Positions 1 to 64,000 of a DNA stretch of 64,000 nucleotides are shown here, piece by piece. Below the pieces are notes generated by a model, which did not search any database, had not been told where the DNA came from, and was given only the letters and a program-made list of their open reading frames with translations. Numbering within the stretch: position 1 is the first letter of the stretch; each line of letters starts with the position of its first letter. Source of the stretch: an uncultured Eubacteriales bacterium. Its GTDB lineage: Bacteria > Bacillota > Clostridia > Christensenellales > Aristaeellaceae. Where the stretch lies: assembly GCA_900315315.1 (NCBI GenBank), contig OMYT01000007.1:31731-95730 (forward strand), read 5' to 3'. Made by a program: the position numbers and the translations under genes.

Positions 1-1257
1 ACGGCACGGGAGATGGAGCCCTATCTGAAGAACCGGCGGGTGCTGGGCCTCGGCGAAGTGATGGATACGAAGTCGGTGATCGACGGCGATCCTGAAATGA
101 ACGCCAAGCTGCAGCTGTTTGACGGGAAAATCAAGGACGGACACGCACCGGCGCTTTCCCCGGAGGAAATGGCGGCCTATGTGCTGGCCGGCGTCACGAC
201 AGACCATGAAGGCACGAACTATGAATACATCATGCGGGAACGGGCTGCAGGCGTGTTCTGCCTGATCCGCGAGGGAAGTGCGGCGAAGAATCTCGAGGCG
301 ATTGTGAAGGGTATCGTGGAGAACAACACGAACACGGAAGGTTTCGGATTCTGTACGGACGACCGGCATATCGAGGATATCATCCGGGAAGGCGATATTG
401 ACAACAACGTCCGCAAAGCTGTGAGTATGGGCATCAGCCCGATTGCCGCGGTGAAGATGGCGACAATCCAGCCGGCCCGCTGCTACGGACTGCGCCGGAC
501 CGGCGCCGTGGCACCCGGATACGACGCGGACCTGGTGGTGTGGGATTCACTGAAGGACTTCAATGCGCAGATGGTGTTCTACAACGGACGACGCATTGAC
601 GATATGCTGCGCATCAAGCCGGCACCCTGCCCGCCGCAGCTGACGGATACCGTACACCTGGCGAAGATCGATCCGGAGAAGCTCGTGATTAAGCCCGGCA
701 ACGTTCCGTTCCCGGTGATTAAGATGATTCCGGGTGAGATTCTGACGGAACGGGTCGACATGGTGCTGCCGGGGACGGAGAACGGCGGCGAGTTTGTGCC
801 GAACGGAGAGGTCAACAAGATCGCAACGTTTGAGCGGCATCACTACACGGGAAAAATCGGCGCCGGCGCGGTGCTGGGCTTCGGGATCCGGAACGGAGCG
901 ATTGCCTCGTCTGTGTCACATGACAGCCACAACATCATTGTGATCGGCGATAATGACAGGGATATCCTGATCGCCGTGCAGGAACTGGAACGGACGCACG
1001 GCGGATATACAGTGGTGGAGAACGGGGAAGTGTTCGATACACTGGAACTGCCGATTATGGGCCTGATCTCTGATCGGAGCTACAGCTATGTGAGCAAGAA
1101 AGTGCGGCGGATGACGAGCAAGGCGCATAAGATGGGTGTGCCGAAGGATATGGAACCGTTTATTACGCTGAGCTTTATGGCGCTGCCGGTGATTCCGGAG
1201 ATTCGGTGTACGCCGAGGGGCGTGTGGTCGGTGAGTGAGTGGAAAATGCTGACCTGA
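1..1257 (+). CDS. ade: Adenine deaminase, 5' end outside window
   Basis: Adenine deaminase hydrolyses adenine to hypoxanthine and ammonia, feeding the downstream hydroxylases. The frame is open from base 1 without a start, so the gene is cut by the window edge. 418 residues are seen where the family usually has 550-600, so the N-terminal metal-binding HxH of the amidohydrolase barrel is missing. Visible family landmarks are VLGLGEVMD near the left edge, FCTDDRH (metal-ligand aspartate region) and the C-terminal adenine-deaminase domain with SVSHDSHN and GGYTVVENGEVFDTLELP. A guanine deaminase follows within 30 bp, so the two probably share a transcript for purine-base salvage. Identification is confident because both barrel and C-terminal domain motifs fit this family rather than a generic amidohydrolase. 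Confidence 0.93.
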   Translation, partial: TAREMEPYLKNRRVLGLGEVMDTKSVIDGDPEMNAKLQLFDGKIKDGHAPALSPEEMAAYVLAGVTTDHEGTNYEYIMRERAAGVFCLIREGSAAKNLEAIVKGIVENNTNTEGFGFCTDDRHIEDIIREGDIDNNVRKAVSMGISPIAAVKMATIQPARCYGLRRTGAVAPGYDADLVVWDSLKDFNAQMVFYNGRRIDDMLRIKPAPCPPQLTDTVHLAKIDPEKLVIKPGNVPFPVIKMIPGEILTERVDMVLPGTENGGEFVPNGEVNKIATFERHHYTGKIGAGAVLGFGIRNGAIASSVSHDSHNIIVIGDNDRDILIAVQELERTHGGYTVVENGEVFDTLELPIMGLISDRSYSYVSKKVRRMTSKAHKMGVPKDMEPFITLSFMALPVIPEIRCTPRGVWSVSEWKMLT

Positions 1258-1260
1258 TTC

Positions 1261-1296
1261 AGAGTGGAGAGTGGAGAGTTAAGAGTGGAGAGTTCA
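1261..1296 (+). repeat. Short degenerate AGAGTGGAGAGT direct repeats
   Basis: Three near-copies of AGAGTGGAGAGT/TAAGAGTGGAGAG lie between ade and guaD and run into the start of the guanine deaminase frame. They supply both candidate GTG starts and a GGAG ribosome-binding site, so the repeat may have shaped the start of the gene. Confidence 0.5.
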
Positions 1297-2574
1297 GGGA
1301 GAAGTTTTATTCTCAAGGGGCATATCTGTTATACGCCGGAGATCGGGAGACTGGTTATCCGGGAAAATGCCTTTGTTGTATGTGAAGACGGGGTCTGCCG
1401 GGGTGTTTTTGAGGAGATCCCGGAACGGTATGCCGGACTGAAGATCATTGACTGCACGGACCGGCTGATCCTGCCCGGCATGGTTGACCTGCATATTCAC
1501 GCGCCGCAGTATCCCTTCAGCGGAACGGGGATGGATTTTGGACTGCTGGAATGGCTGGACAAGATTACTTTTCCGGAAGAAATTCGGTACGCGAATGCGG
1601 AGTATGCAACAAAAGCATACAGGATCTTTGCACAGGCACTAAAGCGGGGTGCCACCACGCGGGCGGTGATTTTCGGGACAATCCACACGGATTCTACGCT
1701 GATCCTGGAGGAACTGATGGAAAAGAGCGGCCTGGTAACCTATGTAGGCAAGGTTGGGATGGACCGGGATGTACCTCCGGGATTACTGGAGAAGAGCGCT
1801 GATTTCTCGGCGGAGGAGACAAGACGATTCATTGAGGAAACGGCAAAGCGCGGATACCGGCGGACAAAGCCGATCATTACGCCGCGGTTTATCCCGTGCT
1901 GTTCAGAGAATATGATGCGCCTGCTGGGGCAGATCCGGAAAGAATACGATTTACCGGTGCAGAGCCATCTTTCGGAAAGCCCGGAAGAGGTTGAACTGGT
2001 TCGGGAAATAGCGCCGGAAGCGGCATTCTACGGGGATGGGTATGACCGGTTCGGCCTTTTCGGAAGAGACAGCCATACGGTAATGGCACACTGCGTGTGG
2101 TCTACACCGGAGGAAGTAAAGAGGATTAAGGAGAATGGAGTTTGGATTGCCCATTGTCCGGCTTCCAATATCAATCTCGCGTCCGGAATCGCGCCGATCC
2201 GGCGGTATATTGAGAAGAAGATGCGGGTCGGATTGGGGACGGATGTGGCCGGCGGACACAGTGATTCCATGTTCCGGGCCGTGACGGATGCCATCCAGGT
2301 ATCCAAACTGTACTGGAGGCATGTGGATCAGGAAGCGAAAGCGCTGACATTCCCCGAAAGCCTGTATCTGGCGACAAAAGGCGGAGGAGAGTTCTTCGGG
2401 AAAGTCGGAAGCTTTGAGGACGGATTTGAGTTTGACGCGCTGGTTCTGGATGATTCCGGGATCCCGTGCGCGCGGGAGCTGAGCGTTCAGGACAGGCTGG
2501 AGAGGGCATTCTATCTGGGAATGGACAGAATGGGTATTATGATGAAGTTCGCTGATGGCGAACAAATCATATAA
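1285..2574 (+). CDS. guaD: Guanine deaminase (amidohydrolase family)
   Basis: Guanine deaminase converts guanine to xanthine and ammonia. The protein shows PGMVDLHIHAPQ, where the HIH zinc ligands are followed by the APQ typical of guanine deaminases, then SHLSESPEEV, VMAHCVW (zinc histidine) and GLGTDVAGGHS (zinc aspartate with substrate-binding surroundings). Length, about 429 residues, matches the family. GTG at 1285 is preferred because GGAG lies 8 nt upstream; an in-frame GTG at 1264 is the alternative, and no ATG is available. The gene sits between ade and the xdhA-type subunit, so its product xanthine is a direct substrate for the next enzyme. An intergenic CTTCGG element follows the stop. 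Confidence 0.93.
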   Translation: MESSGRSFILKGHICYTPEIGRLVIRENAFVVCEDGVCRGVFEEIPERYAGLKIIDCTDRLILPGMVDLHIHAPQYPFSGTGMDFGLLEWLDKITFPEEIRYANAEYATKAYRIFAQALKRGATTRAVIFGTIHTDSTLILEELMEKSGLVTYVGKVGMDRDVPPGLLEKSADFSAEETRRFIEETAKRGYRRTKPIITPRFIPCCSENMMRLLGQIRKEYDLPVQSHLSESPEEVELVREIAPEAAFYGDGYDRFGLFGRDSHTVMAHCVWSTPEEVKRIKENGVWIAHCPASNINLASGIAPIRRYIEKKMRVGLGTDVAGGHSDSMFRAVTDAIQVSKLYWRHVDQEAKALTFPESLYLATKGGGEFFGKVGSFEDGFEFDALVLDDSGIPCARELSVQDRLERAFYLGMDRMGIMMKFADGEQII

Positions 2575-2580
2575 AAACGA

Positions 2581-2648
2581 AATTTCGCGGCTGCGGCCGC
2601 GACCAGGAAATCAGGGGGCTTTCCGATCGCCCCCTGAAACCTCTTCGG
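2581..2648 (+). repeat. CTTCGG element E1 (modules A+B)
   Basis: Module A pairs CGCGGC with GCCGCG around TGCG. Module B pairs TCAGGGGGC with GCCCCCTGA around TTTCCGATC. The tail is CCTCTTCGG. It lies between guaD and xdhA and has no following T-run, so it does not look like an ordinary terminator. Confidence 0.8.
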
Positions 2649-2717
2649 CCTCGGGTGAGAAAAGAAGGAAATAAAATATGCAAAATGAGTTAAGTATGGG
2701 ATAAAGGGGGTTGACCT

Positions 2718-5003
2718 GTGTATACGGGACAGAGCGTAAAGAGAGTGGATGCCTTTGACAAGGTAACGGGGCGCTGCAAGTATACGGATGATCTGTGCGA
2801 CAGAAAAGCGTATATTGCCCGGATCCTGCATTCCACCATTGCCAACGGGAAAGTAGTGTCTTTCGATACGTCAGAGGCGGAGAAAGTACCGGGAGTCGTA
2901 AAGATCCTGACCTGCTTTGACCTGACAGAGAAGCACTATTTCCCGACAGCGGGACATCCCTGGTCCACGGATCCGGGCCATCAGGATGTGGCAGACCGGC
3001 TGATCCTGACGGAGCGGGTGCGCTTCTATGGAGACGACATCGCGGCAGTGGTGGCGGAGGACGAGGTAGCGGCTGCCCAGGCGCTGCGACTGATCAAGGT
3101 GGAGTATGAGGAATATCCGTTCGTGCTGGATGTGCAGAAAGCCATGGAGGACGGCGCACCGCTGCTGCATGAGGAATACCCGAACAACATTCTGAAGCAT
3201 ACCCAAATCCGGCAGGGCGATTATGAGAAGGCGATCCAGGAACCGGGACTGATCAAGGTGGAAGGCTGGTATGAGACGCCGACCGTCCAGCACTGCCACA
3301 TTGAGAACTTCATCTGTTATGCCGAGAAGGAAGGAGACAAGATTGTCGTTACTTCCTCCACGCAGATCCCCCATATTGTACGACGGATTGTAGGCCAAGC
3401 ACTGGGCATCGGCTGGGGAAATGTACGGGTGATCAAACCCTACATCGGCGGCGGATTCGGAAACAAGCAGGATATCCTATACGAACCGCTGTGCGCCTGG
3501 CTGAGCCTGCAGACGGGCGGACACCTGGTGAAACTGGACGTGCCGAGAGAAGAAACGTTCGTCTGCAACCGGGTGCGGCATTCCATCCGGAACCACATCA
3601 TCTCCTGGGTGCGGCCGGACGGGACCTACGCGGCCAGGAAACTGGAAGCCTTTTCGGATCAGGGCGCCTACGCGTCCCACGGGCACAGCATCTGCGCCAA
3701 AGGCGCGGGCGCGTTCCCGCAGCTGTATCCATGCCCGAACGTGGAAGTGGACGCCTATACGGTGTTCACGAACAAACCGGTGGCCGGCGCCATGAGAGGT
3801 TACGGGATTCCCCAGGCAATGTGGGCGGTGGAATCCCATACGGAGGACGTCTGCGCGGCGATCGGGGCGGATCCGCTGGAATTCCGGCGGAAGAACCTGA
3901 TGCCCGTGGGCTATGTGGACGGATTCTCCAAGAATGAAAATTACTTTGACTCCTTCAACCAGTGCCTGGACAAGGCGATGAAAGCCATCGATTACGAGAA
4001 GAAGGTGAAGAAGTATCAGAACCAGACCGGAGACATCCGGCGGGGCATTGGTATGGCGGTGTTCTGGTACAACACGGCGGTATGGCCCATCTCGCTGGAA
4101 AGCTCCAGCTGCCGGATGGTGCTGAACCAGGACGGATCCTTCCAGCTGCAGCTTGGCGAGACAGAGATCGGCCAGGGCGCGGATACAGCCTTTGCCCAGA
4201 TGGCGGCCGATGTGGTCGGCGTTCCGATGGATAAGGTGCATGTGGTGTCCTGCCAGGATACGGATGTGACGCCCTTCGGTACCAGCGCCTACGCTTCGCG
4301 GCAGACTTACATTGCGGGATTTTCGATTCGCCAGACGGGCCTTCAGCTGAAAGAAAAGATCCTGGATTACGCCCATGAACTGACCCGGATGCCGGCGTTC
4401 AACCTGGACATTCAAGACGGGAATATCGTCCGGACGACGGACGGGCGGGTACTGATGACCCTGGAAGAGCTGGCGACGGAAGCATTGTACAGCCTGACAA
4501 ACAGCCGTCATATTACAGCGGAGAGCACCTATCAGATCAAATCCAACGCGTATTCCTTCGGATGCACGATTGCAGAAGTGGAAGTCGATATTCCGATGTG
4601 CCGGGCGAAGCTGCTGAATGTGGTGAACTGCCACGACGCCGGAAAACTGATCAACCCTGCGCTGGCAGAGGCGCAGGTGCACGGCGGCATGAGCATGGGC
4701 ATCGGCTTCGGAATGAGTGAGAAGCTGATCTTCGATGAGAAGACGGGACGGCCGCTGAACAACAACCTGCTGGATTATAAACTTTCCACATTCCTGGATC
4801 ACCCGACGCTGATGGCGGAATTTGTGGAAAATCCGGAACCGACCAGCGCCTTCGGAACGAAGGGACTGGGCGAGCCGCCTGCCTGCTCGGTGGCACCGGC
4901 AATCCGGAATGCGATCTTCCATGCGACGGGGGTCGGGCTGAAGAATGCTCCGGCGAATCCGCATAACCTGTTTAAAGCGTTTAAGGAGGCAAACCTGATA
5001 TAG
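2718..5003 (+). CDS. xdhA: Xanthine dehydrogenase-type hydroxylase, molybdenum-binding subunit
   Basis: This 761-residue protein is the large, molybdopterin-binding catalytic subunit of a xanthine dehydrogenase-family hydroxylase. An N-terminal a/b-hammerhead (KVTGRCKYTDDL) is followed by Mo-cofactor motifs GGGFGNKQD, GAMRGYGIPQ, GQGADTAF and KGLGEPP, the last holding the catalytic glutamate. It starts at GTG, with AAAGGGGG ending 7 nt upstream. The FAD subunit (5175) and 2Fe-2S subunit (6055) follow, giving the separate three-subunit arrangement. Purine context and the selenium maturation genes downstream suggest a purine hydroxylase, possibly with labile selenium at Mo. The exact substrate (xanthine, hypoxanthine or purine) cannot be read from sequence. 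Confidence 0.93.
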   Translation: MYTGQSVKRVDAFDKVTGRCKYTDDLCDRKAYIARILHSTIANGKVVSFDTSEAEKVPGVVKILTCFDLTEKHYFPTAGHPWSTDPGHQDVADRLILTERVRFYGDDIAAVVAEDEVAAAQALRLIKVEYEEYPFVLDVQKAMEDGAPLLHEEYPNNILKHTQIRQGDYEKAIQEPGLIKVEGWYETPTVQHCHIENFICYAEKEGDKIVVTSSTQIPHIVRRIVGQALGIGWGNVRVIKPYIGGGFGNKQDILYEPLCAWLSLQTGGHLVKLDVPREETFVCNRVRHSIRNHIISWVRPDGTYAARKLEAFSDQGAYASHGHSICAKGAGAFPQLYPCPNVEVDAYTVFTNKPVAGAMRGYGIPQAMWAVESHTEDVCAAIGADPLEFRRKNLMPVGYVDGFSKNENYFDSFNQCLDKAMKAIDYEKKVKKYQNQTGDIRRGIGMAVFWYNTAVWPISLESSSCRMVLNQDGSFQLQLGETEIGQGADTAFAQMAADVVGVPMDKVHVVSCQDTDVTPFGTSAYASRQTYIAGFSIRQTGLQLKEKILDYAHELTRMPAFNLDIQDGNIVRTTDGRVLMTLEELATEALYSLTNSRHITAESTYQIKSNAYSFGCTIAEVEVDIPMCRAKLLNVVNCHDAGKLINPALAEAQVHGGMSMGIGFGMSEKLIFDEKTGRPLNNNLLDYKLSTFLDHPTLMAEFVENPEPTSAFGTKGLGEPPACSVAPAIRNAIFHATGVGLKNAPANPHNLFKAFKEANLI

Positions 5004-5025
5004 GCATTCAACCCTTTCCCCCTAC

Positions 5026-5082
5026 CCCCTTCCCCACGCAGAAACAGATCTGTATTGTTGATTGACTTGCGTGGGGACGGGG
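5026..5082 (+). repeat. Inverted repeat between xdhA and xdhB
   Basis: CCCC-TT-CCCCACGCA at 5026-5040 is complementary to TGCGTGGGG-A-CGGGG at 5068-5082, forming a long stem with a 27-nt loop. It lies inside the xdhABC operon and could act as an mRNA-processing or stability hairpin. It lacks the TTTCCGA/CTTCGG signature of the main element family. Confidence 0.55.
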
Positions 5083-5093
5083 AAAAGTTAGTG

Positions 5094-5110
5094 GTGGGGC
5101 TTCGCCCCAC
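5094..5110 (+). other. GTGGGGC/GCCCCAC hairpin
   Basis: A 7-bp stem GTGGGGC/GCCCCAC with loop TTC sits upstream of xdhB, just after the larger inverted repeat. The role is unknown; it may be a transcript structure. Confidence 0.45.
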
Positions 5111-5174
5111 ACCCCGACTTTTATGTGCGTAGCAAGCTTAAGGAATATTTGGTTACCATTGGGAGGAATTGTTT

Positions 5175-6062
5175 ATGTATGATATCAAAGCGCTATATGA
5201 AGCGGAGAGTGTAGAGGATGCGATCCGGCTGATGCAGGAGCATCCGGAGGCGCAGATCATTGCCGGCGGAAGCGACGTGCTGGTGCAGATCCGGGAGGGA
5301 AGACGCGCCGGCGTGGAGCTGGTGAGCATTTACGGGATTGACGCGATGCGGGGCGTGACCTTCGACGACGAAGGCGCGATCCGAATCGGGTCGCTGACGA
5401 GCTTTTCCCATATCGCGGTTTCCCCGATCATTCAGGAGAAGATCCCGGTACTGGGAGAAGCGGTGAGCCTGGTCGGCGGACCACAGATCCGGAACATCGG
5501 AACCATCGGCGGGAACACCTGCAACGGCGTGACGAGCGCGGATTCCGCGTCGACGCTGTTCGCCTGGGACGCCATCGTGGAACTGACCGGACCGGAGGGA
5601 GTCCGGAGACTGCCGATCCAGGAGTTCTACATCAAGGCGGGCAAGGTGGCTTTGCAGCCGGCGGAACTGCAGACGGCGATCATCATCCCGAAGAAATCCT
5701 ACGAGGGATATCACGGGAACTACATCAAGTATGCCATGCGGGAAGCGATGGATATTGCGAACCTGGGCTGCTCGGTGAACGTATTGCTGTCCGAAGACAA
5801 ACAAACGATCGCAGATGTCCGCATTGCCTACGGCGTGGCCGGGCCGATCCCGATGCGGGTGCCTTCAGCGGAGGCTGCCGGCAAGGGTCAGAAGGTATGC
5901 AAGGAAACCGTTGAGGCCTTCAGCAAGGCTGTGCTGGAGGACATCCATCCGCGGGACAGCTGGCGGGCGGCCAAAGCCTTCCGGGAGCATATCGCGGTGG
6001 AGATGGCCAAGCGGGCACTGAGCAAGTCAATCGAACTGAGCGGAGGTGAGATCCGTGAGTAA
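5175..6062 (+). CDS. xdhB: Xanthine dehydrogenase-type hydroxylase, FAD-binding subunit
   Basis: This subunit carries FAD and passes electrons from the iron-sulfur subunit to NAD or another acceptor. The 295-residue protein has the FAD-binding type 2 motifs AQIIAGGSDVLVQIREG near residue 30 and GGPQIRNIGTIGGNTCNG near residue 110, followed by the CO-dehydrogenase flavoprotein C-terminal domain. ATG at 5175 is chosen because GGGAGGAA sits 6 nt upstream; a TTG two codons earlier overlaps that site. Its stop overlaps the start of the 2Fe-2S gene by 8 bp, indicating translational coupling. It is the only FAD subunit in the window and might also serve the fused XdhD-like enzyme, which has no FAD domain. 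Confidence 0.93.
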   Translation: MYDIKALYEAESVEDAIRLMQEHPEAQIIAGGSDVLVQIREGRRAGVELVSIYGIDAMRGVTFDDEGAIRIGSLTSFSHIAVSPIIQEKIPVLGEAVSLVGGPQIRNIGTIGGNTCNGVTSADSASTLFAWDAIVELTGPEGVRRLPIQEFYIKAGKVALQPAELQTAIIIPKKSYEGYHGNYIKYAMREAMDIANLGCSVNVLLSEDKQTIADVRIAYGVAGPIPMRVPSAEAAGKGQKVCKETVEAFSKAVLEDIHPRDSWRAAKAFREHIAVEMAKRALSKSIELSGGEIRE

Positions 6063-6543
6063 ACAGTACAAGCAGATTCACTGCGTGATTAACGGGAAGG
6101 AACGGGAAGCCATGGTGGACGTGCGCGCTTCCCTGACGGACCTACTGCGGAACGACTTCAGGCTGACCAGTGTGAAGAAGGGCTGTGAAGTGGGTGAATG
6201 CGGTGCGTGCAACGTGCTGGTGAACGGGGAGTGCTTCAACAGCTGTATTTACCTGGCAGTCTGGGCGGACGGGAAAGAGATTCTCACACTGGAAGGGCTG
6301 GAAGGTCCGAACGGCGAGATTTCCGATATCCAGCAGGCGTTTATTGATGAGGCGGCCGTACAGTGCGGATTCTGTACGCCGGGCGCGATCATGAGCGCGG
6401 TGGAGATCCTGAACGAGGGCCGGGAGTTGAGCGACGAGGAGATCCGGATCCGGATGTCCGGCCATCTGTGCCGCTGCACGGGATACGAGAATATTTTCCG
6501 GGCGGTCAAAAAGACGATGCTGAAAAGACTGGGGAAAGAATGA
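6055..6543 (+). CDS. xdhC: Xanthine dehydrogenase-type hydroxylase, 2Fe-2S subunit
   Basis: This small subunit carries two [2Fe-2S] clusters between the Mo centre and FAD. The first cluster is the plant-ferredoxin type (GCEVGECGACNVLVNG and a later Cys). The second is in the helical domain (QCGFCTPGAIM and LCRCTGYENI). The length of 162 residues is standard. GTG at 6055 has GGAGG 8 nt upstream; an in-frame GTG at 6046 overlaps that site and is disfavoured. It overlaps xdhB by 8 bp and completes the xdhABC operon. The name follows E. coli usage for the iron-sulfur subunit; it is not the XdhC chaperone, which is encoded at 25486. Confidence 0.93.
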   Translation: MSKQYKQIHCVINGKEREAMVDVRASLTDLLRNDFRLTSVKKGCEVGECGACNVLVNGECFNSCIYLAVWADGKEILTLEGLEGPNGEISDIQQAFIDEAAVQCGFCTPGAIMSAVEILNEGRELSDEEIRIRMSGHLCRCTGYENIFRAVKKTMLKRLGKE

Positions 6544-6621
6544 ACGTCAACTGCTGTTCCGTGATAAAGACTGAACAGATAGAAAATTACAGAAAAAGCG
6601 GGGATTCCGCGGGAGGAAAAC

Positions 6622-8091
6622 ATGATCAATCTGACCATCAACGAAAAGGGAAGAGCTAATAACATTCAGCGCGCAAAAGAGCAGAACATCATTATCCCTA
6701 CCATTGCACAGATGAAAGATCCGCAGACCATTCCGGAAAAGATCCGGGACCAGCTGAAGAACGTGGGACTGTGGGAGGTGAACCCGCTCAACCTGTTCCG
6801 CATCACATGGAAGAACGAGCCGAAGGAGTCGGGCGGACTTTTCGGAAAACCAAATTTCATCGTCCTGCCTCCCGAACTGACGGGCGTCAAGGCGAAAATC
6901 CTCCTGATGGTGGGTAAGTATTTTCCCACGGGCTGCCATAAGGTCGGCGCGTCCTTTGGCTGCCTTGTGCCGCGGCTGGTGACGGGACAGTTTGATTCCT
7001 CAGCACACCGGGCGGTCTGGCCGTCCACAGGCAATTACTGCCGCGGCGGTGCGTTTAATTCAAAGCTGCTGGGCTGCCACTCCGTTGCGATCCTTCCCGA
7101 GGGAATGAGCCGTGAACGCTTTGAATGGCTGGAAACGGTAGCCAGCGAAATCATTGCGACCCCCGGTACAGAATCAAACGTGAAAGAAATATTTGACAAG
7201 ACCCATGAGCTGGAGCAGGAACCGGACTGCATCATCTTCAACCAGTTTGCCGAGATGGGCAACTATATGTGGCATTATCACGTGACAGGCAACGCCATTG
7301 CCGAGGCATTTGAACAGATCAAAGGCGAGAGCGATCAGCTCTTCGGAGCGATCTTCACCTCCGGTTCTGCCGGCACCATGGCTTCCGGAGACCGTATCAA
7401 GGACCTGTACCCGAAGGCAAAGCTGGGCGTCGGCGAGGCACTGCAGTGCCCGACGCTGCTGGAGAACGGCTTCGGCGCCCACAGGATCGAAGGAATCGGA
7501 GACAAGCATGTTCCGTGGATCCACAACGTGAAGAACACGGACCTGGTTGTCGATATCGACGATGAGGATTCCCAGAAGGTACTCCGCCTGTTCAATGAGC
7601 CGATCGGACGGGAATACCTGCGCAGCGCGGGTGTTCCGGAAGAGACGCTGAACAACCTGGAACTCTTCGGAATATCCGGCATCGCCAACATGCTCTGCGC
7701 CATCAAGATGGCGAAGTACTATGAACTGACCGAACACGACGTGGTGGCATCGGTCATGACGGACTCCGCCGTGATGTACAGCTCCCGTGTGCGTGAGCTG
7801 CAGGAAGAGGACGGGGAATATACTCGGGAGATGGCGGCGGTCGACTTCCATACCCACATTCTCGGGGAAAAGACCGACAATATGCTGGAACTGACCTATC
7901 AGCAGCGGAAACGGGTGCATAACCTGAAGTACTACACCTGGGTTGAGCAGCAGGGCAAGACTTCTGAGGAACTGCAGAGCCTGTGGTACGATACGGAACA
8001 CACCTGGGACAGCGTGAAAGCGGACGCGGACAGGGTGGATGAGCTGATCCGGCAGTTCAACGAGGATACCGGACTGCTGAAGAAGCTGTAA
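6622..8091 (+). CDS. Fold-type II PLP-dependent enzyme (cysteine synthase-like)
   Basis: A 489-residue PLP enzyme of the tryptophan synthase beta/cysteine synthase superfamily. PTGCHK carries the likely Schiff-base lysine (Lys107). PSTGNYCRG is the substrate/PLP asparagine loop and TSGSAGTMASG the phosphate-binding glycine loop. It is longer than cysteine synthases (about 300 residues), with extra N- and C-terminal segments. RBS GGGAGGAA precedes the ATG. It sits 13 bp before a threonine-synthase-like gene and among ssnA, ygfK, ygeY and ygeW. In E. coli the equivalent slot is held by YgeX (diaminopropionate ammonia-lyase), so a C-N lyase acting on an amino-acid intermediate of purine breakdown is a reasonable inference. 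The substrate is not recognisable. Confidence 0.8.
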   Translation: MINLTINEKGRANNIQRAKEQNIIIPTIAQMKDPQTIPEKIRDQLKNVGLWEVNPLNLFRITWKNEPKESGGLFGKPNFIVLPPELTGVKAKILLMVGKYFPTGCHKVGASFGCLVPRLVTGQFDSSAHRAVWPSTGNYCRGGAFNSKLLGCHSVAILPEGMSRERFEWLETVASEIIATPGTESNVKEIFDKTHELEQEPDCIIFNQFAEMGNYMWHYHVTGNAIAEAFEQIKGESDQLFGAIFTSGSAGTMASGDRIKDLYPKAKLGVGEALQCPTLLENGFGAHRIEGIGDKHVPWIHNVKNTDLVVDIDDEDSQKVLRLFNEPIGREYLRSAGVPEETLNNLELFGISGIANMLCAIKMAKYYELTEHDVVASVMTDSAVMYSSRVRELQEEDGEYTREMAAVDFHTHILGEKTDNMLELTYQQRKRVHNLKYYTWVEQQGKTSEELQSLWYDTEHTWDSVKADADRVDELIRQFNEDTGLLKKL

Positions 8092-8104
8092 GGGAGGAAT
8101 ACGC

Positions 8105-9361
8105 ATGGCGATGCGGAACGTCACGGGAGCCAGATGCACAATCTGCGGAAAAGTCAGCCCCGCCGGACCGGAAACGACCGTCTGCCCGCACTGCGGCGGG
8201 ATCCTGGATATCGAGTACGACTACGACTATATCCGTTCCTGCTTCCGGAAGCATCCGCTTCAGGAGCGGAGCGATCCGACCATGTGGCGCTATCTGGAAC
8301 TATTACCGGTAGAAGGCCCGGGAACCCGGCCGAAGCTGCGTGTGGGCGGTTCCCCCCTGTACAAGGCAGATGCTTTGGGAAAAGAACTGGGCATCCGGGA
8401 ACTGTGGATCAAGGACGACGGGCAGAACCCTACCGCGTCACTGAAGGACAGGGCTTCCGCCATGGCTGTCGTCAAGGCATGTGAGGCAGGGAAAACAACC
8501 ATTGCCTGTTCGTCCACGGGAAATGCCGCCAGCTCCCTGGCGGGAAACGCGGCTGCCGCGGGGCTTTCCACCTTCATCTTTGTGCCGTCCAGGGCTCCCA
8601 AGGGCAAGGTGGCGCAGCTGATGATGTTCGGCGCTACGGTCATTCTGGTGGAGGGAAGCTATGAAGACACCTTCCGGATCTCCGCGGAGGCGATCGAACG
8701 GTGGGACTGGTACAACCGCAACGCTGCCATCAATCCGTACCTGATGGAGGGAAAGAAAACGGTCTCCCTGGAGATCGCTGAACAGCTTTCATTCAAGATG
8801 CCGGACTATGTGGCGGTCTCCGTCGGCGACGGCTGTACCATCGGCGGAGTCTGGAAGGGATTCAAGGATCTATATCAGGCGGGCCTGATTGACAGGCTGC
8901 CGCGCATCATCAGCGTACAGGCTTCCGGCTGCTGCCCCATCAATACGGCGGCTGCCGCGGGGACCATGGAGTGGGTTCCCCAGGAAGAAAATACGCTGGC
9001 GGATTCCATCGCGGTGGGCGTGCCCCGGAATCCCGTCAAGGCGCTGCGCGCCATCAGCGAGTCCAATGGCGTAACGGTGAACGTCAGCGATGAAGAGATC
9101 ATGGCGGCTATGCGCCTGCTGGGCAAACATGCCGGGGTATTTGCGGAACCGGCCGGAGCGGCCGGTACAGCGGGCGTTAAAAAGGCCGTGGAGACAGGGC
9201 TGATTGAACGGAATGCGTCCGTCGTGAGCATCGTCACCGGAAACGGGCTGAAGGATGTGAACAACGCGATCCGCGCTGCCGGCGAACCCATGAGCATCCG
9301 GCCGGAGATGGATGCGCTTCTGGAGGCTTTTGCCGCGAAAGGCGTGAACCTGCCGGAATAA
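8105..9361 (+). CDS. Threonine synthase-like PLP enzyme
   Basis: A 418-residue fold-type II PLP protein resembling threonine synthase. A zinc-ribbon-like N-terminus (CTICGK at 11-14 and CPHCGG at 27-30) precedes NPTASLKDRASAM, where Lys114 should bind PLP, and STGNAASSLAGNAA, the asparagine/glycine loop. The C-terminus has VTGNGLKD, typical of the ThrC branch. RBS GGGAGGAA lies 5 nt before the ATG. No hom or thrB neighbours are present, and the gene lies between another PLP enzyme and ssnA. It is therefore more likely a beta-eliminase or lyase recruited to purine fermentation than a biosynthetic threonine synthase; this functional reading is inference. Confidence 0.8.
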   Translation: MAMRNVTGARCTICGKVSPAGPETTVCPHCGGILDIEYDYDYIRSCFRKHPLQERSDPTMWRYLELLPVEGPGTRPKLRVGGSPLYKADALGKELGIRELWIKDDGQNPTASLKDRASAMAVVKACEAGKTTIACSSTGNAASSLAGNAAAAGLSTFIFVPSRAPKGKVAQLMMFGATVILVEGSYEDTFRISAEAIERWDWYNRNAAINPYLMEGKKTVSLEIAEQLSFKMPDYVAVSVGDGCTIGGVWKGFKDLYQAGLIDRLPRIISVQASGCCPINTAAAAGTMEWVPQEENTLADSIAVGVPRNPVKALRAISESNGVTVNVSDEEIMAAMRLLGKHAGVFAEPAGAAGTAGVKKAVETGLIERNASVVSIVTGNGLKDVNNAIRAAGEPMSIRPEMDALLEAFAAKGVNLPE

Positions 9362-9408
9362 CAGAAATAACGAAATAACCGGAGCGGTTGCAGAAAAGGG
9401 GTATGGAT

Positions 9409-10749
9409 ATGATGCTGATCGGAAACGGACAGGTGATTACCCGGGATCCGGAGAGACCTTACCTGAAGAACGGTGCGGTGGTGACAGAAGGCGCACAGAT
9501 TGTTGCCGTGGGTGACGAGGCCGCGCTGAAAAAGCAATATCCGGACGCACAGTTTGTGGATGCGGCGGGCGGGGTCATTATGCCCGGCCTGATCAATGCC
9601 CATACGCATATCTATTCCGGGCTGGCCAGAGGGCTGGCGATCGATGGAAACAATCCCACCAACTTCCTGGAGATCCTGGAAGGCATGTGGTGGAACATCG
9701 ACCGTCATCTGACACTGGACGGAACCCGGGCTTCCGCCTATGCGACTATCCTGGACTGCATCCGCAACGGCGTGACAACGATCTTCGATCATCATGCCAG
9801 CTTTTGCGAGATTCCGGGATCATTGTTTGCGATCCGGGATGCGGCGAAGGAACTGGGGATCCGCGCATGCCTGTGCTACGAGGTGTCCGAGCGGGACGGC
9901 GAGGAAAAGACCTTGCAGGGTATTCAGGAAAACGAAGACTTTGCCGTCTGGGCGAAGGAGGCCGATGATCCTATGATCAAGGCCATGTTCGGCGGGCATG
10001 CCCTGTTCACGATCTCCGACAAGACCTTCGAGAAGATGGTGGAAGCCAACAACGGGATGACCGGCTTCCATATCCATGTGGCGGAGGGCATGAACGACGT
10101 ATACGACAGCCTCCGGAACTACGGGTGCCGCCCGGTGAACCGGCTGCTGTACAACGGGATCCTGGGCGAGCGGACGCTGCTGGGCCACTGCATCCATGTG
10201 AGTCCCGCAGAGATGGATATCATCAGGGAAACCGGGACAATGGTGGTCAACAATCCGGAATCCAACATGGGGAACGCCGTGGGCTGCGCGCCGGTGCTGC
10301 AGATGATGAAGAAGGGAATCACGGTGGGCATGGGTACGGACGCCTATACCCACGACATGCTGGAAAGCATGAAGGTGTTCCTGATCATCCAGCGGCATAA
10401 CGCGGCGCTTCCGAACGTGGCCTGGGGTGAGGACGTGACGATGCAGTTTGTGAATAACCGCATCATTGCCGAGAAGTACTTCGGCGTGCCTGTCGGCATC
10501 CTGAAGGAAGGCGCGGCGGCGGACGTGATCGTGATGGACTACAAGCCCTTCACTCCGTTTGACGATACGAACATCGACGGGCATATGCTGTTCGGGATGA
10601 ACGGGCGGAACTGCCGTACGACGATCATTAACGGACGGCTGCTGTATAAAGACAGGGAGTTTGTTGATATTGACGAGGAGAAGATCAATAACTGGACGAT
10701 GGAGCAGAGTAAAAAACTCTGGGGTGAGTTGAATCACAGAGTATATTGA
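9409..10749 (+). CDS. ssnA: SsnA-type amidohydrolase
   Basis: SsnA is a metal-dependent amidohydrolase found with YgfK, YgeY, YgeW and XdhD in purine/urate-degrading clusters; its precise reaction is not settled. The protein has PGLINAHTHIYSGLARGL with the HxH metal ligands, FHIHVAEG and GHCIHVS with further histidines, and MGTDAYTHDMLE with the metal aspartate. About 446 residues is the family size. ATG at 9409 is preferred because AGAAAAGGGG ends 7 nt before it; ATG at 9403 and TTG at 9388 are in frame. It follows the ThrC-like gene by under 50 bp and precedes ygfK, with element E2 between. Confidence 0.9.
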   Translation: MMLIGNGQVITRDPERPYLKNGAVVTEGAQIVAVGDEAALKKQYPDAQFVDAAGGVIMPGLINAHTHIYSGLARGLAIDGNNPTNFLEILEGMWWNIDRHLTLDGTRASAYATILDCIRNGVTTIFDHHASFCEIPGSLFAIRDAAKELGIRACLCYEVSERDGEEKTLQGIQENEDFAVWAKEADDPMIKAMFGGHALFTISDKTFEKMVEANNGMTGFHIHVAEGMNDVYDSLRNYGCRPVNRLLYNGILGERTLLGHCIHVSPAEMDIIRETGTMVVNNPESNMGNAVGCAPVLQMMKKGITVGMGTDAYTHDMLESMKVFLIIQRHNAALPNVAWGEDVTMQFVNNRIIAEKYFGVPVGILKEGAAADVIVMDYKPFTPFDDTNIDGHMLFGMNGRNCRTTIINGRLLYKDREFVDIDEEKINNWTMEQSKKLWGELNHRVY

Positions 10750-10809
10750 GGATTTCGCGCCTGCTGGCGCGACCAAAGGGCTTTCCGATCGCCCTTTGGA
10801 AACCTTCGG
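10750..10809 (+). repeat. CTTCGG element E2 (modules A+B)
   Basis: Module A pairs CGCGCC with GGCGCG around TGCT. Module B pairs CCAAAGGGC with GCCCTTTGG around TTTCCGATC. The tail is CCTTCGG. It begins directly after the ssnA stop codon. The AAA/TTT pairs replace those of other copies, so the stem is conserved as structure. Confidence 0.82.
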
Positions 10810-10851
10810 ACACCGAGGGGAAGAAGAGGCTTTGCTAATCAGGAGGGCAAT

Positions 10852-13830
10852 ATGAGCGATGTTATGCGGCCCATGAGCTTTGGGCATCTGATGAACTGGG
10901 TTTTGGAGGAATATTCGAAGAGCGGAAGCATCTTCGGGGTGTTCAGTCCGGTGAAGCACAGTGACGGGCAGGCTCTGCCGATCTTTGAGGAGAAGATCGA
11001 AGCGCCATTCGGTCCGGCAGCCGGGCCGAATACGCAGCTGGCGCAGAACATCATCGCGGCCTATGCGGCCGGCGCCCGTTTCTTCGAACTGAAGACGGTA
11101 CAGGTGATGGACGGCCCGGAGCTGGCAGCCTGCATCAACAAACCCTGTATTACGGCGGGGGACGAGTGCTACAACTGCGAATGGTCCACGGAGTTGTATG
11201 TGCCCGAAGCGTATGCAGAGTATGTCAAAGCCTGGGTAGCCTGCAAGCTGCTGGCGAAAGAATACGGATTGGGAGATCCGGATGCCTTCGTGTTTAACAT
11301 GTCGGTCGGGTATGATCTGGCCGGGATCAAAAGCGAGAAGATCAATGCCTTTATTGACGGCCTGATCGAGGCGAAGGACACAGATGCCTTCCGGGAGTGC
11401 ATTGAATGGGCCAAAGCTAATATCGGGCGATTCAAAAATGTCGATGAGGCCTATGTGTGGGGCATCAGCTCCCGGATTTCGAGTTCCATCACGGAGTCCA
11501 CGCTTCACGGCTGTCCTCCGGATGAAATCGAGCGGATCGCTACCTACCTGATCACGGAAAAACATCTGAACACCTATATCAAACTGAACCCGACGCTGCT
11601 GGGGTATGAATTTGCCCGGGAACGGCTGGACAGCCTGGGGTTTGACTATGTGTGCTTTGACGACCGGCACTTCCGGGAAGATTTGCAGTGGAAAGACGCG
11701 GTGCCGATGCTGGAGCGGCTGACGGCGCTGGCGAAAGAAAAGGGCCTGGAATTCGGCGTCAAGCTGACGAATACCTTCCCGGTGGACGTGAAAGCCGGCG
11801 AACTGCCCAGCGAGGAAATGTATATGGCCGGACGGGCACTGTTTCCGCTGACGATCCACCTGGCGGCAAAGATCAGCGAGACCTTTGGCGGGAAACTGCG
11901 TATATCTTATTCAGGCGGCGCTGATGTCCACAACGTGGCGGACCTGTTCAAGGCGGGAATCTGGCCTATTACCATGGCGACAACGATCCTGAAACCGGGC
12001 GGATATCAGCGACTGACGCAGATTGCAGAGAGCCTGGCGGATTGCGGAAGCGAACCTTTTCGGGGCGTGAATGTGGAAGCGGTGAAAGCTCTGGATGAAG
12101 GTGTGACAGCAGCCGGGTTGTACCGGAAGCCGGTCAAACCGCTGCCGGAGAGAAAGACCGGCCGGACGCTTCCGCTCTTCGACTGTTTCTCTGCTCCGTG
12201 CAGGGAAGGATGCCCCATCGGGCAGGATATCCCGGCTTATTTGCAGGCGATGCTGGAAAATGATCCGGAAAAGGCGACACGCATTATTATGGACCGGAAT
12301 CCGCTGCCGCATATCACGGGAACCATCTGCCCCCATCACTGCGCGGACAAGTGCATGCGCAACTACTATGAGGAGAGCCTGCTGATCCGGCAGACAAAAC
12401 TGAAAGCAATTTCGGGCGGATTCGATCGGGTTTTCCCGACCCTTCAGCCGGCGGAAAAGAAGACCGACAGGAAGACCGCAGTAATCGGCGCGGGACCCGC
12501 GGGCCTTGCGGCAGCTATGTTCCTGAGCAGAGCGGGATACCCGGTGACTGTGTTCGAGCGGAAGGAACGTCCCGGCGGCGTGGTTGCCCATGTGATTCCG
12601 GAATTCCGGATTTCAACTGAGGCGATCGAAAAGGATGTTGCTATCTGCAAGGCTTTCGGCGCGGAAATTGTGTGCGGACGGGAGATCAAATCCATTGAGG
12701 AACTGAAGGCGGAAGGCTACAGCAACGTGATTGTTGCCGTCGGCGCATGGAAACACAAGGAAAGTCCGCTGGAGGAGGGCGAATGCCTGGACGCGCTGGA
12801 TTTTCTGGAGCAGATCAAGAAGGATCCGTCCTCGATTGAAGTCGGAAAAGACGTCGTTGTGCTGGGCGGCGGCAATACGGCCATGGATGTGGCCCGGGCG
12901 GCTAAACGGCTTCCGGGAGAACGGAATGTACGCCTGGTCTATCGCCGGACAAAGCGCTATATGCCGGCGGATGAGGAAGAACTGGAAATGGCGGTCGAGG
13001 ATGGCGTGGAGTTCATGGAACTCATGGCTCCCGAACGGCTGCAGGACGGGCAGATGATCTGCCATGCGATGGAACTTGGCGCGCCGGATGAGAGCGGCAG
13101 GCGCTCGCCGGTCGATACGGGTAAAATCCTGAAGATACCGGCGGATACAGTGATTGCCGCCGTGGGCGAGCAAGTGGATACCGCGCTGTTTGAGGCTGCA
13201 GGCTGCGAAATCAACGCGAAGGGACGGCCGGTCACGGATAAGGGAATGAAGACCGGCGTGGAAGGCGTTTACGCGATTGGTGACGCGCGCAGGGGAGCGG
13301 CTACGGTAGTTGAGGCAATCGCAGACGCGATGGCCGCGGCGGAAGATATCTGCGGTGCATCGAACCTCCCCGAGCCCCCTTCGGCTGATGAAGCGTTGTA
13401 TCTCTACAAGAAGGGACAGGTAGCGAAGGACGCGGCGGAGCTTCCGGACTGGCGCTGTCTGGGATGTCCGACGGTCTGCGAAGTTTGTGCGGACGTATGT
13501 CCGAACCGTGCGAATGTTGCGATCCATGTACCGGGAAAATGCCAGGCGCAGATTATCCATGTGGACGGGATGTGCAACGAATGTGGAAACTGTGCCGTGT
13601 TCTGCCCGTACACCGGCAGGCCGTACCGGGTGAAGTTCACGCTGTTCTGGACCGAGGAAGATTTCGCGGACAGCTCAAATGAAGGCTTCCTGATGGTCGG
13701 GGAGGACAGCGTCAAAATACGACTGGACGGACAGGAGCAGACGGTGAAGATCGATGAACTGGACAAGGTGTCAGCAGAAGCGGCTGCAGTGATCCGGACA
13801 GTGATTCAGGAGTATGGTTATTTAATATAA
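10852..13830 (+). CDS. ygfK: YgfK, multidomain Fe-S flavoprotein of the selenium/purine cluster
   Basis: YgfK was named a putative selenate reductase subunit but is now tied to anaerobic urate/purine breakdown. The 992-residue protein has an N-terminal dihydroorotate-dehydrogenase-like barrel (about 1-430, with ESTLHGCPPDEIE), then the cysteine-rich Fe-S domain of dihydropyrimidine dehydrogenase (CFSAPCREGCPIGQD and CPHHCADKC, about 440-510). A two-dinucleotide flavoprotein domain follows (VIGAGPAGLAAAM near 545 and VVLGGGNTAMDVA near 670). The C-terminal ferredoxin region has CPTVCEVCADVCPNR and CNECGNCAVFCP. It likely transfers electrons from NAD(P)H to reduce a purine-derived ring. RBS AGGAGG precedes the ATG; ygeY follows 36 bp later. 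Confidence 0.93.
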   Translation: MSDVMRPMSFGHLMNWVLEEYSKSGSIFGVFSPVKHSDGQALPIFEEKIEAPFGPAAGPNTQLAQNIIAAYAAGARFFELKTVQVMDGPELAACINKPCITAGDECYNCEWSTELYVPEAYAEYVKAWVACKLLAKEYGLGDPDAFVFNMSVGYDLAGIKSEKINAFIDGLIEAKDTDAFRECIEWAKANIGRFKNVDEAYVWGISSRISSSITESTLHGCPPDEIERIATYLITEKHLNTYIKLNPTLLGYEFARERLDSLGFDYVCFDDRHFREDLQWKDAVPMLERLTALAKEKGLEFGVKLTNTFPVDVKAGELPSEEMYMAGRALFPLTIHLAAKISETFGGKLRISYSGGADVHNVADLFKAGIWPITMATTILKPGGYQRLTQIAESLADCGSEPFRGVNVEAVKALDEGVTAAGLYRKPVKPLPERKTGRTLPLFDCFSAPCREGCPIGQDIPAYLQAMLENDPEKATRIIMDRNPLPHITGTICPHHCADKCMRNYYEESLLIRQTKLKAISGGFDRVFPTLQPAEKKTDRKTAVIGAGPAGLAAAMFLSRAGYPVTVFERKERPGGVVAHVIPEFRISTEAIEKDVAICKAFGAEIVCGREIKSIEELKAEGYSNVIVAVGAWKHKESPLEEGECLDALDFLEQIKKDPSSIEVGKDVVVLGGGNTAMDVARAAKRLPGERNVRLVYRRTKRYMPADEEELEMAVEDGVEFMELMAPERLQDGQMICHAMELGAPDESGRRSPVDTGKILKIPADTVIAAVGEQVDTALFEAAGCEINAKGRPVTDKGMKTGVEGVYAIGDARRGAATVVEAIADAMAAAEDICGASNLPEPPSADEALYLYKKGQVAKDAAELPDWRCLGCPTVCEVCADVCPNRANVAIHVPGKCQAQIIHVDGMCNECGNCAVFCPYTGRPYRVKFTLFWTEEDFADSSNEGFLMVGEDSVKIRLDGQEQTVKIDELDKVSAEAAAVIRTVIQEYGYLI

Positions 13831-13866
13831 AATATTGGATTTCAGCATAAGGAAGGAGCAGTTGAA

Positions 13867-15246
13867 ATGGCATTGGATTATGAGGCGATCAAAAAAGCGG
13901 CTGAAGGGTATAAGGCAGACATGGTCTGCTTTCTGCGGGCGATGATCTCCCATCCCAGCGAAAGCTGCGAGGAGAAGGAAGTCGTGGCCTGCATCAAGGC
14001 GGAGATGGAAAAGCTCGGCTATGACAAGGTGGAGGTGGACGGCCTCGGCAACGTCATCGGCTGGATTGGGGAGGGCGAGAAGATCATCGCGATTGATTCC
14101 CATATCGACACCGTCGGCATCGGCAACCGGGAGAACTGGACGGCGGATCCCTATGAGGGATATGAGACGGACGAGATCATCTACGGCCGGGGCGGATCTG
14201 ACCAGGAAGGCGGCATGGCCAGCGCGGTCTACAGCGGGAAGATCATGAAGGATCTGGGGCTGATCCCCGCAGGGTATAAGCTGATGATCGTCGGGTCCGT
14301 GCAGGAAGAGGACTGCGACGGCATGTGCTGGCAGTACATCGTGAACAAGGACGGAATCCGTCCCGAGTTTGTGATTTCCACAGAGCCTACGGACGGCGGT
14401 ATCTACCGCGGACATCGCGGCAGGATGGAGATTCGCGTGGATGTTCATGGCGTTTCCTGCCACGGCAGCGCTCCGGAGCGCGGAGACAACGCGATTTACA
14501 AGATGGCTGACATCCTGCAGGAGATCCGCCAGCTGAACAACAACGGCTGCTCGGAGAGTACCGCGATTAAGGGCCTGGTGAAGATGCTTGATCCCAAGTA
14601 CAACCCGGAGCATTATGAGGATGCCCGTTTCCTGGGACGCGGCACCTGCACGGTTTCCCAGATCTACTTTACGTCCCCCAGCCGCTGCGCGGTGGCTGAC
14701 TCCTGCTCCATCTCCGTGGACCGCCGGATGACGGCCGGGGAGACCTGGGAGAGCTGCCTGCGGGAGATCCGGGATCTGCCGGCTGTGAAGAAGTATGGCG
14801 AGGACGTTCAGGTATCCATGTATATGTATGACCGGCCTTCCTGGACCGGTGAAGTGTATGAGACGGAAGCTTATTTCCCGACCTGGATCAACCGGGAAAG
14901 CGCAGCGCACGTCAAGGCGCTGGTGGACGCACATAAGGCGATGTTCGGCGAGGAACGCATCGGTGCGCCCAGCGCGATGAGCACCCGGGAGGGAAGGCCG
15001 CTGACCGACAAGTGGACCTTCTCCACCAACGGCGTGGCAATCCAGGGACGGTACGGAATCCCGTGCGTAGGGTTCGGGCCCGGTGCGGAGAGTCAGGCGC
15101 ATGCGCCGAACGAAATTACCTGGAAGCAGGATCTGGTGACCTGCGCGGCAATGTACACGGCGGCGATCAATCTGTATCCGGAAGAGGAACAGACGGGAGA
15201 TGTGACGCAGTTCCGGGCGGGAAAGACGAATAATGATATTAAGTGA
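13867..15246 (+). CDS. ygeY: YgeY-type M20 metallohydrolase
   Basis: A 459-residue M20-family metal hydrolase of the selenium-metabolism-linked YgeY group. Two-metal-centre residues are visible in DSHIDTVG (His/Asp near residue 80), [10 protein letters not shown] (bridging Asp) and [11 protein letters not shown] (catalytic Glu pair), with a dimerisation domain insert ([14 protein letters not shown]). It probably cleaves an amide or carbamoyl bond in a ring-opened purine intermediate; the exact substrate is inference. RBS AAGGAG precedes the ATG at 13867. It is followed by ygeW, whose start lies within 15 bp, so the two are co-translated. Confidence 0.92.
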
Positions 15247-15258
15247 GGAGAAATGAGA

Positions 15259-16455
15259 ATGGGTAATAAGATGCAAAGCTATATTGAACGGTTGAACAAG
15301 CTGGATTTCAGCAAGATGTATGAAGGGGACTTTTTCCTGACATGGGAAAAGACCGATGAGGAACTGGCTGCTGTTTTCGCGGTGGCGGATGCGCTGCGCA
15401 CGCTGCGGGAGAACAACATTTCCACGAAGATCTTCGATTCCGGGCTGGGGATTTCCCTGTTCCGGGACAATTCCACGCGGACCCGGTTCTCGTTTGCTTC
15501 CGCATGCAACCTGCTGGGTCTGGAGGTGCAGGACCTGGACGAAGGCAAGAGCCAGATTGCTCACGGGGAGACTGTCCGGGAGACAGCGAACATGATCTCC
15601 TTCATGGCGGACGTCATCGGCATCCGGGATGATATGTATATCGGCAAGGGAAACACATACATGCATAACGTGGTCAACGCGGTGACGGAGGGCCATCAGC
15701 AGGGCGTGCTGGAACAGAAACCCACGCTGGTCAACCTGCAGTGCGACATTGACCATCCGACCCAATGCATGGCAGATCTGCTGCACGTGATCCATGAGTT
15801 CGGCGGAGTGGAGAACCTGAAGGGCAAAAAGGTCGCTATGTCCTGGGCATATTCCCCCAGCTACGGGAAGCCGCTGTCTGTTCCCCAGGGTGTGATCGGC
15901 CTGTTCACCCGCTTCGGGATGGATATTGTACTGGCTCACCCGGAAGGATATGAAATCATGCCGGAGGTGGAGGAGGTTGCAAAGGCCAACGCTGCAAAGA
16001 CCGGCGGAAGCTTCAGCAAGACCCATTCCATGGCCGACGCATTCAAGGATGCGGATATTGTCTATCCCAAGAGCTGGGCACCGTTTGCCGCGATGGAGAA
16101 GCGTACGAACCTGTACGGCGAAGGTGATTTCGACGGTATCAAAGCCCTGGAGAAGGAACTGCTGGCACAGAATGCGGAGCATAAGGACTGGTGCTGCACG
16201 GAAGAACTGATGGCCACAACCCGGGGCGGAAAGGCGCTGTATCTGCATTGCCTGCCGGCTGATATCAACGATGTGAGCTGTGTGGACGGCGAAGTGGCGG
16301 CATCCGTGTTTGACCGGTACCGCACGCCGCTGTACAAGGAGGCCAGCTTTAAGCCATATATCATCGCGGCGATGATTTTCCTGGCGAAGGTGAAGAATCC
16401 GCAAGCGACCCTCAAAGCTCTTGAGGATCGCAGTGTCGCTCGCGTTAATGCATAA
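15259..16455 (+). CDS. ygeW: YgeW, knotted carbamoyltransferase
   Basis: YgeW belongs to the aspartate/ornithine carbamoyltransferase fold. In purine-degrading anaerobes it is thought to run phosphorolytically, giving carbamoyl phosphate for carbamate kinase. FRDNSTRTRFSFASA contains the carbamoyl-phosphate STRTR loop near residue 75, SQIAHGETVRETA is the YgeW signature region, and LYLHCLPADI holds the HCLP motif of the family. About 398 residues, as in other YgeW proteins. ATG at 15259 has GAGGAG 8 nt upstream; ATG at 15253 would be only 2 nt away. The partner carbamate kinase follows after element E3. Confidence 0.93.
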   Translation: MGNKMQSYIERLNKLDFSKMYEGDFFLTWEKTDEELAAVFAVADALRTLRENNISTKIFDSGLGISLFRDNSTRTRFSFASACNLLGLEVQDLDEGKSQIAHGETVRETANMISFMADVIGIRDDMYIGKGNTYMHNVVNAVTEGHQQGVLEQKPTLVNLQCDIDHPTQCMADLLHVIHEFGGVENLKGKKVAMSWAYSPSYGKPLSVPQGVIGLFTRFGMDIVLAHPEGYEIMPEVEEVAKANAAKTGGSFSKTHSMADAFKDADIVYPKSWAPFAAMEKRTNLYGEGDFDGIKALEKELLAQNAEHKDWCCTEELMATTRGGKALYLHCLPADINDVSCVDGEVAASVFDRYRTPLYKEASFKPYIIAAMIFLAKVKNPQATLKALEDRSVARVNA

Positions 16456-16472
16456 CGCACAATGCTTGACAA

Positions 16473-16526
16473 GGATTTCGCGCCTGCGGGCGCGACCAGG
16501 GCTTTCCGATCGCCCTGGACCTTCGG
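16473..16526 (+). repeat. CTTCGG element E3 (modules A+B)
   Basis: Module A pairs CGCGCC with GGCGCG around TGCG. Module B pairs CCAGGGC with GCCCTGG around TTTCCGATC. The tail is ACCTTCGG. It lies between ygeW and arcC. Confidence 0.82.
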
Positions 16527-16560
16527 CCGGCATGTGTTGAAGAAAACGAGTATAAGCTGA

Positions 16561-16594
16561 CCGGATTTTCACATCCGGCAGCTTCCTGCCTTTT
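16561..16594 (+). other. Two small hairpins in the arcC leader
   Basis: CCGGAT/ATCCGG with loop TTTCAC is followed by GGCAG/CTGCC with loop CTTC and then TTTT. The pair overlaps slightly and sits just upstream of the arcC ribosome-binding site, so it could be a weak attenuator. Evidence is structure only. Confidence 0.3.
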
Positions 16595-16606
16595 GGAGGC
16601 TTACAT

Positions 16607-17545
16607 ATGGGAAAGAGGATTGTCATTGCTTTGGGCGGGAATGCTCTGGGAAGCAATCTGCCGGAGCAGATGAAGGCTGTGAAGATCACGGCCAGGGCGA
16701 TTGTGGATTTGATTGAGGACGGCCATGAAGTCGTCATCTGTCACGGAAACGGACCGCAGGTCGGCATGATCCAGAACGCCATGGTGGAACTGACAAGGTC
16801 AGATCCGGAAAAGTATATCCCGTGTCCGCTGTCGGTCTGCGTGGCGATGAGCCAGGGCTATATCGGCTATGACCTGCAGAACGCCATGCGGGAGGAAATG
16901 TTGGACCGGGGTATCAGCAAAGGTGCGGCAACCGTGCTGACCCAGGTGGAAGTGGATCCGGAGGATCCGGCATTCCTGAACCCCACCAAGCCGATCGGCC
17001 CCTTCATGACGGAAGCGGAGGCCCGCGCACTGGAGAAGGACCGCGACTACCATGTAATGGAGGACGCCGGGCGAGGATGGCGCAGGGTGGTGGCCAGTCC
17101 CGAACCGAAGAGCATTATCGAGATCGATACCATCCGTTCCCTGGTGGAAACGGATCACATCGTCGTAGCCTGCGGCGGAGGCGGGATTCCTGTTTTCAGA
17201 ACTGAAGGGCATCATCTCAAGGGCGCCGCGGCTGTGATCGATAAGGACTTCGCAGCGGCAGTGCTGGCAAAACAGCTGGACGCGGATCTGCTGATTATCC
17301 TGACGGCGGTGGAAAAGGTATCGATCCACTTCGGCAAGCCTGACCAGCAGGATCTGGACAGGCTGACGGCAGAAGAGGTGAGAAAGTATATCGCGGACGG
17401 GGAGTTCGCTCCCGGATCCATGCTGCCGAAGGTGGAGGCGGCACTGTCCTTTGCGGAATCGGCACCGGGACGGGAAACGCTGATTACGCTGCTGGAGAAG
17501 GCAAGGGACGGGATTAACGGGAAAACGGGAACAATCATTGTTTAA
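16607..17545 (+). CDS. arcC: Carbamate kinase
   Basis: Carbamate kinase transfers phosphate from carbamoyl phosphate to ADP, giving ATP, ammonia and CO2; here it is the energy-yielding step of purine fermentation. The 312-residue protein has IVIALGGNALG at the N-terminus, ICHGNGPQVGMI (substrate binding near residue 50), VVASPEPKSIIE, VVACGGGGIPV and AVIDKDFAAAVLA, all standard for ArcC. RBS GGAGG lies 8 nt before the ATG. It follows ygeW, the expected producer of carbamoyl phosphate. The stop codon lies inside a double palindrome (17530-17562). Confidence 0.95.
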   Translation: MGKRIVIALGGNALGSNLPEQMKAVKITARAIVDLIEDGHEVVICHGNGPQVGMIQNAMVELTRSDPEKYIPCPLSVCVAMSQGYIGYDLQNAMREEMLDRGISKGAATVLTQVEVDPEDPAFLNPTKPIGPFMTEAEARALEKDRDYHVMEDAGRGWRRVVASPEPKSIIEIDTIRSLVETDHIVVACGGGGIPVFRTEGHHLKGAAAVIDKDFAAAVLAKQLDADLLIILTAVEKVSIHFGKPDQQDLDRLTAEEVRKYIADGEFAPGSMLPKVEAALSFAESAPGRETLITLLEKARDGINGKTGTIIV

Positions 17546-17562
17546 AAATAACAATGATTGTT
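17530..17562. repeat. Double palindrome at the arcC stop codon
   Basis: AACAATCATTGTT and AACAATGATTGTT are separated by TAAAAAT. Each 13-mer is itself a palindrome about its centre and the two are exact reverse complements, so the region can form one long hairpin or present two identical half-sites. The arcC stop TAA is in the spacer. The hairpin is not followed by a clean T-run. Confidence 0.6.
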
Positions 17563-17574
17563 CATAAAGACAAA

Positions 17575-17628
17575 GGATTTCGCGTCTGCGGACGCGACCA
17601 GGGCTTTCCGAGTGCCCTGGACCTTCGG
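17575..17628 (+). repeat. CTTCGG element E4 (modules A+B)
   Basis: Module A pairs CGCGTC with GACGCG around TGCG, a third stem sequence that keeps pairing. Module B pairs CCAGGGC with GCCCTGG around TTTCCGAGT. The tail is ACCTTCGG. It lies between arcC and xdhD. Confidence 0.82.
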
Positions 17629-17668
17629 ACGCAATGAGGTTGTTGAAGATTTTCGATGGAGGGAATGA

Positions 17669-20245
17669 ATGTCTGAGGTTTTTCGGTTTGTTGTAAACGG
17701 GATTGAACGGACAACAGAGGCGGATAAGCCGCTGCTGCGGTATCTGCGGGATGACCTGCACCTTTATTCCGTGAAGGACGGGTGCAGCGAAGGCGCCTGC
17801 GGTACATGCACGGTGATTGTGGACGGGAAGGCAACAAGGGCGTGCATCCTGACAACAAGAAGAGCGGCCGGGAAAACGATCCAGACGGTGGAAGGCCTGA
17901 CGGATTTCGAGAAGGAAGCCTTCGTCTATGCTTTCGGGACCAGCGGATCGGTTCAGTGCGGCTTCTGCACGCCGGGTATGGTGATGGCCGGAAAGGCGCT
18001 GATCGACAAGAATCCGGATCCTTCGGAGGAGGAGATTCGGGCGGCTTTGAAGGGAAATCTCTGCCGGTGCACCGGTTACTGGAAGATTATCGACGGCGTC
18101 AAACTCGCGGCGTCTGTTCTCCGGGGAGAGACGAAGATCGATCCGGAGCGTGAAAAGGGAGACCGGTACGGCGTTGGACAGAAGGCGTTTCGCGTTGATA
18201 TCCGCGAAAAGGTGCTTGGATACGGCAAATATCCGGATGATGTCGACATGGAAGGCATGCTGCACCTCTCCGCGGTGCGATCGCAATATGCCAGAGCCCG
18301 GGTGCTTTCCATCGATGCGACGGAAGCGTTGGCAATGGAAGGCGTGACCGGCGTGCTGACAGCGGAAGATGTGCCTCACAACAAAGTCGGGCATCTGCAG
18401 CAGGACTGGGATGTCATGATTGCCGTGGGGGATATCACACGGTGCGTAGGAGACGCAATCTGCCTGGTGGTCGCGGAGACGGAGGAAATCCTGGAGGAAG
18501 CCAAGAAGAAGATCCGGATCGAGTATGAGGTACTGACACCGGTCGCCTCCATTGCTGAAGCGATGGCTCCTGACGCACCGAAGGTGCACAGCGCCGGGAA
18601 TCTGTGCCAGACGAGGCATGTAACCCGGGGCGACGCGGCAACGGCACTCCGGAACTCGGCCTATACGGTTACGAAGTCCTTCAGTACCCCGTTCACGGAG
18701 CACGCGTTCCTGGAACCGGAATGCGCAGTGGCCTTCCCCTACAAGGACGGCGTCAAGATCCTGAGTACGGACCAGGGTGTGTACGACACCCGGAAGGAAA
18801 CGGCGATCATGTTCGGGTGGGAACCGGAGCGGGTTGTGGTGGAAAACCAGCTGGTCGGCGGCGGGTTCGGCGGCAAAGAGGACGTATCGGTCCAGCACCT
18901 CGCCGCGCTGGCGGCATGGATTTACAAACGGCCGGTCAAAGCCCGCATGAAACGGCAGGAATCGATCAATTTCCATCCGAAACGCCATGCGATGGAAGGT
19001 ACTTTCACGCTCGGATGTGACGAGAACGGGATCTTTACGGCACTGGACTGTGATATCTATTTTGACACGGGCGCTTATGCCTCCCTGTGCGGACCGGTGC
19101 TGGAGCGAGCCTGCACGCATTCCGTTGGCCCGTACTGCTACCAGAATACGGATATCCGCGGATACGGATACTATACCAACAATCCGCCTGCCGGCGCTTT
19201 CCGGGGGTTCGGGGTCAGCCAGAGCGAGTTTGCCCTGGAGGCCATGATCAATCTGCTGGCGGAGAAGGTCGGGATTTCTCCCTGGGAAATCCGGTTCCGC
19301 AATGCCATTGAACCGGGCAAAGTTCTGCCGAACGGGCAGATTGCCGACTGTTCCACAGCGCTGAAGGAAACGCTGCTGGCAGTGAAAGACGTTTATGAAG
19401 CCAACCGTTCGCATGCCGGAATTGCCTGCGCGATGAAGAACTCGGGCGTGGGCGTCGGCCTGCCGGACAAGGGACGCGCGAAGCTGGTGATCGAGGACGG
19501 CGTGTGCGTGGTCTACTGTGCCGCATCGGATATCGGGCAGGGATGTCTGACGGTGTTCTGTCAGGATGTGGCGGAGGCGACCGGCCTGCCGCTCTCGAAG
19601 ATCCGAAACGGCAGCGGCAGCACGGAAGCGGCGCCGGATTCCGGAACGACCTCCGGATCCCGCCAGACACTGCTGTCGGGCGAGGCAGTGCGGATGGCGG
19701 CGCTGCAGCTGAAAGAAGCGCTGGATGAAGCCGGCGGAGATCTTGCCGCGCTCAACGGGAAAGAATTCTTCTATGAATATTTTGAGCCGACCGATAAGCT
19801 GGGAGCGGACAAACCGAATCCCAAGAGCCATATTGCTTACGGATACGCAACGCATGTGGTGATCCTGGATGATAACGGCATGGTGAAAGAAATATATGCT
19901 GCGCATGATTCCGGAAAGGTGGTCAATCCGATCTCCATCCAGGGACAGATCGAAGGCGGCGTGCTGATGAGCATGGGATATGCGCTGACGGAGGATTTCC
20001 CGCTGGAGAACGGTGTGCCGAAAGCCAAGTTCGGGACGCTGGGCCTGCTGCGTGCGACACAGATTCCCGAGATCCACGCGATCTATGTGGAAAAGGACGA
20101 ACTGCTGCCCGTGGCATACGGCGCGAAGGGTATCGGCGAGATTGCCGCGATTCCCACGGCACCGGCGGTCCAGGGAGCGTATTACGCGCTGGACGGGGTG
20201 TTCAGGACGAAGCTGCCGATGGAACATACTTATTACAGAAAATAA
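17669..20245 (+). CDS. xdhD: XdhD-like selenium-dependent molybdenum hydroxylase (fused 2Fe-2S and Mo domains)
   Basis: A 858-residue fusion. Residues 1-150 hold two [2Fe-2S] clusters (GCSEGACGTCTV, then QCGFCTPGMVM and LCRCTGYWKI). The rest is the molybdopterin-binding region with KVLGYGKYPDD, GGGFGGKEDV, GAFRGFGVSQ, QGCLTVFCQD and GAKGIGEIA, which contains the catalytic Glu. There is no FAD domain. This layout matches E. coli XdhD and the selenium-dependent xanthine dehydrogenase group. No in-frame TGA is present, so any selenium would be a labile cofactor rather than selenocysteine. In context it should oxidise purines or xanthine; its electron partner may be XdhB or YgfK (inference). The frame ends next to element E5. 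Confidence 0.93.
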   Translation: MSEVFRFVVNGIERTTEADKPLLRYLRDDLHLYSVKDGCSEGACGTCTVIVDGKATRACILTTRRAAGKTIQTVEGLTDFEKEAFVYAFGTSGSVQCGFCTPGMVMAGKALIDKNPDPSEEEIRAALKGNLCRCTGYWKIIDGVKLAASVLRGETKIDPEREKGDRYGVGQKAFRVDIREKVLGYGKYPDDVDMEGMLHLSAVRSQYARARVLSIDATEALAMEGVTGVLTAEDVPHNKVGHLQQDWDVMIAVGDITRCVGDAICLVVAETEEILEEAKKKIRIEYEVLTPVASIAEAMAPDAPKVHSAGNLCQTRHVTRGDAATALRNSAYTVTKSFSTPFTEHAFLEPECAVAFPYKDGVKILSTDQGVYDTRKETAIMFGWEPERVVVENQLVGGGFGGKEDVSVQHLAALAAWIYKRPVKARMKRQESINFHPKRHAMEGTFTLGCDENGIFTALDCDIYFDTGAYASLCGPVLERACTHSVGPYCYQNTDIRGYGYYTNNPPAGAFRGFGVSQSEFALEAMINLLAEKVGISPWEIRFRNAIEPGKVLPNGQIADCSTALKETLLAVKDVYEANRSHAGIACAMKNSGVGVGLPDKGRAKLVIEDGVCVVYCAASDIGQGCLTVFCQDVAEATGLPLSKIRNGSGSTEAAPDSGTTSGSRQTLLSGEAVRMAALQLKEALDEAGGDLAALNGKEFFYEYFEPTDKLGADKPNPKSHIAYGYATHVVILDDNGMVKEIYAAHDSGKVVNPISIQGQIEGGVLMSMGYALTEDFPLENGVPKAKFGTLGLLRATQIPEIHAIYVEKDELLPVAYGAKGIGEIAAIPTAPAVQGAYYALDGVFRTKLPMEHTYYRK

Positions 20246-20303
20246 GGGGGCTTTCCTGTTTAACAAAGGTGCCACTGGCACCTTTGCCCCTTAACCCCTT
20301 CGG
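20245..20303 (+). repeat. CTTCGG element E5 (modules B+D)
   Basis: The outer arm AAGGGG pairs with CCCCTT. The loop starts TTTCC and carries a D hairpin in which AAAGGTGCC pairs with GGCACCTTT around ACT. The tail is AACCCCTTCGG. It abuts the xdhD stop codon. Confidence 0.75.
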
Positions 20304-20333
20304 ATAGATAGAGATTGTTGAGAGTGATTGATT

Positions 20334-21725
20334 ATGAAAACATTGATTCGCGGAGGGACCATCGTAACGGAGCAGGGAACTTTTCCCGGGAGTGTGCTGA
20401 TTGGGGACGGGAAGGTTCTGAGGGTGTTCGAGGTTCCGGATGGGCCTGTTGAAGCTGACGAGGTCATTGATGCGTCGGGGAAGTATGTGCTGCCGGGGGC
20501 AGTGGATATCCATACGCACATGGATCTGGACGTCGGGATCGCGCGCGTGATTGATGATTTCCACACCGGGACGGTGGCAGCGGCCTGCGGCGGGACGACG
20601 ACGATCGTGGATCATATGGCCTTCGGACCGAAAGGATGCAGTCCGTGGCACCAGGTGAAGGAATATCACCGGCTTGCGGACGGCAACGCCGTGGTGGATT
20701 ATGGCTTCCACGGGGTGCTGCAGCATGTGAATGAACAGGTGCTGGAGGACATGGCGCAAATCGCCAAAGAGGAAGGAATCACCAGCTTCAAGATCTATAT
20801 GACCTATGATTTCGGGCTGGACGACCTGGACCTGATGAAGATCCTGCAGAGAGCCGCGAAGGAAGATATCCTGATTGCCTCCCACTGCGAGAATCACGGG
20901 ATTGTGACTTACTGGCGGGAACGTTTTGCCCGCGAAGGAAAAACGCAGACAAAATGGCATCCGGTCAGCAGACCTGCCGAGGCTGAGGCGGAAGCGGTCA
21001 GCCGGCTGCTGTATCTGGCACAGGCGGCAGGAGAGGCGCCGGTGTATATCGTGCATCTGTCAAGCCTGAAAGGCCTGGAAGAGATGCGGAAGGCCAAGGC
21101 GGCAGGACAGAAGCATTTCGGAGCGGAGACATGCCCGCAGTATCTGCTGCTGGATGAAAAGCTTTACGACGACCCGCAGGAGGGGCTGAAGGCGGTCATG
21201 GCACCGCCGCTCCGGAAACAGGAGGACCGGGATGCGCTGTGGGAGGCGCTGGGCAATGACGAGCTGGATACGATCGCGACAGACCACTGCCCCTTTACCT
21301 TTGCAAAACAGAAACAGCAGGGAGCAGAAGACTTTATGAAGTGTCCCAGCGGCGCCCCCGGCGTGGAAGAACGGCTGATTCTGCTATATTCGGAAGGCGT
21401 CATCAAGGGCAGAATTACCCTGCCGCAGCTGGTGAAATATGCCTGCGCGAACCCTGCCAGGGTAGCCGGGCTTTATCCGCGCAAAGGGGTCATTGAAGCC
21501 GGCGCAGACGCGGACGTGGTGATCCTTGATCCGGAAAAGGAATGGACAATGACCACCGGAAGGATGCACGGGAATGCGGACTATACCTGCTATGAAGGGA
21601 TGAAGATCAAGGGTGCGGTGGATCGGGTGCTGCTGCGGGGGAAGACCATCGTGAAAGAGGGGGAATTCTGCGGCGCGCGCGGCGACGGGCAGTATCTGAA
21701 GCGGGGGAAGAGTGTGCTTGTATGA
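20334..21725 (+). CDS. hydA: Dihydropyrimidinase/hydantoinase (HydA)
   Basis: A cyclic-amide hydrolase of the dihydropyrimidinase family, about 463 residues. The binuclear zinc site shows as AVDIHTHMDL, the carbamylated lysine in SFKIYMTYDF, SHCENHG, YIVHLSSLKG and DTIATDHCPF with the metal Asp. In urate/purine clusters this enzyme is proposed to open a ring of a reduced purine product. ATG at 20334 is used; a TTG two codons upstream also lies in frame and the ribosome-binding site is weak. The stop overlaps the next start as ATGA, so the MocA-like gene is translationally coupled. Confidence 0.92.
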   Translation: MKTLIRGGTIVTEQGTFPGSVLIGDGKVLRVFEVPDGPVEADEVIDASGKYVLPGAVDIHTHMDLDVGIARVIDDFHTGTVAAACGGTTTIVDHMAFGPKGCSPWHQVKEYHRLADGNAVVDYGFHGVLQHVNEQVLEDMAQIAKEEGITSFKIYMTYDFGLDDLDLMKILQRAAKEDILIASHCENHGIVTYWRERFAREGKTQTKWHPVSRPAEAEAEAVSRLLYLAQAAGEAPVYIVHLSSLKGLEEMRKAKAAGQKHFGAETCPQYLLLDEKLYDDPQEGLKAVMAPPLRKQEDRDALWEALGNDELDTIATDHCPFTFAKQKQQGAEDFMKCPSGAPGVEERLILLYSEGVIKGRITLPQLVKYACANPARVAGLYPRKGVIEAGADADVVILDPEKEWTMTTGRMHGNADYTCYEGMKIKGAVDRVLLRGKTIVKEGEFCGARGDGQYLKRGKSVLV

Positions 21726-22309
21726 TCGGTTGCATCATTATGGCGTCCGGGTTGTCTGTGCGGTATGGGAAAAACAAGCTGCTGGAGAAACTGGGCGACA
21801 GGGAAGTGATCCTTCATACGGCAGGGAATCTGATTGCAGCGGGATTTGCTCTGCTGACGGTTACCCGGAGCGTGGAAGTTAAAGCCCTGATGGAAAAGGA
21901 AGGATTAGCCTGCGCTCTTCATGACGGGCCGAAAAGGAGCGATACGATGCATGTCGGCCTTCAGAATCTGGATCCGGATCTGTCAGGTTATTTATTCATG
22001 CCCGGGGATCAGCCGCTTGTCAGGCCGGATTCCCTTAGAAGAATGACGGCTGTTTTTTCGGATCATCCGGAACGGGCAATTCGACTTGGATATAACGATA
22101 CGCCGGGAAGTCCCGTACTGTTCCCGGCTTTTTGCAGGCAGAAGCTGCTGGCCTATGAGGGAGAGCGCGGCGGCGTCGAAGTGCTGAAAAAGGAACATAT
22201 TCCCTTTGAGATCGTCCAGGCGGCATATGAATGGGAACTGTGGGATGTGGATACACCGGAAATGATGGAACAGGTCCGTAAAATATATAAAAGCAGGCTG
22301 AAAAGGTAA
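21722..22309 (+). CDS. MocA/YgfJ-like nucleotidyltransferase
   Basis: A 195-residue MobA-like NTP transferase that probably converts molybdopterin Mo-cofactor to its cytosine dinucleotide form for the hydroxylases nearby. IIMASGLSVRYGKNKLLEKL is the nucleotide-binding N-terminus, and MPGDQPLV contains the metal-binding Asp. The gene starts in an ATGA overlap with hydA and is followed by an intrinsic terminator at 22357, ending the purine transcript. Similar proteins (YgfJ in E. coli) belong to the selenium-dependent hydroxylase gene set. CTP rather than GTP specificity is family-based inference. Confidence 0.88.
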   Translation: MIGCIIMASGLSVRYGKNKLLEKLGDREVILHTAGNLIAAGFALLTVTRSVEVKALMEKEGLACALHDGPKRSDTMHVGLQNLDPDLSGYLFMPGDQPLVRPDSLRRMTAVFSDHPERAIRLGYNDTPGSPVLFPAFCRQKLLAYEGERGGVEVLKKEHIPFEIVQAAYEWELWDVDTPEMMEQVRKIYKSRLKR

Positions 22310-22356
22310 AGAACTGGAGGATACCCCTGAAATTCGATTTGTCTTCTTGACAATGA

Positions 22357-22394
22357 ACCCCGGTCATCATGTATAATGACCAGGGTTATTTTTT
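22357..22394 (+). terminator. Intrinsic terminator after the purine cluster
   Basis: ACCCCGGTCAT pairs with ATGACCAGGGT around CATGTATA, with one internal mismatch, followed by TATTTTTTAT. A TTGACA/TATAAT pair with 19-nt spacing overlaps it (22347-22377), but the spacing is long and TATAAT lies in the loop, so a terminator is the better reading. Confidence 0.75.
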
Positions 22395-22446
22395 ATAAAA
22401 CATAACGAAAAACAGAATCAACGGCAACAAGGAGAAACATGCGGGA

Positions 22447-22806
22447 ATGATACAGGAACAGATGCAGCCTGTAACGGTCAGGGTTAAACTGACATTGTGC
22501 GGAAAGGAAAAGTTTTTCGGCCCGGGGGTATGCGAATTACTGGAAAGGATCAGGGAGACCGGATCAATCCAGGCGGCTGCGGCCAGCATGGAAATGTCCT
22601 ATTCAAAAGCCTGGAAGATCCTGAAACGGGCTGAACAGGAAATGGGGACTGAACTGATTACACGTGTCAGCGGCGGCAAGAACGGCGGAAGCTCAACATT
22701 GACCAAAGCAGGCGAAGAGACGGTCCGGGTTTTCCGGGAAATCGAGACAAAGGTAACGGAGCATGCAGGGGAATTGCTGAAAGCAAGTAAGTGGGGAGAC
22801 AAATGA
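22447..22806 (+). CDS. ModE-like winged-helix regulator (DNA-binding domain only)
   Basis: A 119-residue protein matching the N-terminal winged-helix domain of ModE. LLERIRETGSIQAAAASMEMSYSKAWKIL is the helix-turn-helix (broken here only for description), followed by GGKNGGSSTLTKAGEE. It lacks the C-terminal molybdate-binding domains of E. coli ModE, so how it senses ligand is unclear. An AAGGAG lies 12 nt before ATG 22447; an ATG at 22439 only opens a three-codon mini-ORF overlapping the start as ATGA. It precedes selD by 22 bp and probably regulates the Mo/Se genes. Confidence 0.82.
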   Translation: MIQEQMQPVTVRVKLTLCGKEKFFGPGVCELLERIRETGSIQAAAASMEMSYSKAWKILKRAEQEMGTELITRVSGGKNGGSSTLTKAGEETVRVFREIETKVTEHAGELLKASKWGDK

Positions 22807-22828
22807 GCTGCGTTGAAGGAGGACAAAG

Positions 22829-23872
22829 ATGGAATCGGAAGCAAGACTGACCAGACTGGCATCCTGCGCGGGGTGCGGGGCCAAGGTGGGCGCAGGGACG
22901 CTGTCCCAGCTGCTGCAGGATTTCAAGACACGGACAGACCCGCGGCTGATCGTCGGCTTTGACAAAAGCGATGACGCCAGCGTGTATATAGTCAACGACG
23001 AAACGGCACTGATCCAGACGGTGGACTTTTTTCCGCCGATTGTGGACGATCCCTATCTGTTTGGCCAGATTGCCGCAACCAACGCCATTTCGGATATCTA
23101 CGCCATGGGCGGGGAACCGAAGCTGGCGCTGAACGTGCTTTGCGTGACGGAAACAATGGAAGAAGCATGGATCCGGGAGATCCTTCACGGAGGCTATGAC
23201 AAGGCCTACGAAGCCGGGGTGATTATATCCGGAGGCCATACGATTCACGGGAGCGAACCGCTGTACGGGCTGGCAGTCACCGGGTTCGCAAAGCCGGAGG
23301 AGATCCGGAAAAACGACGCGGCAAAGCCCGGAGATATGCTGATCCTGACAAAGAAACTGGGTGTCGGGATTCTGACTACGGCGGCAAAGGCCGGGATAAT
23401 GACGGATCCGGCGGTGATGGACAGGTTGTACCGGCAGATGACGCAGCTGAACAAGAACGCGTGCGAAGTGATGCAGCATTACCGGGTGCACAGCTGCACG
23501 GACGTAACGGGCTTCGGCCTGATGGGACACAGCTGCGAAATGGCCCAGGGAAGCGGATGCACGCTGCACCTTCAGGTCGAAAAGGTTCCGTTCCATCCGG
23601 AAGCGCTGGAGATGGCGGATATGGGGCTGGTTCCCGCAGGTGCCTACCGGAACCGGGATTTTGCCGAGAAGGCGGCGGAAGTGCAGGGCGAAGTATCCCG
23701 GGCGATGCAGGATATCCTGTACGATCCACAGACCAGCGGCGGACTGCTGATTGCCGTGGATGAGCGGGACGGGGAGGCGTTACTGCGGGAACTGAAGTCT
23801 GCGATTCCGGACGCCGCGATGATCGGATACGCGGCGGAAAGAGAAGATCAGGCAATCGTTGTTGAAGGATGA
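22829..23872 (+). CDS. selD: Selenide, water dikinase (cysteine form)
   Basis: SelD makes selenophosphate from selenide and ATP. The 347-residue protein has the glycine-rich N-terminus with ASCAGCGAKVG; Cys16 corresponds to the reactive Cys/Sec position and Lys19 to the catalytic lysine. DKSDDASV and VDFFPPIVDDPYLFGQIAA are ATP/metal-binding regions, and DVTGFGLMGH and DPQTSGGLL are conserved. No TGA occurs in frame, so it is not itself a selenoprotein. No selA, selB or tRNA-Sec is seen in the window. Neighbouring YqeB and YqeC fit the known role of SelD in supplying selenium to molybdenum hydroxylases. RBS AAGGAGG. Confidence 0.95.
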   Translation: MESEARLTRLASCAGCGAKVGAGTLSQLLQDFKTRTDPRLIVGFDKSDDASVYIVNDETALIQTVDFFPPIVDDPYLFGQIAATNAISDIYAMGGEPKLALNVLCVTETMEEAWIREILHGGYDKAYEAGVIISGGHTIHGSEPLYGLAVTGFAKPEEIRKNDAAKPGDMLILTKKLGVGILTTAAKAGIMTDPAVMDRLYRQMTQLNKNACEVMQHYRVHSCTDVTGFGLMGHSCEMAQGSGCTLHLQVEKVPFHPEALEMADMGLVPAGAYRNRDFAEKAAEVQGEVSRAMQDILYDPQTSGGLLIAVDERDGEALLRELKSAIPDAAMIGYAAEREDQAIVVEG

Positions 23873-23877
23873 GGCAT

Positions 23878-24678
23878 ATGATTATTGTTCGCGGGGCGGG
23901 AGACATCAGCACGGGAACGATTCACCGGCTTTTCCAGGCGGGATTTCCGGTGCTGGCACTGGAGACGGATCACCCCTCCGCCATTAGGAGAAAGGTGGCA
24001 TTCTCCGAGGCCGTCTATGACGGGACGGCAACGGTGGAAGGTGTTACGGCGGTCCGGATCGAGGATGCCGGGCAGGCGGAAGAGATGCTTACACAGGGAA
24101 AGCTGCCGCTGCTGGTGGACCCGGCGGGCGAGAGCATCCGGAAGCTGAAACCGGACGTTGCAGTGGATGCTGTTCTGGCAAAGAAAAACCTCGGTACCAC
24201 AATGCAGATGGCACCGCTGACCATCGCCCTGGGTCCGGGGTTTGAGGCCGGCCGTGATGTTCATTTTGTGATCGAAACCATGCGCGGACACGATCTGGGC
24301 CGAATCATTTCCTCAGGATGTGCTGCTGCGAATACCGGTGTTCCCGGCATCATCGGAGGATACGGCGCGGAACGGGTGATCCATTCGCCGGCGGCCGGGG
24401 TGTTCCGGCAGCAAAAGGAGATCGCGGACGAAGTGCAGGCAGGAGAGACGATCGGAATGGTAGAAACACCGGCAGGAGAGGTGCCGGTGGTTACGGTGAT
24501 CGCCGGGATCCTGCGCGGGATTATCCGGGACGGGTATCCGGTTTCCAAAGGGTTTAAGCTGGCTGACGTGGACCCGCGGCTGGAGGAGAAGAAGAACTGC
24601 TTCACGATTTCCGACAAGGCGAGATGTATCGCGGGAAGCGTGCTGGAACTGGTGAACCGGTTTTGCAGATGCAAATGA
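23878..24678 (+). CDS. yqeB: YqeB, selenium-dependent molybdenum hydroxylase maturation protein
   Basis: A 266-residue member of the YqeB (EF2563) family, a marker for selenium-dependent molybdenum hydroxylases. The N-terminus MIIVRGAGDISTGTIHRL is a Rossmann-like loop, followed by LETDHPSAIRRKVAFSEAV, typical of the family. It probably acts in selenium insertion at the Mo centre; the biochemistry is not established. ATG 23878 has AAGGATGAGG upstream; ATG 23869 overlaps the selD stop. It follows selD immediately, so the two are one operon. A C-terminal CRCK is a small cysteine pair of unknown meaning. Confidence 0.9.
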   Translation: MIIVRGAGDISTGTIHRLFQAGFPVLALETDHPSAIRRKVAFSEAVYDGTATVEGVTAVRIEDAGQAEEMLTQGKLPLLVDPAGESIRKLKPDVAVDAVLAKKNLGTTMQMAPLTIALGPGFEAGRDVHFVIETMRGHDLGRIISSGCAAANTGVPGIIGGYGAERVIHSPAAGVFRQQKEIADEVQAGETIGMVETPAGEVPVVTVIAGILRGIIRDGYPVSKGFKLADVDPRLEEKKNCFTISDKARCIAGSVLELVNRFCRCK

Positions 24679-24681
24679 ATG

Positions 24682-24716
24682 GGGATTCCTCCAGGCCGGG
24701 ATGACAGATAGGAGCG
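24682..24716. repeat. Degenerate GGGATTCCTC...GGGATGACA repeat
   Basis: GGGGATTCCTCC and CCGGGATGACAG resemble the ends of a common intergenic repeat seen more fully at 56714. It occupies the gap between convergent yqeB and yqeC. Low information content makes the call tentative. Confidence 0.3.
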
Positions 24717-24721
24717 GCACG

Positions 24722-25393
24722 TCAGGGGATTAAAGAACAGGGAAAGGCATCCTTGCTGATCAGGTCACAGAGACGGCGGGCGGATTCAAGGCTCGGCAGG
24801 GTGTCGATCTGGTTGACCAGATAACAGTCCGCCAGGTTTTCCCGGTTCAGGACTGCGGCAATATCTTCCTCGCGGACCGGCGTGTCGGGAGTGATGCCTG
24901 CCAGCTCAGCGAACAGATCCGGGCAATGACAGGCTTCCGGGACCGTCTTTCCGATGCCGGAGGCGCCAACCAGACAGACGGTCAGATCGGAACAGGCCGG
25001 AATGACCGGTTCCCACGGGCGGTGGGCCTTGAGCGGGCGGCCGGCTGAGCCGTCTGCTTCCACAAGGATATGATCCGCTTCAGACAGCAGAGATTGAAAG
25101 GGGATTGACGCTGAAGGATCGGCCAGTTTTCCGGAAGGTTCGGACTTGCCCAGACAGACAATCCTGCTGCCGGCCAGGGCGGAACGGAGCCTGCACAAGA
25201 GCGGTTCCCGGCCTGCGTCAGCGGCGTCTACGAGCGGGATCTCCGGAAAGGGCCGGATGTGCGTTGAGGTGGTCAGGATGACGGTTCCGGGGAGACGGTC
25301 GGCCAGGCAGCGCAGGAAGGTGGTTTTTCCACCGCTGCCGATGACGGAAATAAAACTGCCGGTCGGGCAGAACTCTTCAAGGGGTCGATACAT
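24722..25393 (-). CDS. yqeC: YqeC, selenium cofactor biosynthesis protein
   Basis: YqeC is the second marker of selenium-dependent molybdenum hydroxylase maturation and is probably a P-loop NTPase. ISVIGSGGKTTFLRCLADRL is the Walker A region at the N-terminus, TVILTTSTHIRP follows, and ILVEADGSAGRPLK is a conserved acidic motif. About 223 residues. The ATG at 25393 is chosen because GGAGG lies 8 nt upstream on the minus strand; a longer frame to 25507 would run through element E6. It is the only inverted gene in this stretch, convergent with yqeB and divergent from the XdhC chaperone gene. Confidence 0.88.
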   Translation of the reverse strand: MYRPLEEFCPTGSFISVIGSGGKTTFLRCLADRLPGTVILTTSTHIRPFPEIPLVDAADAGREPLLCRLRSALAGSRIVCLGKSEPSGKLADPSASIPFQSLLSEADHILVEADGSAGRPLKAHRPWEPVIPACSDLTVCLVGASGIGKTVPEACHCPDLFAELAGITPDTPVREEDIAAVLNRENLADCYLVNQIDTLPSLESARRLCDLISKDAFPCSLIP

Positions 25394-25416
25394 AGCGGAG
25401 ACCTCCGGAAAGACAG

Positions 25417-25456
25417 TTCCGCGCCTGCAGGCGCGGCCAGGGTTCTGGACCTTCGG
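25417..25456 (+). repeat. CTTCGG element E6 (degenerate A+B)
   Basis: Module A is intact (CGCGCC with GGCGCG around TGCA). Module B has shrunk to CCAG-GGTT-CTGG without the TTTCCGA loop. The tail is ACCTTCGG. It lies in the divergent gap between yqeC and the XdhC-family gene. Confidence 0.7.
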
Positions 25457-25485
25457 ATTATAGCATGCAGAGAGGAGATCAGTCC

Positions 25486-26526
25486 ATGGCGGGTTTCTTT
25501 GAAACAATCCGGCAAAAGAAAGGGAGCGGACAGCTTCTGGCAGCCTGGATCATTGACGGGAACAACGCGGGAGCCAGAATGCTTCTTAGTCAGGAAGAAT
25601 TGCTTTTCCGGGATGAAGATTTTCCGGAAGAACTTGCGGAGAAGATCCGGAAATCCGGCGGGGATCGAAAGGGTGTTTTAAAGAAAGCAGGTTCCCGTGT
25701 ATTTATGGATCATCTGTCAGACGGCAGAAGACTTGTGATCTGCGGCGCCGGCCATGTATCCCTGTGTGTGATCCGCCTTGGCGTGATGCTCGGCTATGAG
25801 GTGACGGTGATCGAGGATCGGGAGGAGTTTGCAGAAAAGGCCCGGGCAGCAGGCGCACATCAGGTGATCTGTAAACCCTTCGGAGAGGCTCTGGACGGCA
25901 TCACGGGAGATCCGGTGACGGCCTTTGTAATCATGACCCGGGAGCATATCCACGATGTGGAGTGCCTGCGAAGGATCCTGACAAAAACCTATGCTTATGC
26001 CGGGATGATGGGAAGCCGGAGCAGAACTCAGAACGTCCGGCAGCAGCTGCTGGATGAGGGATACGACGTTCGGAAAGTCGATGACGTACAGATGCCTATC
26101 GGGCTTCCCATCGGGTCCAGAACACCGGAGGAAATCGCTGTTTCCGTGATGGCGCAGGTTATCCAGGTGATGAATGCTGCCGACCCTGGGGAAGATTTTC
26201 CGAAGGGAATGCCGGAGGAACTGGCAGCGATTGAAAAGGCAGAAAACGGTCGCGGTGTGCTTGCCATGATTGTGGAGAAAAGCGGCGAGGCACCCAGAAG
26301 GCCCGGAACAAAAATGCTGGTCAGAAAGGACGGCAGTTTTCTGGGAACAGTCGGCGGGGGATATGCCGAGGCGGTGATCCTGGAGACGGCGAGGAAGATG
26401 GTCAGGGAAGGAACACCGCAGAATACGCTGATCAAGGTCAGCATGAAAAAAGGAGCAGTGCATTGCGGGGGAGAGATAGAGGTGTTTCTTTGGGGAATAT
26501 CGAAGGGGTTTACGATCGCCACCTGA
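25486..26526 (+). CDS. XdhC/CoxI-family molybdenum hydroxylase chaperone
   Basis: XdhC-family proteins bind Mo-cofactor and help sulfurate and insert it into xanthine dehydrogenase-type enzymes. The 346-residue protein has an N-terminal XdhC/CoxI region, a Rossmann domain (VICGAGHVSLCVIRLGVM near residue 80, then VTVIEDREEFAEKA), YAGMMGSRSRTQ, and a C-terminal CoxI-like part (GTVGGGYAE and HCGGEIEVFLW). ATG 25486 has AGAGGAG 8 nt upstream; ATG 25465 lacks a site. The last seven codons and the stop lie inside element E7, so the C-terminal tail appears to derive from the repeat. modA follows 42 bp later. Confidence 0.9.
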   Translation: MAGFFETIRQKKGSGQLLAAWIIDGNNAGARMLLSQEELLFRDEDFPEELAEKIRKSGGDRKGVLKKAGSRVFMDHLSDGRRLVICGAGHVSLCVIRLGVMLGYEVTVIEDREEFAEKARAAGAHQVICKPFGEALDGITGDPVTAFVIMTREHIHDVECLRRILTKTYAYAGMMGSRSRTQNVRQQLLDEGYDVRKVDDVQMPIGLPIGSRTPEEIAVSVMAQVIQVMNAADPGEDFPKGMPEELAAIEKAENGRGVLAMIVEKSGEAPRRPGTKMLVRKDGSFLGTVGGGYAEAVILETARKMVREGTPQNTLIKVSMKKGAVHCGGEIEVFLWGISKGFTIAT

Positions 26527-26537
26527 AACCCCTTCGG
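26503..26537 (+). repeat. CTTCGG element E7 (module B variant, overlaps a CDS end)
   Basis: AGGGGTTT pairs with AAACCCCT around a loop containing TTACGATCGCC; the tail is CTTCGG. The 5' part is translated as the last residues of the XdhC-family protein and the stop TGA is within the element. Confidence 0.65.
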
Positions 26538-26568
26538 ATATAAAATTTTATAAAAGGAGAACAAGTCG

Positions 26569-27384
26569 ATGAAAAAGATTATGATGATGGTACTGGCGCT
26601 GGTTCTGGCTGTGAGCGTCTGTGCAGGCGCAGCGGCGGAGACACTGAAAACGGAACTGACGGTATTTGCGGCGGCTTCGCTGACAGAATCGCTGACGGAG
26701 ATCAAGGCAAAGTATGAGGAAGCGAACCCGGACGTTACGCTGGTATTCAACTTCGATTCTTCCGGAACGCTGAAGACGCAGATTCAGGAAGGAGCAGTGT
26801 GTGACGTATTTATTTCAGCGGGACAGAAACAGATGAACCAGCTGGACATCACAAAGGATGAAGAAAAGAATCCGGAACGGCTGGACTTCGTGAAGGACGG
26901 GAGCCGGATTGACCTGCTGGAAAACAAGGTGGCGCTGGTGACGCCGGCGGATAATCCGAAAGGAATCAAAACCTTTGACCAGCTGGCAGAACTGCTGAAG
27001 GACGGCGAACTGCTGATGGCCATGGGCAATTCCGATGTGCCGGTGGGACAGTATACGCAGAAGATTCTGGCCTATTACGGATTGAATGAAGAGGACCTGG
27101 CAAAGGCCGGAAAGATCACCTACGGCTCCAACGTGAAGGAAGTGACCACGCAGGTTGTAGAAGGCAGCGTGGACTGCGGCATCGTGTACGCGACGGATGC
27201 TTTCAGCGCGGGGCTGGATGTGATTGATACTGCGACGGCAGAAATGTGCGGGCAGGTGATTTATCCCGCGGCTGTGATGAAGAACAGCGCGGCTCCGGAT
27301 GCGGCGCAGGCATTCCTGAATTATCTCCGGGGTGATGAGGCGATGAAAGTCTTTGAAGGGATCGGTTTCTCACCGGTTCCATAA
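26569..27384 (+). CDS. modA: Molybdate ABC transporter, substrate-binding protein
   Basis: ModA captures molybdate outside the membrane. The 271-residue precursor begins with a signal peptide (MKKIMMMVLALVLAVSVCAGAAAE) and lacks a clear lipobox, although a Cys is present in the signal. TVFAAASLTESL and FNFDSSGTLKTQI are classic ModA ligand loops, and GNSDVPVGQY and YGSNVKEVTTQV are conserved further on. RBS AAAGGAG is 9 nt before the ATG. modB and modC follow, giving a full importer. Placement directly after the XdhC chaperone links molybdate supply to the hydroxylases. Confidence 0.94.
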   Translation: MKKIMMMVLALVLAVSVCAGAAAETLKTELTVFAAASLTESLTEIKAKYEEANPDVTLVFNFDSSGTLKTQIQEGAVCDVFISAGQKQMNQLDITKDEEKNPERLDFVKDGSRIDLLENKVALVTPADNPKGIKTFDQLAELLKDGELLMAMGNSDVPVGQYTQKILAYYGLNEEDLAKAGKITYGSNVKEVTTQVVEGSVDCGIVYATDAFSAGLDVIDTATAEMCGQVIYPAAVMKNSAAPDAAQAFLNYLRGDEAMKVFEGIGFSPVP

Positions 27385-27411
27385 ATCCGGGAAGACTTCG
27401 AAAACAACATG

Positions 27412-27432
27412 CGGCTGTCCCCGGGACAGCCG
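27412..27432 (+). other. Hairpin between modA and modB
   Basis: CGGCTGTCCC is complementary to GGGACAGCCG with almost no loop, placed after modA. Such hairpins often let the binding-protein message accumulate over that of the permease; there is no T-run, so full termination is not expected. Confidence 0.5.
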
Positions 27433-27454
27433 TGCCCACTGAGGTTATCGGAAA

Positions 27455-28123
27455 ATGGTAACAGATTTATACCCATTGTATAATTCCCTGCGGATTGCCG
27501 CCATCAGCTGTGTGATCGTGTTCTTTACAGGAATATTCGCAGCGTATTACGCGGCAAGACTTCCCCGGGTTCTCAAGGGAATCCTGGACGTAATCCTGAC
27601 ACTGCCGATGGTTCTGCCGCCTACCGTATGCGGCTATTTTCTGCTGCTCATTTTCGGCGCCCGGCGGCCGGTGGGCATGTTTCTGGCAGATCTGGGACTC
27701 AAGCTGGTCATGAACTGGCCCGGCGGCGTAGCAGCCGCCGTGGTGGTGGCTTTCCCGCTGATGTACAGGACGGCACGGGGAGCCTTTGAAAGCTTTGATG
27801 AAAACCTGGCCTGGTCCGGGCAGACCCTGGGCCTGTCCAACACCTGGATCTTCTGGCATGTGCGGATGCGCTCCTGCCGGCAGGGAATCCTGGCGGGAAC
27901 GGTGCTCGCCTTTGCCAGGGCGCTGGGCGAATACGGAGCGACCAGCATGCTGATCGGCTACACGCCGGGCAGAACGGCAACAGTATCCACGACAGTTTAC
28001 CAGCTCTGGCGGACCAATGATGAACAAGGCGCCTTCTTCTGGGTGATGGTCAACCTGGCGATCTCGGCAGTGGTACTGCTGGCTGTGAACCTGCTGGAGA
28101 GGAGGCGTAAAAATGGCGCTTGA
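27455..28123 (+). CDS. modB: Molybdate ABC transporter, permease
   Basis: ModB is the membrane channel of the molybdate importer, 222 residues with about five membrane segments. The EAA-type loop that contacts ModC is seen in ARALGEYGATSMLIG near residue 150, and LPMVLPPTVCGYFLL is a typical ModB membrane segment. It overlaps modC by 11 bp, so translation is coupled. Confidence 0.93.
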   Translation: MVTDLYPLYNSLRIAAISCVIVFFTGIFAAYYAARLPRVLKGILDVILTLPMVLPPTVCGYFLLLIFGARRPVGMFLADLGLKLVMNWPGGVAAAVVVAFPLMYRTARGAFESFDENLAWSGQTLGLSNTWIFWHVRMRSCRQGILAGTVLAFARALGEYGATSMLIGYTPGRTATVSTTVYQLWRTNDEQGAFFWVMVNLAISAVVLLAVNLLERRRKNGA

Positions 28124-29153
28124 AGTCAATGTTGAGAAACAAGCCGGTTCATTTCATCTGCACGCCTCTTTTACCTGTGAAAAGGAATTTCTGGGCCTTC
28201 TGGGCGCTTCCGGCAGCGGCAAGAGCATGACGCTGAAATGCATTGCCGGGATTGAAAAGCCGGACTGCGGCCGGATCGTGTTGGACGGCCGGGTGCTTTT
28301 CGATTCGGAGCAAAAGATCAATCTGCCACCGCGGCAGCGGCGTGTGGGATATCTGTTCCAGAACTATGCACTGTTTCCGGACATGACCGCACGGCAGAAT
28401 ATCCTCTGTGGTCTGCATGCTGAAAAAGACAGGCAAAAAAGAGAAAAACGGGCAGACGAGATAATGGAACTGCTGCAGATCCGGGATGTTGCCACTCTGA
28501 AACCATGGCAGCTTTCCGGCGGCCAGGCGCAGCGGACGGCTCTGGGGCGGATTCTGGTCAATGAACCGGAACTGCTGATGCTGGACGAGCCTTTTGCCGC
28601 GCTGGATACACACCTGCGGCTGAAACTGCAGATGGAATTGAAAGACCTTCTGTCCGGATATGACCGGGGGATCATTATGGTCACCCATGACAGGGATGAA
28701 GCCTTCCGGATGTGCGACCGGATCGGCGTGATCGACCAGGGGCAGATGCTGGCTGTGAAAGAAACCAGGGAACTGTTCGCGGATCCGGGAAGCCGGGCAG
28801 TGGCTTCGATCACGGGCTGCAAAAACATCGCCTATGCCCGGAAAACGGGCAAGCATGAAGTGTTTGTGCCCGAATGGAATGTTTACCTGAAGACGGAGAA
28901 AACGGTTCGGGACGAGCTGAAAGCCGTGGGGATCCGGGCGCACAGCTTTCATCCCGAAGAACAGGAAAACCGTTTTTCCGTCACGATTGTGCGGGAAATG
29001 GAAGAACCGTTTGAATGGGTCAGCGAATTTGTTTATGAGGGTCAGGCTCCCGCCAGTCCGGCGGTATGGTGGAGATATTCGAAAGCGTTCAGGCTGTCCG
29101 AGCAGCCCGGCGCACTCGGGGTTTCGACGGATGAAGTGCTGCTATTGTATTAA
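28113..29153 (+). CDS. modC: Molybdate ABC transporter, ATP-binding protein
   Basis: ModC powers molybdate uptake. The 346-residue protein has Walker A GASGSGKSM near residue 35, signature LSGGQAQRTALGRIL, Walker B LLMLDEPFAALD and the switch histidine in IMVTHDRDEAF. A C-terminal extension of about 110 residues follows the ATPase domain; its fit to a molybdate-binding TOBE domain is uncertain. RBS AGGAGG is inside the end of modB. Element E8 begins at the stop codon. Confidence 0.93.
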   Translation: MALEVNVEKQAGSFHLHASFTCEKEFLGLLGASGSGKSMTLKCIAGIEKPDCGRIVLDGRVLFDSEQKINLPPRQRRVGYLFQNYALFPDMTARQNILCGLHAEKDRQKREKRADEIMELLQIRDVATLKPWQLSGGQAQRTALGRILVNEPELLMLDEPFAALDTHLRLKLQMELKDLLSGYDRGIIMVTHDRDEAFRMCDRIGVIDQGQMLAVKETRELFADPGSRAVASITGCKNIAYARKTGKHEVFVPEWNVYLKTEKTVRDELKAVGIRAHSFHPEEQENRFSVTIVREMEEPFEWVSEFVYEGQAPASPAVWWRYSKAFRLSEQPGALGVSTDEVLLLY

Positions 29154-29253
29154 GGGGGCTTTCCGAGTGCCCTGGGCTGTTGCCCGTTCTCTGCTGAAAA
29201 CTGTCCACTGGACAGTTTTCCGGGCGCGACGAACCCCCCTTAAACCCCTTCGG
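29153..29253 (+). repeat. CTTCGG element E8 (modules B+C+D)
   Basis: Outer arms AAGGGGG and CCCCCTT enclose the TTTCCGAGT loop start, a GCCCG/CGGGC module C and a D hairpin (AAAACTGTCC with GGACAGTTTT around ACT). The tail is AAACCCCTTCGG. It lies between modC and the promoter of the BMP operon. Confidence 0.82.
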
Positions 29254-29255
29254 GA

Positions 29256-29284
29256 TTGCATTAGGGTTAAAAATGCGATATAAT
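29256..29284 (+). promoter_or_regulatory. Sigma-A-type promoter of the first BMP operon
   Basis: TTGCAT at 29256 and TATAAT at 29279 are separated by 17 nt. This sits 3 bp after element E8 and about 60 bp before the ATG. A short GGCAG/CTGCC hairpin lies in the leader. Confidence 0.65.
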
Positions 29285-29342
29285 CATCTCAATTCCTGGG
29301 CAGCCGAGGACTGCCTAAAAAAAGAAAACGAGGGGGAAATCC

Positions 29343-30431
29343 ATGATGAAAAAGCTGATCGCGTTAATCTGCGCAATGGCACTGGTGATGGGCCTGTTTG
29401 CCGCTCCGGCAATGGCTGAGGGAAAACCGCTCAAGATCCTGATCGTGACTTCCAGCGGTGTTGATGACGGAAACTTCAATCAGGACTGCTACAACGGCAT
29501 TCAGGCTTTTCTGGCCGACCATGCGGACTGCAGTGTGAAGGATGTCAAGGAGCCTGATCTGGCTGAACTGATCCCCACGGTGGAACGGCTTGCCGGGGAC
29601 TACGACGTGTTTGTGCTTCCGGGCTTCAATTTCGGCGGAATCGGTGATATCGTGCTGGCAAATCCCGATAAATACTTCCTGGTTGTTGATTCCACTATCC
29701 AGGACAGCGAAGGAAACCCCGTCACTGCAGACAACGTATACACCATGACCTACAAAGAGCAGGAAGGCGGATTCATGGTTGGACTGGCGGCTGCTCTGAC
29801 CTCGAAGAGCAACAAGGTGGCTGAGATCAACGGCATGCCCTTCCCATCCAACACCAACTACCAGTTCGGCTTCATGGGCGGCGTGAAGTATGCCAACGAA
29901 AAGTTCGGTACTGCTGTGGAATGTGTGGAGATTCCGTCCTTCTCCGGCGGAGACGGCGTAGGCGGGAACTATGTCGGCAATTTCGCAGACCCGGCAACGG
30001 GCAAGGTGGTTGCCGAAACCCTGATCGGCGAAGGGTGCGATGTGATCTTTGCCGCGGCCGGTGAGTCCGGAAACGGCGCCCTGACCGCTGTCAAGGAAGC
30101 TGAGGGCGTATGGTTCATCGGCTGCGACGTGGACCAGTATGACGACGGTGCAAAGGGAGACGGAAACGTCATCCTGACTTCCGCCCTGAAGGTGATGCAC
30201 CTGGACGTGCAGCGCGAGCTGGAAAACATTTACAACGGTACCTTCACCGGAAAGGATGCTCTGCTGGGCGCAGATTCCGATTCCACGGGCTATGTTTCTG
30301 CAGAAAGCAGGCAGCAACTGAGCGAAGACGCACTGGCCAAGCTGGCTGAGTCCTATGAGCTGATGAAGAAGGGCGAGATTGTTCCTCCGACCACTGCGGA
30401 CGGGGTGAATGACTTCCCGGGGCTTAAATAA
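29343..30431 (+). CDS. BMP-family ABC transporter substrate-binding protein (first cassette)
   Basis: A 362-residue basic-membrane-protein family binding protein; family members usually bind nucleosides or related purines. It has a signal peptide (MMKKLIALICAMALVMGLFA...) ending AMAEG without a lipobox Cys. KILIVTSSGVDDGNFNQDCY is the PnrA-like ligand region, and FIGCDVDQYDDG is typical of the second lobe. ATPase and two permease genes follow, making a complete importer. The purine setting supports a purine or nucleoside ligand, but that remains inference. AGGGGG lies 6 nt before ATG 29343; ATG 29346 is equally possible. Confidence 0.88.
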   Translation: MMKKLIALICAMALVMGLFAAPAMAEGKPLKILIVTSSGVDDGNFNQDCYNGIQAFLADHADCSVKDVKEPDLAELIPTVERLAGDYDVFVLPGFNFGGIGDIVLANPDKYFLVVDSTIQDSEGNPVTADNVYTMTYKEQEGGFMVGLAAALTSKSNKVAEINGMPFPSNTNYQFGFMGGVKYANEKFGTAVECVEIPSFSGGDGVGGNYVGNFADPATGKVVAETLIGEGCDVIFAAAGESGNGALTAVKEAEGVWFIGCDVDQYDDGAKGDGNVILTSALKVMHLDVQRELENIYNGTFTGKDALLGADSDSTGYVSAESRQQLSEDALAKLAESYELMKKGEIVPPTTADGVNDFPGLK

Positions 30432-30446
30432 GAGTTTGAGCTTTCG

Positions 30447-30477
30447 CGCTCTCTCCTCCAGGAGGAGGGAGCGTTTT
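30447..30477 (+). terminator. Hairpin with T-run after the BMP gene
   Basis: CGCTCTCTCCTCC pairs with GGAGGAGGGAGCG with one wobble, followed by TTTT. It probably causes partial termination between the binding-protein gene and the ATPase gene, raising binding-protein output. Confidence 0.7.
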
Positions 30478-30483
30478 AAAGTT

Positions 30484-30582
30484 GTGGGGGCTTTCCGATC
30501 TTCCTGGGCTGCCGCCCGTTCTCCGCTGAAAACTGTCCACTGGACAGTTTTCCGGGCGCTACGAACCCCCACACCCCTTCGG
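30484..30582 (+). repeat. CTTCGG element E9 (modules B+C+D)
   Basis: Outer arms GTGGGGG and CCCCCAC, loop start TTTCCGATC, module C (GCCCG/CGGGC), and D hairpin (AAAACTGTCC with GGACAGTTTT around ACT). The tail is ACCCCTTCGG. Its outer stem differs from E8 but stays paired. Confidence 0.83.
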
Positions 30583-30638
30583 CCTCAAGGTAAAAGAGGG
30601 AACGTTTTTCCTGTCAATTATGATCAGGCGGTGAAGGC

Positions 30639-32171
30639 ATGAGCGAATACATTGTTGAAATGCGGCATATTACCAAAAGATTTCCGGGGATTATCGCGAA
30701 CAATGATGTTTCCATCGGGATTCGGAAAGGAGAGGTATATGCACTGCTGGGTGAAAACGGCGCCGGGAAATCCACGCTGATGAGCATGCTGTTCGGGATG
30801 TATGAGCCGGACGAAGGAGAGATCCTGATCGACGGGAAGACGGTGACTTTTCATTCTTCCACGGACGCGGCGGCCTGCAGCATCGGGATGGTTCACCAGC
30901 ATTTCAAGCTTGTGGAACCTTTTACGATTGCGGAAAACATTGTGCTGGGCGTCGAACCGGTGGAAAAACGATTGGGCGTTCTTCCGTGGGTCAACATCCG
31001 GAAAGCCAATGAACAGATCAGCGAACTGTCCAAGGCATACGGCCTGGAGGTCAACCCGACGGACCGGATTGAAGATGTGCCGGTTTCCGTACGCCAGCGG
31101 GTGGAAATCCTGAAGATGCTTTACCGCGGCGCAGAGATCATGATCTTTGACGAGCCGACTGCCGTGCTGACACCGCAGGAGATTGATTTTCTGCTGCAGA
31201 TTATCGACAATCTCCGGAAGGACGGGAAAACGATTATCCTGATTACCCACAAGATCGCAGAGATCAAACGGATCGCCGACCGATGCGCAATCCTGCGCCA
31301 GGGGCGACTGATTGACGTGCGGGATGTTGCGGAATCATCGGTGCAGGATCTGGCGGACCTGATGGTCGGCAGGCAGGTCCGGTTTACACAGGATAAGGCG
31401 GCGCCGAACTTCCGGGATCCGGTGCTGGAAGTGCAGAACCTGACGGTCAGGGATGAACACAAGTTTGAGGTTGTGAAAGATGTTTCCTTTACGGTGCACG
31501 GCGGCGAGATCTTCGCGATTGCCGGCGTTTCCGGCAACGGACAGGAGGAGATCGCGGACGCGATTGCCGGGCTGGTGAAGGCAGCATCCGGGAAGATCAT
31601 CCTGAACGGAAAGGATATCACCGGGGAACCGGTACGGGAACGCTGCCTGACCGGACTGTCCTATATTCCCGAAGACCGGAACGCTACAGGAACCATTCCC
31701 GATATGACGCTGCAGGAGAATCTGGCACTGCGGGAATACTACAAAGAGCCTTTTTCGAAAAAGGGGATTCTTCAACACGATGCTTTCCGCAGGTATGCGG
31801 ATCAGCTGATTGAAACGTACGATATCCGCTGCGCACAGGGACCGGACACCGTGCTGAGATCCATGTCCGGCGGAAACCAGCAGAAGGCAATTGTCGGCCG
31901 GGAAATCGAGGAGCAGACGAGCCTGATTATTTTTGTGCAGCCTACGCGGGGGCTGGACATCGGGGCGATCGAGAACATTCACCGGCAGATCCTCCAGGAA
32001 AGGGACAGAGGTGCGGCGATCCTGCTGATCTCCCTGGAACTGGAAGAGGTGATGATGCTGGCGGACACGATTGGCGTTCTGTACCGGGGCGAAATGCTGC
32101 GGATTGATTCGGCAGAGAATATGACCATGCAGGAAGTCGGCCGCTACATGATGGGGGTGAGGGAAGCATGA
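30639..32171 (+). CDS. ABC transporter ATP-binding protein (tandem ATPase, first BMP cassette)
   Basis: A 510-residue protein with two fused ATPase domains, as in RbsA/NupO-type importers. Walker A GENGAGKST is near residue 40 and FDEPTAVLTPQE is the first Walker B region. The second domain has a degenerate Walker A (GVSGNGQEE) and an intact signature MSGGNQQKAIVGREI with FVQPTRGLD. It powers the importer formed with the next two permeases. Its stop overlaps the permease start by ATGA. The spacing to the binding-protein gene contains a hairpin terminator and element E9. Confidence 0.93.
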   Translation: MSEYIVEMRHITKRFPGIIANNDVSIGIRKGEVYALLGENGAGKSTLMSMLFGMYEPDEGEILIDGKTVTFHSSTDAAACSIGMVHQHFKLVEPFTIAENIVLGVEPVEKRLGVLPWVNIRKANEQISELSKAYGLEVNPTDRIEDVPVSVRQRVEILKMLYRGAEIMIFDEPTAVLTPQEIDFLLQIIDNLRKDGKTIILITHKIAEIKRIADRCAILRQGRLIDVRDVAESSVQDLADLMVGRQVRFTQDKAAPNFRDPVLEVQNLTVRDEHKFEVVKDVSFTVHGGEIFAIAGVSGNGQEEIADAIAGLVKAASGKIILNGKDITGEPVRERCLTGLSYIPEDRNATGTIPDMTLQENLALREYYKEPFSKKGILQHDAFRRYADQLIETYDIRCAQGPDTVLRSMSGGNQQKAIVGREIEEQTSLIIFVQPTRGLDIGAIENIHRQILQERDRGAAILLISLELEEVMMLADTIGVLYRGEMLRIDSAENMTMQEVGRYMMGVREA

Positions 32172-33349
32172 AAAAGAAAAACATTTTTCTTGCCCGCCGC
32201 CTGACCGGACGCTATGCCTCCCTGTGGGTATCCGTGATTGCAATCCTGCTGACGATTGTGACAGCAAGTATCCTGCTGCTGATCATGGGGAAGAATCCGC
32301 TGACGGCCTTCGCGAGTTTTCTGCAGGGATGCGGTTTTCTTGCCAAGGAAAACTACGGCGGCGGCAGCGGCCAGCTGACAGACATGCTGGACTTCCTGAA
32401 TTATCTGACACCGCTGATCCTGGCATCCCTGGCTTTTATTACGGCGTTCAAGGCAGGCCTGTTCAACATCGGCATCTCCGGGCAGATGCTGCTGGCCGGT
32501 TTCACGGCCACGGTGCTGGTTGGATACAATAAGGCGCTTTCGCCGTTCATCGCGAAACCGCTGGTGCTTCTGATCGGCCTTATTGTCGGCGGACTGACAG
32601 GTGTGCTGGTCGGATATCTGAAATACCGGTTCAATATTCATGAAGTCGTGTCAACAATCATGATCAACTACATCATCAGCTATCTGACAGGTTTCTTTAT
32701 CAACAACTACCATGTGGACATGATGACCCGGAACAGCAAGGTCTGCACACCGGAGGCAAGACTGACACTGACCAACGTCATGATCGGCGACATGAAGTGC
32801 AAGATTCCGTTGGGGCTGATTATCGCGATCCTGATCGCTTTGCTGGTATCCTTCCTGTTCCGGAAGACCGTGCTGGGTTTTGAAATCAAGGCAGTGGGAC
32901 AGAACCGGCGCTGCTCGGAATATTCGGGTATCCGCGTCAGCCGGACAATCCTGATCTCCATGGGCCTTTCCGGCGCGATTGCCGGGCTGGCAGGCGTGGC
33001 GTACTATCTCGGATATACCAACACCATCATTCCGAAGTCGCTGCCGAGCATGGGATATGATTCGATCTCGGTGGCACTGCTGGGAAGCGGCTCGCCGATC
33101 GGCTCCATCTTTGCGGCGGCAGTTGTATCTGTGTTCCAGCAGGGATCGAATTATATGAGCTCCAGCCTGGGCGTGGCGAAGGAAATTGCCTCCCTGATTA
33201 CAGGGATCCTGCTGCTGTTCGCCTCCTGCGGAAATTATATGAAGTACCTGGCCGGACGAACCATGCAGCAGACATCGGAAATTGCTTCACAGGGATCATC
33301 CCGGACAGCACCGGCGAGCCCGGAGAGTAAGGAGGCGAAAACCAAATGA
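32168..33349 (+). CDS. ABC transporter permease (first BMP cassette, subunit 1)
   Basis: A 393-residue branched-chain/ribose-type permease (BPD_transp_2 fold). The first membrane segment runs through VSVIAILLTIVTASILLLI, and FNIGISGQMLLAGF is the conserved family motif. A cytoplasmic loop contains GQNRRCSEYSGIRVSR, resembling the GxNxxAAxYAGI motif of nucleoside-type permeases. A charged C-terminal tail follows the last segment. Start and stop overlap its neighbours by 4 bp each, indicating tight co-translation. Confidence 0.9.
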   Translation: MKKKNIFLARRLTGRYASLWVSVIAILLTIVTASILLLIMGKNPLTAFASFLQGCGFLAKENYGGGSGQLTDMLDFLNYLTPLILASLAFITAFKAGLFNIGISGQMLLAGFTATVLVGYNKALSPFIAKPLVLLIGLIVGGLTGVLVGYLKYRFNIHEVVSTIMINYIISYLTGFFINNYHVDMMTRNSKVCTPEARLTLTNVMIGDMKCKIPLGLIIAILIALLVSFLFRKTVLGFEIKAVGQNRRCSEYSGIRVSRTILISMGLSGAIAGLAGVAYYLGYTNTIIPKSLPSMGYDSISVALLGSGSPIGSIFAAAVVSVFQQGSNYMSSSLGVAKEIASLITGILLLFASCGNYMKYLAGRTMQQTSEIASQGSSRTAPASPESKEAKTK

Positions 33350-34305
33350 ATAAAGTCTTTACGGACGGCCTTTCCTTTGCGCTTCCTCTTCTGATTATGG
33401 CGGTCGGCGCGCTGTATTCCGAAAAGAGCGGCGTGACCAATCTGGCAATCGAAGGCTTTCAGGGAGTCGGCGCGTTTTTCGGCGCGCTGGCCGCGACACT
33501 GCTTGCGCCGCTGATGGGCAACGGAAACCAGATGATCATTTACATCGCCATCCTCTGCGCAGCTGTCGGGGGAGCCCTGTTCTCCTGCATTCACGGGCTG
33601 CTCTGCATCCGTTTCAGGGCCAACCAGGTGATCAGCGGCGTGGTGATCAATATCCTGTCAGTGGCACTGACAGCTTTCTTTACCAGCGCCGCGAACACCG
33701 CGATCAACGGAACCGCGTCCAACAAATTTGTGCTGGACGTTTCGGCCAGGTTTTCGATTCCGCTGCTGTCTCAGATTCCCTGGATCGGCGGGCTGTTTAC
33801 GAACATGTATCCTTTTGAAATCATCATTATCGTGCTGGTGATCATATTATGGTATCTGCTGAACCGGACCCGGTTCGGAATGCGGCTGCGGGCCTGCGGC
33901 GAGAATCCCCAGGCGGTGGACGCGGCCGGGGCTAATGTCATCCGGATCCGCTGGGCTGCCGTGATGATTTCCGGCGCGCTGTCCGGGATCGGCGGTATCT
34001 GCTTTGCCTACTCCCTGATCGGGAACTTCTCTCCCAGCATCTATCAGGGATTCGGCTATCTTGCCATTGCGGCCATGATCTTCGGCAACTGGAGCATCGG
34101 ACCGACCACGCTGGCATGCCTGGTGTTCGGACTGGCGAAGTCCGGCGGGTTGCAGCTGTGTATCGCGGCCGGGCTGCCAAGCAATTATACCGACCTTTTC
34201 CTGATGCTGCCCTATGTGCTGACCTTGCTGCTGCTGGTGTTCTTCTCCAAGAAAAATCACCCGCCGAAGGCAGCGGGTGAACCATGGGATAAGAGTAAAA
34301 GATAA
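33346..34305 (+). CDS. ABC transporter permease (first BMP cassette, subunit 2)
   Basis: A 319-residue second permease of the BMP importer. NLAIEGFQGVGAFFGALAA and RACGENPQAVDAAGANVI are the paired motifs of this family, where the latter loop contacts the ATPase. About eight membrane segments. It ends the operon; element E10 starts at the stop codon. Confidence 0.9.
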   Translation: MNKVFTDGLSFALPLLIMAVGALYSEKSGVTNLAIEGFQGVGAFFGALAATLLAPLMGNGNQMIIYIAILCAAVGGALFSCIHGLLCIRFRANQVISGVVINILSVALTAFFTSAANTAINGTASNKFVLDVSARFSIPLLSQIPWIGGLFTNMYPFEIIIIVLVIILWYLLNRTRFGMRLRACGENPQAVDAAGANVIRIRWAAVMISGALSGIGGICFAYSLIGNFSPSIYQGFGYLAIAAMIFGNWSIGPTTLACLVFGLAKSGGLQLCIAAGLPSNYTDLFLMLPYVLTLLLLVFFSKKNHPPKAAGEPWDKSKR

Positions 34306-34373
34306 GGGGCTTTCCGATCTTCCTGGGCTGCCGCCCGTTCTCCGGGCGCTACGAACCCCTTAAACCCCTTCGG
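34304..34373 (+). repeat. CTTCGG element E10 (modules B+C, no D)
   Basis: Outer arms AAGGGG and CCCCTT, loop start TTTCCGATC, and module C with GCCCG-TTCTC-CGGGC. Compared with E9 it lacks exactly the inner D hairpin. The tail is AAACCCCTTCGG. It sits between convergent genes. Confidence 0.82.
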
Positions 34374-34416
34374 TGCGGGTGAAAGCGGAATAAGAGCAAA
34401 CGGTGATGGGGGGACT

Positions 34417-34659
34417 TTAACTGTTTTCGGCTTTCCAGATGATTTGATATCCGTTTGACTGTTCAATGGCGAGCTGCTCCATCTCCTCTGTGCGGGGAAG
34501 AGATTCCGGGTCTTCCGTTTCGATCCGCACACAGGTTCCGCAGCTGCTGGAGAGTATACGGGGAACCGGCATCATCTTTGCGGTGATGCCGGTTTCGTCG
34601 CATTGCTTTTTGCAGCGCATCGCGCCGAAATGGGAAAAGAAGGTAGCGATGCAGATCAT
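34417..34659 (-). CDS. DUF3343 protein (putative Se/S carrier-like)
   Basis: An 80-residue DUF3343 protein. The family is found with YedF and YedE in selenium-using genomes and is predicted to carry selenium or sulfur. TFFSHFGAMRCKKQC, MMPVPRILSSSCGTCVRI show the family PVPR motif followed by a Cys pair. Its ATG overlaps the yedF stop, so it is translationally coupled. The specific chemistry is unproven. Confidence 0.85.
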   Translation of the reverse strand: MICIATFFSHFGAMRCKKQCDETGITAKMMPVPRILSSSCGTCVRIETEDPESLPRTEEMEQLAIEQSNGYQIIWKAENS

Positions 34660-34862
34660 TTCTGAATGGTGAGGGTGAATTCCCCGTCCGCTTCGGTCAC
34701 GGAGACTTTATAGCCCTGGTGTTCCGCATAGCGGGTTACGTTTTCTTTGGACACACGGTTATCCACGGTGATCTCGTAAGCGTTTTCACCGCTTTTCATG
34801 GCCTGGCTGATCAGGATGACGGGTTCCGGGCAGGATAAGCCGCGGGCATCTACTTTGGTCAT
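34656..34862 (-). CDS. yedF: YedF/TusA-like selenium-associated sulfurtransferase domain
   Basis: A 68-residue TusA-fold protein with the conserved CPEPVI motif (Cys11), which in the family carries persulfide or perselenide. Many YedF proteins are about 200 residues with an added C-terminal domain; here only the TusA-like part is present and DUF3343 follows as a separate gene. AAGGAGG lies upstream of the ATG. Expected partner of YedE and SelD in selenium delivery. Confidence 0.87.
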   Translation of the reverse strand: MTKVDARGLSCPEPVILISQAMKSGENAYEITVDNRVSKENVTRYAEHQGYKVSVTEADGEFTLTIQK

Positions 34863-34906
34863 GTGTTCATTGCCTCCTTAAGTCAATGTACAATGGGGGA
34901 TCTTTA

Positions 34907-34943
34907 CCAGGGGGCTTTCCGATCGCCCCCTGGACCCCTTCGG
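34907..34943 (+). repeat. CTTCGG element E11 (module B)
   Basis: CCAGGGGGC pairs with GCCCCCTGG around TTTCCGATC; the tail is ACCCCTTCGG. It is antisense to the flanking minus-strand genes yedF and yedE. Confidence 0.82.
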
Positions 34944-34960
34944 GTAATCTGTTTTTTGAG

Positions 34961-35081
34961 AGGGGTTTTCCGAGTGCCCTGGGCTGCCGCCTCCAACAAA
35001 GGCTCCACTGGAGCTTTCGCTACTGAAAACGAGCACACTGGCTCGTTTTCCTGGCGCGTCGACCCCCCCAAACCCCTTCGG
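34961..35081 (+). repeat. CTTCGG element E12 (modules B+C with two D hairpins)
   Basis: AGGGGTTT pairs with the distal AAACCCCT. The loop begins TTTCCGAGT and carries two D hairpins: AAAGGCTCC with GGAGCTTT around ACT, and AAAACGAGC with GCTCGTTTT. The tail is CCCCTTCGG. It is the most elaborate copy and is antisense to yedF/yedE. Confidence 0.78.
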
Positions 35082-35084
35082 GTT

Positions 35085-36188
35085 TTATTTTGTTGCTTGC
35101 TTGTTTCTCGCGATGTTGAATTCGCCGATGATGATGACTACGACGATTCCGATGATGACGGCGATTTTGCCGTTGCCGGTCGGGCCGTCGGCGCTGGAGG
35201 CGAGCCCGAAGTTATGGGCAAAAGCAGCACCGAGCAGGAGACCGACAACCGTCAGGGCGCTGTCCGTATTCCCTTCACCGGCGAGGACAAGCTGGCGGAG
35301 CGGGCAGCCGCCGAGGAGCACACAGGCGAAACCGACCAGCAGCATGCCCAGCGCATTCCACAGTCCGTCCATATGAGCGACCGGCTGCCCCTCAAAGGCG
35401 AGGGTAAAATAGGTGCCGGAAGTTGCGGCTGAGAGGATCAGGTTCATGATCAGCGCCGAGATGAGAATGGCCACAAAACCAAGGAGAAGTTTAAACTCTT
35501 TGAAGAGAATCGCATCACGGATGCCGCCGACCATGCACAGACGGGTGTGCTGGGCCAGACCGCCAACGATGAGACCGGCCAGCAGGCTGACCCAGATCGC
35601 CGCATGCATCAGGCCGGGACCCTTGGCGTCTTCGATCAGTTCGGAGAAGTTCAGCAGGGAAGGAATCGCGATCAGGATGATCAGCAGAGCCACGGCGATC
35701 ACCGGGAGGGCGGAACCTTCAGACACGGGAAGCCTGTAGGTGCGCTTCAGCGAATATCCTCTTTTGAGATAAAGGATCCCGCAGCCGATGCCGGCTGCAA
35801 AACCGACCAGGCCGAGGATCGCGTTGAGATCGCCGCCCGCAATACGCAGAATCATCCGGAAGGGGCAGCCGAGGAACATCAGGCAGCCGACCATGGCGAA
35901 GAAACCCAGCACAAGGCGGGTCATCGGAGAACTGCCGCCACGCGGAGAAAACTCCTTCTTCCCAAAGGAAAGCAGGAAACTACCCAGAATGATCCCGATA
36001 ATCTCGGGACGCAGATACATGACGCCTTTGGCTCCGTGGAGCTTTAAAGCGCCGGCTGTATCCCGGATAAAGCAGGCGATGCAGAACCCCATGTTCTTCG
36101 GGTTGCCCAGCAGCACCAGCACGGTCGAGATCACACCGATGATCAGACCGGCAATGATGATTGTAAGTTTTTCGTTGCTTTTTGTCAC
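35085..36188 (-). CDS. yedE: YedE-type selenium transporter-like membrane protein
   Basis: A polytopic membrane protein of about 367 residues in the YeeE/YedE superfamily, predicted to bring selenium compounds into the cell. Paired Cys/Gly motifs are visible: MFLGCPFRMILRIAGGDLNA and LLGGCPLRQLVLAGEGNTDSA, the twin pore motifs of this family. GTG at 36188 is preferred, with GGGAG 8 nt upstream; an ATG at 36224 lies beyond a leader palindrome. Three minus-strand genes (yedE, yedF, DUF3343) form one operon, interrupted by E11 and E12. Confidence 0.9.
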   Translation of the reverse strand: MTKSNEKLTIIIAGLIIGVISTVLVLLGNPKNMGFCIACFIRDTAGALKLHGAKGVMYLRPEIIGIILGSFLLSFGKKEFSPRGGSSPMTRLVLGFFAMVGCLMFLGCPFRMILRIAGGDLNAILGLVGFAAGIGCGILYLKRGYSLKRTYRLPVSEGSALPVIAVALLIILIAIPSLLNFSELIEDAKGPGLMHAAIWVSLLAGLIVGGLAQHTRLCMVGGIRDAILFKEFKLLLGFVAILISALIMNLILSAATSGTYFTLAFEGQPVAHMDGLWNALGMLLVGFACVLLGGCPLRQLVLAGEGNTDSALTVVGLLLGAAFAHNFGLASSADGPTGNGKIAVIIGIVVVIIIGEFNIARNKQATK

Positions 36189-36206
36189 GATACACACTCC
36201 CGGTAT

Positions 36207-36225
36207 CATGCGCGGGACGCGCATG
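36207..36225. other. Palindromic leader hairpin upstream of yedE
   Basis: CATGCGCG and CGCGCATG are perfect complements around GGA. It lies in the presumed yedE leader, just before the ribosome-binding site. On the + strand it is followed by TTTTTT, which would look like a terminator for an antisense RNA. Confidence 0.45.
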
Positions 36226-36285
36226 TTTTTTAATGCATACAGGATAACATTTATGTCATTGTGAGTCCAATATCATTTATCAGGA

Positions 36286-36314
36286 TTGAAATTTGATTTA
36301 TTATGATATATAAT
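36286..36314 (+). promoter_or_regulatory. Promoter of the aminotransferase gene
   Basis: TTGAAA at 36286 and TATAAT at 36309 are separated by 17 nt. The GTG start lies about 20 bp downstream, so the leader would be very short. Confidence 0.7.
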
Positions 36315-36335
36315 AAATCTGGAGGTGACTATACC

Positions 36336-37505
36336 GTGCAAAGGGTTTATCTGGATCAGGCGGCAACAAGCTTCCCGAAGGCTCCGGGAACGGCGGACGC
36401 GGTTTACCGGTATATGACGGGCTGCGGCTGCAATGTGAGCCGGGGAAGCTATGCGGGCGCCTATTCAGCAGAAGAACTTGTCTATGACACGCGCATGCAG
36501 CTGTGCCGGCTTTTCGGTGCAGAAAAAGCGGCTGTGGATCCGAAGAATGTCATCTTCACGAAAAACGTTACGGAGAGCCTCAATATCCTGATCAAAGGGT
36601 TGCTCCGTCCCGGCGATCATGTCCTTGTTTCCTCGATGGAGCACAATGCGGTGATGCGGCCCCTGGTTCAGCTTGAAAAGCAGGGGATCCGCTTCACCCG
36701 TGTTCCCTGCGCAGAGGACGGATCAATGGATCCGGCGGATGCGGAATCACGAATCGAAAAGGTGACCAAAGCCGTTATCATGCTGCATGCCAGCAACGTA
36801 TGCGGGACTGTGCTCCCGGCGGCGGAAATCGGAAATGTATGCCGGGCTCACGGAATCAGGTTTATCCTGGATACCGCCCAGACGGCGGGAGTTCTGCCGA
36901 TCGATATGGAGAAGATCGGCGCGGACGCGATTGCCTTTACCGGACATAAAGGCCTGCTCGGCCCCCAGGGCACGGGCGGTTTCCTGATCCGGGAGGATCT
37001 GGCGGCGGAACTGGAACCGCTGATCACCGGCGGGACCGGCAGCATCAGCCACACAGAAGAAGTGCCGGACTTCCTGCCGGACCGGTTTGAGGCAGGGACA
37101 CTGAACCTGCCCGGGATTGCCGGGCTCAATGCCTCGCTGAACTGGCTGCTTTCGCAGACTGAAGGCAGTATCCTTGCACATGAACTGATGCTTACGGAAC
37201 GGTTCCTGCGCGGAATGGAAGAGGCGGAAGAGGCAGGGCTGCTGCGGATTGTCGGGAAACACGGAACAGAAGGACGGACCGGTGTGGTTTCCATCGTTCC
37301 GACGCAGACGGATCCGGCCGAGCTGGCTTACAAGCTGGATGAAGAGTACGGCATCGCGACGCGGGTGGGGCTGCACTGCGCGCCTTCAGCGCACAGGACG
37401 CTGGGGACCTGGCCGGGCGGGACAGTACGGTTTTCTTTCGGTGTTTTCAATACCGAAAGGGAAATTGATGAGGCGGTTGAAGCGATAAAAAGAATGCTTG
37501 TTTGA
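36336..37505 (+). CDS. Class V aminotransferase (cysteine desulfurase/selenocysteine lyase-like)
   Basis: A 389-residue PLP enzyme of the NifS/SufS fold. YLDQAATSFPKAP is the N-terminal signature, LDTAQTAGVLPIDM holds the PLP-binding aspartate, and FTGHKGLLGPQGTGGF the Schiff-base lysine. The C-terminal RVGLHCAPSAHRTLG contains the likely catalytic Cys. It is divergent from yedE and followed by a LysR regulator. Such enzymes with YedF/YedE are thought to mobilise sulfur or selenium for selenium metabolism; which one is not decidable here. GTG 36336 is preferred because GGAGGTG lies 8 nt upstream. Confidence 0.88.
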   Translation: MQRVYLDQAATSFPKAPGTADAVYRYMTGCGCNVSRGSYAGAYSAEELVYDTRMQLCRLFGAEKAAVDPKNVIFTKNVTESLNILIKGLLRPGDHVLVSSMEHNAVMRPLVQLEKQGIRFTRVPCAEDGSMDPADAESRIEKVTKAVIMLHASNVCGTVLPAAEIGNVCRAHGIRFILDTAQTAGVLPIDMEKIGADAIAFTGHKGLLGPQGTGGFLIREDLAAELEPLITGGTGSISHTEEVPDFLPDRFEAGTLNLPGIAGLNASLNWLLSQTEGSILAHELMLTERFLRGMEEAEEAGLLRIVGKHGTEGRTGVVSIVPTQTDPAELAYKLDEEYGIATRVGLHCAPSAHRTLGTWPGGTVRFSFGVFNTEREIDEAVEAIKRMLV

Positions 37506-37526
37506 TTGAAGGAACAGAGGTAAAGA

Positions 37527-38417
37527 ATGGAACTGAAACACTTATTGTCTTACGCGACGGTAGTGCGGCTCGGCAGTTTCAGCAGGGCGGCCGAAGAACT
37601 CTATATCGCCCAGCCGACGATCAGCCTGCATGTGCGCCAGTTGGAGGAGGAGCTGCAGACCAAACTTCTGATCCGGACGACCAAGAGCCTGGAACTCACG
37701 GAAAAGGGACGGGAAGTATACGAATGCGCTGTCAGTATTCTCCAGCTCAGGGACCGGATCACGGAAAAATGCTCGGACGGGGGGAGACAGATCATCCGTC
37801 TCGGCGCTTCCACGATTCCTTCCGCCTATCTTCTGCCGGAGATCCTGCCCGCATACGTGAAACAGCATCCCGCCACCTATTTTACCATTGACCAGGGGGA
37901 CAGCCGGTCTGTGACGGAGAAGCTGGCAGAAGGGGTTATCGATATCGGCCTGATCGGCATGAAACCGGCTTCTACAGACATTGCTGCTGAACCGTTTTGT
38001 GAAGATTCAGTTGTCATTATCACGCCGGTCCGGGAACCCTTCCTGACGATGAAGGAGAGCCATTCCGCAACGCTTCAGAGACTTTTTGAGGAACCGGTTA
38101 TTCTGCGGGAAGAGGGAAGCGGAAGCCTGAAGGCAGCTGATACATTCCTTGCCAATGCCGGATACGACGGGGACGAACTTCGCGTTGCGGCCAGGACCAA
38201 CGATCCGGAAGCTATCAAAAATCTGGTGGCCGGAGGAATGGGAATCTCGATGATTTCCTCCAAGGCGGCGGAGGATTACAGCCGGGAAAACAGGGTGCTT
38301 GTATTCGATTTTCCGGAGATTTCCGGCAACAGGCAGTTTTATATTGCCACCAGGAAGCACGTTGGGCTGCCGGCAAGCGCAGAACGTTTTCTGCGCTTTG
38401 TCAAAGAGTTTTATTAG
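37527..38417 (+). CDS. LysR-family transcriptional regulator
   Basis: A 296-residue LysR regulator with an N-terminal helix-turn-helix (GSFSRAAEELYIAQPTISL) and a periplasmic-binding-like sensor domain. It lies 21 bp after the aminotransferase gene and next to the divergent yedE operon, so it probably controls selenium or sulfur genes. The stop TAG overlaps element E13. The C-terminus resembles CysL/CbbR-type regulators in a general way; the ligand is unknown. Confidence 0.9.
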   Translation: MELKHLLSYATVVRLGSFSRAAEELYIAQPTISLHVRQLEEELQTKLLIRTTKSLELTEKGREVYECAVSILQLRDRITEKCSDGGRQIIRLGASTIPSAYLLPEILPAYVKQHPATYFTIDQGDSRSVTEKLAEGVIDIGLIGMKPASTDIAAEPFCEDSVVIITPVREPFLTMKESHSATLQRLFEEPVILREEGSGSLKAADTFLANAGYDGDELRVAARTNDPEAIKNLVAGGMGISMISSKAAEDYSRENRVLVFDFPEISGNRQFYIATRKHVGLPASAERFLRFVKEFY

Positions 38418-38515
38418 GGGGCTTTCCGAGTGCCCGGGGCTGCCGCCCGTTCTTTGCTGAAAACTGTCCACCGGACAGTTTTCCGGGCGCGACGAACCCC
38501 CCTTAACCCCTTCGG
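38416..38515 (+). repeat. CTTCGG element E13 (modules B+C+D)
   Basis: Outer arms AGGGGG and CCCCCT, loop start TTTCCGAGT, module C (GCCCG/CGGGC), D hairpin (AAAACTGTCC with GGACAGTTTT around ACC). The tail is ACCCCTTCGG. The upstream stop codon overlaps its first bases. Confidence 0.82.
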
Positions 38516-38520
38516 TTATC

Positions 38521-38551
38521 AGGGGGGCGATCGTCCCCTAAACCCCTTCGG
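38521..38551 (+). repeat. CTTCGG element E14 (degenerate module B)
   Basis: AGGGG and CCCCT flank GGCGATCGT, and the tail is AAACCCCTTCGG. It follows E13 directly as a tandem partner. The TTTCCGA loop is lost. Confidence 0.6.
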
Positions 38552-38626
38552 CTTGTCATACGAGCAGAGAAAGGTGTTATAGGTTTTTCGGGAAGCTTTT
38601 GTAACACTTTTGGCATATAATCTTCA

Positions 38627-38655
38627 TTGTATAATCTGGCAATCAAGCGTATAAT
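38627..38655 (+). promoter_or_regulatory. Probable xpt promoter
   Basis: TTGTAT and TATAAT (38650) lie 17 nt apart. Two further TATAAT boxes occur at 38616 and 38630, so the start could be at any of the three. A purine riboswitch aptamer was looked for here and not found. Confidence 0.4.
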
Positions 38656-38700
38656 AATTCTATTCCCCGGATTGAATGTTCGTGTTTTTGGGAGGCACAG

Positions 38701-39285
38701 ATGGAAGAACTGCGTAAGGAAATCCAGGAACAAGGCAAGGGAATCGGGAAAGACATCGTTAAAGTGGATATGTTCCTGAACCATCGGATCGACACGGCGC
38801 TCCTGTTTAAGATGGGCGAGGAATGGGCTGAGGAGTTCCGGAGCGAAAAGCCGGAACTGGTGCTGACCGTTGAAGCCAGCGGGATCGCGATGGCGGTGGC
38901 CGCTGCGCACGCACTGGGGGATATCCCGGTGGTGTTTGCCAAGAAGAGCAATACCGCGGTGCTCGGCAGCGAAACGGTCCAGGCCGGCGTTTATTCCTTC
39001 ACACACAAAACGCAGAACACGATCCGCATTGAACGAAAGTATTTGCCGGAAGGCGCACGGGTGCTGATCATCGACGATTTCCTGGCAGACGGTCAGGCGG
39101 TGCACGGTCTGCTGAACCTTTGCGAACAGCAGAAGGCGACGGTCGTCGGCGTCGGAATCGCGGTGGAAAAAGGCTTCCAGCACGGCGGACAGGATCTGCG
39201 GATGGAAGGCATTCATCTTAAGTCATTGGCAATCGTCGACGGCATTGAGGACGGGAAGATCGTTCTCCGGCCGGACGACGACTGA
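38701..39285 (+). CDS. xpt: Xanthine phosphoribosyltransferase
   Basis: Xpt salvages xanthine to XMP using PRPP. The 194-residue protein has KVDMFLNHRIDTALL, LTVEASGIAMAVA, the loop VPVVFAKKSN-like sequence, and the PRPP-binding VLIIDDFLADGQAVHGL near residue 125. RBS GGGAGG precedes the ATG. It sits 40 bp upstream of the second BMP cassette and probably shares its transcript, which strengthens a purine role for that importer. Confidence 0.95.
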   Translation: MEELRKEIQEQGKGIGKDIVKVDMFLNHRIDTALLFKMGEEWAEEFRSEKPELVLTVEASGIAMAVAAAHALGDIPVVFAKKSNTAVLGSETVQAGVYSFTHKTQNTIRIERKYLPEGARVLIIDDFLADGQAVHGLLNLCEQQKATVVGVGIAVEKGFQHGGQDLRMEGIHLKSLAIVDGIEDGKIVLRPDDD

Positions 39286-39325
39286 TCCAATAGAAAAACT
39301 CCAAAAAAGAGGAGGACAAAAACAC

Positions 39326-40540
39326 ATGAAGAAGATCGTTGCTCTGGTACTTGCCCTGGCTCTGGTACTGTCCCTGACTGCTTCCGTCTCCGTTGCGGAA
39401 GGTGTGACCCTGGAGAACATCAAACTGGGCGTCATTCTGCTGCATGATGAAGATTCCACCTACGACAACAACTTCATCATCGGCGTGAAGGACGCTGCTG
39501 CCGCTCTGGGCCTGAAAGAGGACCAGGTGATCATCAAGCGGAACATCGGCGAGTCCAACGACTGCTATGAAACCGCGCTGGACCTGGCTGACGAAGGCTG
39601 CCAGATCGTTTTCGCCGACAGTTTCGGTCATGAGAGTTTCATGCAGCAGGCTGCTCAGGAAAAGCCTGATGTGGAATTCTGCCATGCGACCGGCACCAAT
39701 GCCCATGTTGCGGGTCTGCCGAACTTCCACAACGCTTTCGCCGCGATCTATGAAGGCCGCTATCTGGCCGGTATCGCTGCAGGCCTGAAGCTGAACGAGC
39801 TCAAGGCCGCCGGCAAACTGAAGGGCGACGTTCCCATGATGGGTTATGTCGGCGCCTTCACCTATGCGGAAGTGGTTTCCGGCTACACCAGCTTCTACCT
39901 TGGCGCCAAGGCTGTCTGCCCCGACGTGCAGATGAAGGTGCAGTTCACCGGTTCCTGGTACGACGAGAAGGAAGAGAAGGCTGCCGCCGAGGCGCTGATC
40001 GCCGCAGGCGCTGACCTGATCTCCCAGCATGCTGACTCCATGGGTGCTCCCACGGCCTGCGAGAATGCCGGCATCCCGGACATCAGCTACAACGGCTCCA
40101 CCGTGGCCAGCTGCCCCAACACTTTCATCGTGGCCAGCCGCATTGACTGGTCTCCCTATTTCCAGTACATCATCGGACAGAAGGTTGCCGGCGAACCGAT
40201 CGCGACCGACTGGACCGGAACAATCGCAACCGGCAGCGTGGTGCTGACCGACGTTAACGAGAAGGCTGCCGCGGAAGGCACTGAAGCGGCCATTGCGCTC
40301 GCAGTTACCGGGCTTGCTGTCGGAGAGATCCATGTGTTCGACACTGCGACCGAAGGCTTCATCACCGTGGGCGGCAAGCCCATGGGCGAAGACTGGAAGC
40401 CCGGCGAGGCCACCGACGGCGCTTTCGTCGACGGAACCAAGATCGTTTATGACGGCTATTTCCATGAATCCGAGTATCGCAGCGCTCCTTACTTCGACGC
40501 GTGGATCGACGGTATCGAACTGCTGAACACGATGTTCTGA
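39326..40540 (+). CDS. BMP-family ABC transporter substrate-binding protein (second cassette)
   Basis: A 404-residue BMP-family binding protein with signal peptide MKKIVALVLALALVLSLTAS and no lipobox Cys. Family motifs include GVKDAAAALGL, FADSFGHESFMQQAA and GAPTACENAGIPDISYNGS. It is not a close copy of the first cassette's protein, so the two probably bind different ligands. ATG 39326 has GAGGAGG upstream; the frame is open further but has no site. Its codons are strongly C-ending, hinting at high expression. The downstream hairpin probably separates its message from the ATPase gene. Confidence 0.9.
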   Translation: MKKIVALVLALALVLSLTASVSVAEGVTLENIKLGVILLHDEDSTYDNNFIIGVKDAAAALGLKEDQVIIKRNIGESNDCYETALDLADEGCQIVFADSFGHESFMQQAAQEKPDVEFCHATGTNAHVAGLPNFHNAFAAIYEGRYLAGIAAGLKLNELKAAGKLKGDVPMMGYVGAFTYAEVVSGYTSFYLGAKAVCPDVQMKVQFTGSWYDEKEEKAAAEALIAAGADLISQHADSMGAPTACENAGIPDISYNGSTVASCPNTFIVASRIDWSPYFQYIIGQKVAGEPIATDWTGTIATGSVVLTDVNEKAAAEGTEAAIALAVTGLAVGEIHVFDTATEGFITVGGKPMGEDWKPGEATDGAFVDGTKIVYDGYFHESEYRSAPYFDAWIDGIELLNTMF

Positions 40541-40568
40541 TTTCCCGGAAACGAAACAATTACAAGAC

Positions 40569-40600
40569 CGGACTGCTGCCCAGAGAAGGGCAGCAGTCCG
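40569..40600 (+). other. Strong hairpin between binding-protein and ATPase genes
   Basis: CGGACTGCTGCCC pairs perfectly with GGGCAGCAGTCCG around AGAGAA. There is no T-run, so it likely stabilises the upstream message or slows elongation. It parallels the modA-modB hairpin. Confidence 0.65.
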
Positions 40601-40623
40601 TGTCAGTTCAAGGAGGATCGACC

Positions 40624-42180
40624 GTGGAAAAAGAGCTTGCTCTGCAAATGCGCGGAATCACCAAACGCTTCGGTTCAGTGACAGCCAACGATCACGTGGA
40701 TCTGGACGTTTACCGCGGGGAGATTCTTGCCGTGCTCGGGGAAAACGGCTGCGGCAAGACCACGCTGATGAACATGATTTCCGGGATCTATTACCCGGAT
40801 GAAGGACAGATCCTGATCGACGGGAGAGAGGTTGTAATCCGTTCCCCGAAGGATGCCTTTGATCATAAGATCGGCATGGTGCACCAGCATTTCAAGCTGG
40901 TGGATCTGTTCACGGCTGCGGAAAACGTGATTCTCGGCATGAAACAGGAAAACCGGTACAATATCCGTGAAGTTACCTCAGAGGTTGCGAAGATTACGGA
41001 CCGGTACGGGTTCAGGCTGGATCCGACCAAAAAGGTTTACGACCTTTCCGTGTCCGAAAAGCAGACTGTGGAAATCATCAAGGTGCTGTACCGCGGAGCG
41101 GATATCCTGATTCTGGACGAACCTACGGCGGTCCTGACGCCCCAGGAGATTACCAAGCTGTTCGACGTGCTCCGGCGAATGAAGGAGGACGGAAAAAGCA
41201 TCATCATTATCACCCATAAACTGAACGAGGTGCTGGAAGTCAGCGACCGGGTCACGATTCTGCGGCGCGGAAAGCATATTGCGACGGTCAATACGGCGGA
41301 GACGGACGAGGCACAGCTGACAGAAATGATGGTGGGCCGGGCCGTCTCCCTGAACATCGACCGGCCGGAGCCGTATGATCCGCAGCTTCTGCTCGAAGTG
41401 AAGGACGTCACGATCCGTGACGCAGAAGGTCTGCTGAGGCTGAACCGTGTTTCCTTTGACGTTTACAGCGGGGAAATCCTCGGGATCGCCGGCATTTCCG
41501 GCTCAGGCCAGAAAGAGCTGCTGGAAGCGATCTATGGCTTACAGAAGCTGGAAGCGGGGAGCGTTCTCTTCCATCCGGGAAAGGGTTCCGGAAAGGGCGG
41601 TGAAACCGTCGAGCTCAGCGAAAAAACATCCCTGGAAATCCAACAGATGGGCGTCCATCTGAGCTTCGTTCCGGAGGACAGGCTGGGAATGGGCCTGGTG
41701 GGCAGCATGGATATTACGGACAATATGATGCTGCGCAGTTACCGGTCAGGCCGCCACGGCTTCCTGAACCGGAAAGAAGCCAGGAAAACAGCCAACTGGA
41801 CAATCCGGGAACTGGAGGTTTCCACGCCGGGAACGACCACGCCGGTGAGCCGGCTGTCCGGAGGAAACGTCCAGAAGATCCTGGCGGGCCGGGAGATTGC
41901 CCAGAATCCTAAGATCCTGATGATGGCCTATCCGGTACGCGGGCTGGACATCAACTCTTCCTATACGATCTACCAACTGATGAATCTGCAGAAAGAGAAG
42001 GGCGTGGCGGTGATCTTCGTCGGCGAGGACCTGGATGTGCTGCTGGCACTGAGCGATCGGATCGTCGTGATTAACGGCGGCGTGGTGACGGGGATCGTTG
42101 ACGCCCGAACCGCGACCAAGGAAGAGGTTGGCCTGCTGATGACCAAAACAGAGACGGAACGGAAGGAGGAAGCCCAGTGA
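40624..42180 (+). CDS. ABC transporter ATP-binding protein (tandem ATPase, second BMP cassette)
   Basis: A 518-residue tandem ATPase. Walker A GENGCGKTT lies near residue 37 and LDEPTAVLTPQE is the first Walker B. The second domain has GISGSGQKE and signature LSGGNVQKILAGREI, with AYPVRGLD in Walker B position. GTG 40624 has AAGGAGG 6 nt upstream; the longer frame starts inside the previous gene. The stop overlaps the following permease start by 4 bp. Confidence 0.92.
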   Translation: MEKELALQMRGITKRFGSVTANDHVDLDVYRGEILAVLGENGCGKTTLMNMISGIYYPDEGQILIDGREVVIRSPKDAFDHKIGMVHQHFKLVDLFTAAENVILGMKQENRYNIREVTSEVAKITDRYGFRLDPTKKVYDLSVSEKQTVEIIKVLYRGADILILDEPTAVLTPQEITKLFDVLRRMKEDGKSIIIITHKLNEVLEVSDRVTILRRGKHIATVNTAETDEAQLTEMMVGRAVSLNIDRPEPYDPQLLLEVKDVTIRDAEGLLRLNRVSFDVYSGEILGIAGISGSGQKELLEAIYGLQKLEAGSVLFHPGKGSGKGGETVELSEKTSLEIQQMGVHLSFVPEDRLGMGLVGSMDITDNMMLRSYRSGRHGFLNRKEARKTANWTIRELEVSTPGTTTPVSRLSGGNVQKILAGREIAQNPKILMMAYPVRGLDINSSYTIYQLMNLQKEKGVAVIFVGEDLDVLLALSDRIVVINGGVVTGIVDARTATKEEVGLLMTKTETERKEEAQ

Positions 42181-43310
42181 GCAAGACTCGTCACGGGGAA
42201 GTGAAGGAACCGCTGATCCATCTGAGCAAGCGGACTTCCATCAAGCCGCTGCAGGCCTGGGCCATCCGGCTGGCTGCGATCGCGCTGGGGATGATCGTCT
42301 GCGGACTGGTCGCGTTTGTGCTGATCGACAAACTGAATCAGCATCCGGAACGGATCGGAGATTTCTACGGCGCATTTATCAAAGGCTCTTTTTCAACCAG
42401 TCGGAAATTCTGGAAATTCCTGAAGAATATCGCCATCCTGCTGTGTATTTCCCTGGCACTGACACCTGCTTTCCGGATGCGCTTCTGGAACATCGGCGGG
42501 GAGGGGCAGACATTGGTCAGCGTGCTGGCCGCGATCGCGGTGGCATTTTATGTGGGCGGAACGATCCCGGAATGGGTGCTGCTGATCCTGATGCTGCTGG
42601 CGGCTCTGGCAGCAGGCGCGATCTGGGCTTTGATTCCGGCCCTGTTCAGGGCAAAATGGGGTACCAATGAAACGCTGTTCACGCTGATGATGAACTATGT
42701 GGCAACGTTCCTGGTTAGCGTCTTCCTGGTGGTCTGGGTGCCGAACGGCTCCGCTTCTCTGCCCAAACAGCCATACGGAAAGCTGCCTGCGCTCGGAAAT
42801 GACTACCTGCTGATCATTCTGGTTGCCCTGCTGCTTGCAATCGGACTGTATATCTATCTGAACTATACAAAGCAAGGTTTCGAGATCAATGTGGTCGGTG
42901 AGAGCGTCCGGACGGCCCGGTACATCGGCATCAATGAGAAACGGGTTATCATCCGGACGATGATCCTCTGCGGCGCACTGTGCGGACTGGCCGGATACCT
43001 GATTGCTGCCGGACTGGACCAGACGGTGACCACAGAGTCCGTCGGAGGACAGGGATTTACAGGTATCATGGTTTCCTGGCTTGCCAAATTCAACCCGCTG
43101 ACGATGATCCTGACGGCCGGACTGATCCAGCTGTTGGATCAGGGGGCTGCTCAGATCAGTCAGGATTTTGACGTATCCGGTGCTTTTCCGAACGTTATCG
43201 TCGGTATCATCCTGTTCTTTATCATCGGATGCGAGTTCTTCATCAACTATAAGATCCATTTCCGCGGGCATCATGACCGCCCGTATAAAGGGGAGGAGGG
43301 TGTCAAATGA
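42177..43310 (+). CDS. ABC transporter permease (second BMP cassette, subunit 1)
   Basis: A 377-residue permease of the nucleoside/ribose type. RFWNIGGEGQTLVSVLAA is the conserved motif near residue 100, and NVVGESVRTARYIGINEKR the ATPase-contacting loop. About eight to ten membrane segments. Overlaps both neighbours by 4 bp. Confidence 0.9.
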   Translation: MSKTRHGEVKEPLIHLSKRTSIKPLQAWAIRLAAIALGMIVCGLVAFVLIDKLNQHPERIGDFYGAFIKGSFSTSRKFWKFLKNIAILLCISLALTPAFRMRFWNIGGEGQTLVSVLAAIAVAFYVGGTIPEWVLLILMLLAALAAGAIWALIPALFRAKWGTNETLFTLMMNYVATFLVSVFLVVWVPNGSASLPKQPYGKLPALGNDYLLIILVALLLAIGLYIYLNYTKQGFEINVVGESVRTARYIGINEKRVIIRTMILCGALCGLAGYLIAAGLDQTVTTESVGGQGFTGIMVSWLAKFNPLTMILTAGLIQLLDQGAAQISQDFDVSGAFPNVIVGIILFFIIGCEFFINYKIHFRGHHDRPYKGEEGVK

Positions 43311-44260
43311 ATATCTGGCTGAACTTTCTGATTGATTCCCTGGCATTTGGCGCTACCTTCATGTACGGTTCCACCGGCGAGATTCTGACGGAAAAGGCCG
43401 GCCATCTGAACCTGGGTATTCCAGGCATCATGTGCATGGGCGGGGCCGGCGGCTGTCTGATCCTTAACCTCATCGGAAAAAGCAGTCTTCCGCCGTTCCT
43501 GATCGTAATCCTGGGTATTCTGGGATCACTGATCATGGCAATGCTTTGCGGACTGATCTATTCATTCCTGACTGTTTCGCTGCGGGCAAACCAGAACGTG
43601 ACCGGTCTGGCACTGACAACCTTCGGTGTCGGCCTGATGAAGGTGATTATGAGCAAGATGGACGCCACCGTCTATCTGATCGGGCCGAAGGCAATGTACC
43701 GCTGGCCCTTTGCCGGGCGGCAGGACAGCCTGCAGTGTCTGGGCATTATGTTTTTCCTGGCGGTCATCATTGCGGTGCTGGCCAGCTGGGTGCTGTTCAG
43801 GACGCGCATCGGCCTGCATCTTCGCGCTGTGGGTGAGAACCCCGCCACTGCGGATGCTGTCGGAATCAATGTCACAAAATATAAGTATCTGGCAACCTGC
43901 ATCGGAAGCGGTATCGCAGGCCTGGGCGGGTTCTACTACATCATAGACTACATGGCTTCCCAGGAAGCTTACCTCAGCCTGGAAGCTTTCGGCTGGCTGA
44001 GCATCGCGCTGGTCATCTTCGCCCTGTGGCGGCCGCATATGACGATCATCGGATCGGTGGCATTCGGGTTCCTGTTCTCCTGCTCCAGCTTTATCACCAA
44101 TATTCCCGGAATCACTGTGACCATGGTGACAAAACCGATGTTGAAGATGCTGCCCTATGTATTCACGATTATTGTGCTGATCATTTCCAGCATCCGGAAC
44201 AAGCGGGAGAATCAACCGCCGGCAAGCCTGGGACTGAGCTATTTCCGCGAGGAAAGATAA
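43307..44260 (+). CDS. ABC transporter permease (second BMP cassette, subunit 2)
   Basis: A 317-residue permease, the partner of the previous one. YGSTGEILTEKAGHLNLGIPG is the family N-terminal motif (written across two loops), and RAVGENPATADAVGINVTK the ATPase-contacting loop. It ends the operon; element E15 begins after the stop. Confidence 0.9.
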   Translation: MNIWLNFLIDSLAFGATFMYGSTGEILTEKAGHLNLGIPGIMCMGGAGGCLILNLIGKSSLPPFLIVILGILGSLIMAMLCGLIYSFLTVSLRANQNVTGLALTTFGVGLMKVIMSKMDATVYLIGPKAMYRWPFAGRQDSLQCLGIMFFLAVIIAVLASWVLFRTRIGLHLRAVGENPATADAVGINVTKYKYLATCIGSGIAGLGGFYYIIDYMASQEAYLSLEAFGWLSIALVIFALWRPHMTIIGSVAFGFLFSCSSFITNIPGITVTMVTKPMLKMLPYVFTIIVLIISSIRNKRENQPPASLGLSYFREER

Positions 44261-44263
44261 AAA

Positions 44264-44363
44264 CCGGGGGCTTTCCGAGTGCCCAGGGCTTCCGCCCGTT
44301 CTTCGCTGAAAAAGAGCCACTGGCTCTTTTTCCGGGCGCTCGGAACCCCCCGGACCCCTTCGG
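44264..44363 (+). repeat. CTTCGG element E15 (modules B+C+D)
   Basis: Outer arms CCGGGGG and CCCCCGG, loop start TTTCCGAGT, module C (GCCCG/CGGGC), D hairpin (AAAAAGAGCC with GGCTCTTTTT around ACT). The tail is ACCCCTTCGG. A different D stem from E8 keeps full pairing. Confidence 0.83.
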
Positions 44364-44381
44364 CGGAATGAAGGAGAAAAA

Positions 44382-44415
44382 CCGGGGGCTTTTCGAGTGC
44401 TCCGGATCCCTTCGG
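44382..44415 (+). repeat. CTTCGG element E16 (module B, tandem partner of E15)
   Basis: CCGG and CCGG flank GGGCTTTTCGAGTGCT; the tail is ATCCCTTCGG. The flank CGGCGGAATGA recurs after both E15 and E16, suggesting local duplication followed by loss of inner modules, or the reverse. Confidence 0.7.
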
Positions 44416-44456
44416 CGGAATGAGGTTTATGAGAAGCAAGGGAAAGGATTTATTCT

Positions 44457-45299
44457 ATGAAAGTAAGGATCACGGGAGACAGTACATGCGACCTGAGTCC
44501 GGAACTGCTGCGGAAGTATGATTTTGCCATGGCGCCGCTGAGCATTATTATTGACGGGGAAGTATTCCATGACGGAGTGGATGTGACGCCCCGGGATATA
44601 TTCCGCGCGAGCGACGCGGGGAAATCTGTCCGGACCGCGGCGGTGAACACCTATGAGTACAAGGAATTTTTTGCTGAACAGCTGAAGAACTGCGACCAGC
44701 TGGTGCATGTCTGTATCAGCAGCGATTTTTCTTCCTGTTATGCGGATGCATGCGAGGCAGCGGCAGAGCTTGACAACGTGTTTATTGTGGACAGCCGCAG
44801 TCTTACCACCGGCAGTGCCCTGCTTATGCTGGAAGGCGTGGAAATGGCTGAGAAGGGCATGGAGGGCAATGAAATCGCAGAAGCACTGCGCGGGAAAACA
44901 AGTCTGGTGGATGCCAGCTTTATCGTCCGGACAGTTGAATATCTGCGCAGAGGCGGACGCTGCAGCGGCCTGGAGGCGCTGGGAGCAAAACTGCTGCATA
45001 TCCGTCCGTCCATTGTGGTGCAGGACGGGAAAATGCACCCCGGTGACAAGTACCGGGGACGGTATGAGCATTACCTGAAGCACTATATTGAGGACACGCT
45101 GGCGAATGATAAGTCAATCGATTTCCGGCGAGTGTTCATCACGCATTCCCCGAGTGAAGAAGGGCTTGTGCGTTTTGCCATCGATACAGTGAAGAGCTAC
45201 GGCCTGTTCCAGGAAGTACTGGAGACAATGGCAGGCTGTACCGTCTGCACTCACTGCGGACCGGATACTCTCGGTATTATATTCCTGAGGAAGGAATAA
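44457..45299 (+). CDS. DegV-family fatty acid-binding protein
   Basis: A 280-residue DegV protein; the family binds fatty acids and may serve fatty-acid kinase FakA. KVRITGDSTCDLSPELL is the N-terminal signature, RTAAVNTYEYKEFF follows, and the fatty-acid-contact motifs VHVCISSDFSSCY and VDSRSLTTGSALLM are present. A peptidoglycan-binding gene follows by 7 bp. Ribosome-binding site AAAGGA is fair. Confidence 0.9.
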   Translation: MKVRITGDSTCDLSPELLRKYDFAMAPLSIIIDGEVFHDGVDVTPRDIFRASDAGKSVRTAAVNTYEYKEFFAEQLKNCDQLVHVCISSDFSSCYADACEAAAELDNVFIVDSRSLTTGSALLMLEGVEMAEKGMEGNEIAEALRGKTSLVDASFIVRTVEYLRRGGRCSGLEALGAKLLHIRPSIVVQDGKMHPGDKYRGRYEHYLKHYIEDTLANDKSIDFRRVFITHSPSEEGLVRFAIDTVKSYGLFQEVLETMAGCTVCTHCGPDTLGIIFLRKE

Positions 45300-45306
45300 A
45301 CGACTG

Positions 45307-45717
45307 ATGCAAAAGAACCCGAAGATGATTGCCGGGGTGACCGCACTGGCGGTAATGATCATTCTCGGCGCGGTCCTGGTGACACAGATGATCCCGACGA
45401 TCCGGGAAGTGCAGCGGGAAATGAGCCTGACGCCGACACCGCTCCCGCAAATGCCGGATTCCGTTTGGGCTGAGGTGATCGACGCAAGCGAACCGACACC
45501 GGAACCGGCGCTCTCCAACGGATCACAGGGAGAGAAGGTGGAGGAACTGCAGAAACGCCTGCAGGCGCTGGGGTATTATACGGGGGAGATCGACGGGCAG
45601 TTCGGTCCGGGCACCCGGGAAGCAGTTGTCGCATTTCAGAAGAATAACGGGCTGGATGCGGACGGGCTGGCGGGAACAGAGACACTGAAGGTGCTCTATT
45701 CCCAGGAAGCAAAATAG
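45307..45717 (+). CDS. Membrane-anchored peptidoglycan-binding protein
   Basis: A 136-residue protein with an N-terminal membrane segment (MIAGVTALAVMIILGAVLV), a proline-rich linker, and a C-terminal PG_binding_1 domain: GSQGEKVEELQKRLQALGYY, DGQFGPGTREAVVAFQ. No catalytic domain is attached. It is probably outside the membrane, bound to cell wall. The stop is followed directly by element E17. Confidence 0.87.
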   Translation: MQKNPKMIAGVTALAVMIILGAVLVTQMIPTIREVQREMSLTPTPLPQMPDSVWAEVIDASEPTPEPALSNGSQGEKVEELQKRLQALGYYTGEIDGQFGPGTREAVVAFQKNNGLDADGLAGTETLKVLYSQEAK

Positions 45718-45818
45718 AAAGGGGGCTTTCCGATCTTCCGGGGCTGTCGCCCGTTCTCTGCTGAAAACTGTCCACTGGACAGTTTTCCGGGCGCGCCGAA
45801 CCCCTTAAACCCCTTCGG
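45718..45818 (+). repeat. CTTCGG element E17 (modules B+C+D)
   Basis: Outer arms AAGGGG and CCCCTT, loop start TTTCCGATC, module C (GCCCG/CGGGC), D hairpin (AAAACTGTCC with GGACAGTTTT around ACT). The tail is AAACCCCTTCGG. Confidence 0.82.
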
Positions 45819-45931
45819 TTGGAATGCTTTTGCTAAGGGAACTTTTCGAATGCTCGAAATGCTTTATATTGAACAGCAACAATCAGAAAGTTTTCACAGA
45901 ACAGTCACTGTTTTATACCGGAACAATAACA

Positions 45932-45973
45932 ATCGGGAGGTATCCTCTTTATAAGAAGAGGGTATCTCCCGAT
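45932..45973. other. Eighteen-pair hairpin in a convergent intergenic region
   Basis: ATCGGGAGGTATCCTCTT pairs with AAGAGGGTATCTCCCGAT, with two wobble pairs, around TATAAG. No T-run follows. It belongs to a 428-bp gene-free stretch (45718-46145) that otherwise holds E17, a terminator and E18. Confidence 0.6.
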
Positions 45974-45996
45974 CCTGCTTCATTCATATAGATCAC

Positions 45997-46050
45997 TGAG
46001 CCGCTTTGACCGGTAAAGACCGGAACAAAGCGGCTCAGACAATTTTATTT
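45997..46050 (+). terminator. Long hairpin terminator between convergent genes
   Basis: TGAGCCGCTTTG pairs with CAAAGCGGCTCA, with an inner CCGGT/ACCGG pair around AAAG, followed by AATTTTATTT. Strong intrinsic terminator for the + strand; the symmetric stem may also stop the minus-strand transcript. Confidence 0.72.
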
Positions 46051-46097
46051 CGCACCTCCGGTGCGACCAGGGCTTTCCGATCGCCCTGGACCTTCGG
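46045..46097 (+). repeat. CTTCGG element E18 (modules A+B)
   Basis: Module A pairs CGCACC with GGTGCG around TCC, a fourth stem sequence. Module B pairs CCAGGGC with GCCCTGG around TTTCCGATC. The tail is ACCTTCGG. It lies between convergent genes. Confidence 0.82.
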
Positions 46098-46145
46098 CCA
46101 CAATGTTTGGCTTTGACCTTATAGATGTTGCCGATTTTTCGGTAA

Positions 46146-48137
46146 TTATTTATCGTCTTTGGCCAGGGGGAGAGGAAGTTTCTTCCAGTCGAAGTTTTCG
46201 ATTTCTTCCTTCGTTTTGGTTTCCAGACATTCATAGTAGACTGTGATTGTCCCGCTGCGCTTGTCGACGAAAGCATGCTGTTTGATATCGTAAGGCAGGA
46301 TGTTGTAGAAAACGAAGTCCGACCAGGCGCCGACGGTTGCGTCAAACTCAACGGGCATGTAGTGCGTACCGTCGTCCGTGTGAGGTTCGCGCTCCCAGAT
46401 GAAGACGGGGAACGAGATGACGGAGAAATAAGTCAGGGAACTGGTATGGCAGATTCCGCCGCCGATGCCGACGCCGCCCTTGGAACCTTTATGAATCACG
46501 CCGCCCAGCTTCCAGCCGTTTTTCGCGGTAACGGGTCCCAGATTCTTCAGATAGGAATACTTTTTGCCGGTGCCGATCACCACGCCGTCCATCAGGCCCA
46601 TCGCCTTGTTGATGTTATAGACACGGTTCTTCCACGTGCCGTGGCCCTGGGTGAGGCCATAGAACAGCGTGTTGCCGCCGATGATATCGCCTTTTTTCGC
46701 ATCGGCCCAGTTCACAAAGGGATGATACTCACCGAACTCAGCCGGGACAGTGGTCCAGCAGCGGCGGACCAGGACATTGTAATCCCCGTCATCGCGAAGC
46801 TGGACGCAGACCATATCGCCTTTCTGGAGCATATGCCCTTTATAGAGATTTCTCTTGTCCGTAACATGGATCGGCTTTGTGACGATGATATAACCGGAGG
46901 GCCTGTAACCATTATACCAGGGGAGCTCGTATTTATAGGGATCCATGGAGTGATAGTGGAAGATGTACTTTGATTTGGCATAACCGGTGACCTGTCCGTC
47001 CCAGGTGCGGATTTTGCACCACTCATCGCCAAAGGCCAGCACACGGACCTTTTTCCCTGTCTTGATTTCACCGAGCCGGCGGCTTGAGTTGGTGGGTTCA
47101 GACCAGATGGCGACTTTTTTCAGAGTCATGGCGATATAACGCATCTCATCCGTGTCGGATTCGCCGATCTCGACGCCTTCCGGAACCAGGGGAGCGTCCC
47201 GGATATCCATTCCTTCATAGGTGGATTCTTCCGTGTTTTCCAGTTCTGCCTCGGTGAATTTGGGTGTTTCCGAACCCCGACCTTCCGTATCCCAGACGGG
47301 TGTGCCGGGATCTGCTTCCACGGAGGGGGTAACATCCTGAGGGATATCTTCCGGGTTTTTACCGGGGATATCGAACCAGGAGATCCGGGCGTAGCCGTAA
47401 TGCTCCTTGGAATACTCAATTTTGCACCAACCATCGTTATAGTATTCGACGATGGTTACAACGGCCCCTTTGCTCATGCTGTGGATCTTTTTCGACTCCA
47501 GATCATGTGCCTCCCGGGCATTACAGGGGGTATTGACGATGGCCCGGTCTTCAGCCTGGACGGCGACAAGAGAACTTTCTTCCTCTGAGGCGGCAGTTTC
47601 TGTTTTCTCTTCGACGGAAGGATCTGTTTCCACCTCATCAGGGAATCCGGTGTCTTCTTCATCCTCACTCTCTTCTTCACGGGGATCATCCCGCTCGGCA
47701 AGAGCTTCCTCCGTGTCGGCTGAAGATTCTTCTTCTTCATCCTCGGAAGCGGTTTCCTTCTGATCTTCCGGCTTGGCGGTTTCTTCCTTTTTAGCGTCCT
47801 TTGCCTCGGATTTCGTAGCGGGAATGCTTTCCTCACTCCGGGTCACGTACAGCCAGGACTCCTTGACATAGCCGGTGTCACCGGAATCATTGTAGATGAC
47901 TTTGCACCAGCCGTCATCAAAATACCCGATGACGGTCAGCTTTTTGCCCCATTCGAGGTTGCGCAGCTTGGCGGAATCCACATCCCGGTCCTCTCGGACA
48001 TTACACTGGGTGCGGGTGACAGCCTTGTCGTTGGCAGGCTGCATTTCCGCGTCCTCTGCGACGGCGGCGAAAGACAGGATCCCCGACAGAAGGGTGATCA
48101 CCAGCAGCAAGGCGGTCCATCTCTTCATATTCAACAC
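46146..48137 (-). CDS. Secreted SH3-repeat and VanW-domain cell-wall protein
   Basis: A 663-residue exported protein. Signal peptide MKRWTALLLVITLLSGILS is followed by an SH3b domain (about 35-95, CNVREDRDVDSAKLR, GWCKVIYN), a long Glu/Asp/Lys-rich linker (about 100-190), a second SH3b (about 195-260, CNAREAHDLESKKIH), a third SH3-like domain (about 335-395), and a C-terminal VanW domain (GVGIGGGICHTSSLTYFS, EREPHTDDGTHYMP). Likely binds cell-wall polymer; VanW function is not well defined. GTG 48137 has GGAGGG 5 nt upstream; ATG 48128 is the alternative. A promoter lies at 48181. Confidence 0.88.
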   Translation of the reverse strand: MLNMKRWTALLLVITLLSGILSFAAVAEDAEMQPANDKAVTRTQCNVREDRDVDSAKLRNLEWGKKLTVIGYFDDGWCKVIYNDSGDTGYVKESWLYVTRSEESIPATKSEAKDAKKEETAKPEDQKETASEDEEEESSADTEEALAERDDPREEESEDEEDTGFPDEVETDPSVEEKTETAASEEESSLVAVQAEDRAIVNTPCNAREAHDLESKKIHSMSKGAVVTIVEYYNDGWCKIEYSKEHYGYARISWFDIPGKNPEDIPQDVTPSVEADPGTPVWDTEGRGSETPKFTEAELENTEESTYEGMDIRDAPLVPEGVEIGESDTDEMRYIAMTLKKVAIWSEPTNSSRRLGEIKTGKKVRVLAFGDEWCKIRTWDGQVTGYAKSKYIFHYHSMDPYKYELPWYNGYRPSGYIIVTKPIHVTDKRNLYKGHMLQKGDMVCVQLRDDGDYNVLVRRCWTTVPAEFGEYHPFVNWADAKKGDIIGGNTLFYGLTQGHGTWKNRVYNINKAMGLMDGVVIGTGKKYSYLKNLGPVTAKNGWKLGGVIHKGSKGGVGIGGGICHTSSLTYFSVISFPVFIWEREPHTDDGTHYMPVEFDATVGAWSDFVFYNILPYDIKQHAFVDKRSGTITVYYECLETKTKEEIENFDWKKLPLPLAKDDK

Positions 48138-48180
48138 CTGATCCCTCCAATAAAAATACTACATATAGTATATCCAGTAT

Positions 48181-48209
48181 ATTATAAAGCAATAAAAGCT
48201 TCATTGCAA
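48181..48209 (-). promoter_or_regulatory. Promoter of the SH3/VanW gene
   Basis: Read on the minus strand, TTGCAA (48209-48204) and TATAAT (48186-48181) are 17 nt apart. The leader is about 40 nt to the start codon. Confidence 0.7.
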
Positions 48210-48239
48210 GCAAATTCTTATCAGAAATGAGATAATTTC

Positions 48240-49580
48240 TTAATAATTTTGATCAAGTTGGAAACTTATGCCCAGAAGGGCCCAGAACATCGGGGAGACC
48301 AGGCATACGGGAAAGGAGAAGAAAGCCTGAACCGCATAACAGAGGACAGCGGCAGAGCACGGAGAAAGCAGCGGGAAAAGGCTTTCTTGCTTCCGCATCA
48401 CAGATGCGGCGATCAGCAGGATCAGCAGCAGCATGGCGGGAAGGCCATGATTCAGCAGCTGTGAAAGATACTCGTTATGCGGATTGTCAAAATAAGCCGG
48501 CAGGGTTACGCCGTCCTGCTCATTCGGAACGGTAAGCCCGTGATCCCGCAGGTATTGGTTAAAGCGCAGGACAAAGGTGTCGGGCCCGCTGCCGAACAGG
48601 AGCTGCTCCCGGGCAAGCTGAAGCGACCAGAGCCAGACAGCAACCCGGTTGCTGCCGAACGACAGGCGCAGGCGGCCATGGAGAATCTCATGCAGTTCCC
48701 AGAGGCCGCCGCCGGTACCGGGCCAGAACCATGCGACCAGAAGCACCAGTACCAACACCAGGAGAAAAGCGGCAAGGCGTCCTTTTTTCGGCAGCAGGCG
48801 AGGAAGGGTGAAAAGCAGGAGCGCGGAAAGGGTGATCACGCCGAACTGAACCTGCATTGTCAGGATCAGAAAGACTGAAATGCCGAAACCAACCGCGCAG
48901 CAGATGACCGTTGCAAGGGCTGAGCGGGAAGGATTTTGCCGGTAAACCCGGAACTGCCGGATGCCCCCGTACAGAAAGAACCCGGACAGCAGACAGAGAT
49001 AACCGGTATCCATATCGATATTCCCGATGGTTCCCTGAAACTCCGGATTGAGCGCATAGCTCCTGCCGGCCGGATAAAGCCCGAGGGGATTCCCCCCGTG
49101 ACGCTGAAGAAGCACGACGACAGCAAAAAGAACGACACCGCCGCATGCGGCCCATAAAACCGGTTTCAGGCGGACGCGGCCAAAGATGAAACAGAAGAAG
49201 ATTCCCAGATAGCACAGCTGCGTTGCCAGACCTTCCCGGCGCATGGAGGCGCCGATCCACCAGATATCCGCCTCATACGGACTCAGCAGACAACTGAGAA
49301 CGACCCACAGCAGCAGGAGACCGCCGAGTATTACGGGAAGAAGCAGAACCGGTCCTGAAGCGATCAGCGCTCTGTTTCCGTCCCGGCGAGCGGCTGTGAA
49401 ACGGCAGATGATATCGATCAGGCAGCAAAGGAGCGTTACGCCGCAAAGCGCCAGCATGAACAGCCATTTATCCAGTGTGATCCTGGCATAGGAAAAGCGC
49501 TGAAGCAGCGGAAAGAGGCCAAGCCACAGGCACGCGGCAACCGTCATGGCGATTCCGTTTTTTGCTTGTATCCGTTGCAA
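48240..49580 (-). CDS. O-antigen ligase-like polytopic membrane protein
   Basis: A 446-residue membrane protein with about ten segments, resembling the Wzy/O-antigen ligase family. The large extracytoplasmic loop ends with FDNPHNEYLSQLLNHGLPAM, the family HNEYL motif, and SNRVAVWLWSLQLAREQLLFGSGPDTF is typical of the loop. In a Gram-positive it may act in polymer ligation to surface glycans; that is inference. It is divergent from the sugar ABC operon across a 122-bp region with a palindrome. Confidence 0.82.
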   Translation of the reverse strand: MQRIQAKNGIAMTVAACLWLGLFPLLQRFSYARITLDKWLFMLALCGVTLLCCLIDIICRFTAARRDGNRALIASGPVLLLPVILGGLLLLWVVLSCLLSPYEADIWWIGASMRREGLATQLCYLGIFFCFIFGRVRLKPVLWAACGGVVLFAVVVLLQRHGGNPLGLYPAGRSYALNPEFQGTIGNIDMDTGYLCLLSGFFLYGGIRQFRVYRQNPSRSALATVICCAVGFGISVFLILTMQVQFGVITLSALLLFTLPRLLPKKGRLAAFLLVLVLVLLVAWFWPGTGGGLWELHEILHGRLRLSFGSNRVAVWLWSLQLAREQLLFGSGPDTFVLRFNQYLRDHGLTVPNEQDGVTLPAYFDNPHNEYLSQLLNHGLPAMLLLILLIAASVMRKQESLFPLLSPCSAAVLCYAVQAFFSFPVCLVSPMFWALLGISFQLDQNY

Positions 49581-49610
49581 TTGCAGGCGCTCCTTCCGTT
49601 GTTTTTGACG

Positions 49611-49634
49611 ATTGATTATGATAAAATAATCAAT
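49611..49634. promoter_or_regulatory. Palindromic operator candidate in a divergent region
   Basis: ATTGATTAT and ATAATCAAT are perfect complements around GATAAA. It lies between the divergent ligase-like gene and sugar ABC operon. TTGACG at 49605 could be a -35 box, but no good -10 follows, so the regulator and promoter assignments are open. Confidence 0.45.
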
Positions 49635-49702
49635 TATCAGTATACATCATCCGATCTGTCCGGCACAAGAGCGCGGGACAGCAGTGAAAGGAAGCGGATG
49701 GC

Positions 49703-50788
49703 ATGAAAGTCGTGCTGAAAAACCTGACAAAGCGGTTTCCGTCCCGAACGAAGAAGGGGCAGGACGTTATTGCCGTGAACAATTTTGATTTTGAGATCCC
49801 GGACGGACAACTGATTGGCCTGCTGGGTCCCAGCGGCTGCGGCAAAAGCACGACACTGAACCTGATCAGCGGCCTGGAAACGCCGACAGAGGGAAAAATC
49901 TTCTTCGGGGATGAGGATGTGACGGAACTTCCGCCGGAGGAGCGGGGAGTCGGCCTGGTTTTTCAGAACTATGCCCTGTATCCGCATCTGACGGTGGAGG
50001 AGAACATCATCTTCCCGCTTCAGAACCTGAAGGGCGATAAAAAGATGAGCAAAGAGGCCATGCACCAGAAAGCGGTCGAGACCGCGAAACTGGTGCAGAT
50101 TGACAGCCTGATGGAACGCAAGCCGAAGGAACTCTCCGGCGGGCAGCAGCAGCGGGTGGCTATTGCCCGGGCACTGGTCAAGATTCCGCGGGTGCTTCTG
50201 CTGGATGAGCCGCTGAGCAATCTGGACGCGCGCCTGCGGCTGCAGACCCGGGAGGAACTGCGGAGGATCCAGCGGGATACCGGTGTGACCACGATCTTTG
50301 TCACGCATGATCAGGAAGAAGCTATGAGTATCAGCGACCTGATTATCGTGATGAAAGACGGCGTGGTACACCAGATCGGCAAGCCGCAGGACGTTTATGA
50401 CGAGCCGGCAAATCTGTTTGTCGCCCAGTTCCTCGGCACACCGCAGATCAACATATTCTCCGGGGAAATCCGGGGAGAAAAGCTGTATATCGGAAACGAG
50501 GCGGTACTGGATGTTCCGGGGCGGGAGGACCGGGCGGTCTGGGCCGGCATCCGTCCGGAAGGCTTTATTCCGGACGATAACGGTCCTTTTACCTGCAACA
50601 TGGACCGGGTCGAGGTCATGGGACGGGATGTTAGCGTAGTTTCCACCCATCCGCAGATGACAGGCCGGTGTATCCGTTCCATCGTTTCCTCCGAAAACCG
50701 TTTTGAACCGGGTCAGAAAACGGTCCGGTTCCGCCTGAAACCTTACAAGGTTTTCCTGTTTGACCGGGAGAGTGAGGAACGGGTATGA
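49703..50788 (+). CDS. ABC transporter ATP-binding protein (UgpC/MalK type)
   Basis: A 361-residue ATPase of carbohydrate importers. Walker A GPSGCGKST lies near residue 44, signature LSGGQQQRVAIARAL, Walker B LLLDEPLSNLDARLR, and switch VTHDQEEAMS. A C-terminal TOBE-like regulatory domain follows (AVWAGIRPEGFIPD). Two permeases and a binding protein follow, so this is a full importer. The next start overlaps the stop as ATGA. Substrate cannot be read; sugar or polyol is likely. Confidence 0.92.
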   Translation: MKVVLKNLTKRFPSRTKKGQDVIAVNNFDFEIPDGQLIGLLGPSGCGKSTTLNLISGLETPTEGKIFFGDEDVTELPPEERGVGLVFQNYALYPHLTVEENIIFPLQNLKGDKKMSKEAMHQKAVETAKLVQIDSLMERKPKELSGGQQQRVAIARALVKIPRVLLLDEPLSNLDARLRLQTREELRRIQRDTGVTTIFVTHDQEEAMSISDLIIVMKDGVVHQIGKPQDVYDEPANLFVAQFLGTPQINIFSGEIRGEKLYIGNEAVLDVPGREDRAVWAGIRPEGFIPDDNGPFTCNMDRVEVMGRDVSVVSTHPQMTGRCIRSIVSSENRFEPGQKTVRFRLKPYKVFLFDRESEERV

Positions 50789-51678
50789 AGAAGAACAATC
50801 TGAAAGCCTGGCTCTATCTGCTGCCGGCGATCCTGTTTCTCAGCGTGTTCATGGTGTACCCCCTAATTGACGTGTGCGTCTATTCGATGGAGGAAAACTA
50901 CAACTTTGCCAGCCAGAGTTTTACAGGCATAGGGCTGGGAAACTTCCGGTTTGTGCTGAGCGACCCTTATTTCGTTCAGGCACTGAAAAACACGTTCATT
51001 ATCGTGGCAATTACGGTGCCGCTGTCCACCGGCTTAGCGCTGCTGATCTCTCTGGGGCTCAGTTCCATCAAGACACTGCGGAATGCCTTCCAGACGATCT
51101 ATTTTCTGCCCTATGTAACGAATACGCTGGCGGTGGGTCTGGTGTTCATGATCCTGTTCAAAAAGACGGCTTACACAGACGGAATGGTGAACCTGCTGAT
51201 CAATAAACTCGGCGGGGCAAGTGTGGATTTCATCGAGGGCCCGTACTGGGCGAAGATGTTTGTGATGTGCTTTTATACGATCTGGATTGTCATGCCCTTC
51301 AAAATCCTGATCCTGACAAGCGCGCTGGCCAGTGTAAACCAGGACTATTACAAGGCGGCCAAGGTGGACGGCGCGACGAACGGGCGGATTTTCCGGAAGA
51401 TCACGCTGCCGATGATCAGCCCGACGGTGTTCTATCTGATTATTACCGGGTTTATCGGCGCTTTCAAGGCATACAGCGACGAGGTGGCGCTCTTTGGCAC
51501 CAATCTGAATGCTGCCGGGATGAACACGATTGTCGGTTATGTCTATGACATGCTGTATGGAGACAGCGGCGGATATCCGAGCTACGCGGCAGCGGCGGCG
51601 CTGATCCTGTTCGGGATCGTGTTCACGATCACCTATATTAACCTGACGTTCAGCAGGAACAAGGTTCAGTATATGTAG
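50785..51678 (+). CDS. Sugar ABC transporter permease (MalF/UgpA type)
   Basis: A 297-residue permease with six membrane segments. The EAA loop AAKVDGATNGRIFRKITLPMI (near residue 195) contacts the ATPase. It overlaps the ATPase gene by 4 bp. A 170-bp gap with element E19 separates it from the partner permease. Confidence 0.9.
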   Translation: MKKNNLKAWLYLLPAILFLSVFMVYPLIDVCVYSMEENYNFASQSFTGIGLGNFRFVLSDPYFVQALKNTFIIVAITVPLSTGLALLISLGLSSIKTLRNAFQTIYFLPYVTNTLAVGLVFMILFKKTAYTDGMVNLLINKLGGASVDFIEGPYWAKMFVMCFYTIWIVMPFKILILTSALASVNQDYYKAAKVDGATNGRIFRKITLPMISPTVFYLIITGFIGAFKAYSDEVALFGTNLNAAGMNTIVGYVYDMLYGDSGGYPSYAAAAALILFGIVFTITYINLTFSRNKVQYM

Positions 51679-51681
51679 AGG

Positions 51682-51801
51682 GGATTTCGCGGCTGCGGCC
51701 GCGACCAGGGCTTTCCGAGTGCCCGGGGCTGCCGCCCGTTCCTTACTGAAAACGGGCACACCGGCCCGTTTTCCGGGCGCGCGGAACCCCTGGACCTTCG
51801 G
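51682..51801 (+). repeat. CTTCGG element E19 (modules A+B+C+D)
   Basis: Module A pairs CGCGGC with GCCGCG around TGCG. The outer B arms CCAGGG and CCCTGG enclose the TTTCCGAGT loop start, module C (GCCCG/CGGGC) and a D hairpin (AAAACGGGC with GCCCGTTTT). The tail is ACCTTCGG. It is the only copy with all four modules and splits two permease genes. Confidence 0.82.
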
Positions 51802-51848
51802 TAACATATGATTGAGTTTGTAGAGATAAAGGCTTAGTTGAGGGACTT

Positions 51849-52691
51849 ATGATAGAGAAAAAGAGCGCCAGCCTTTCCAGAGTGCTGATCTATGTTTTTC
51901 TGGCGATCTGGGCTGTGATTGTCCTGTTTCCGTTCTACTGGATGGTTCTGACAAGTCTGAAGAGTTTTGCTTCCTACAACAGTGAATATATTCCGCGGTT
52001 CTTTACAACGGAACCGACGCTGCAGAACTACGTAGATGCGTTTACGACCGTGCCTTTGGGACGGTATTTCCTGAATACGCTGATCTTTACCGTCGCGACG
52101 ACCGGACTGATGATGCTGGTGATTGTGCCGGCGTCCTTTGCCTTTGCACGCCTTGAATTCAGAGGGAGAAACGCGGTGTTTGCCCTGTTCCTCAGCCTGA
52201 TGATGATCCCGACAGAGCTGGTGATCATTACCAACTATGTAACGATTGTCAACTGGAACCTGCGGAACACCTATCTTGGTCTGATCCTGCCGTCTGTTAC
52301 CAGCGTGTTCTATATCTATCTGCTGAAGGAGAACTTTGAGGCCATTCCGGACGAACTGTATCAGGCAGCGAAGGTGGACGGGACTTCGGACCTTAAGTAT
52401 CTGGTGAAGGTTATGCTTCCGATCTGCCAGCCGACTGTGGTGACGATTGTCATCCTGAAGGTGATTGAATGCTGGAACAGTTATGTATGGCCGAGGCTGA
52501 TCACTTATGACCCCGATTATTACCTTGTTTCAAACGGGATCCAGGAGATCCGGGAGAACGGCTTCGGGCGGGAGAATACGCCGGCGATGATGGCTGCGGT
52601 AGTGGTGATCAGTGTGCCGCTGATCGTGCTGTTTCTGATCTTCCGGAAAAAGATCATGGCGGGGGTGTCAAGAGGGGGAACGAAAGGATGA
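51849..52691 (+). CDS. Sugar ABC transporter permease (MalG/UgpE type)
   Basis: A 280-residue permease with six membrane segments and the EAA loop AAKVDGTSDLKYLVKVMLPI near residue 185. It pairs with the MalF-type subunit upstream. GAGGGACTT gives the ribosome-binding site. The stop overlaps the binding-protein start by 4 bp. Confidence 0.9.
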   Translation: MIEKKSASLSRVLIYVFLAIWAVIVLFPFYWMVLTSLKSFASYNSEYIPRFFTTEPTLQNYVDAFTTVPLGRYFLNTLIFTVATTGLMMLVIVPASFAFARLEFRGRNAVFALFLSLMMIPTELVIITNYVTIVNWNLRNTYLGLILPSVTSVFYIYLLKENFEAIPDELYQAAKVDGTSDLKYLVKVMLPICQPTVVTIVILKVIECWNSYVWPRLITYDPDYYLVSNGIQEIRENGFGRENTPAMMAAVVVISVPLIVLFLIFRKKIMAGVSRGGTKG

Positions 52692-54265
52692 GGAAGAGAA
52701 TTACAGCAGGTCTGCTGCTGATCTGTTTGCTATTTGTTTTAACCGGATGCCACGGGAAACAGAGCAAGAGCGGATTTTCCGTGCCGGAGCATTTTGATGA
52801 TCAGACGCCGGTGGAGATTGTGTTCTGGGCGAAGAATGATACCAACAAGAATCAGGTGGCAGTCTATCAGCAGGCAATAGACGGCTTTCAGGCACTTTAT
52901 CCGAATGTGACGGTCAATATGCGCCTTTATACCGACTACAGCCGGATCTATAACGACGTGATTACCAATATTTCAACCAATACGACGCCGAACGTCTGCA
53001 TTACCTATCCGGATCATATCGCGACTTACCTGACGGGCAGCAATACCGTAGCGGCACTGGATGACCTGATGGACGATCCGCGCTACGGCCTGGGCGGCAG
53101 TGAGGTCCGCTTTGACGCGCCGACGAAAGCGGAAATTGTTCCGGAATTCCTGCAGGAGTGCAAGATCGGAGAGCATACTTATGCGATGCCTTACATGCGT
53201 TCCACGGAAGCCCTGTATATCAATGAGGATTATGTTCAAAAACTGGGGTATGAGGTGCCGGAGGTGCCGACCTGGGACTTTGTGTGGGAAGTCAGCGAAA
53301 AAGCCATGGAACAGGACGAGAACGGCCTGTTTAAGGTCAACGGCCAGAAAGTACTGATTCCCTTTATTTACAAGAGCACGGACAACATGATGATCTCCAT
53401 GCTGAAGCAGCTGGACGCACCTTACTCCACGGATGAGGGTGAAATCCTGATTTTCAACGATACGACTCAAAGCCTGCTGGAAGAGATTTACATTCACGGG
53501 AAGAGCCGGGCATTTTCAACTTTCGCGATCAGCAGCTATCCGGGCAACTTTCTGAACGCGGGGCAGTGCATCTTTGCGATTGATTCCACCGCAGGAGCGA
53601 CCTGGATGGGCAGCGAGGCCCCGATGTTGGATATCCACGAGGAACAGGTGGTTCCGTTCCATACCAAAGTGACAATGATCCCGCAGTTTGATCCGGAAAA
53701 ACCGAAAATGATCAGCCAGGGACCGAGCGTCTGTGTGTTCAGCAAAGAAAACAGTCAGGAAGTGCTTGCCAGCTGGCTGTTTGTGCAGTACCTGCTGTCG
53801 AATGAGATCCAGCTGGGCTATGCCGAGACGGAAGGCTACCTACCGGTGACCCGGAAAGCGCTTGAGAGTGATGAATATACAGATTATCTGGCCCGGGCGG
53901 GCGAGGACAACAAAGAACACTACCGTGTAAAAATCGAAGCCAGCAAACTCCTGATGGAAAATACGAAAAACACCTTTGTGACTCCGGTGTTCAACGGCAG
54001 CGCAAGCCTGCGGGCTGCGGCAGGACAACTTATCGAGAACACGGTCAAGGGCGCCAGGCGGAAGCAGGAAATGAACGACGCCTTTATTGAGAAACTGTAC
54101 AGTGAAGTCAGCAGCCTTTACCGGCTGGACCAGATCAGCGGGAACCAGCAGGCAAGGACTATTCCAACGGGATCCTGGGTATTGCTGGGCACAATCGCGG
54201 CAGTCTGGGTGGTGATCGCTATATTTAAACTGCGGGAAGCCAAAAAGAACAAAACAAAACAATGA
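52688..54265 (+). CDS. Extracellular solute-binding lipoprotein with C-terminal membrane anchor
   Basis: A 525-residue family 1 binding protein. A lipobox is seen in LLFVLTGC (lipid-bearing Cys near residue 20), and the two-lobe binding region has EIVFWAKNDTNKNQ and YMRSTEALYIN. It ends with an extra hydrophobic segment, SWVLLGTIAAVWVVIAIF, then a basic tail, so it appears anchored at both ends. That is longer than usual (about 430). It overlaps the permease gene and completes the importer. Confidence 0.87.
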   Translation: MRKRITAGLLLICLLFVLTGCHGKQSKSGFSVPEHFDDQTPVEIVFWAKNDTNKNQVAVYQQAIDGFQALYPNVTVNMRLYTDYSRIYNDVITNISTNTTPNVCITYPDHIATYLTGSNTVAALDDLMDDPRYGLGGSEVRFDAPTKAEIVPEFLQECKIGEHTYAMPYMRSTEALYINEDYVQKLGYEVPEVPTWDFVWEVSEKAMEQDENGLFKVNGQKVLIPFIYKSTDNMMISMLKQLDAPYSTDEGEILIFNDTTQSLLEEIYIHGKSRAFSTFAISSYPGNFLNAGQCIFAIDSTAGATWMGSEAPMLDIHEEQVVPFHTKVTMIPQFDPEKPKMISQGPSVCVFSKENSQEVLASWLFVQYLLSNEIQLGYAETEGYLPVTRKALESDEYTDYLARAGEDNKEHYRVKIEASKLLMENTKNTFVTPVFNGSASLRAAAGQLIENTVKGARRKQEMNDAFIEKLYSEVSSLYRLDQISGNQQARTIPTGSWVLLGTIAAVWVVIAIFKLREAKKNKTKQ

Positions 54266-54281
54266 AAAAGGCGGGAATCCG

Positions 54282-54310
54282 TTGTCTTTTTGCTGCGTTT
54301 GATGTATGAT
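54282..54310 (+). promoter_or_regulatory. Promoter upstream of the small secreted protein gene
   Basis: TTGTCT at 54282 and TATGAT at 54305 are 17 nt apart. An ATCCGC/GCGGAT hairpin lies in the leader. With the terminator at 55133, the next gene appears monocistronic. Confidence 0.6.
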
Positions 54311-54368
54311 GACAAAGGAACCACGGATCCGCTGAGCGGATTCGCAAAGGACGAAAGGAGAACGAAAA

Positions 54369-55115
54369 ATGAAAAAGATTCTGGCTCTGGTACTGGCCCT
54401 CGCGCTGGTTGCCTGCGCGTCTCTGGCTCTGGCCGATGAAGTGAAAGTTATGACCAAGGAAGAGTTCGACGCGGCTGCGATCGATGATCCGGTTTGCATT
54501 GAAGCTTATGTACAGGCCAATCAGTCCTGGTGGGACGGGAAGATCAAACTGTACCTGCAGGACGAAAACAATGCCGGCTACTTTGTTTACGACATGGCCT
54601 GCACGGAAGAAGAAGCCGAAAAGCTGACTGTTCCCGGCACCAAGATCCGCGTGAGCGGCTACAAGGCCGAGTGGTCCGGTGAAATCGAGATCATCGACGC
54701 GAAATTTGAGATTCTCGAAGCGGAGCCCTTTGTTACGGCACCGGAGGATATGACCGATCTGCTGGGTAAAGACGAACTGATCAACCATATGAACGAAAAA
54801 GTCGCCTTCAAAGGGCTGAAAGTTGCTCCCTCCAAGGTGGAAGGAAAAGACGATGAATTCCCCTTCCTGTATGCCTGGGACGGCTCCGGCAGCCGGGAAT
54901 CCAACAGCGACCTGTACTTCAACGTGGAGAAGGATGGGAAAACCTATACATTTACAGTGGAATCCTATCTGTGCGGCGCTGTGACGGAAGTATACGCGAA
55001 CGTGGAAGAGCTCAAGATCGGCGATACGATCGACTGCGAAGGTTTCCTGTACTGGTACAACGGCGCCAATCCCCACATCACCAGCGTGACTGTGACGGAA
55101 CCTGCGGCGGAATAA
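54369..55115 (+). CDS. Secreted protein of unknown function
   Basis: A 248-residue exported protein with signal peptide MKKILALVLALALVACASLA, then a mature region rich in beta-strand-like segments and acidic residues (VCIEAYVQANQSWWDGKIKL, KIRVSGYKAEWSGEIEIID, IGDTIDCEGFLYWYNG). The pattern suggests two OB-fold-like repeats, one in each half. A Cys lies in the signal but not in a clear lipobox. AAAGGAG precedes the ATG. It has its own promoter and terminator. No family is recognised with certainty. Confidence 0.75.
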   Translation: MKKILALVLALALVACASLALADEVKVMTKEEFDAAAIDDPVCIEAYVQANQSWWDGKIKLYLQDENNAGYFVYDMACTEEEAEKLTVPGTKIRVSGYKAEWSGEIEIIDAKFEILEAEPFVTAPEDMTDLLGKDELINHMNEKVAFKGLKVAPSKVEGKDDEFPFLYAWDGSGSRESNSDLYFNVEKDGKTYTFTVESYLCGAVTEVYANVEELKIGDTIDCEGFLYWYNGANPHITSVTVTEPAAE

Positions 55116-55132
55116 TACCCGATGGTCATTAC

Positions 55133-55167
55133 GGGAGCGAATGCCTGGGAGCAGTCGCTCCCTTTTT
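55133..55167 (+). terminator. Intrinsic terminator
   Basis: GGGAGCGA pairs with TCGCTCCC around a 14-nt loop, followed by TTTTT. Confidence 0.8.
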
Positions 55168-55208
55168 GATATGACGTGTATACAATAATGCATGATTGAG
55201 GGCAGAAA

Positions 55209-55913
55209 ATGAAGGAGATTAAGTGTCCGTTCTGCGGGCGGGAAAACACACGGGGAAAATACTGCATGTTCTGCGGTAATCCGCTGGCCGGCGGCACAGC
55301 GGTCAGGGACGAAAAAGCCACTGCCAAAAAGGAAGACGGGCAGCGCTGGGATCCGGAAACGGTATACGTCCAATCGAGAGGAAGAACAATTGCCATTCTG
55401 GCGGCCGTAATCGTTGTGATCGCCTGCGTGGCCGTAGTTCTTGTTACTCAGCAATCCATACCGGCCAAGCCAGAGAGGGCTTTTGCAGCTCCGATTGGCA
55501 CCCCTGGTGCAAAAAGCCTGAAGGAAATGACAGCAATGCTGAAAAAAGCCGGGATGAAACCTTCAGGAGCTTCTTATACTTTGCTCGATACAAATAATCA
55601 GCATTTTGATCCTTTTGTTATTCTGGACGAAAATACTTACTACAGCGTCGCAAAGATCAAGGAAGGGGAGGAGATTGTTGTAGCTCATGTGTTTGAGGAA
55701 GAAAGAGGAAAAACATACACGATGAGCAACCAGGGACCGGTTTTCAAAAGACTGCTGGAGAAACTGACGGAAAAGTACGGGGAATCGGTCATCAAAGGGA
55801 CACAGGATTATTATTACTGGATACAGCAGGGCGATATGCTGGTGCTGTATTATACGTATGACGGGAAAATCAGGCTGGAATTTCATGAGGGGATCGGAAG
55901 CGCTTCGGTCTGA
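55209..55913 (+). CDS. Zinc-ribbon membrane protein of unknown function
   Basis: A 234-residue protein. An N-terminal zinc ribbon (CPFCGR and CMFCGN, residues about 5-25) is followed by a low-complexity linker, a single membrane segment (IAILAAVIVVIACVAVVLV, about 60-78) and an extracytoplasmic domain of about 150 residues. No catalytic motif is seen. AGGGC lies before the ATG. Its base composition turns AT-richer toward the C-terminus compared with neighbours. Function unknown. Confidence 0.78.
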   Translation: MKEIKCPFCGRENTRGKYCMFCGNPLAGGTAVRDEKATAKKEDGQRWDPETVYVQSRGRTIAILAAVIVVIACVAVVLVTQQSIPAKPERAFAAPIGTPGAKSLKEMTAMLKKAGMKPSGASYTLLDTNNQHFDPFVILDENTYYSVAKIKEGEEIVVAHVFEEERGKTYTMSNQGPVFKRLLEKLTEKYGESVIKGTQDYYYWIQQGDMLVLYYTYDGKIRLEFHEGIGSASV

Positions 55914-55936
55914 CAGGGATAAAACAAATTTTTTGC

Positions 55937-55965
55937 TTGACTTTTTGATTTAGGTCATGTAATAT
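55937..55965 (+). promoter_or_regulatory. Promoter of the tRNA-Met pair
   Basis: TTGACT at 55937 and TAATAT at 55960 are 17 nt apart, about 28 bp upstream of the first tRNA. Confidence 0.72.
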
Positions 55966-55993
55966 ATCGTTTGCGCTCGCAAGAGCGGAACGT

Positions 55994-56069
55994 CGCGGGG
56001 TGGAGCAGCTGGCAGCTCGTCGGGCTCATAACCCGGAGGTCGTGGGTTCAAATCCCACCCCCGCAACCA
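55994..56069 (+). tRNA. tRNA-fMet(CAT), initiator
   Basis: Cloverleaf with anticodon CAT in loop CTCATAA. The acceptor has C1 opposite A72 (unpaired), and the anticodon stem has GGG/CCC, both initiator features. CCA is encoded. Confidence 0.95.
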
Positions 56070-56072
56070 TAT

Positions 56073-56146
56073 GGCTCAATAGCTCAGTTGGCTAGAGCAT
56101 TCGGTTCATACCCGGAGTGTCATAGGTTCGAGTCCTATTTGAGCCA
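56073..56146 (+). tRNA. tRNA-Met(CAT), elongator
   Basis: Cloverleaf with GGCTCAA/TTGAGCC acceptor stem and anticodon CAT in TTCATAC. The anticodon stem lacks the initiator GGG/CCC and position 1 is paired. The arm resembles elongator tRNA-Met rather than tRNA-Ile2. CCA is not encoded. Confidence 0.9.
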
Positions 56147-56152
56147 CATACG

Positions 56153-56183
56153 CCTGATCTCATGAGAGGTCAGGTTTTTTTAT
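56153..56183 (+). terminator. Terminator after the tRNA genes
   Basis: CCTGA-T-CTC pairs with GAG-G-TCAGG around ATGA, followed by TTTTTTTATT. Confidence 0.78.
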
Positions 56184-56211
56184 TGACCATTTATGTTCTA
56201 TCCTCTATAAT
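56183..56211 (+). promoter_or_regulatory. Promoter of the dCMP deaminase gene
   Basis: TTGACC at 56183 and TATAAT at 56206 are 17 nt apart. Confidence 0.75.
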
Positions 56212-56263
56212 AAACAGGTTAAGACGAACAGGTTCGATACAATCAAAAAAGGCAGGAGATAGT

Positions 56264-56710
56264 ATGGACAAGTGGGACGGCCGGTTTATGCAGATGGCTT
56301 TTACGATTGCGGAATGGTCCAGCTGTTTCAGGGCGGGACGCAGCATCGGCTGCGTAATCGTGAAGGACAAACGGATTATGACGACAGGCTATAACGGTGC
56401 GCCGGCAGGGATTAAAACCTGCAGGGAGAAAGGCGAGTGCCTGCGGGATAAGCTGGGAATTGCCAGCGGAACCAGAATGGAAACCTGCTATGCCGTGCAT
56501 GCGGAGCAGAACGCGATTGTTCAGGCGGCGAAGCTGGGGGTGTCCATTGAAGGGGCTACGCTGTACTGCACGCATCAGCCGTGTTCCATGTGCTGCAAGA
56601 TGATCATTAACAGCGGGATCAAAAGGGTGGTTTATAAGGAAGGGTATCCGGATGAGTTTACGATTGAACTGTTTGCTGAAGCCGGTGTAAAGGTGGAGAA
56701 GTTTGAGTAA
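56264..56710 (+). CDS. Deoxycytidylate deaminase-family protein
   Basis: A 148-residue zinc deaminase of the dCMP deaminase/ComEB family. HAEQNAIVQAA contains the zinc His and catalytic Glu, and CTHQPCSMCCKMI the two zinc Cys. DKWDGRFMQMAFTIAEWSS is the usual N-terminus of ComEB-like proteins. It likely converts dCMP to dUMP for thymidylate supply. ATG 56264 has GGAG about 5-8 nt upstream; a longer frame has no site. It has its own promoter. Confidence 0.92.
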   Translation: MDKWDGRFMQMAFTIAEWSSCFRAGRSIGCVIVKDKRIMTTGYNGAPAGIKTCREKGECLRDKLGIASGTRMETCYAVHAEQNAIVQAAKLGVSIEGATLYCTHQPCSMCCKMIINSGIKRVVYKEGYPDEFTIELFAEAGVKVEKFE

Positions 56711-56713
56711 GCA

Positions 56714-56765
56714 GCAGGGAGATTTCTCCACTCCGCCTGCGGCTCCGGTCGAAATGACACGGAGA
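56714..56765. repeat. GAGATTTCTCCACTCCG...GGTCGAAATGACA repeat
   Basis: A short element with ends GAGATTTCTCCAC and CCGGTCGAAATGACA around GCCTGCGGC, resembling a repeat commonly seen between genes in gut bacteria. It differs from the CTTCGG family. It covers part of the gap before the DUF6062 gene. Confidence 0.5.
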
Positions 56766-56808
56766 GCGGATGTTAAGGCAGGAAAGTTTGAACGAATGAT
56801 GGAAGGTA

Positions 56809-57597
56809 GTGACTGTTTCTTTGAGATACCACATTGATACGATCCCGGTGTGGGATGCGATGAAGCTGGACGGCGAATGCTTCCTTTGCGCGCTGGAACG
56901 GAAGACGGAACTGGGAGAAGCGGAACGCTATCTCGGGGCTTCGGTCATGGAACCGGACGTACGGATCAAGGTGAACAGCAAAGGTTTCTGCCGGAAACAC
57001 CACGGAATGCTGTTCTCCATGAGCAACCGGCTGGGGCACGCACTGATGCTGGAAAGCCATATGATCGAAATCCGGGAAAAGCTGGCGAAAATCTCCGGGA
57101 CACTGGAGAAGAATGCTGCCCAGTTGAAAGACGCCGGGATTGGCGACAAGCTGAGCGGAAAAGCAAAGAACGCTTCAGCAGAGATCGCAAAACAGGCGGG
57201 ATTGATCAGTGAGATGGCCGGAAGCTGCCTGATGTGCGAGACGATCGAAGAAAATATGGGCCGTTACTACCATACCTTCTTCCATCTGTATCAGCACGAC
57301 AGCGATTTCCGGACAAAGTTTGAGCACTCCAAAGGCGTATGCCTGCCCCACCTGGGGAAGCTGCTGGAAACCGCAGCGGAGGAGCTTGGCGCAAAAGATC
57401 TGGGCTGTTTCACCGAGACGGTGGTGAAACTGGAGAAGGAGAACATGGACCGGATTCAGGAGGATATCTCATGGTTTATCAAAAAGTTTGATTACCGGTT
57501 CGAGAACGAAAGCTGGAAGAACAGCAAGGATGCGGTGGAGCGCACGGTCAACAAGGTCAGGGGCTGGTGCGTGGGGAAAGAACCGAATGAGGAGTGA
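56809..57597 (+). CDS. DUF6062-family protein
   Basis: A 262-residue cytoplasmic protein. It resembles DUF6062: YHIDTIPVWDAMKLDGECFLCAL at the N-terminus (broken into motif halves), GASVMEPDVRIKVNSKGFC, and a Cys pair later in AGSCLMCETIEENMGRYY and KGVCLPHLG. The paired CxxC motifs suggest metal or cluster binding. GTG 56809 has a poor ribosome-binding site; TTG 56821 is possible. It ends just before the DRTGG gene, so it may belong to the hydrogenase operon. Confidence 0.7.
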   Translation: MTVSLRYHIDTIPVWDAMKLDGECFLCALERKTELGEAERYLGASVMEPDVRIKVNSKGFCRKHHGMLFSMSNRLGHALMLESHMIEIREKLAKISGTLEKNAAQLKDAGIGDKLSGKAKNASAEIAKQAGLISEMAGSCLMCETIEENMGRYYHTFFHLYQHDSDFRTKFEHSKGVCLPHLGKLLETAAEELGAKDLGCFTETVVKLEKENMDRIQEDISWFIKKFDYRFENESWKNSKDAVERTVNKVRGWCVGKEPNEE

Positions 57598-57604
57598 TTG
57601 AAGT

Positions 57605-57979
57605 ATGATGACCATACGGGAAGTAATGGAGATCGTGGAAGGGAAGGTGCTGGTCGGGGAGGAACGGCTGGATTCCAGGGTGGATACAGCCTGCGGCTCT
57701 GATCTCATGAGCGATGTACTGGCGTTTGTAAAAGAAAAGACTGTCCTGATTACCGGGCTGATTAATCCGCATGTGCTTCGGACAGCAGAGATGCTGGACA
57801 TTATCTGCATCGTGTTTTCACGGGGCAAGATGCCCAGCGATGAGATGCTGGAGATGGCCGAGGAGATCGGAATTACCGTCATCTCCAGTCCGCTGACCAC
57901 CTATACAGCCTGCGGGGAACTGTATGTTCACGGGCTTCCGGGAACGAAACGGAAAACCGGCGCAGCGGAGGAGGTGTAA
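57605..57979 (+). CDS. DRTGG-domain protein (first copy)
   Basis: A 124-residue protein whose fold matches the DRTGG domain: MTIREVMEIVEGKVLVGEE, AFVKEKTVLITGL, and ITVISSPLTTYTACGELY. DRTGG domains occur near [FeFe]-hydrogenase and phosphotransacetylase genes and are thought to bind a small ligand. It is followed 2 bp later by an ATPase gene. A second DRTGG protein lies at 59837. Confidence 0.85.
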   Translation: MMTIREVMEIVEGKVLVGEERLDSRVDTACGSDLMSDVLAFVKEKTVLITGLINPHVLRTAEMLDIICIVFSRGKMPSDEMLEMAEEIGITVISSPLTTYTACGELYVHGLPGTKRKTGAAEEV

Positions 57980-57981
57980 GC

Positions 57982-58407
57982 GTGGCGATCCTTCTGGAAA
58001 AGAGTTTTCCGGTGGAAGCGGGGGCTTATACGACAGCGGGCGAGGCGTCCACAACGATCAAGCGGACACTGAAGCAGCTGGGCATCAGCGCGGAGGTGCT
58101 GCGGCATGTTTCCGTGGCCTGCTATGAAGTGGAACTGAACCTGGTAATCCACTCGCTCGGCGGGACGCTGACGCTGCTGGTGGATCCGGAAAAGGTGACA
58201 CTGATCTCCAAGGACGTGGGACCCGGCATTCCGGATATCGAAAAGGCAATGACCGAGGGATTTTCCACGGCCAGCGCGGAAGCGCGGACGCTGGGGTTCG
58301 GCGCCGGCATGGGATTGCCGAACATGAAACGGAACGCGACAGAGTTTGATATTCAGAGCGAGGTAGGGGTCGGAACGACAATCACTATGTCATTTGCTCT
58401 GATATAG
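57982..58407 (+). CDS. RsbW-like HATPase (anti-sigma-factor type)
   Basis: A 141-residue GHKL ATPase. The N box is in VACYEVELNLVIHS, the G1 box in ISKDVGPGIPDIEKAM, and the G2-like GFGAGMGLPNMKR. Its small size fits serine-kinase anti-sigma factors or a stand-alone sensor partner. GTG 57982 is preceded by GGAGG. It lies between a DRTGG gene and a sensory-type hydrogenase, so a signalling role is likely. Confidence 0.85.
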   Translation: MAILLEKSFPVEAGAYTTAGEASTTIKRTLKQLGISAEVLRHVSVACYEVELNLVIHSLGGTLTLLVDPEKVTLISKDVGPGIPDIEKAMTEGFSTASAEARTLGFGAGMGLPNMKRNATEFDIQSEVGVGTTITMSFALI

Positions 58408-58422
58408 TGATCTAAAACATGA

Positions 58423-58476
58423 GGATTTCGCGGCTGCGGCCGCGACCAGGGCTTTCCGATCGCCCTGGACCTTCGG
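58423..58476 (+). repeat. CTTCGG element E20 (modules A+B)
   Basis: Module A pairs CGCGGC with GCCGCG around TGCG. Module B pairs CCAGGGC with GCCCTGG around TTTCCGATC. The tail is ACCTTCGG. It sits in the hydrogenase signalling operon. Confidence 0.82.
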
Positions 58477-58527
58477 CCTATGTATCTTGTTAATGGTTGA
58501 AGTTTGCTTAGAAAGGCTTAGGTAAGC

Positions 58528-59823
58528 ATGGAACAGAAACGATTTCATTCGGTGCGGCTGGAAGGCGAGAAGTGCAGAGGCTGCACGAACTGTCTGAAGC
58601 GGTGCCCGACGGAGGCGATCCGCGTTCGGGGCGGGCGTGCGCATATCATTTCCGAACGCTGCATTGACTGCGGCGAGTGTATCCGCGTATGCAGTTATCA
58701 CGCAAAGGTGGCGGTGACGGATCCGCTGTCTTCGATCAGCGGGTTCAGGTACAAGATTGCTTTACCGGCGCCGAGCGTGTACGGCCAGTTTCACGATCTG
58801 AAAAGCATCAGTCAGGTATTGAACGGCCTGAAGCAGATGGGTTTTGACGATGTGTTCGAAGTGGCGCGGGGTGCGGATGTTGTTTCCCGGGCGATTCGCG
58901 AGCGACTGAAGAACCCGGATTTGCCGCGGCCTGTGATTTCTTCAGCCTGTCCGGCCATCGTTCGCCTGATTCAGGTACGCTTTCCGGACTTGCTGGATCA
59001 CATCGTGGACGTACGCCAGCCGATGGAAGTGGCCGCGATGATCGCCAAGCGGGAGTTTGCACGCACCCACGGGGTGAAGGAAGAAGAGATCGGCTGTTTC
59101 TTTATTACTCCCTGTCCGGCAAAAGTGACGGCAATCCGCCGGCCGATCGGTCATGATAAAAGCGCGGTGGACGGCGCCATCTCCGTACTGGAGATCTACG
59201 GACTGCTTTCAAGCCAGATCCGGAATGCTCCGGTGGACCTGACACTGGAGACGGCTTCAGATTTGGGCGTCGGCTGGGCACGAAGCGGCGGCGAAAGCAT
59301 GGCTGTAAGCCCCGAAAACTCTATGTCCGTGGACGGGATTGAAAATTGCATCCATGTGCTGGAAGAAATCGAGGACAACCGCCTGAGGGGACTGGAATTC
59401 TTTGAAGGCGCCGCCTGCACGGGCGGCTGTGTCGGCGGGCCGCTGAATTTTGAGAACAACTACGTGGCGCGGTCCAATATCCGCCGGCTGTCCAGCCGCT
59501 ATCCGGACGCGGATCTGAATGTGCCCAACGGCATGATGACAAAGTATCAGTTGTATGACGACATGAGGATCCTGCCGAACTCCGCGATGAAGCTGGATGA
59601 TGATCTGGTGGAAGCTATGCGGAAGATGGAACGGATCGAGACCATCTACAAGGAACTGCCCGGGTTCGACTGCGGCAGCTGCGGCAGCCCCACCTGCCGG
59701 ACGTTCGCGGAGGACGTGGTGCAGGGTGTGGCGACGAAGATGGATTGTATTCATATGATGAAGGACCGGCTGCGCGTGATGGCGCAGCAGATGGTGGATT
59801 TGGCGAAAACAAGCAGAGAATGA
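58528..59823 (+). CDS. Sensory-type [FeFe]-hydrogenase (HydS-like)
   Basis: A 431-residue H-cluster protein. Two [4Fe-4S] sites sit at the N-terminus (Cys16, 19, 22, 26 and Cys45, 48, 51, 55). The H-cluster ligands are kept: Cys141 in SSACPAIV, Cys196 in TPCPAKV, and Cys297/Cys301 in AACTGGCVGG. The Cys normally before Cys141, which passes protons in catalytic enzymes, is Ala140, as in sensory hydrogenases. A C-terminal CGSCGSPTC motif adds another Fe-S site. No PAS domain is present. It likely senses H2 and signals through the adjacent ATPase/DRTGG proteins (inference). Confidence 0.88.
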   Translation: MEQKRFHSVRLEGEKCRGCTNCLKRCPTEAIRVRGGRAHIISERCIDCGECIRVCSYHAKVAVTDPLSSISGFRYKIALPAPSVYGQFHDLKSISQVLNGLKQMGFDDVFEVARGADVVSRAIRERLKNPDLPRPVISSACPAIVRLIQVRFPDLLDHIVDVRQPMEVAAMIAKREFARTHGVKEEEIGCFFITPCPAKVTAIRRPIGHDKSAVDGAISVLEIYGLLSSQIRNAPVDLTLETASDLGVGWARSGGESMAVSPENSMSVDGIENCIHVLEEIEDNRLRGLEFFEGAACTGGCVGGPLNFENNYVARSNIRRLSSRYPDADLNVPNGMMTKYQLYDDMRILPNSAMKLDDDLVEAMRKMERIETIYKELPGFDCGSCGSPTCRTFAEDVVQGVATKMDCIHMMKDRLRVMAQQMVDLAKTSRE

Positions 59824-59836
59824 GGGGAGCAAAAAG

Positions 59837-60190
59837 ATGACTGTTCAGGAACTGATTGAACTGATTGAGGCAAAGGACATGACGCCGGAAGCGGACAAGA
59901 GTGCGGAGGTATCCTGCGGATATACGTGCGATCTGCTGAGCTGGGTGATGGCGCACGGGGCGGCGGGCATGGCATGGGTCACGGTTCAGACGCATATGAA
60001 CGTGATCGCGGTGGCCAGTCTGATGGAAATGGCAGCGGTCATTATTCCGGAGGACATTGAGATGGAGGCGCCTTCGCTGGAGAAAGCGAAGGAGGAAGGT
60101 ATTACCGTGCTGCAGACATCTCTGACCGCGTACGAGATCTGCGCGAGGCTGTCCAAGGCCGGGCTGCCCGGCAAAGACCGTGATCATTGA
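59837..60190 (+). CDS. DRTGG-domain protein (second copy)
   Basis: A 117-residue DRTGG-like protein. LIELIEAKDMTPEADKSAEVS, HMNVIAVASLMEMAAVII, and ITVLQTSLTAYEICARLS mirror the first copy, especially in the SLTAYE/PLTTYT block near the end. RBS GAGGGGAG. It follows the sensory hydrogenase by 13 bp. Paired DRTGG proteins could form a heteromeric ligand sensor. Confidence 0.83.
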   Translation: MTVQELIELIEAKDMTPEADKSAEVSCGYTCDLLSWVMAHGAAGMAWVTVQTHMNVIAVASLMEMAAVIIPEDIEMEAPSLEKAKEEGITVLQTSLTAYEICARLSKAGLPGKDRDH

Positions 60191-60192
60191 GA

Positions 60193-60230
60193 TTGGGGGG
60201 CTTTCCGATCGCCCCCCAAGCCCCCTTCGG
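60193..60230 (+). repeat. CTTCGG element E21 (module B)
   Basis: TTGGGGGGC pairs with GCCCCCCAA around TTTCCGATC. The tail is CCCCCTTCGG, the longest tail C-run, matching the longest G-run. Confidence 0.83.
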
Positions 60231-60268
60231 AGGCAATAAAAGAAAGTGTTTGGAAAGGTGGGAGTGAA

Positions 60269-60958
60269 TTGTTCGTTGATCTTCATATGCACTCCTGCCT
60301 GAGTCCCTGTGCGGATGACGACATGACGCCGGCAAACATCTGCGGCATGGCACATCTGAAGGGCCTGGACGCAATTGCCGTGACCGACCATAACACAGCC
60401 CGGAATCTGCCGTACGTCAAGGAGGCGGCGGATTATTACGGGATGATTCTGCTGCCGGGGATGGAGATCACGACGAAGGAAGAAGTGCATCTGCTGGGTT
60501 ATTTCCGGGACGTTGAGACAGCGGTGGAGGTCGGGGAGATCTTTTGCTCCCATCTTCCGAAGATGAAGAATAAACCGGATTTCTTCGGAAACCAGTATGT
60601 GATGAACACGGACGACGAGATTGTGGACGTGGAGGAACGGCTGCTGATCGGCGCGACGGACCTGGATCTGGCGGAATGTACGGCCATTATCCGGGATCAC
60701 GGCGGGGCGGCGGTGCCGGCGCACATCAACCGGGGACACGGGCTGCTGGTGAATCTGGGCCTGTTTCCGGAAGAACCGCAGTTCCCGGTGGTGGAGGTGC
60801 GGCCTGAACTGCCGGTGAACGAGAAACTGATTGCCGGGAAACGGCGGCTGTGGTCGTCTGACGCGCATCATCTCGGTGACATTCTGGAGGCAGTGAGTGA
60901 GCTGGAGACAAACCGGTTTTCATCAGGTGGCCTTTTTGATGCGGTTTTGGGCCTTTAA
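60269..60958 (+). CDS. PHP-domain metal-dependent phosphoesterase
   Basis: A 229-residue PHP protein. FVDLHMHSCLSPCADDDM gives the HxH and further metal ligands, DAIAVTDHNTARNLP and LLPGMEITTKEEVHLL the next metal ligands, and WSSDAHHLGD the C-terminal Asp/His. Likely a phosphoesterase acting on a nucleotide or small phosphate. It uses a TTG start, with GGGAG 4 nt upstream; no ATG is available at the domain start. The gene clusters with the hydrogenase signalling genes. Substrate unknown. Confidence 0.85.
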   Translation: MFVDLHMHSCLSPCADDDMTPANICGMAHLKGLDAIAVTDHNTARNLPYVKEAADYYGMILLPGMEITTKEEVHLLGYFRDVETAVEVGEIFCSHLPKMKNKPDFFGNQYVMNTDDEIVDVEERLLIGATDLDLAECTAIIRDHGGAAVPAHINRGHGLLVNLGLFPEEPQFPVVEVRPELPVNEKLIAGKRRLWSSDAHHLGDILEAVSELETNRFSSGGLFDAVLGL

Positions 60959-60983
60959 GCCGGAAACCAGGAGAAACAAGACA

Positions 60984-61004
60984 TTGTTAGCTTTCACTAA
61001 CCAA
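60984..61004. promoter_or_regulatory. Rex-like operator candidate upstream of hndA
   Basis: TTGTTAG and CTAACCAA flank CTTTCA, with GTTAG/CTAAC a perfect inverted repeat. Rex boxes usually have a spacing two bases shorter, so this is tentative. It lies in the hydrogenase leader, where NADH-responsive control would be expected. Confidence 0.25.
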
Positions 61005-61034
61005 AAAACTTGTCAATAAGAGAATAAAATGTCT

Positions 61035-61063
61035 TTTCAACCGGTTACAGATATGGTAAAATT
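61035..61063 (+). promoter_or_regulatory. Possible promoter of the hnd operon
   Basis: TTTTCA and TAAAAT lie 17 nt apart within the 179-bp leader upstream of hndA. The match is moderate; the ATG is about 75 bp downstream. Confidence 0.4.
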
Positions 61064-61137
61064 GATTGGATATGTTGTAACGGGCATGGTTTGCCTTTAC
61101 ATAAGCCACAATTAAATCCAAGGAGGTCAAGGACTGT

Positions 61138-61605
61138 ATGCCTGACAAGGAAAAGTACGCAAAGCTGCAGGAAGTGATCGAAAAGCACAAGGGTGAGCGC
61201 GGCGCTGTTATGCCCTGCCTGCAGGAAGCCATGAACATCTTCGGCTATGTGCCTGAAGACGTTCAGCAAATGATCGCGGACGGACTGGGAACCACCCTGT
61301 CCGAGGTCTACGGCGTTTCCACCTTCTACTCCCAGTTCTCCCTGAAGCCCAAGGGAAAACACGTGATCGGTGTCTGCCTTGGAACCGCCTGCTATGTCAA
61401 AGGCAGCCAGAAGATCATCGACACCATCTCCGAAGAGCTGAAGATCCAGCCCGGAGACACCACGGATGACGGACTGTTCACCCTGAACGCGACCCGCTGC
61501 CTGGGCGCCTGCGGCCTGGCCCCGGTCATGATGATCGGCGAGGATGTGTTCGGCCGCCTGACGCCTGATCAGGTGCCCGGCATTCTGGACAAGTTCCGTG
61601 CGTGA
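61138..61605 (+). CDS. hndA: Electron-bifurcating hydrogenase subunit HndA (NuoE-like)
   Basis: A 155-residue NuoE/HndA protein with one [2Fe-2S] cluster in a thioredoxin-like fold. Cluster ligands lie in VCLGTACYVKGS and ATRCLGACGLAPVMMIG. The N-terminal helical bundle includes RGAVMPCLQEAMNIFGYVP. It accepts or gives electrons to the NuoF-like subunit. AGGAGG precedes the ATG. The next gene overlaps its stop. Confidence 0.94.
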   Translation: MPDKEKYAKLQEVIEKHKGERGAVMPCLQEAMNIFGYVPEDVQQMIADGLGTTLSEVYGVSTFYSQFSLKPKGKHVIGVCLGTACYVKGSQKIIDTISEELKIQPGDTTDDGLFTLNATRCLGACGLAPVMMIGEDVFGRLTPDQVPGILDKFRA

Positions 61606-62155
61606 CCTGAGTCTTCATCTGCTGGACCTGGCGCAGAACAGCATTACCGCCGGAGCGAGCCTGGTGACCATACGTCTGACCCTGGGGGAAGACAAGATGC
61701 TGACCATGGAGCTTATCGACAACGGCAAGGGCATGAGCCCGGAACTGCTTGCGCAGGTGACCAGCCCCTTTGCCACCACCCGGACAACCCGGAAGGTAGG
61801 GCTGGGGATCCCCATGATGAAGGAGAATGCTGAAAAAGCCGGCGGTACGTTTAACCTGGAAAGCGTGGAAGGGGAGGGAACAACCCTGACCTGCTCCATG
61901 GACACCGGCAACATTGACTGTCTCCCGCTGGGGGATCTGAGCGGCACGCTGCTGAGCCTGATGCTGACGAACCCGCTGTCACCGGATTTTCTCTTTGAGG
62001 GCAAAAGCCCGCAGGGAGAGGGATCCTTCGATACGAGGGAAGTGCGGCAGGCGCTGGGCAGCGACATCCCTTTTAACGAGCCTTCGGTGGCCGCATGGCT
62101 GAAGGAGGCACTGGACGAAGAAATCAATTCAATCTTTGGAGGTGTACTGATATGA
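61598..62155 (+). CDS. HATPase-domain protein within the hnd operon
   Basis: A 185-residue GHKL ATPase. The N box is in LHLLDLAQNSITAGA, the G1 box in MELIDNGKGMSPEL, and the G2 in TRKVGLGIPMMKENAEKAGG. It has no histidine phosphotransfer domain. It overlaps hndA by 8 bp and hndB by 4 bp, so it is made with the hydrogenase. This position is common in Clostridia, but its role is undefined; redox or assembly signalling is possible. Confidence 0.88.
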   Translation: MRDLSLHLLDLAQNSITAGASLVTIRLTLGEDKMLTMELIDNGKGMSPELLAQVTSPFATTRTTRKVGLGIPMMKENAEKAGGTFNLESVEGEGTTLTCSMDTGNIDCLPLGDLSGTLLSLMLTNPLSPDFLFEGKSPQGEGSFDTREVRQALGSDIPFNEPSVAAWLKEALDEEINSIFGGVLI

Positions 62156-62520
62156 AATCTTTGGCGGATCTGCAAGCCATCCGCGAGAAAACGCTGGAAA
62201 ACATCAACATGCGGAAAGACGAGAACGCGGCCCGCGTTGTCATCGGCATGGCCACCTGCGGCATCGCTGCCGGCGCCCGTCCCGTAATGCTGGCCTTCAT
62301 GGAGGAACTCCAGAAACGGAACCTGCAGCATGTGCAAGTCAGCCAGACCGGCTGCATCGGTATGTGCCGCTATGAGCCCATGCTGGACGTCATCCTGCCC
62401 GGCCAGGAAAAGGTTACCTACATCCACGTGAAGCCTGAAATGGTGCCGCGGATCGTAGCAGAGCACATTGTTAACGGTCAGCCTGTGGAAGAATACACCA
62501 TCGGCGCCGCAAAAGACTAA
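62152..62520 (+). CDS. hndB: Electron-bifurcating hydrogenase subunit HndB ([2Fe-2S] ferredoxin)
   Basis: A 123-residue thioredoxin-fold [2Fe-2S] protein. Cluster ligands are in GMATCGIAAGARPV and SQTGCIGMCRYEPM. GGAGG lies upstream of ATG 62152, which overlaps the stop of the HATPase gene. It belongs with HndA and the NuoF-like HndC. Confidence 0.93.
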   Translation: MKSLADLQAIREKTLENINMRKDENAARVVIGMATCGIAAGARPVMLAFMEELQKRNLQHVQVSQTGCIGMCRYEPMLDVILPGQEKVTYIHVKPEMVPRIVAEHIVNGQPVEEYTIGAAKD

Positions 62521-62547
62521 TTAACGACAAAGAGGAGGAAAACCCAG

Positions 62548-64000
62548 ATGGAGCTTTATCGTTCTCATGTGCTGGTCTGCGGCGGCACCGGCTGTTCTTC
62601 TTCCGGTTCCGCGAAGCTGATTGAACGCTTCGAGGAGCAGCTGAAGGAAAAGGGCCTTGACAAGGAAGTCAAGGTAGCTGAAGGAAAAGGGCCTTGACAA
62701 GGAAGTCAAGGTAGTCCGCACGGGCTGCTTCGGTCTTTGCGAAGCGGGTCCCGTTGTCATTGTTTATCCCGAAGGAACCTTCTACAGCCGCGTCAAGGTG
62801 GAAGACGTGGACGAGATCGTTTCCGAGCACCTGCTGAAGGGCCGCAAGGTCCAGCACCTGGTCTACGTGGATCACAAGACCCATGAGTCCAGCGTCCAGA
62901 AGAGCCTGAACGAGATCGGCTTCTACAAGCAGCAGGAGCGCGTCGCGCTGCGGAACTGCGGCGTGATCGATCCCGAGAATATTGACGAATACATCGCCTT
63001 TGACGGCTATCAGGCCCTGGCCAAGGCCCTGACCGAGATGACCCCTGAGCAGGTCATCCAGGAAGTGCTGGATTCCGGCCTGCGCGGCCGCGGCGGCGCC
63101 GGATTCCCCACCGGCAAGAAGTGGCAGTTTGCCCGCGCCAGCAAGGCGGAGAACAAATACTTTGTCTGTAACGCTGACGAAGGCGATCCCGGTGCTTTCA
63201 TGGACCGCTCCCTGCTGGAAGGCGATCCCCATGCGATCCTGGAAGCCATGGCGATCGGCGGCTATGCCATCGGCGCCAGCGAAGGCTGGATCTACGTCCG
63301 TGCCGAATACCCCATCGCCGTGAAGCGCCTGGAGAAGGCCATCGAGCAGGCCCATGAGTATGGCCTGCTGGGTGAGAACATCTTCGGCACCGGCTTCAAC
63401 TTCGATATTCATATCCGCCTGGGCGCCGGCGCGTTCGTGTGCGGCGAGGAAACCGCCCTGATGGCCTCCATCGAAGGCAAGCGCGGCGAACCCCGGCCGA
63501 AGCCCCCGTTCCCGGCGGTGAAGGGCCTGTTCGAGAGCCCCACCAACATCAACAACGTTGAAACCCTGGGCAACGTGGCCCAGATCATCCTGAAGGGTGC
63601 CGACTGGTTCAAGAGCATCGGTACCGAACGCTCCACCGGTACGAAGGTATTCGCGCTGGGCGGCAAGATCAACAACACCGGTCTGGTGGAAGTACCCATG
63701 GGTATTCCGCTGCGGACCATCATCGAGGACATCGGCGGCGGCTGCCCGAACGGCAAGAAGTTCAAGGCTGTGCAGACCGGCGGTCCTTCCGGCGGATGTA
63801 TCCCGGCCGAGCTGCTGGATACCCCCGTTGAGTACGACACGCTGACCGCCATCGGCGCCATGATGGGTTCCGGCGGTATGATCGTCATGGACGAAGACAA
63901 CTGTATGGTTGACATCGCCCGCTTCTTCCTGGACTTCACCGTGGACGAGAGCTGCGGCAAGTGCACCCCCTGCCGGATCGGTACCCGCCGGATGCTGGAG
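62548..64000 (+). pseudogene. hndC: NuoF/HndC-like hydrogenase subunit, frameshifted by a 37-bp duplication and cut by window edge
   Basis: The gene encodes the FMN/NADH-binding flavoprotein subunit of an electron-bifurcating hydrogenase. From ATG 62548 (RBS GAGGAGG) the frame reads the N-terminal [2Fe-2S] domain (CGGTGCSSSG) for 49 codons, then hits TGA at 62695 inside the second copy of a duplicated block. Removing one copy restores one frame with RTGCFGLCEAGP, then SGLRGRGGAGFPTGKKW (NADH site), NADEGDPGAFMDR (FMN site), GAGAFVCGEETALM, and ESCGKCTPCRIGT ([4Fe-4S]). The downstream part is open for 441 codons to the window end. Either a real mutation or an assembly artefact; the protein is otherwise fully conserved. 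Confidence 0.88.
62640..62713 (+). repeat. Exact 37-bp tandem duplication in the NuoF/HndC gene
   Basis: Copies at 62640-62676 and 62677-62713 are identical; flanking bases extend the match to 39. As 37 is not a multiple of three, the second copy shifts the frame. No other tandem repeat of this kind occurs in coding sequence in the window. Confidence 0.97.

Follow-up and report, generated by a model that had tools for sequence, protein, structure and literature searches.

The window, the whole stretch of 64,000 nucleotides analysed here, carries a family of dispersed non-coding DNA repeats whose conserved unit is probably a pseudoknot-clamped intrastrand triple helix and which appear to be mainly selfish; judging from sequence comparison, we give this reading a probability of about 0.58. 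A purine run R is followed in each element by the loop TTTCCGATC, by Y1, which is complementary to R, and by another pyrimidine run, Y2, that precedes TTCGG, giving the layout 5'-R-C-TTT-CCGA-TC-G-Y1-spacer-Y2-T-TCGG-3' on the shown strand, where R pairs with Y1 and the loop CCGA with the tail TCGG. The best reading is that these elements would represent a new kind of intrastrand-triplex repeat, similar to PIT/BoxC, restricted to one taxonomic family and equipped with a pseudoknot clamp.

Both marker motifs are enriched in the window. CTTCGG occurs 84 times against a shuffled mean of 47.0 (largest 67) and TTTCCGA 39 times against 12.4 (largest 23), with 100 shuffles each. An initial loose finder placed 67 of its 147 matches in the window's genome (G000) inside genes and was replaced by a strict one, which demands a purine run, a loop, the complementary run and a second pyrimidine run, with loop and tail pairable as [CG]CG[AG]/TCG[GC]. 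This definition yields 15 intact copies in the window, all on the plus strand and all intergenic according to our own simple gene calls; the reversed window has no match, and 60 Markov simulations average 0.017 per 64 kb, with 1 as the largest count. Six decayed copies, ending at 20303, 25456, 26537, 35081, 38551 and 44415, retain CTTCGG and an incomplete core. The modular family of 21 copies proposed in the first-pass annotation is therefore real (15 intact plus 6 decayed), the agreement being one of count, since the annotation gave no list of positions. The copies are as follows.

2611..2648, plus strand: intact short element with R TCAGGGGG and clamp CCGA/TCGG; preceded by hairpin module A (about 2581-2605)
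10773..10809, plus strand: intact short element, type CCAAAGGG; module A upstream
16496..16526, plus strand: intact short element, type CCAGGG; module A upstream
17598..17628, plus strand: intact short element, type CCAGGG; module A upstream
20244..20303, plus strand: decayed element with a different loop insert; loop CCGA lost (TTTCCTG)
25437..25456, plus strand: decayed element 3' of a module A hairpin
26503..26537, plus strand: decayed element, loop TTTACGATC
29150..29253, plus strand: long element; Y1 is preceded by a 68-nt insert with an inner hairpin, and the stem reaches into the end of the predicted gene upstream (29153)
30483..30582, plus strand: long element
34303..34373, plus strand: long element with shortened insert; flanked by convergent predicted genes
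34907..34943, plus strand: intact short element; both flanking predicted genes on the minus strand
34960..35081, plus strand: long element, stem partly decayed; both flanking predicted genes on the minus strand
38414..38515, plus strand: long element; reaches into the end of the predicted gene upstream (38417)
38521..38551, plus strand: decayed element, loop lost; directly 3' of the 38414..38515 element
44264..44363, plus strand: long element
44382..44415, plus strand: decayed short element with TTTTCGA loop; directly 3' of the 44264..44363 element
45720..45818, plus strand: long element; flanked by convergent predicted genes
46067..46097, plus strand: intact short element with module A; adjoins the 3' end of a minus-strand predicted gene
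51705..51801, plus strand: long element; module A upstream
58446..58476, plus strand: intact short element with module A
60193..60230, plus strand: intact short element

Many further copies lie outside the window, as the 145 genome-wide matches of the short form in G000 demonstrate, and some uncultured gut Clostridia carry well over 100 copies per genome. Of 244 genomes that belong to the class but not to the host's taxonomic family, none has the strict pattern. The frame of the element is constant while the loop inserts vary between copies: of 113 copies, 30 have Y1 shifted by more than 4 nt, 22 of them by 66-69 nt. The first loop of the short forms measures 9 nt, which is outside the limit of 1-6 nt used in ITxF and inside the 0-10 nt of an earlier search, as given in the available part of PMC4666352. 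A motif downstream of the elements is weak.

At the level of sequence, stem and clamp covary, as judged from direct pair counts, since a covariance model can express neither pseudoknots nor third strands. Among 74 distinct short elements, 95.4% of the stem and clamp cells are paired (82.5% when shuffled) and 115 cells are changed on both sides (36 when shuffled); none of 500 shuffles reached either observed value, and slid partners pair in 38-56%. These 74 were aligned from 109 matches, the 35 excluded being 31 with the tail one base earlier, 3 chance matches and 1 (L177) with another tail frame. In 16 genomes the clamp is matched in 1252 of 1253 copies (966 CCGA/TCGG and 286 GCGA/TCGC), the single mismatched copy being in G033. 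Both clamp kinds coexist in G223, G140, G044 and G177, where independence of loop and tail would predict about 71 mismatched copies; the observed number is 0. The CTTCGG end, earlier described as invariant, is not so: other genera hold a large subfamily with the end CTTCGC and the corresponding loop change, and a few decayed copies differ as well (TTTGG in L008). Of the hairpin reported in the first-pass annotation the stem holds, but the description was incomplete, missing the clamp between loop and tail and the third run that follows the purine strand.

This third run, Y2, tracks R in parallel register, with C opposite G and A or T opposite A. The rule holds in 624 of 652 cells over 145 types that share ancestry, a count that required a match at the first clamp base (shuffled mean 82.9%, largest 85.9%); other registers reach 74.5% and 75.3% and the antiparallel one 54.7%. 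An interior A is faced by T in 19 cases, A in 11 and C in 1, and part of the A-opposite-A signal may come from the A-rich spacer. Since some loci were fetched with patterns fixing GCCC and CC before TT, and since the count required the first clamp base, it was repeated without the two CC-fixed positions. The rule then held in 343 of 366 cells (shuffled 72.7%, largest 77.3%), in 194 of 207 for stretches fetched by place (75.1%, largest 82.6%) and in 114 of 122 for G000 alone (80.8%, largest 89.3%). Three consecutive runs (R, Y and a Hoogsteen run) are present in one strand, and Y2 relates to R, on these counts, as the third strand of a triple helix would. In the proposed fold, R and Y1 would form the stem, CCGA and TCGG the clamp, and Y2 would lie along R in parallel register (class III order), while the complement, in the order R2, R1, Y (class I), would be able to form G.G-C, A.A-T and T.A-T triads.

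At the gathering threshold, Rfam identified two tRNAs only in the window, and a scan with relaxed settings, confined to 44200-46150, added two matches below threshold (E 0.1 and 0.85); a known RNA family was rejected on this ground. The TMECO/BoxC pattern CCCTCNCCC..GGGNGAGGG..GGGNGAGGG has 0 exact matches in the window and 391 fetched loci, so the E. coli BoxC/TMECO family proper was set aside on exact matches, the published motif also allowing one mismatch (PMC4666352, available part). Our literature search, of limited reach, recognised no description of the clamped family. The first-pass remark that the repeats were not recognised as a named family is upheld as far as Rfam is concerned, but needs the addition that the published PIT/BoxC class works similarly, with a different sequence family.

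As far as the available part of PMC4666352 describes them, PIT, BoxC and TMECO are intrastrand triplex motifs of Enterobacteria which, like the clamped repeats, are short, intergenic, G/C-rich, multi-copy and patchy between relatives, with three consecutive triplex-capable runs whose complement belongs to the partner class. TMECO forms its triplex in isolated strands (CD/NMR), and no triplex footprint was seen in E. coli cells. Its order is Y-R-R (class II) and its loops measure 3-6 and 3 nt, whereas the complement of the clamped repeats would be of class I (R-R-Y), with a first loop of 9 nt or with inserts that is clamped to the tail. TMECO copies are highly uniform, show no strand bias and were not found on mobile elements; in contrast, the clamped repeats have runs that covary between copies, are replication-locked in orientation in one genus and occur in phage contigs.

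RNA triplex pseudoknots such as telomerase RNA and SAM-II unite a third strand with a stem and a crossing helix in a single fold. The clamped repeats would share these three parts, but are dispersed, replication-oriented in one genus and place A opposite A-T. It is unlikely, in our judgement, that they act as a transcribed RNA pseudoknot with a third strand, protecting or terminating mRNA 3' ends. Such a role would suit the position after genes noted earlier, which is frequent in our data (37 of the 77 placed copies with a same-strand upstream gene start -2 to +10 nt from its stop), as well as the covariation of stem and clamp, a signature of structured RNA, and the G.T wobble shown by 16 of 74 elements at one clamp pair, which fits the shown strand better than the complement. 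However, orientation in G000 follows replication rather than the neighbouring genes: 110 of 113 sampled copies run along the leading strand (481 of 654 genes do so), 17 of 99 placed copies run antisense to the genes on either side, and the only 3 sense-and-lagging copies all lie where the GC skew is 0.005. A terminator or other mRNA-strand element was therefore not taken as the main reading. Against the RNA also stand the 49 of 61 placed copies in G024 that lie between convergent genes in both orientations, the lack of an Rfam match over threshold, and single stem mismatches that show no bias to G.T, although cases are few (A.C 6, G.T 3). Moreover, the A facing interior A in 11 of 31 cases is not provided for by a pyrimidine-motif triplex, and purine-motif triplexes cannot form in RNA (rules from the available part of PMC4666352).

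Exceptions that weaken the strand lock are 1 of 2 sampled copies in G067 and 1 of 16 in G088, which run against the local skew. It was not seen in G024 (39/82) and G223 (14/36), both of other genera, in G140 (7/12) or in G044 (1/6, too few). Such a lock is expected of transposition on single-stranded DNA, and the repeats resemble REP/BIME/REPIN elements in being palindromic, intergenic, of high copy number and patchy, with opposite orientations close together in G024. We nevertheless hold it to be quite improbable that, in the strand-locked genus at least, they are of REP/REPIN type and owe their mobility to a Y1 (RAYT/TnpA) transposase working on single strands at the fork. All four tested carriers of that genus (G000, G067, G088 and G080) have Y1_Tnp (PF01797) matches at E <= 0.001, as does G107, but those of G000 are partial, and the remaining 8 of 13 carriers, the richest included, have none (G024, G033, G008, G044, G140, G223, G177 and G200), with the caveat that draft genomes could hide a gene. 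Since 7 of 11 genomes with zero or chance-level element counts also have a match, Y1 presence does not track the copies. The proposed third strand and pseudoknot are a further difference from REP-like repeats. The first-pass statement that the window holds no transposase or RAYT gene stands for Y1_Tnp, the one transposase domain searched, with 0 of the G000 matches on the window's contig. Least of all do we favour, as very unlikely, a clamped hairpin without a selected triplex, in which quasi-palindrome template-switch repair keeps the arms complementary and Y2 is a C-rich spacer. The literature reports repair of this kind at imperfect inverted repeats (PMC7202029, available part), and the stem reaches into the flanks with 2.09 matched pairs against 0.72 shuffled (66 copies). 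But copying from a template yields no mirror (parallel) relation, interior A has T or A opposite it in 30 of 31 cases, and the third-strand rule persists without the search-fixed C positions.

Orthologous sites differ in whether they carry a copy, in bacteria as well as in tailed phages: the gap of the 60193..60230 element holds a copy in 2 of 30 genus loci and lacks it in 28, and 3 of 26 phage gaps hold one. Among phages, 5 unannotated records from human faeces were matched, and a plasmid megablast with one 65-nt query gave no match. As to the triplex in cells, the copying machinery and any host function, we infer that the triplex would form while the strand is transiently single (during replication or in phage DNA), that the folded form would be what copying or retention acts on, and that the strand lock would arise from replication, either because insertions enter one template or because copies in the other orientation are lost. 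The repeats would then be mainly selfish, with phages helping their spread from host to host, and would not be gene regulators. More speculatively, and with the odds against it, the folded clamped-triplex strand may be the replicating unit, read by an enzyme at the fork, giving entry or survival on one strand only, which would make this the first natural repeat family known to us with an in vivo record of DNA-triplex covariation.

The role of intrastrand DNA triplexes in cells is an open question, and the E. coli motifs are too uniform to reveal selection on the fold. In the clamped repeats, sequence varies from copy to copy while the stem, the clamp and the third run stay in step, so that evolution itself supplies a test. 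The two subfamilies whose clamp bases are swapped can serve as natural controls, and the strand lock of one genus offers a second handle on how the repeats meet the replication fork. For the question of whether DNA triple helices are of importance to living cells, the clamped repeats are a well-suited natural test.

A strict search of the window, which comes from a draft genome of 4.26 Mb (G000), identified 15 intact copies of the repeat, all on the + strand and intergenic according to simple gene calls, as compared to 0.017 per 64 kb in a Markov control. Together with 6 decayed copies, these make 21, the number of hairpin elements counted in the first-pass annotation, and enrichment over shuffles was confirmed for the two motifs it had named, the TTTCCGA loop start and the CTTCGG 3' end. 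Further copies are plentiful beyond the window, with 148 matches in G000 to a looser short-form pattern and 145 to a tighter one, while the short-form pattern read backwards gave none. A perfect 37-nt tandem duplication is also present in the window at 62639-62712; the predicted gene before it ends at 62520, and the one after it starts at 62798.

From 5' to 3', the element consists of an optional module A, a purine run (R), C, TTT, CCGA, two bases, G, a complementary run (Y1), a short spacer, a second pyrimidine run (Y2) and TTCGG. Module A is a hairpin upstream of the core (TTTCGC...GCGACC), found with one pattern in 23 of 99 placed copies. Among 113 G000 copies sampled with a strict finder, Y1 begins more than 4 nt past the loop letters in 30, and 22 of these contain an intervening stretch of 66-69 nt with its own hairpin, the arms of which vary together (GAAAACTGTCC/GGACAGTTTTC, GAAAACGAGCC/GGCTCGTTTTC, GAGAAAGAGCC/GGCTCTTTCTC). 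The loop cargo varies while the outer frame of the element is kept.

The loop and the tail can pair as a clamp, which comes in two subfamilies: in one a CCGA loop goes with a TCGG tail, in the other a GCGA loop with a TCGC tail. Over 74 distinct elements, 95.4% of the stem and clamp cells are paired and 115 cells are doubly changed, neither of which was reached in 500 shuffles, and pairing falls to 38-56% when the partners are slid. The numbers of pairs with a double change and of further pair types were within the shuffle range (reached by 115 and 83 of 500). Since many of these rows were fetched by patterns containing the clamp letters, genome counts with a pattern open to all four loop/tail combinations are a fairer test. 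Such counts gave 1253 copies in 16 genomes: 966 CCGA/TCGG, 286 GCGA/TCGC and a single mismatched copy, in G033. In the four genomes carrying both kinds (CCGA/GCGA: G223, 24/221; G140, 396/7; G044, 5/21; G177, 3/26), no mismatched clamp was seen as compared to about 71 expected without linkage.

Y2 follows R in parallel, offset by one. The comparison covers 145 distinct types with stems of 4 or more, representing 487 copies and related by descent: C stands opposite G in 512 of 532 cases, and an A in R is faced by A or T in 112 of 120, a total of 624/652. When Y2 runs were exchanged at random between types of matching lengths, the mean fit was 82.9% (largest of 500, 85.9%). Moving Y2 to either neighbouring register gave 74.5% or 75.3%; an antiparallel arrangement, as needed for ordinary R-Y2 pairing, gave 54.7%. 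Some fetch patterns had fixed the last two Y2 letters, and a recount omitting them gave 343/366 (shuffled mean 72.7%, largest 77.3%). The fit was 194/207 for stretches fetched by place only (75.1%, 82.6%) and 114/122 for G000 alone (80.8%, 89.3%). A mirror relation of this kind is not copied by a polymerase and therefore the rule, as read from sequence, speaks for selection acting on a third strand. An A of the R run between two Gs is faced in Y2 by T 19 times, A 11 times and C once. On the complement strand, the purine motif (G.G-C, A.A-T, T.A-T) accommodates both T and A opposite A, and the pyrimidine motif only T, in the account given in PMC4666352. As a caution, the outer As may be spacer sequence.

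Bases flanking the G-run also pair with those flanking Y1. Setting aside placed copies with a CCA-type flank leaves 66 of 99, and these have a mean of 2.09 consecutive flank pairs; shuffled flanks average 0.72 and reach 1.09 at most. Paired flank bases are absent in 14 of these 66 copies. In some copies, e.g. at 29150-29253, the paired flank runs into the end of the upstream gene. Either selection or hairpin-templated copying could explain this pairing. Downstream of TTCGG, [ATC]AT[GA] peaks at +5 (26/99 G000 copies), possibly reflecting a target preference. Immediately 5' of some cores lies a second, unclamped motif, GTGGGGCTCTGCCCCACACCCC (retrieved loci L037, copy at 990; L044, 182 and 707; L174; L189), with a similar logic of purine run, short loop, pyrimidine run and second pyrimidine run, which suggests that the triplex repeats of these genomes form a wider class. 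At L049:8926-9464 (G024), four cores in one orientation lie 167-168 nt apart, each inside a longer repeated unit.

The looser pattern matched in 13 of 60 family genomes including G000, several by single chance-like matches, with 260 matches in G024, 86 in G033 and 2 in one genus-mate. Within the genus 30 of 45 genomes match, the GCGA form was found in 13 of 200 genomes, and the strict pattern in none of 244 genomes of the class outside the family. The named matches among those listed (80 of at least 110) are Clostridia assemblies, many of which have titles pointing to the gut of ruminants or other herbivores. In the gap at 60190-60287, the element is present in two of 30 loci compared (the best 30 of 42 genomes with a match), those of G000 and G077, and the genes nearly abut in most of the other 28. 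The element is also carried by 45 viral stretches, one of them encoding terminase, portal, protease and major head protein. Downstream of the head gene, a copy with differing stems occurs in 3 of 26 related phage loci (26 of 30 found), and it is absent in relatives 91-92% identical in head protein.

In a 784,526-base sample of G000, mainly contigs known to carry copies, 110 of 113 clamp-bearing copies run along the strand of positive GC skew, vs 481 of 654 predicted genes (Fisher P 1.7e-10); the three exceptions share one stretch with a skew of 0.005. Among the 100 G000 matches listed of 145, contigs with at least two listed copies have all of these on one strand, and 17 of 99 placed copies are antisense to both gene neighbours. 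The elements are C-rich on the positive-skew strand and so do not themselves generate the skew. Within the same genus, 5/5 copies follow the skew in G080, 15/16 in G088 and 1/2 in G067. Elsewhere, copies along local skew number 39/82 in G024, 14/36 in G223, 7/12 in G140 and 1/6 in G044, and opposite orientations coexist within stretches of at most 20 kb in G024 and G223. Skew is a poor guide in G024 because its genes do not follow it either (127/263); 49 of 61 placed G024 copies lie between convergent genes.

A Y1_Tnp profile, searched in 13 carriers, was undetected in eight (G024, G033, G008, G044, G140, G223, G177 and G200) and detected in G000 (partial pieces), G067, G088, G080 and G107. 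The first four of those with matches belong to the strand-locked genus, and spread driven by Y1 could still operate there. With Y1_Tnp as the transposase family covered, no other candidate enzyme came up. The G000 match at C49:1484-1767 is in two pieces (L026, L031) with the intervening part of the profile missing, and this transposase is probably broken.

Intrastrand triplex motifs are a published class present in many bacteria and supported in vitro by CD and NMR; in that study, an in vivo footprint was not seen and the E. coli motif is without strand bias or link to mobile elements (PMC4666352). The clamped repeats share a similar working principle. However, no exact match to the E. coli motif TMECO/BoxC occurs in the window or in the 391 loci compared, and the clamped repeats differ from its description there in the clamp, the varied runs that change together, the loop cargo, the carriage by phages and the strand lock. 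A structure under selection, made up of stem, clamp and third run, is well supported; this structure is likely a DNA triplex, and it is reasonable to infer that the clamped repeats spread selfishly.
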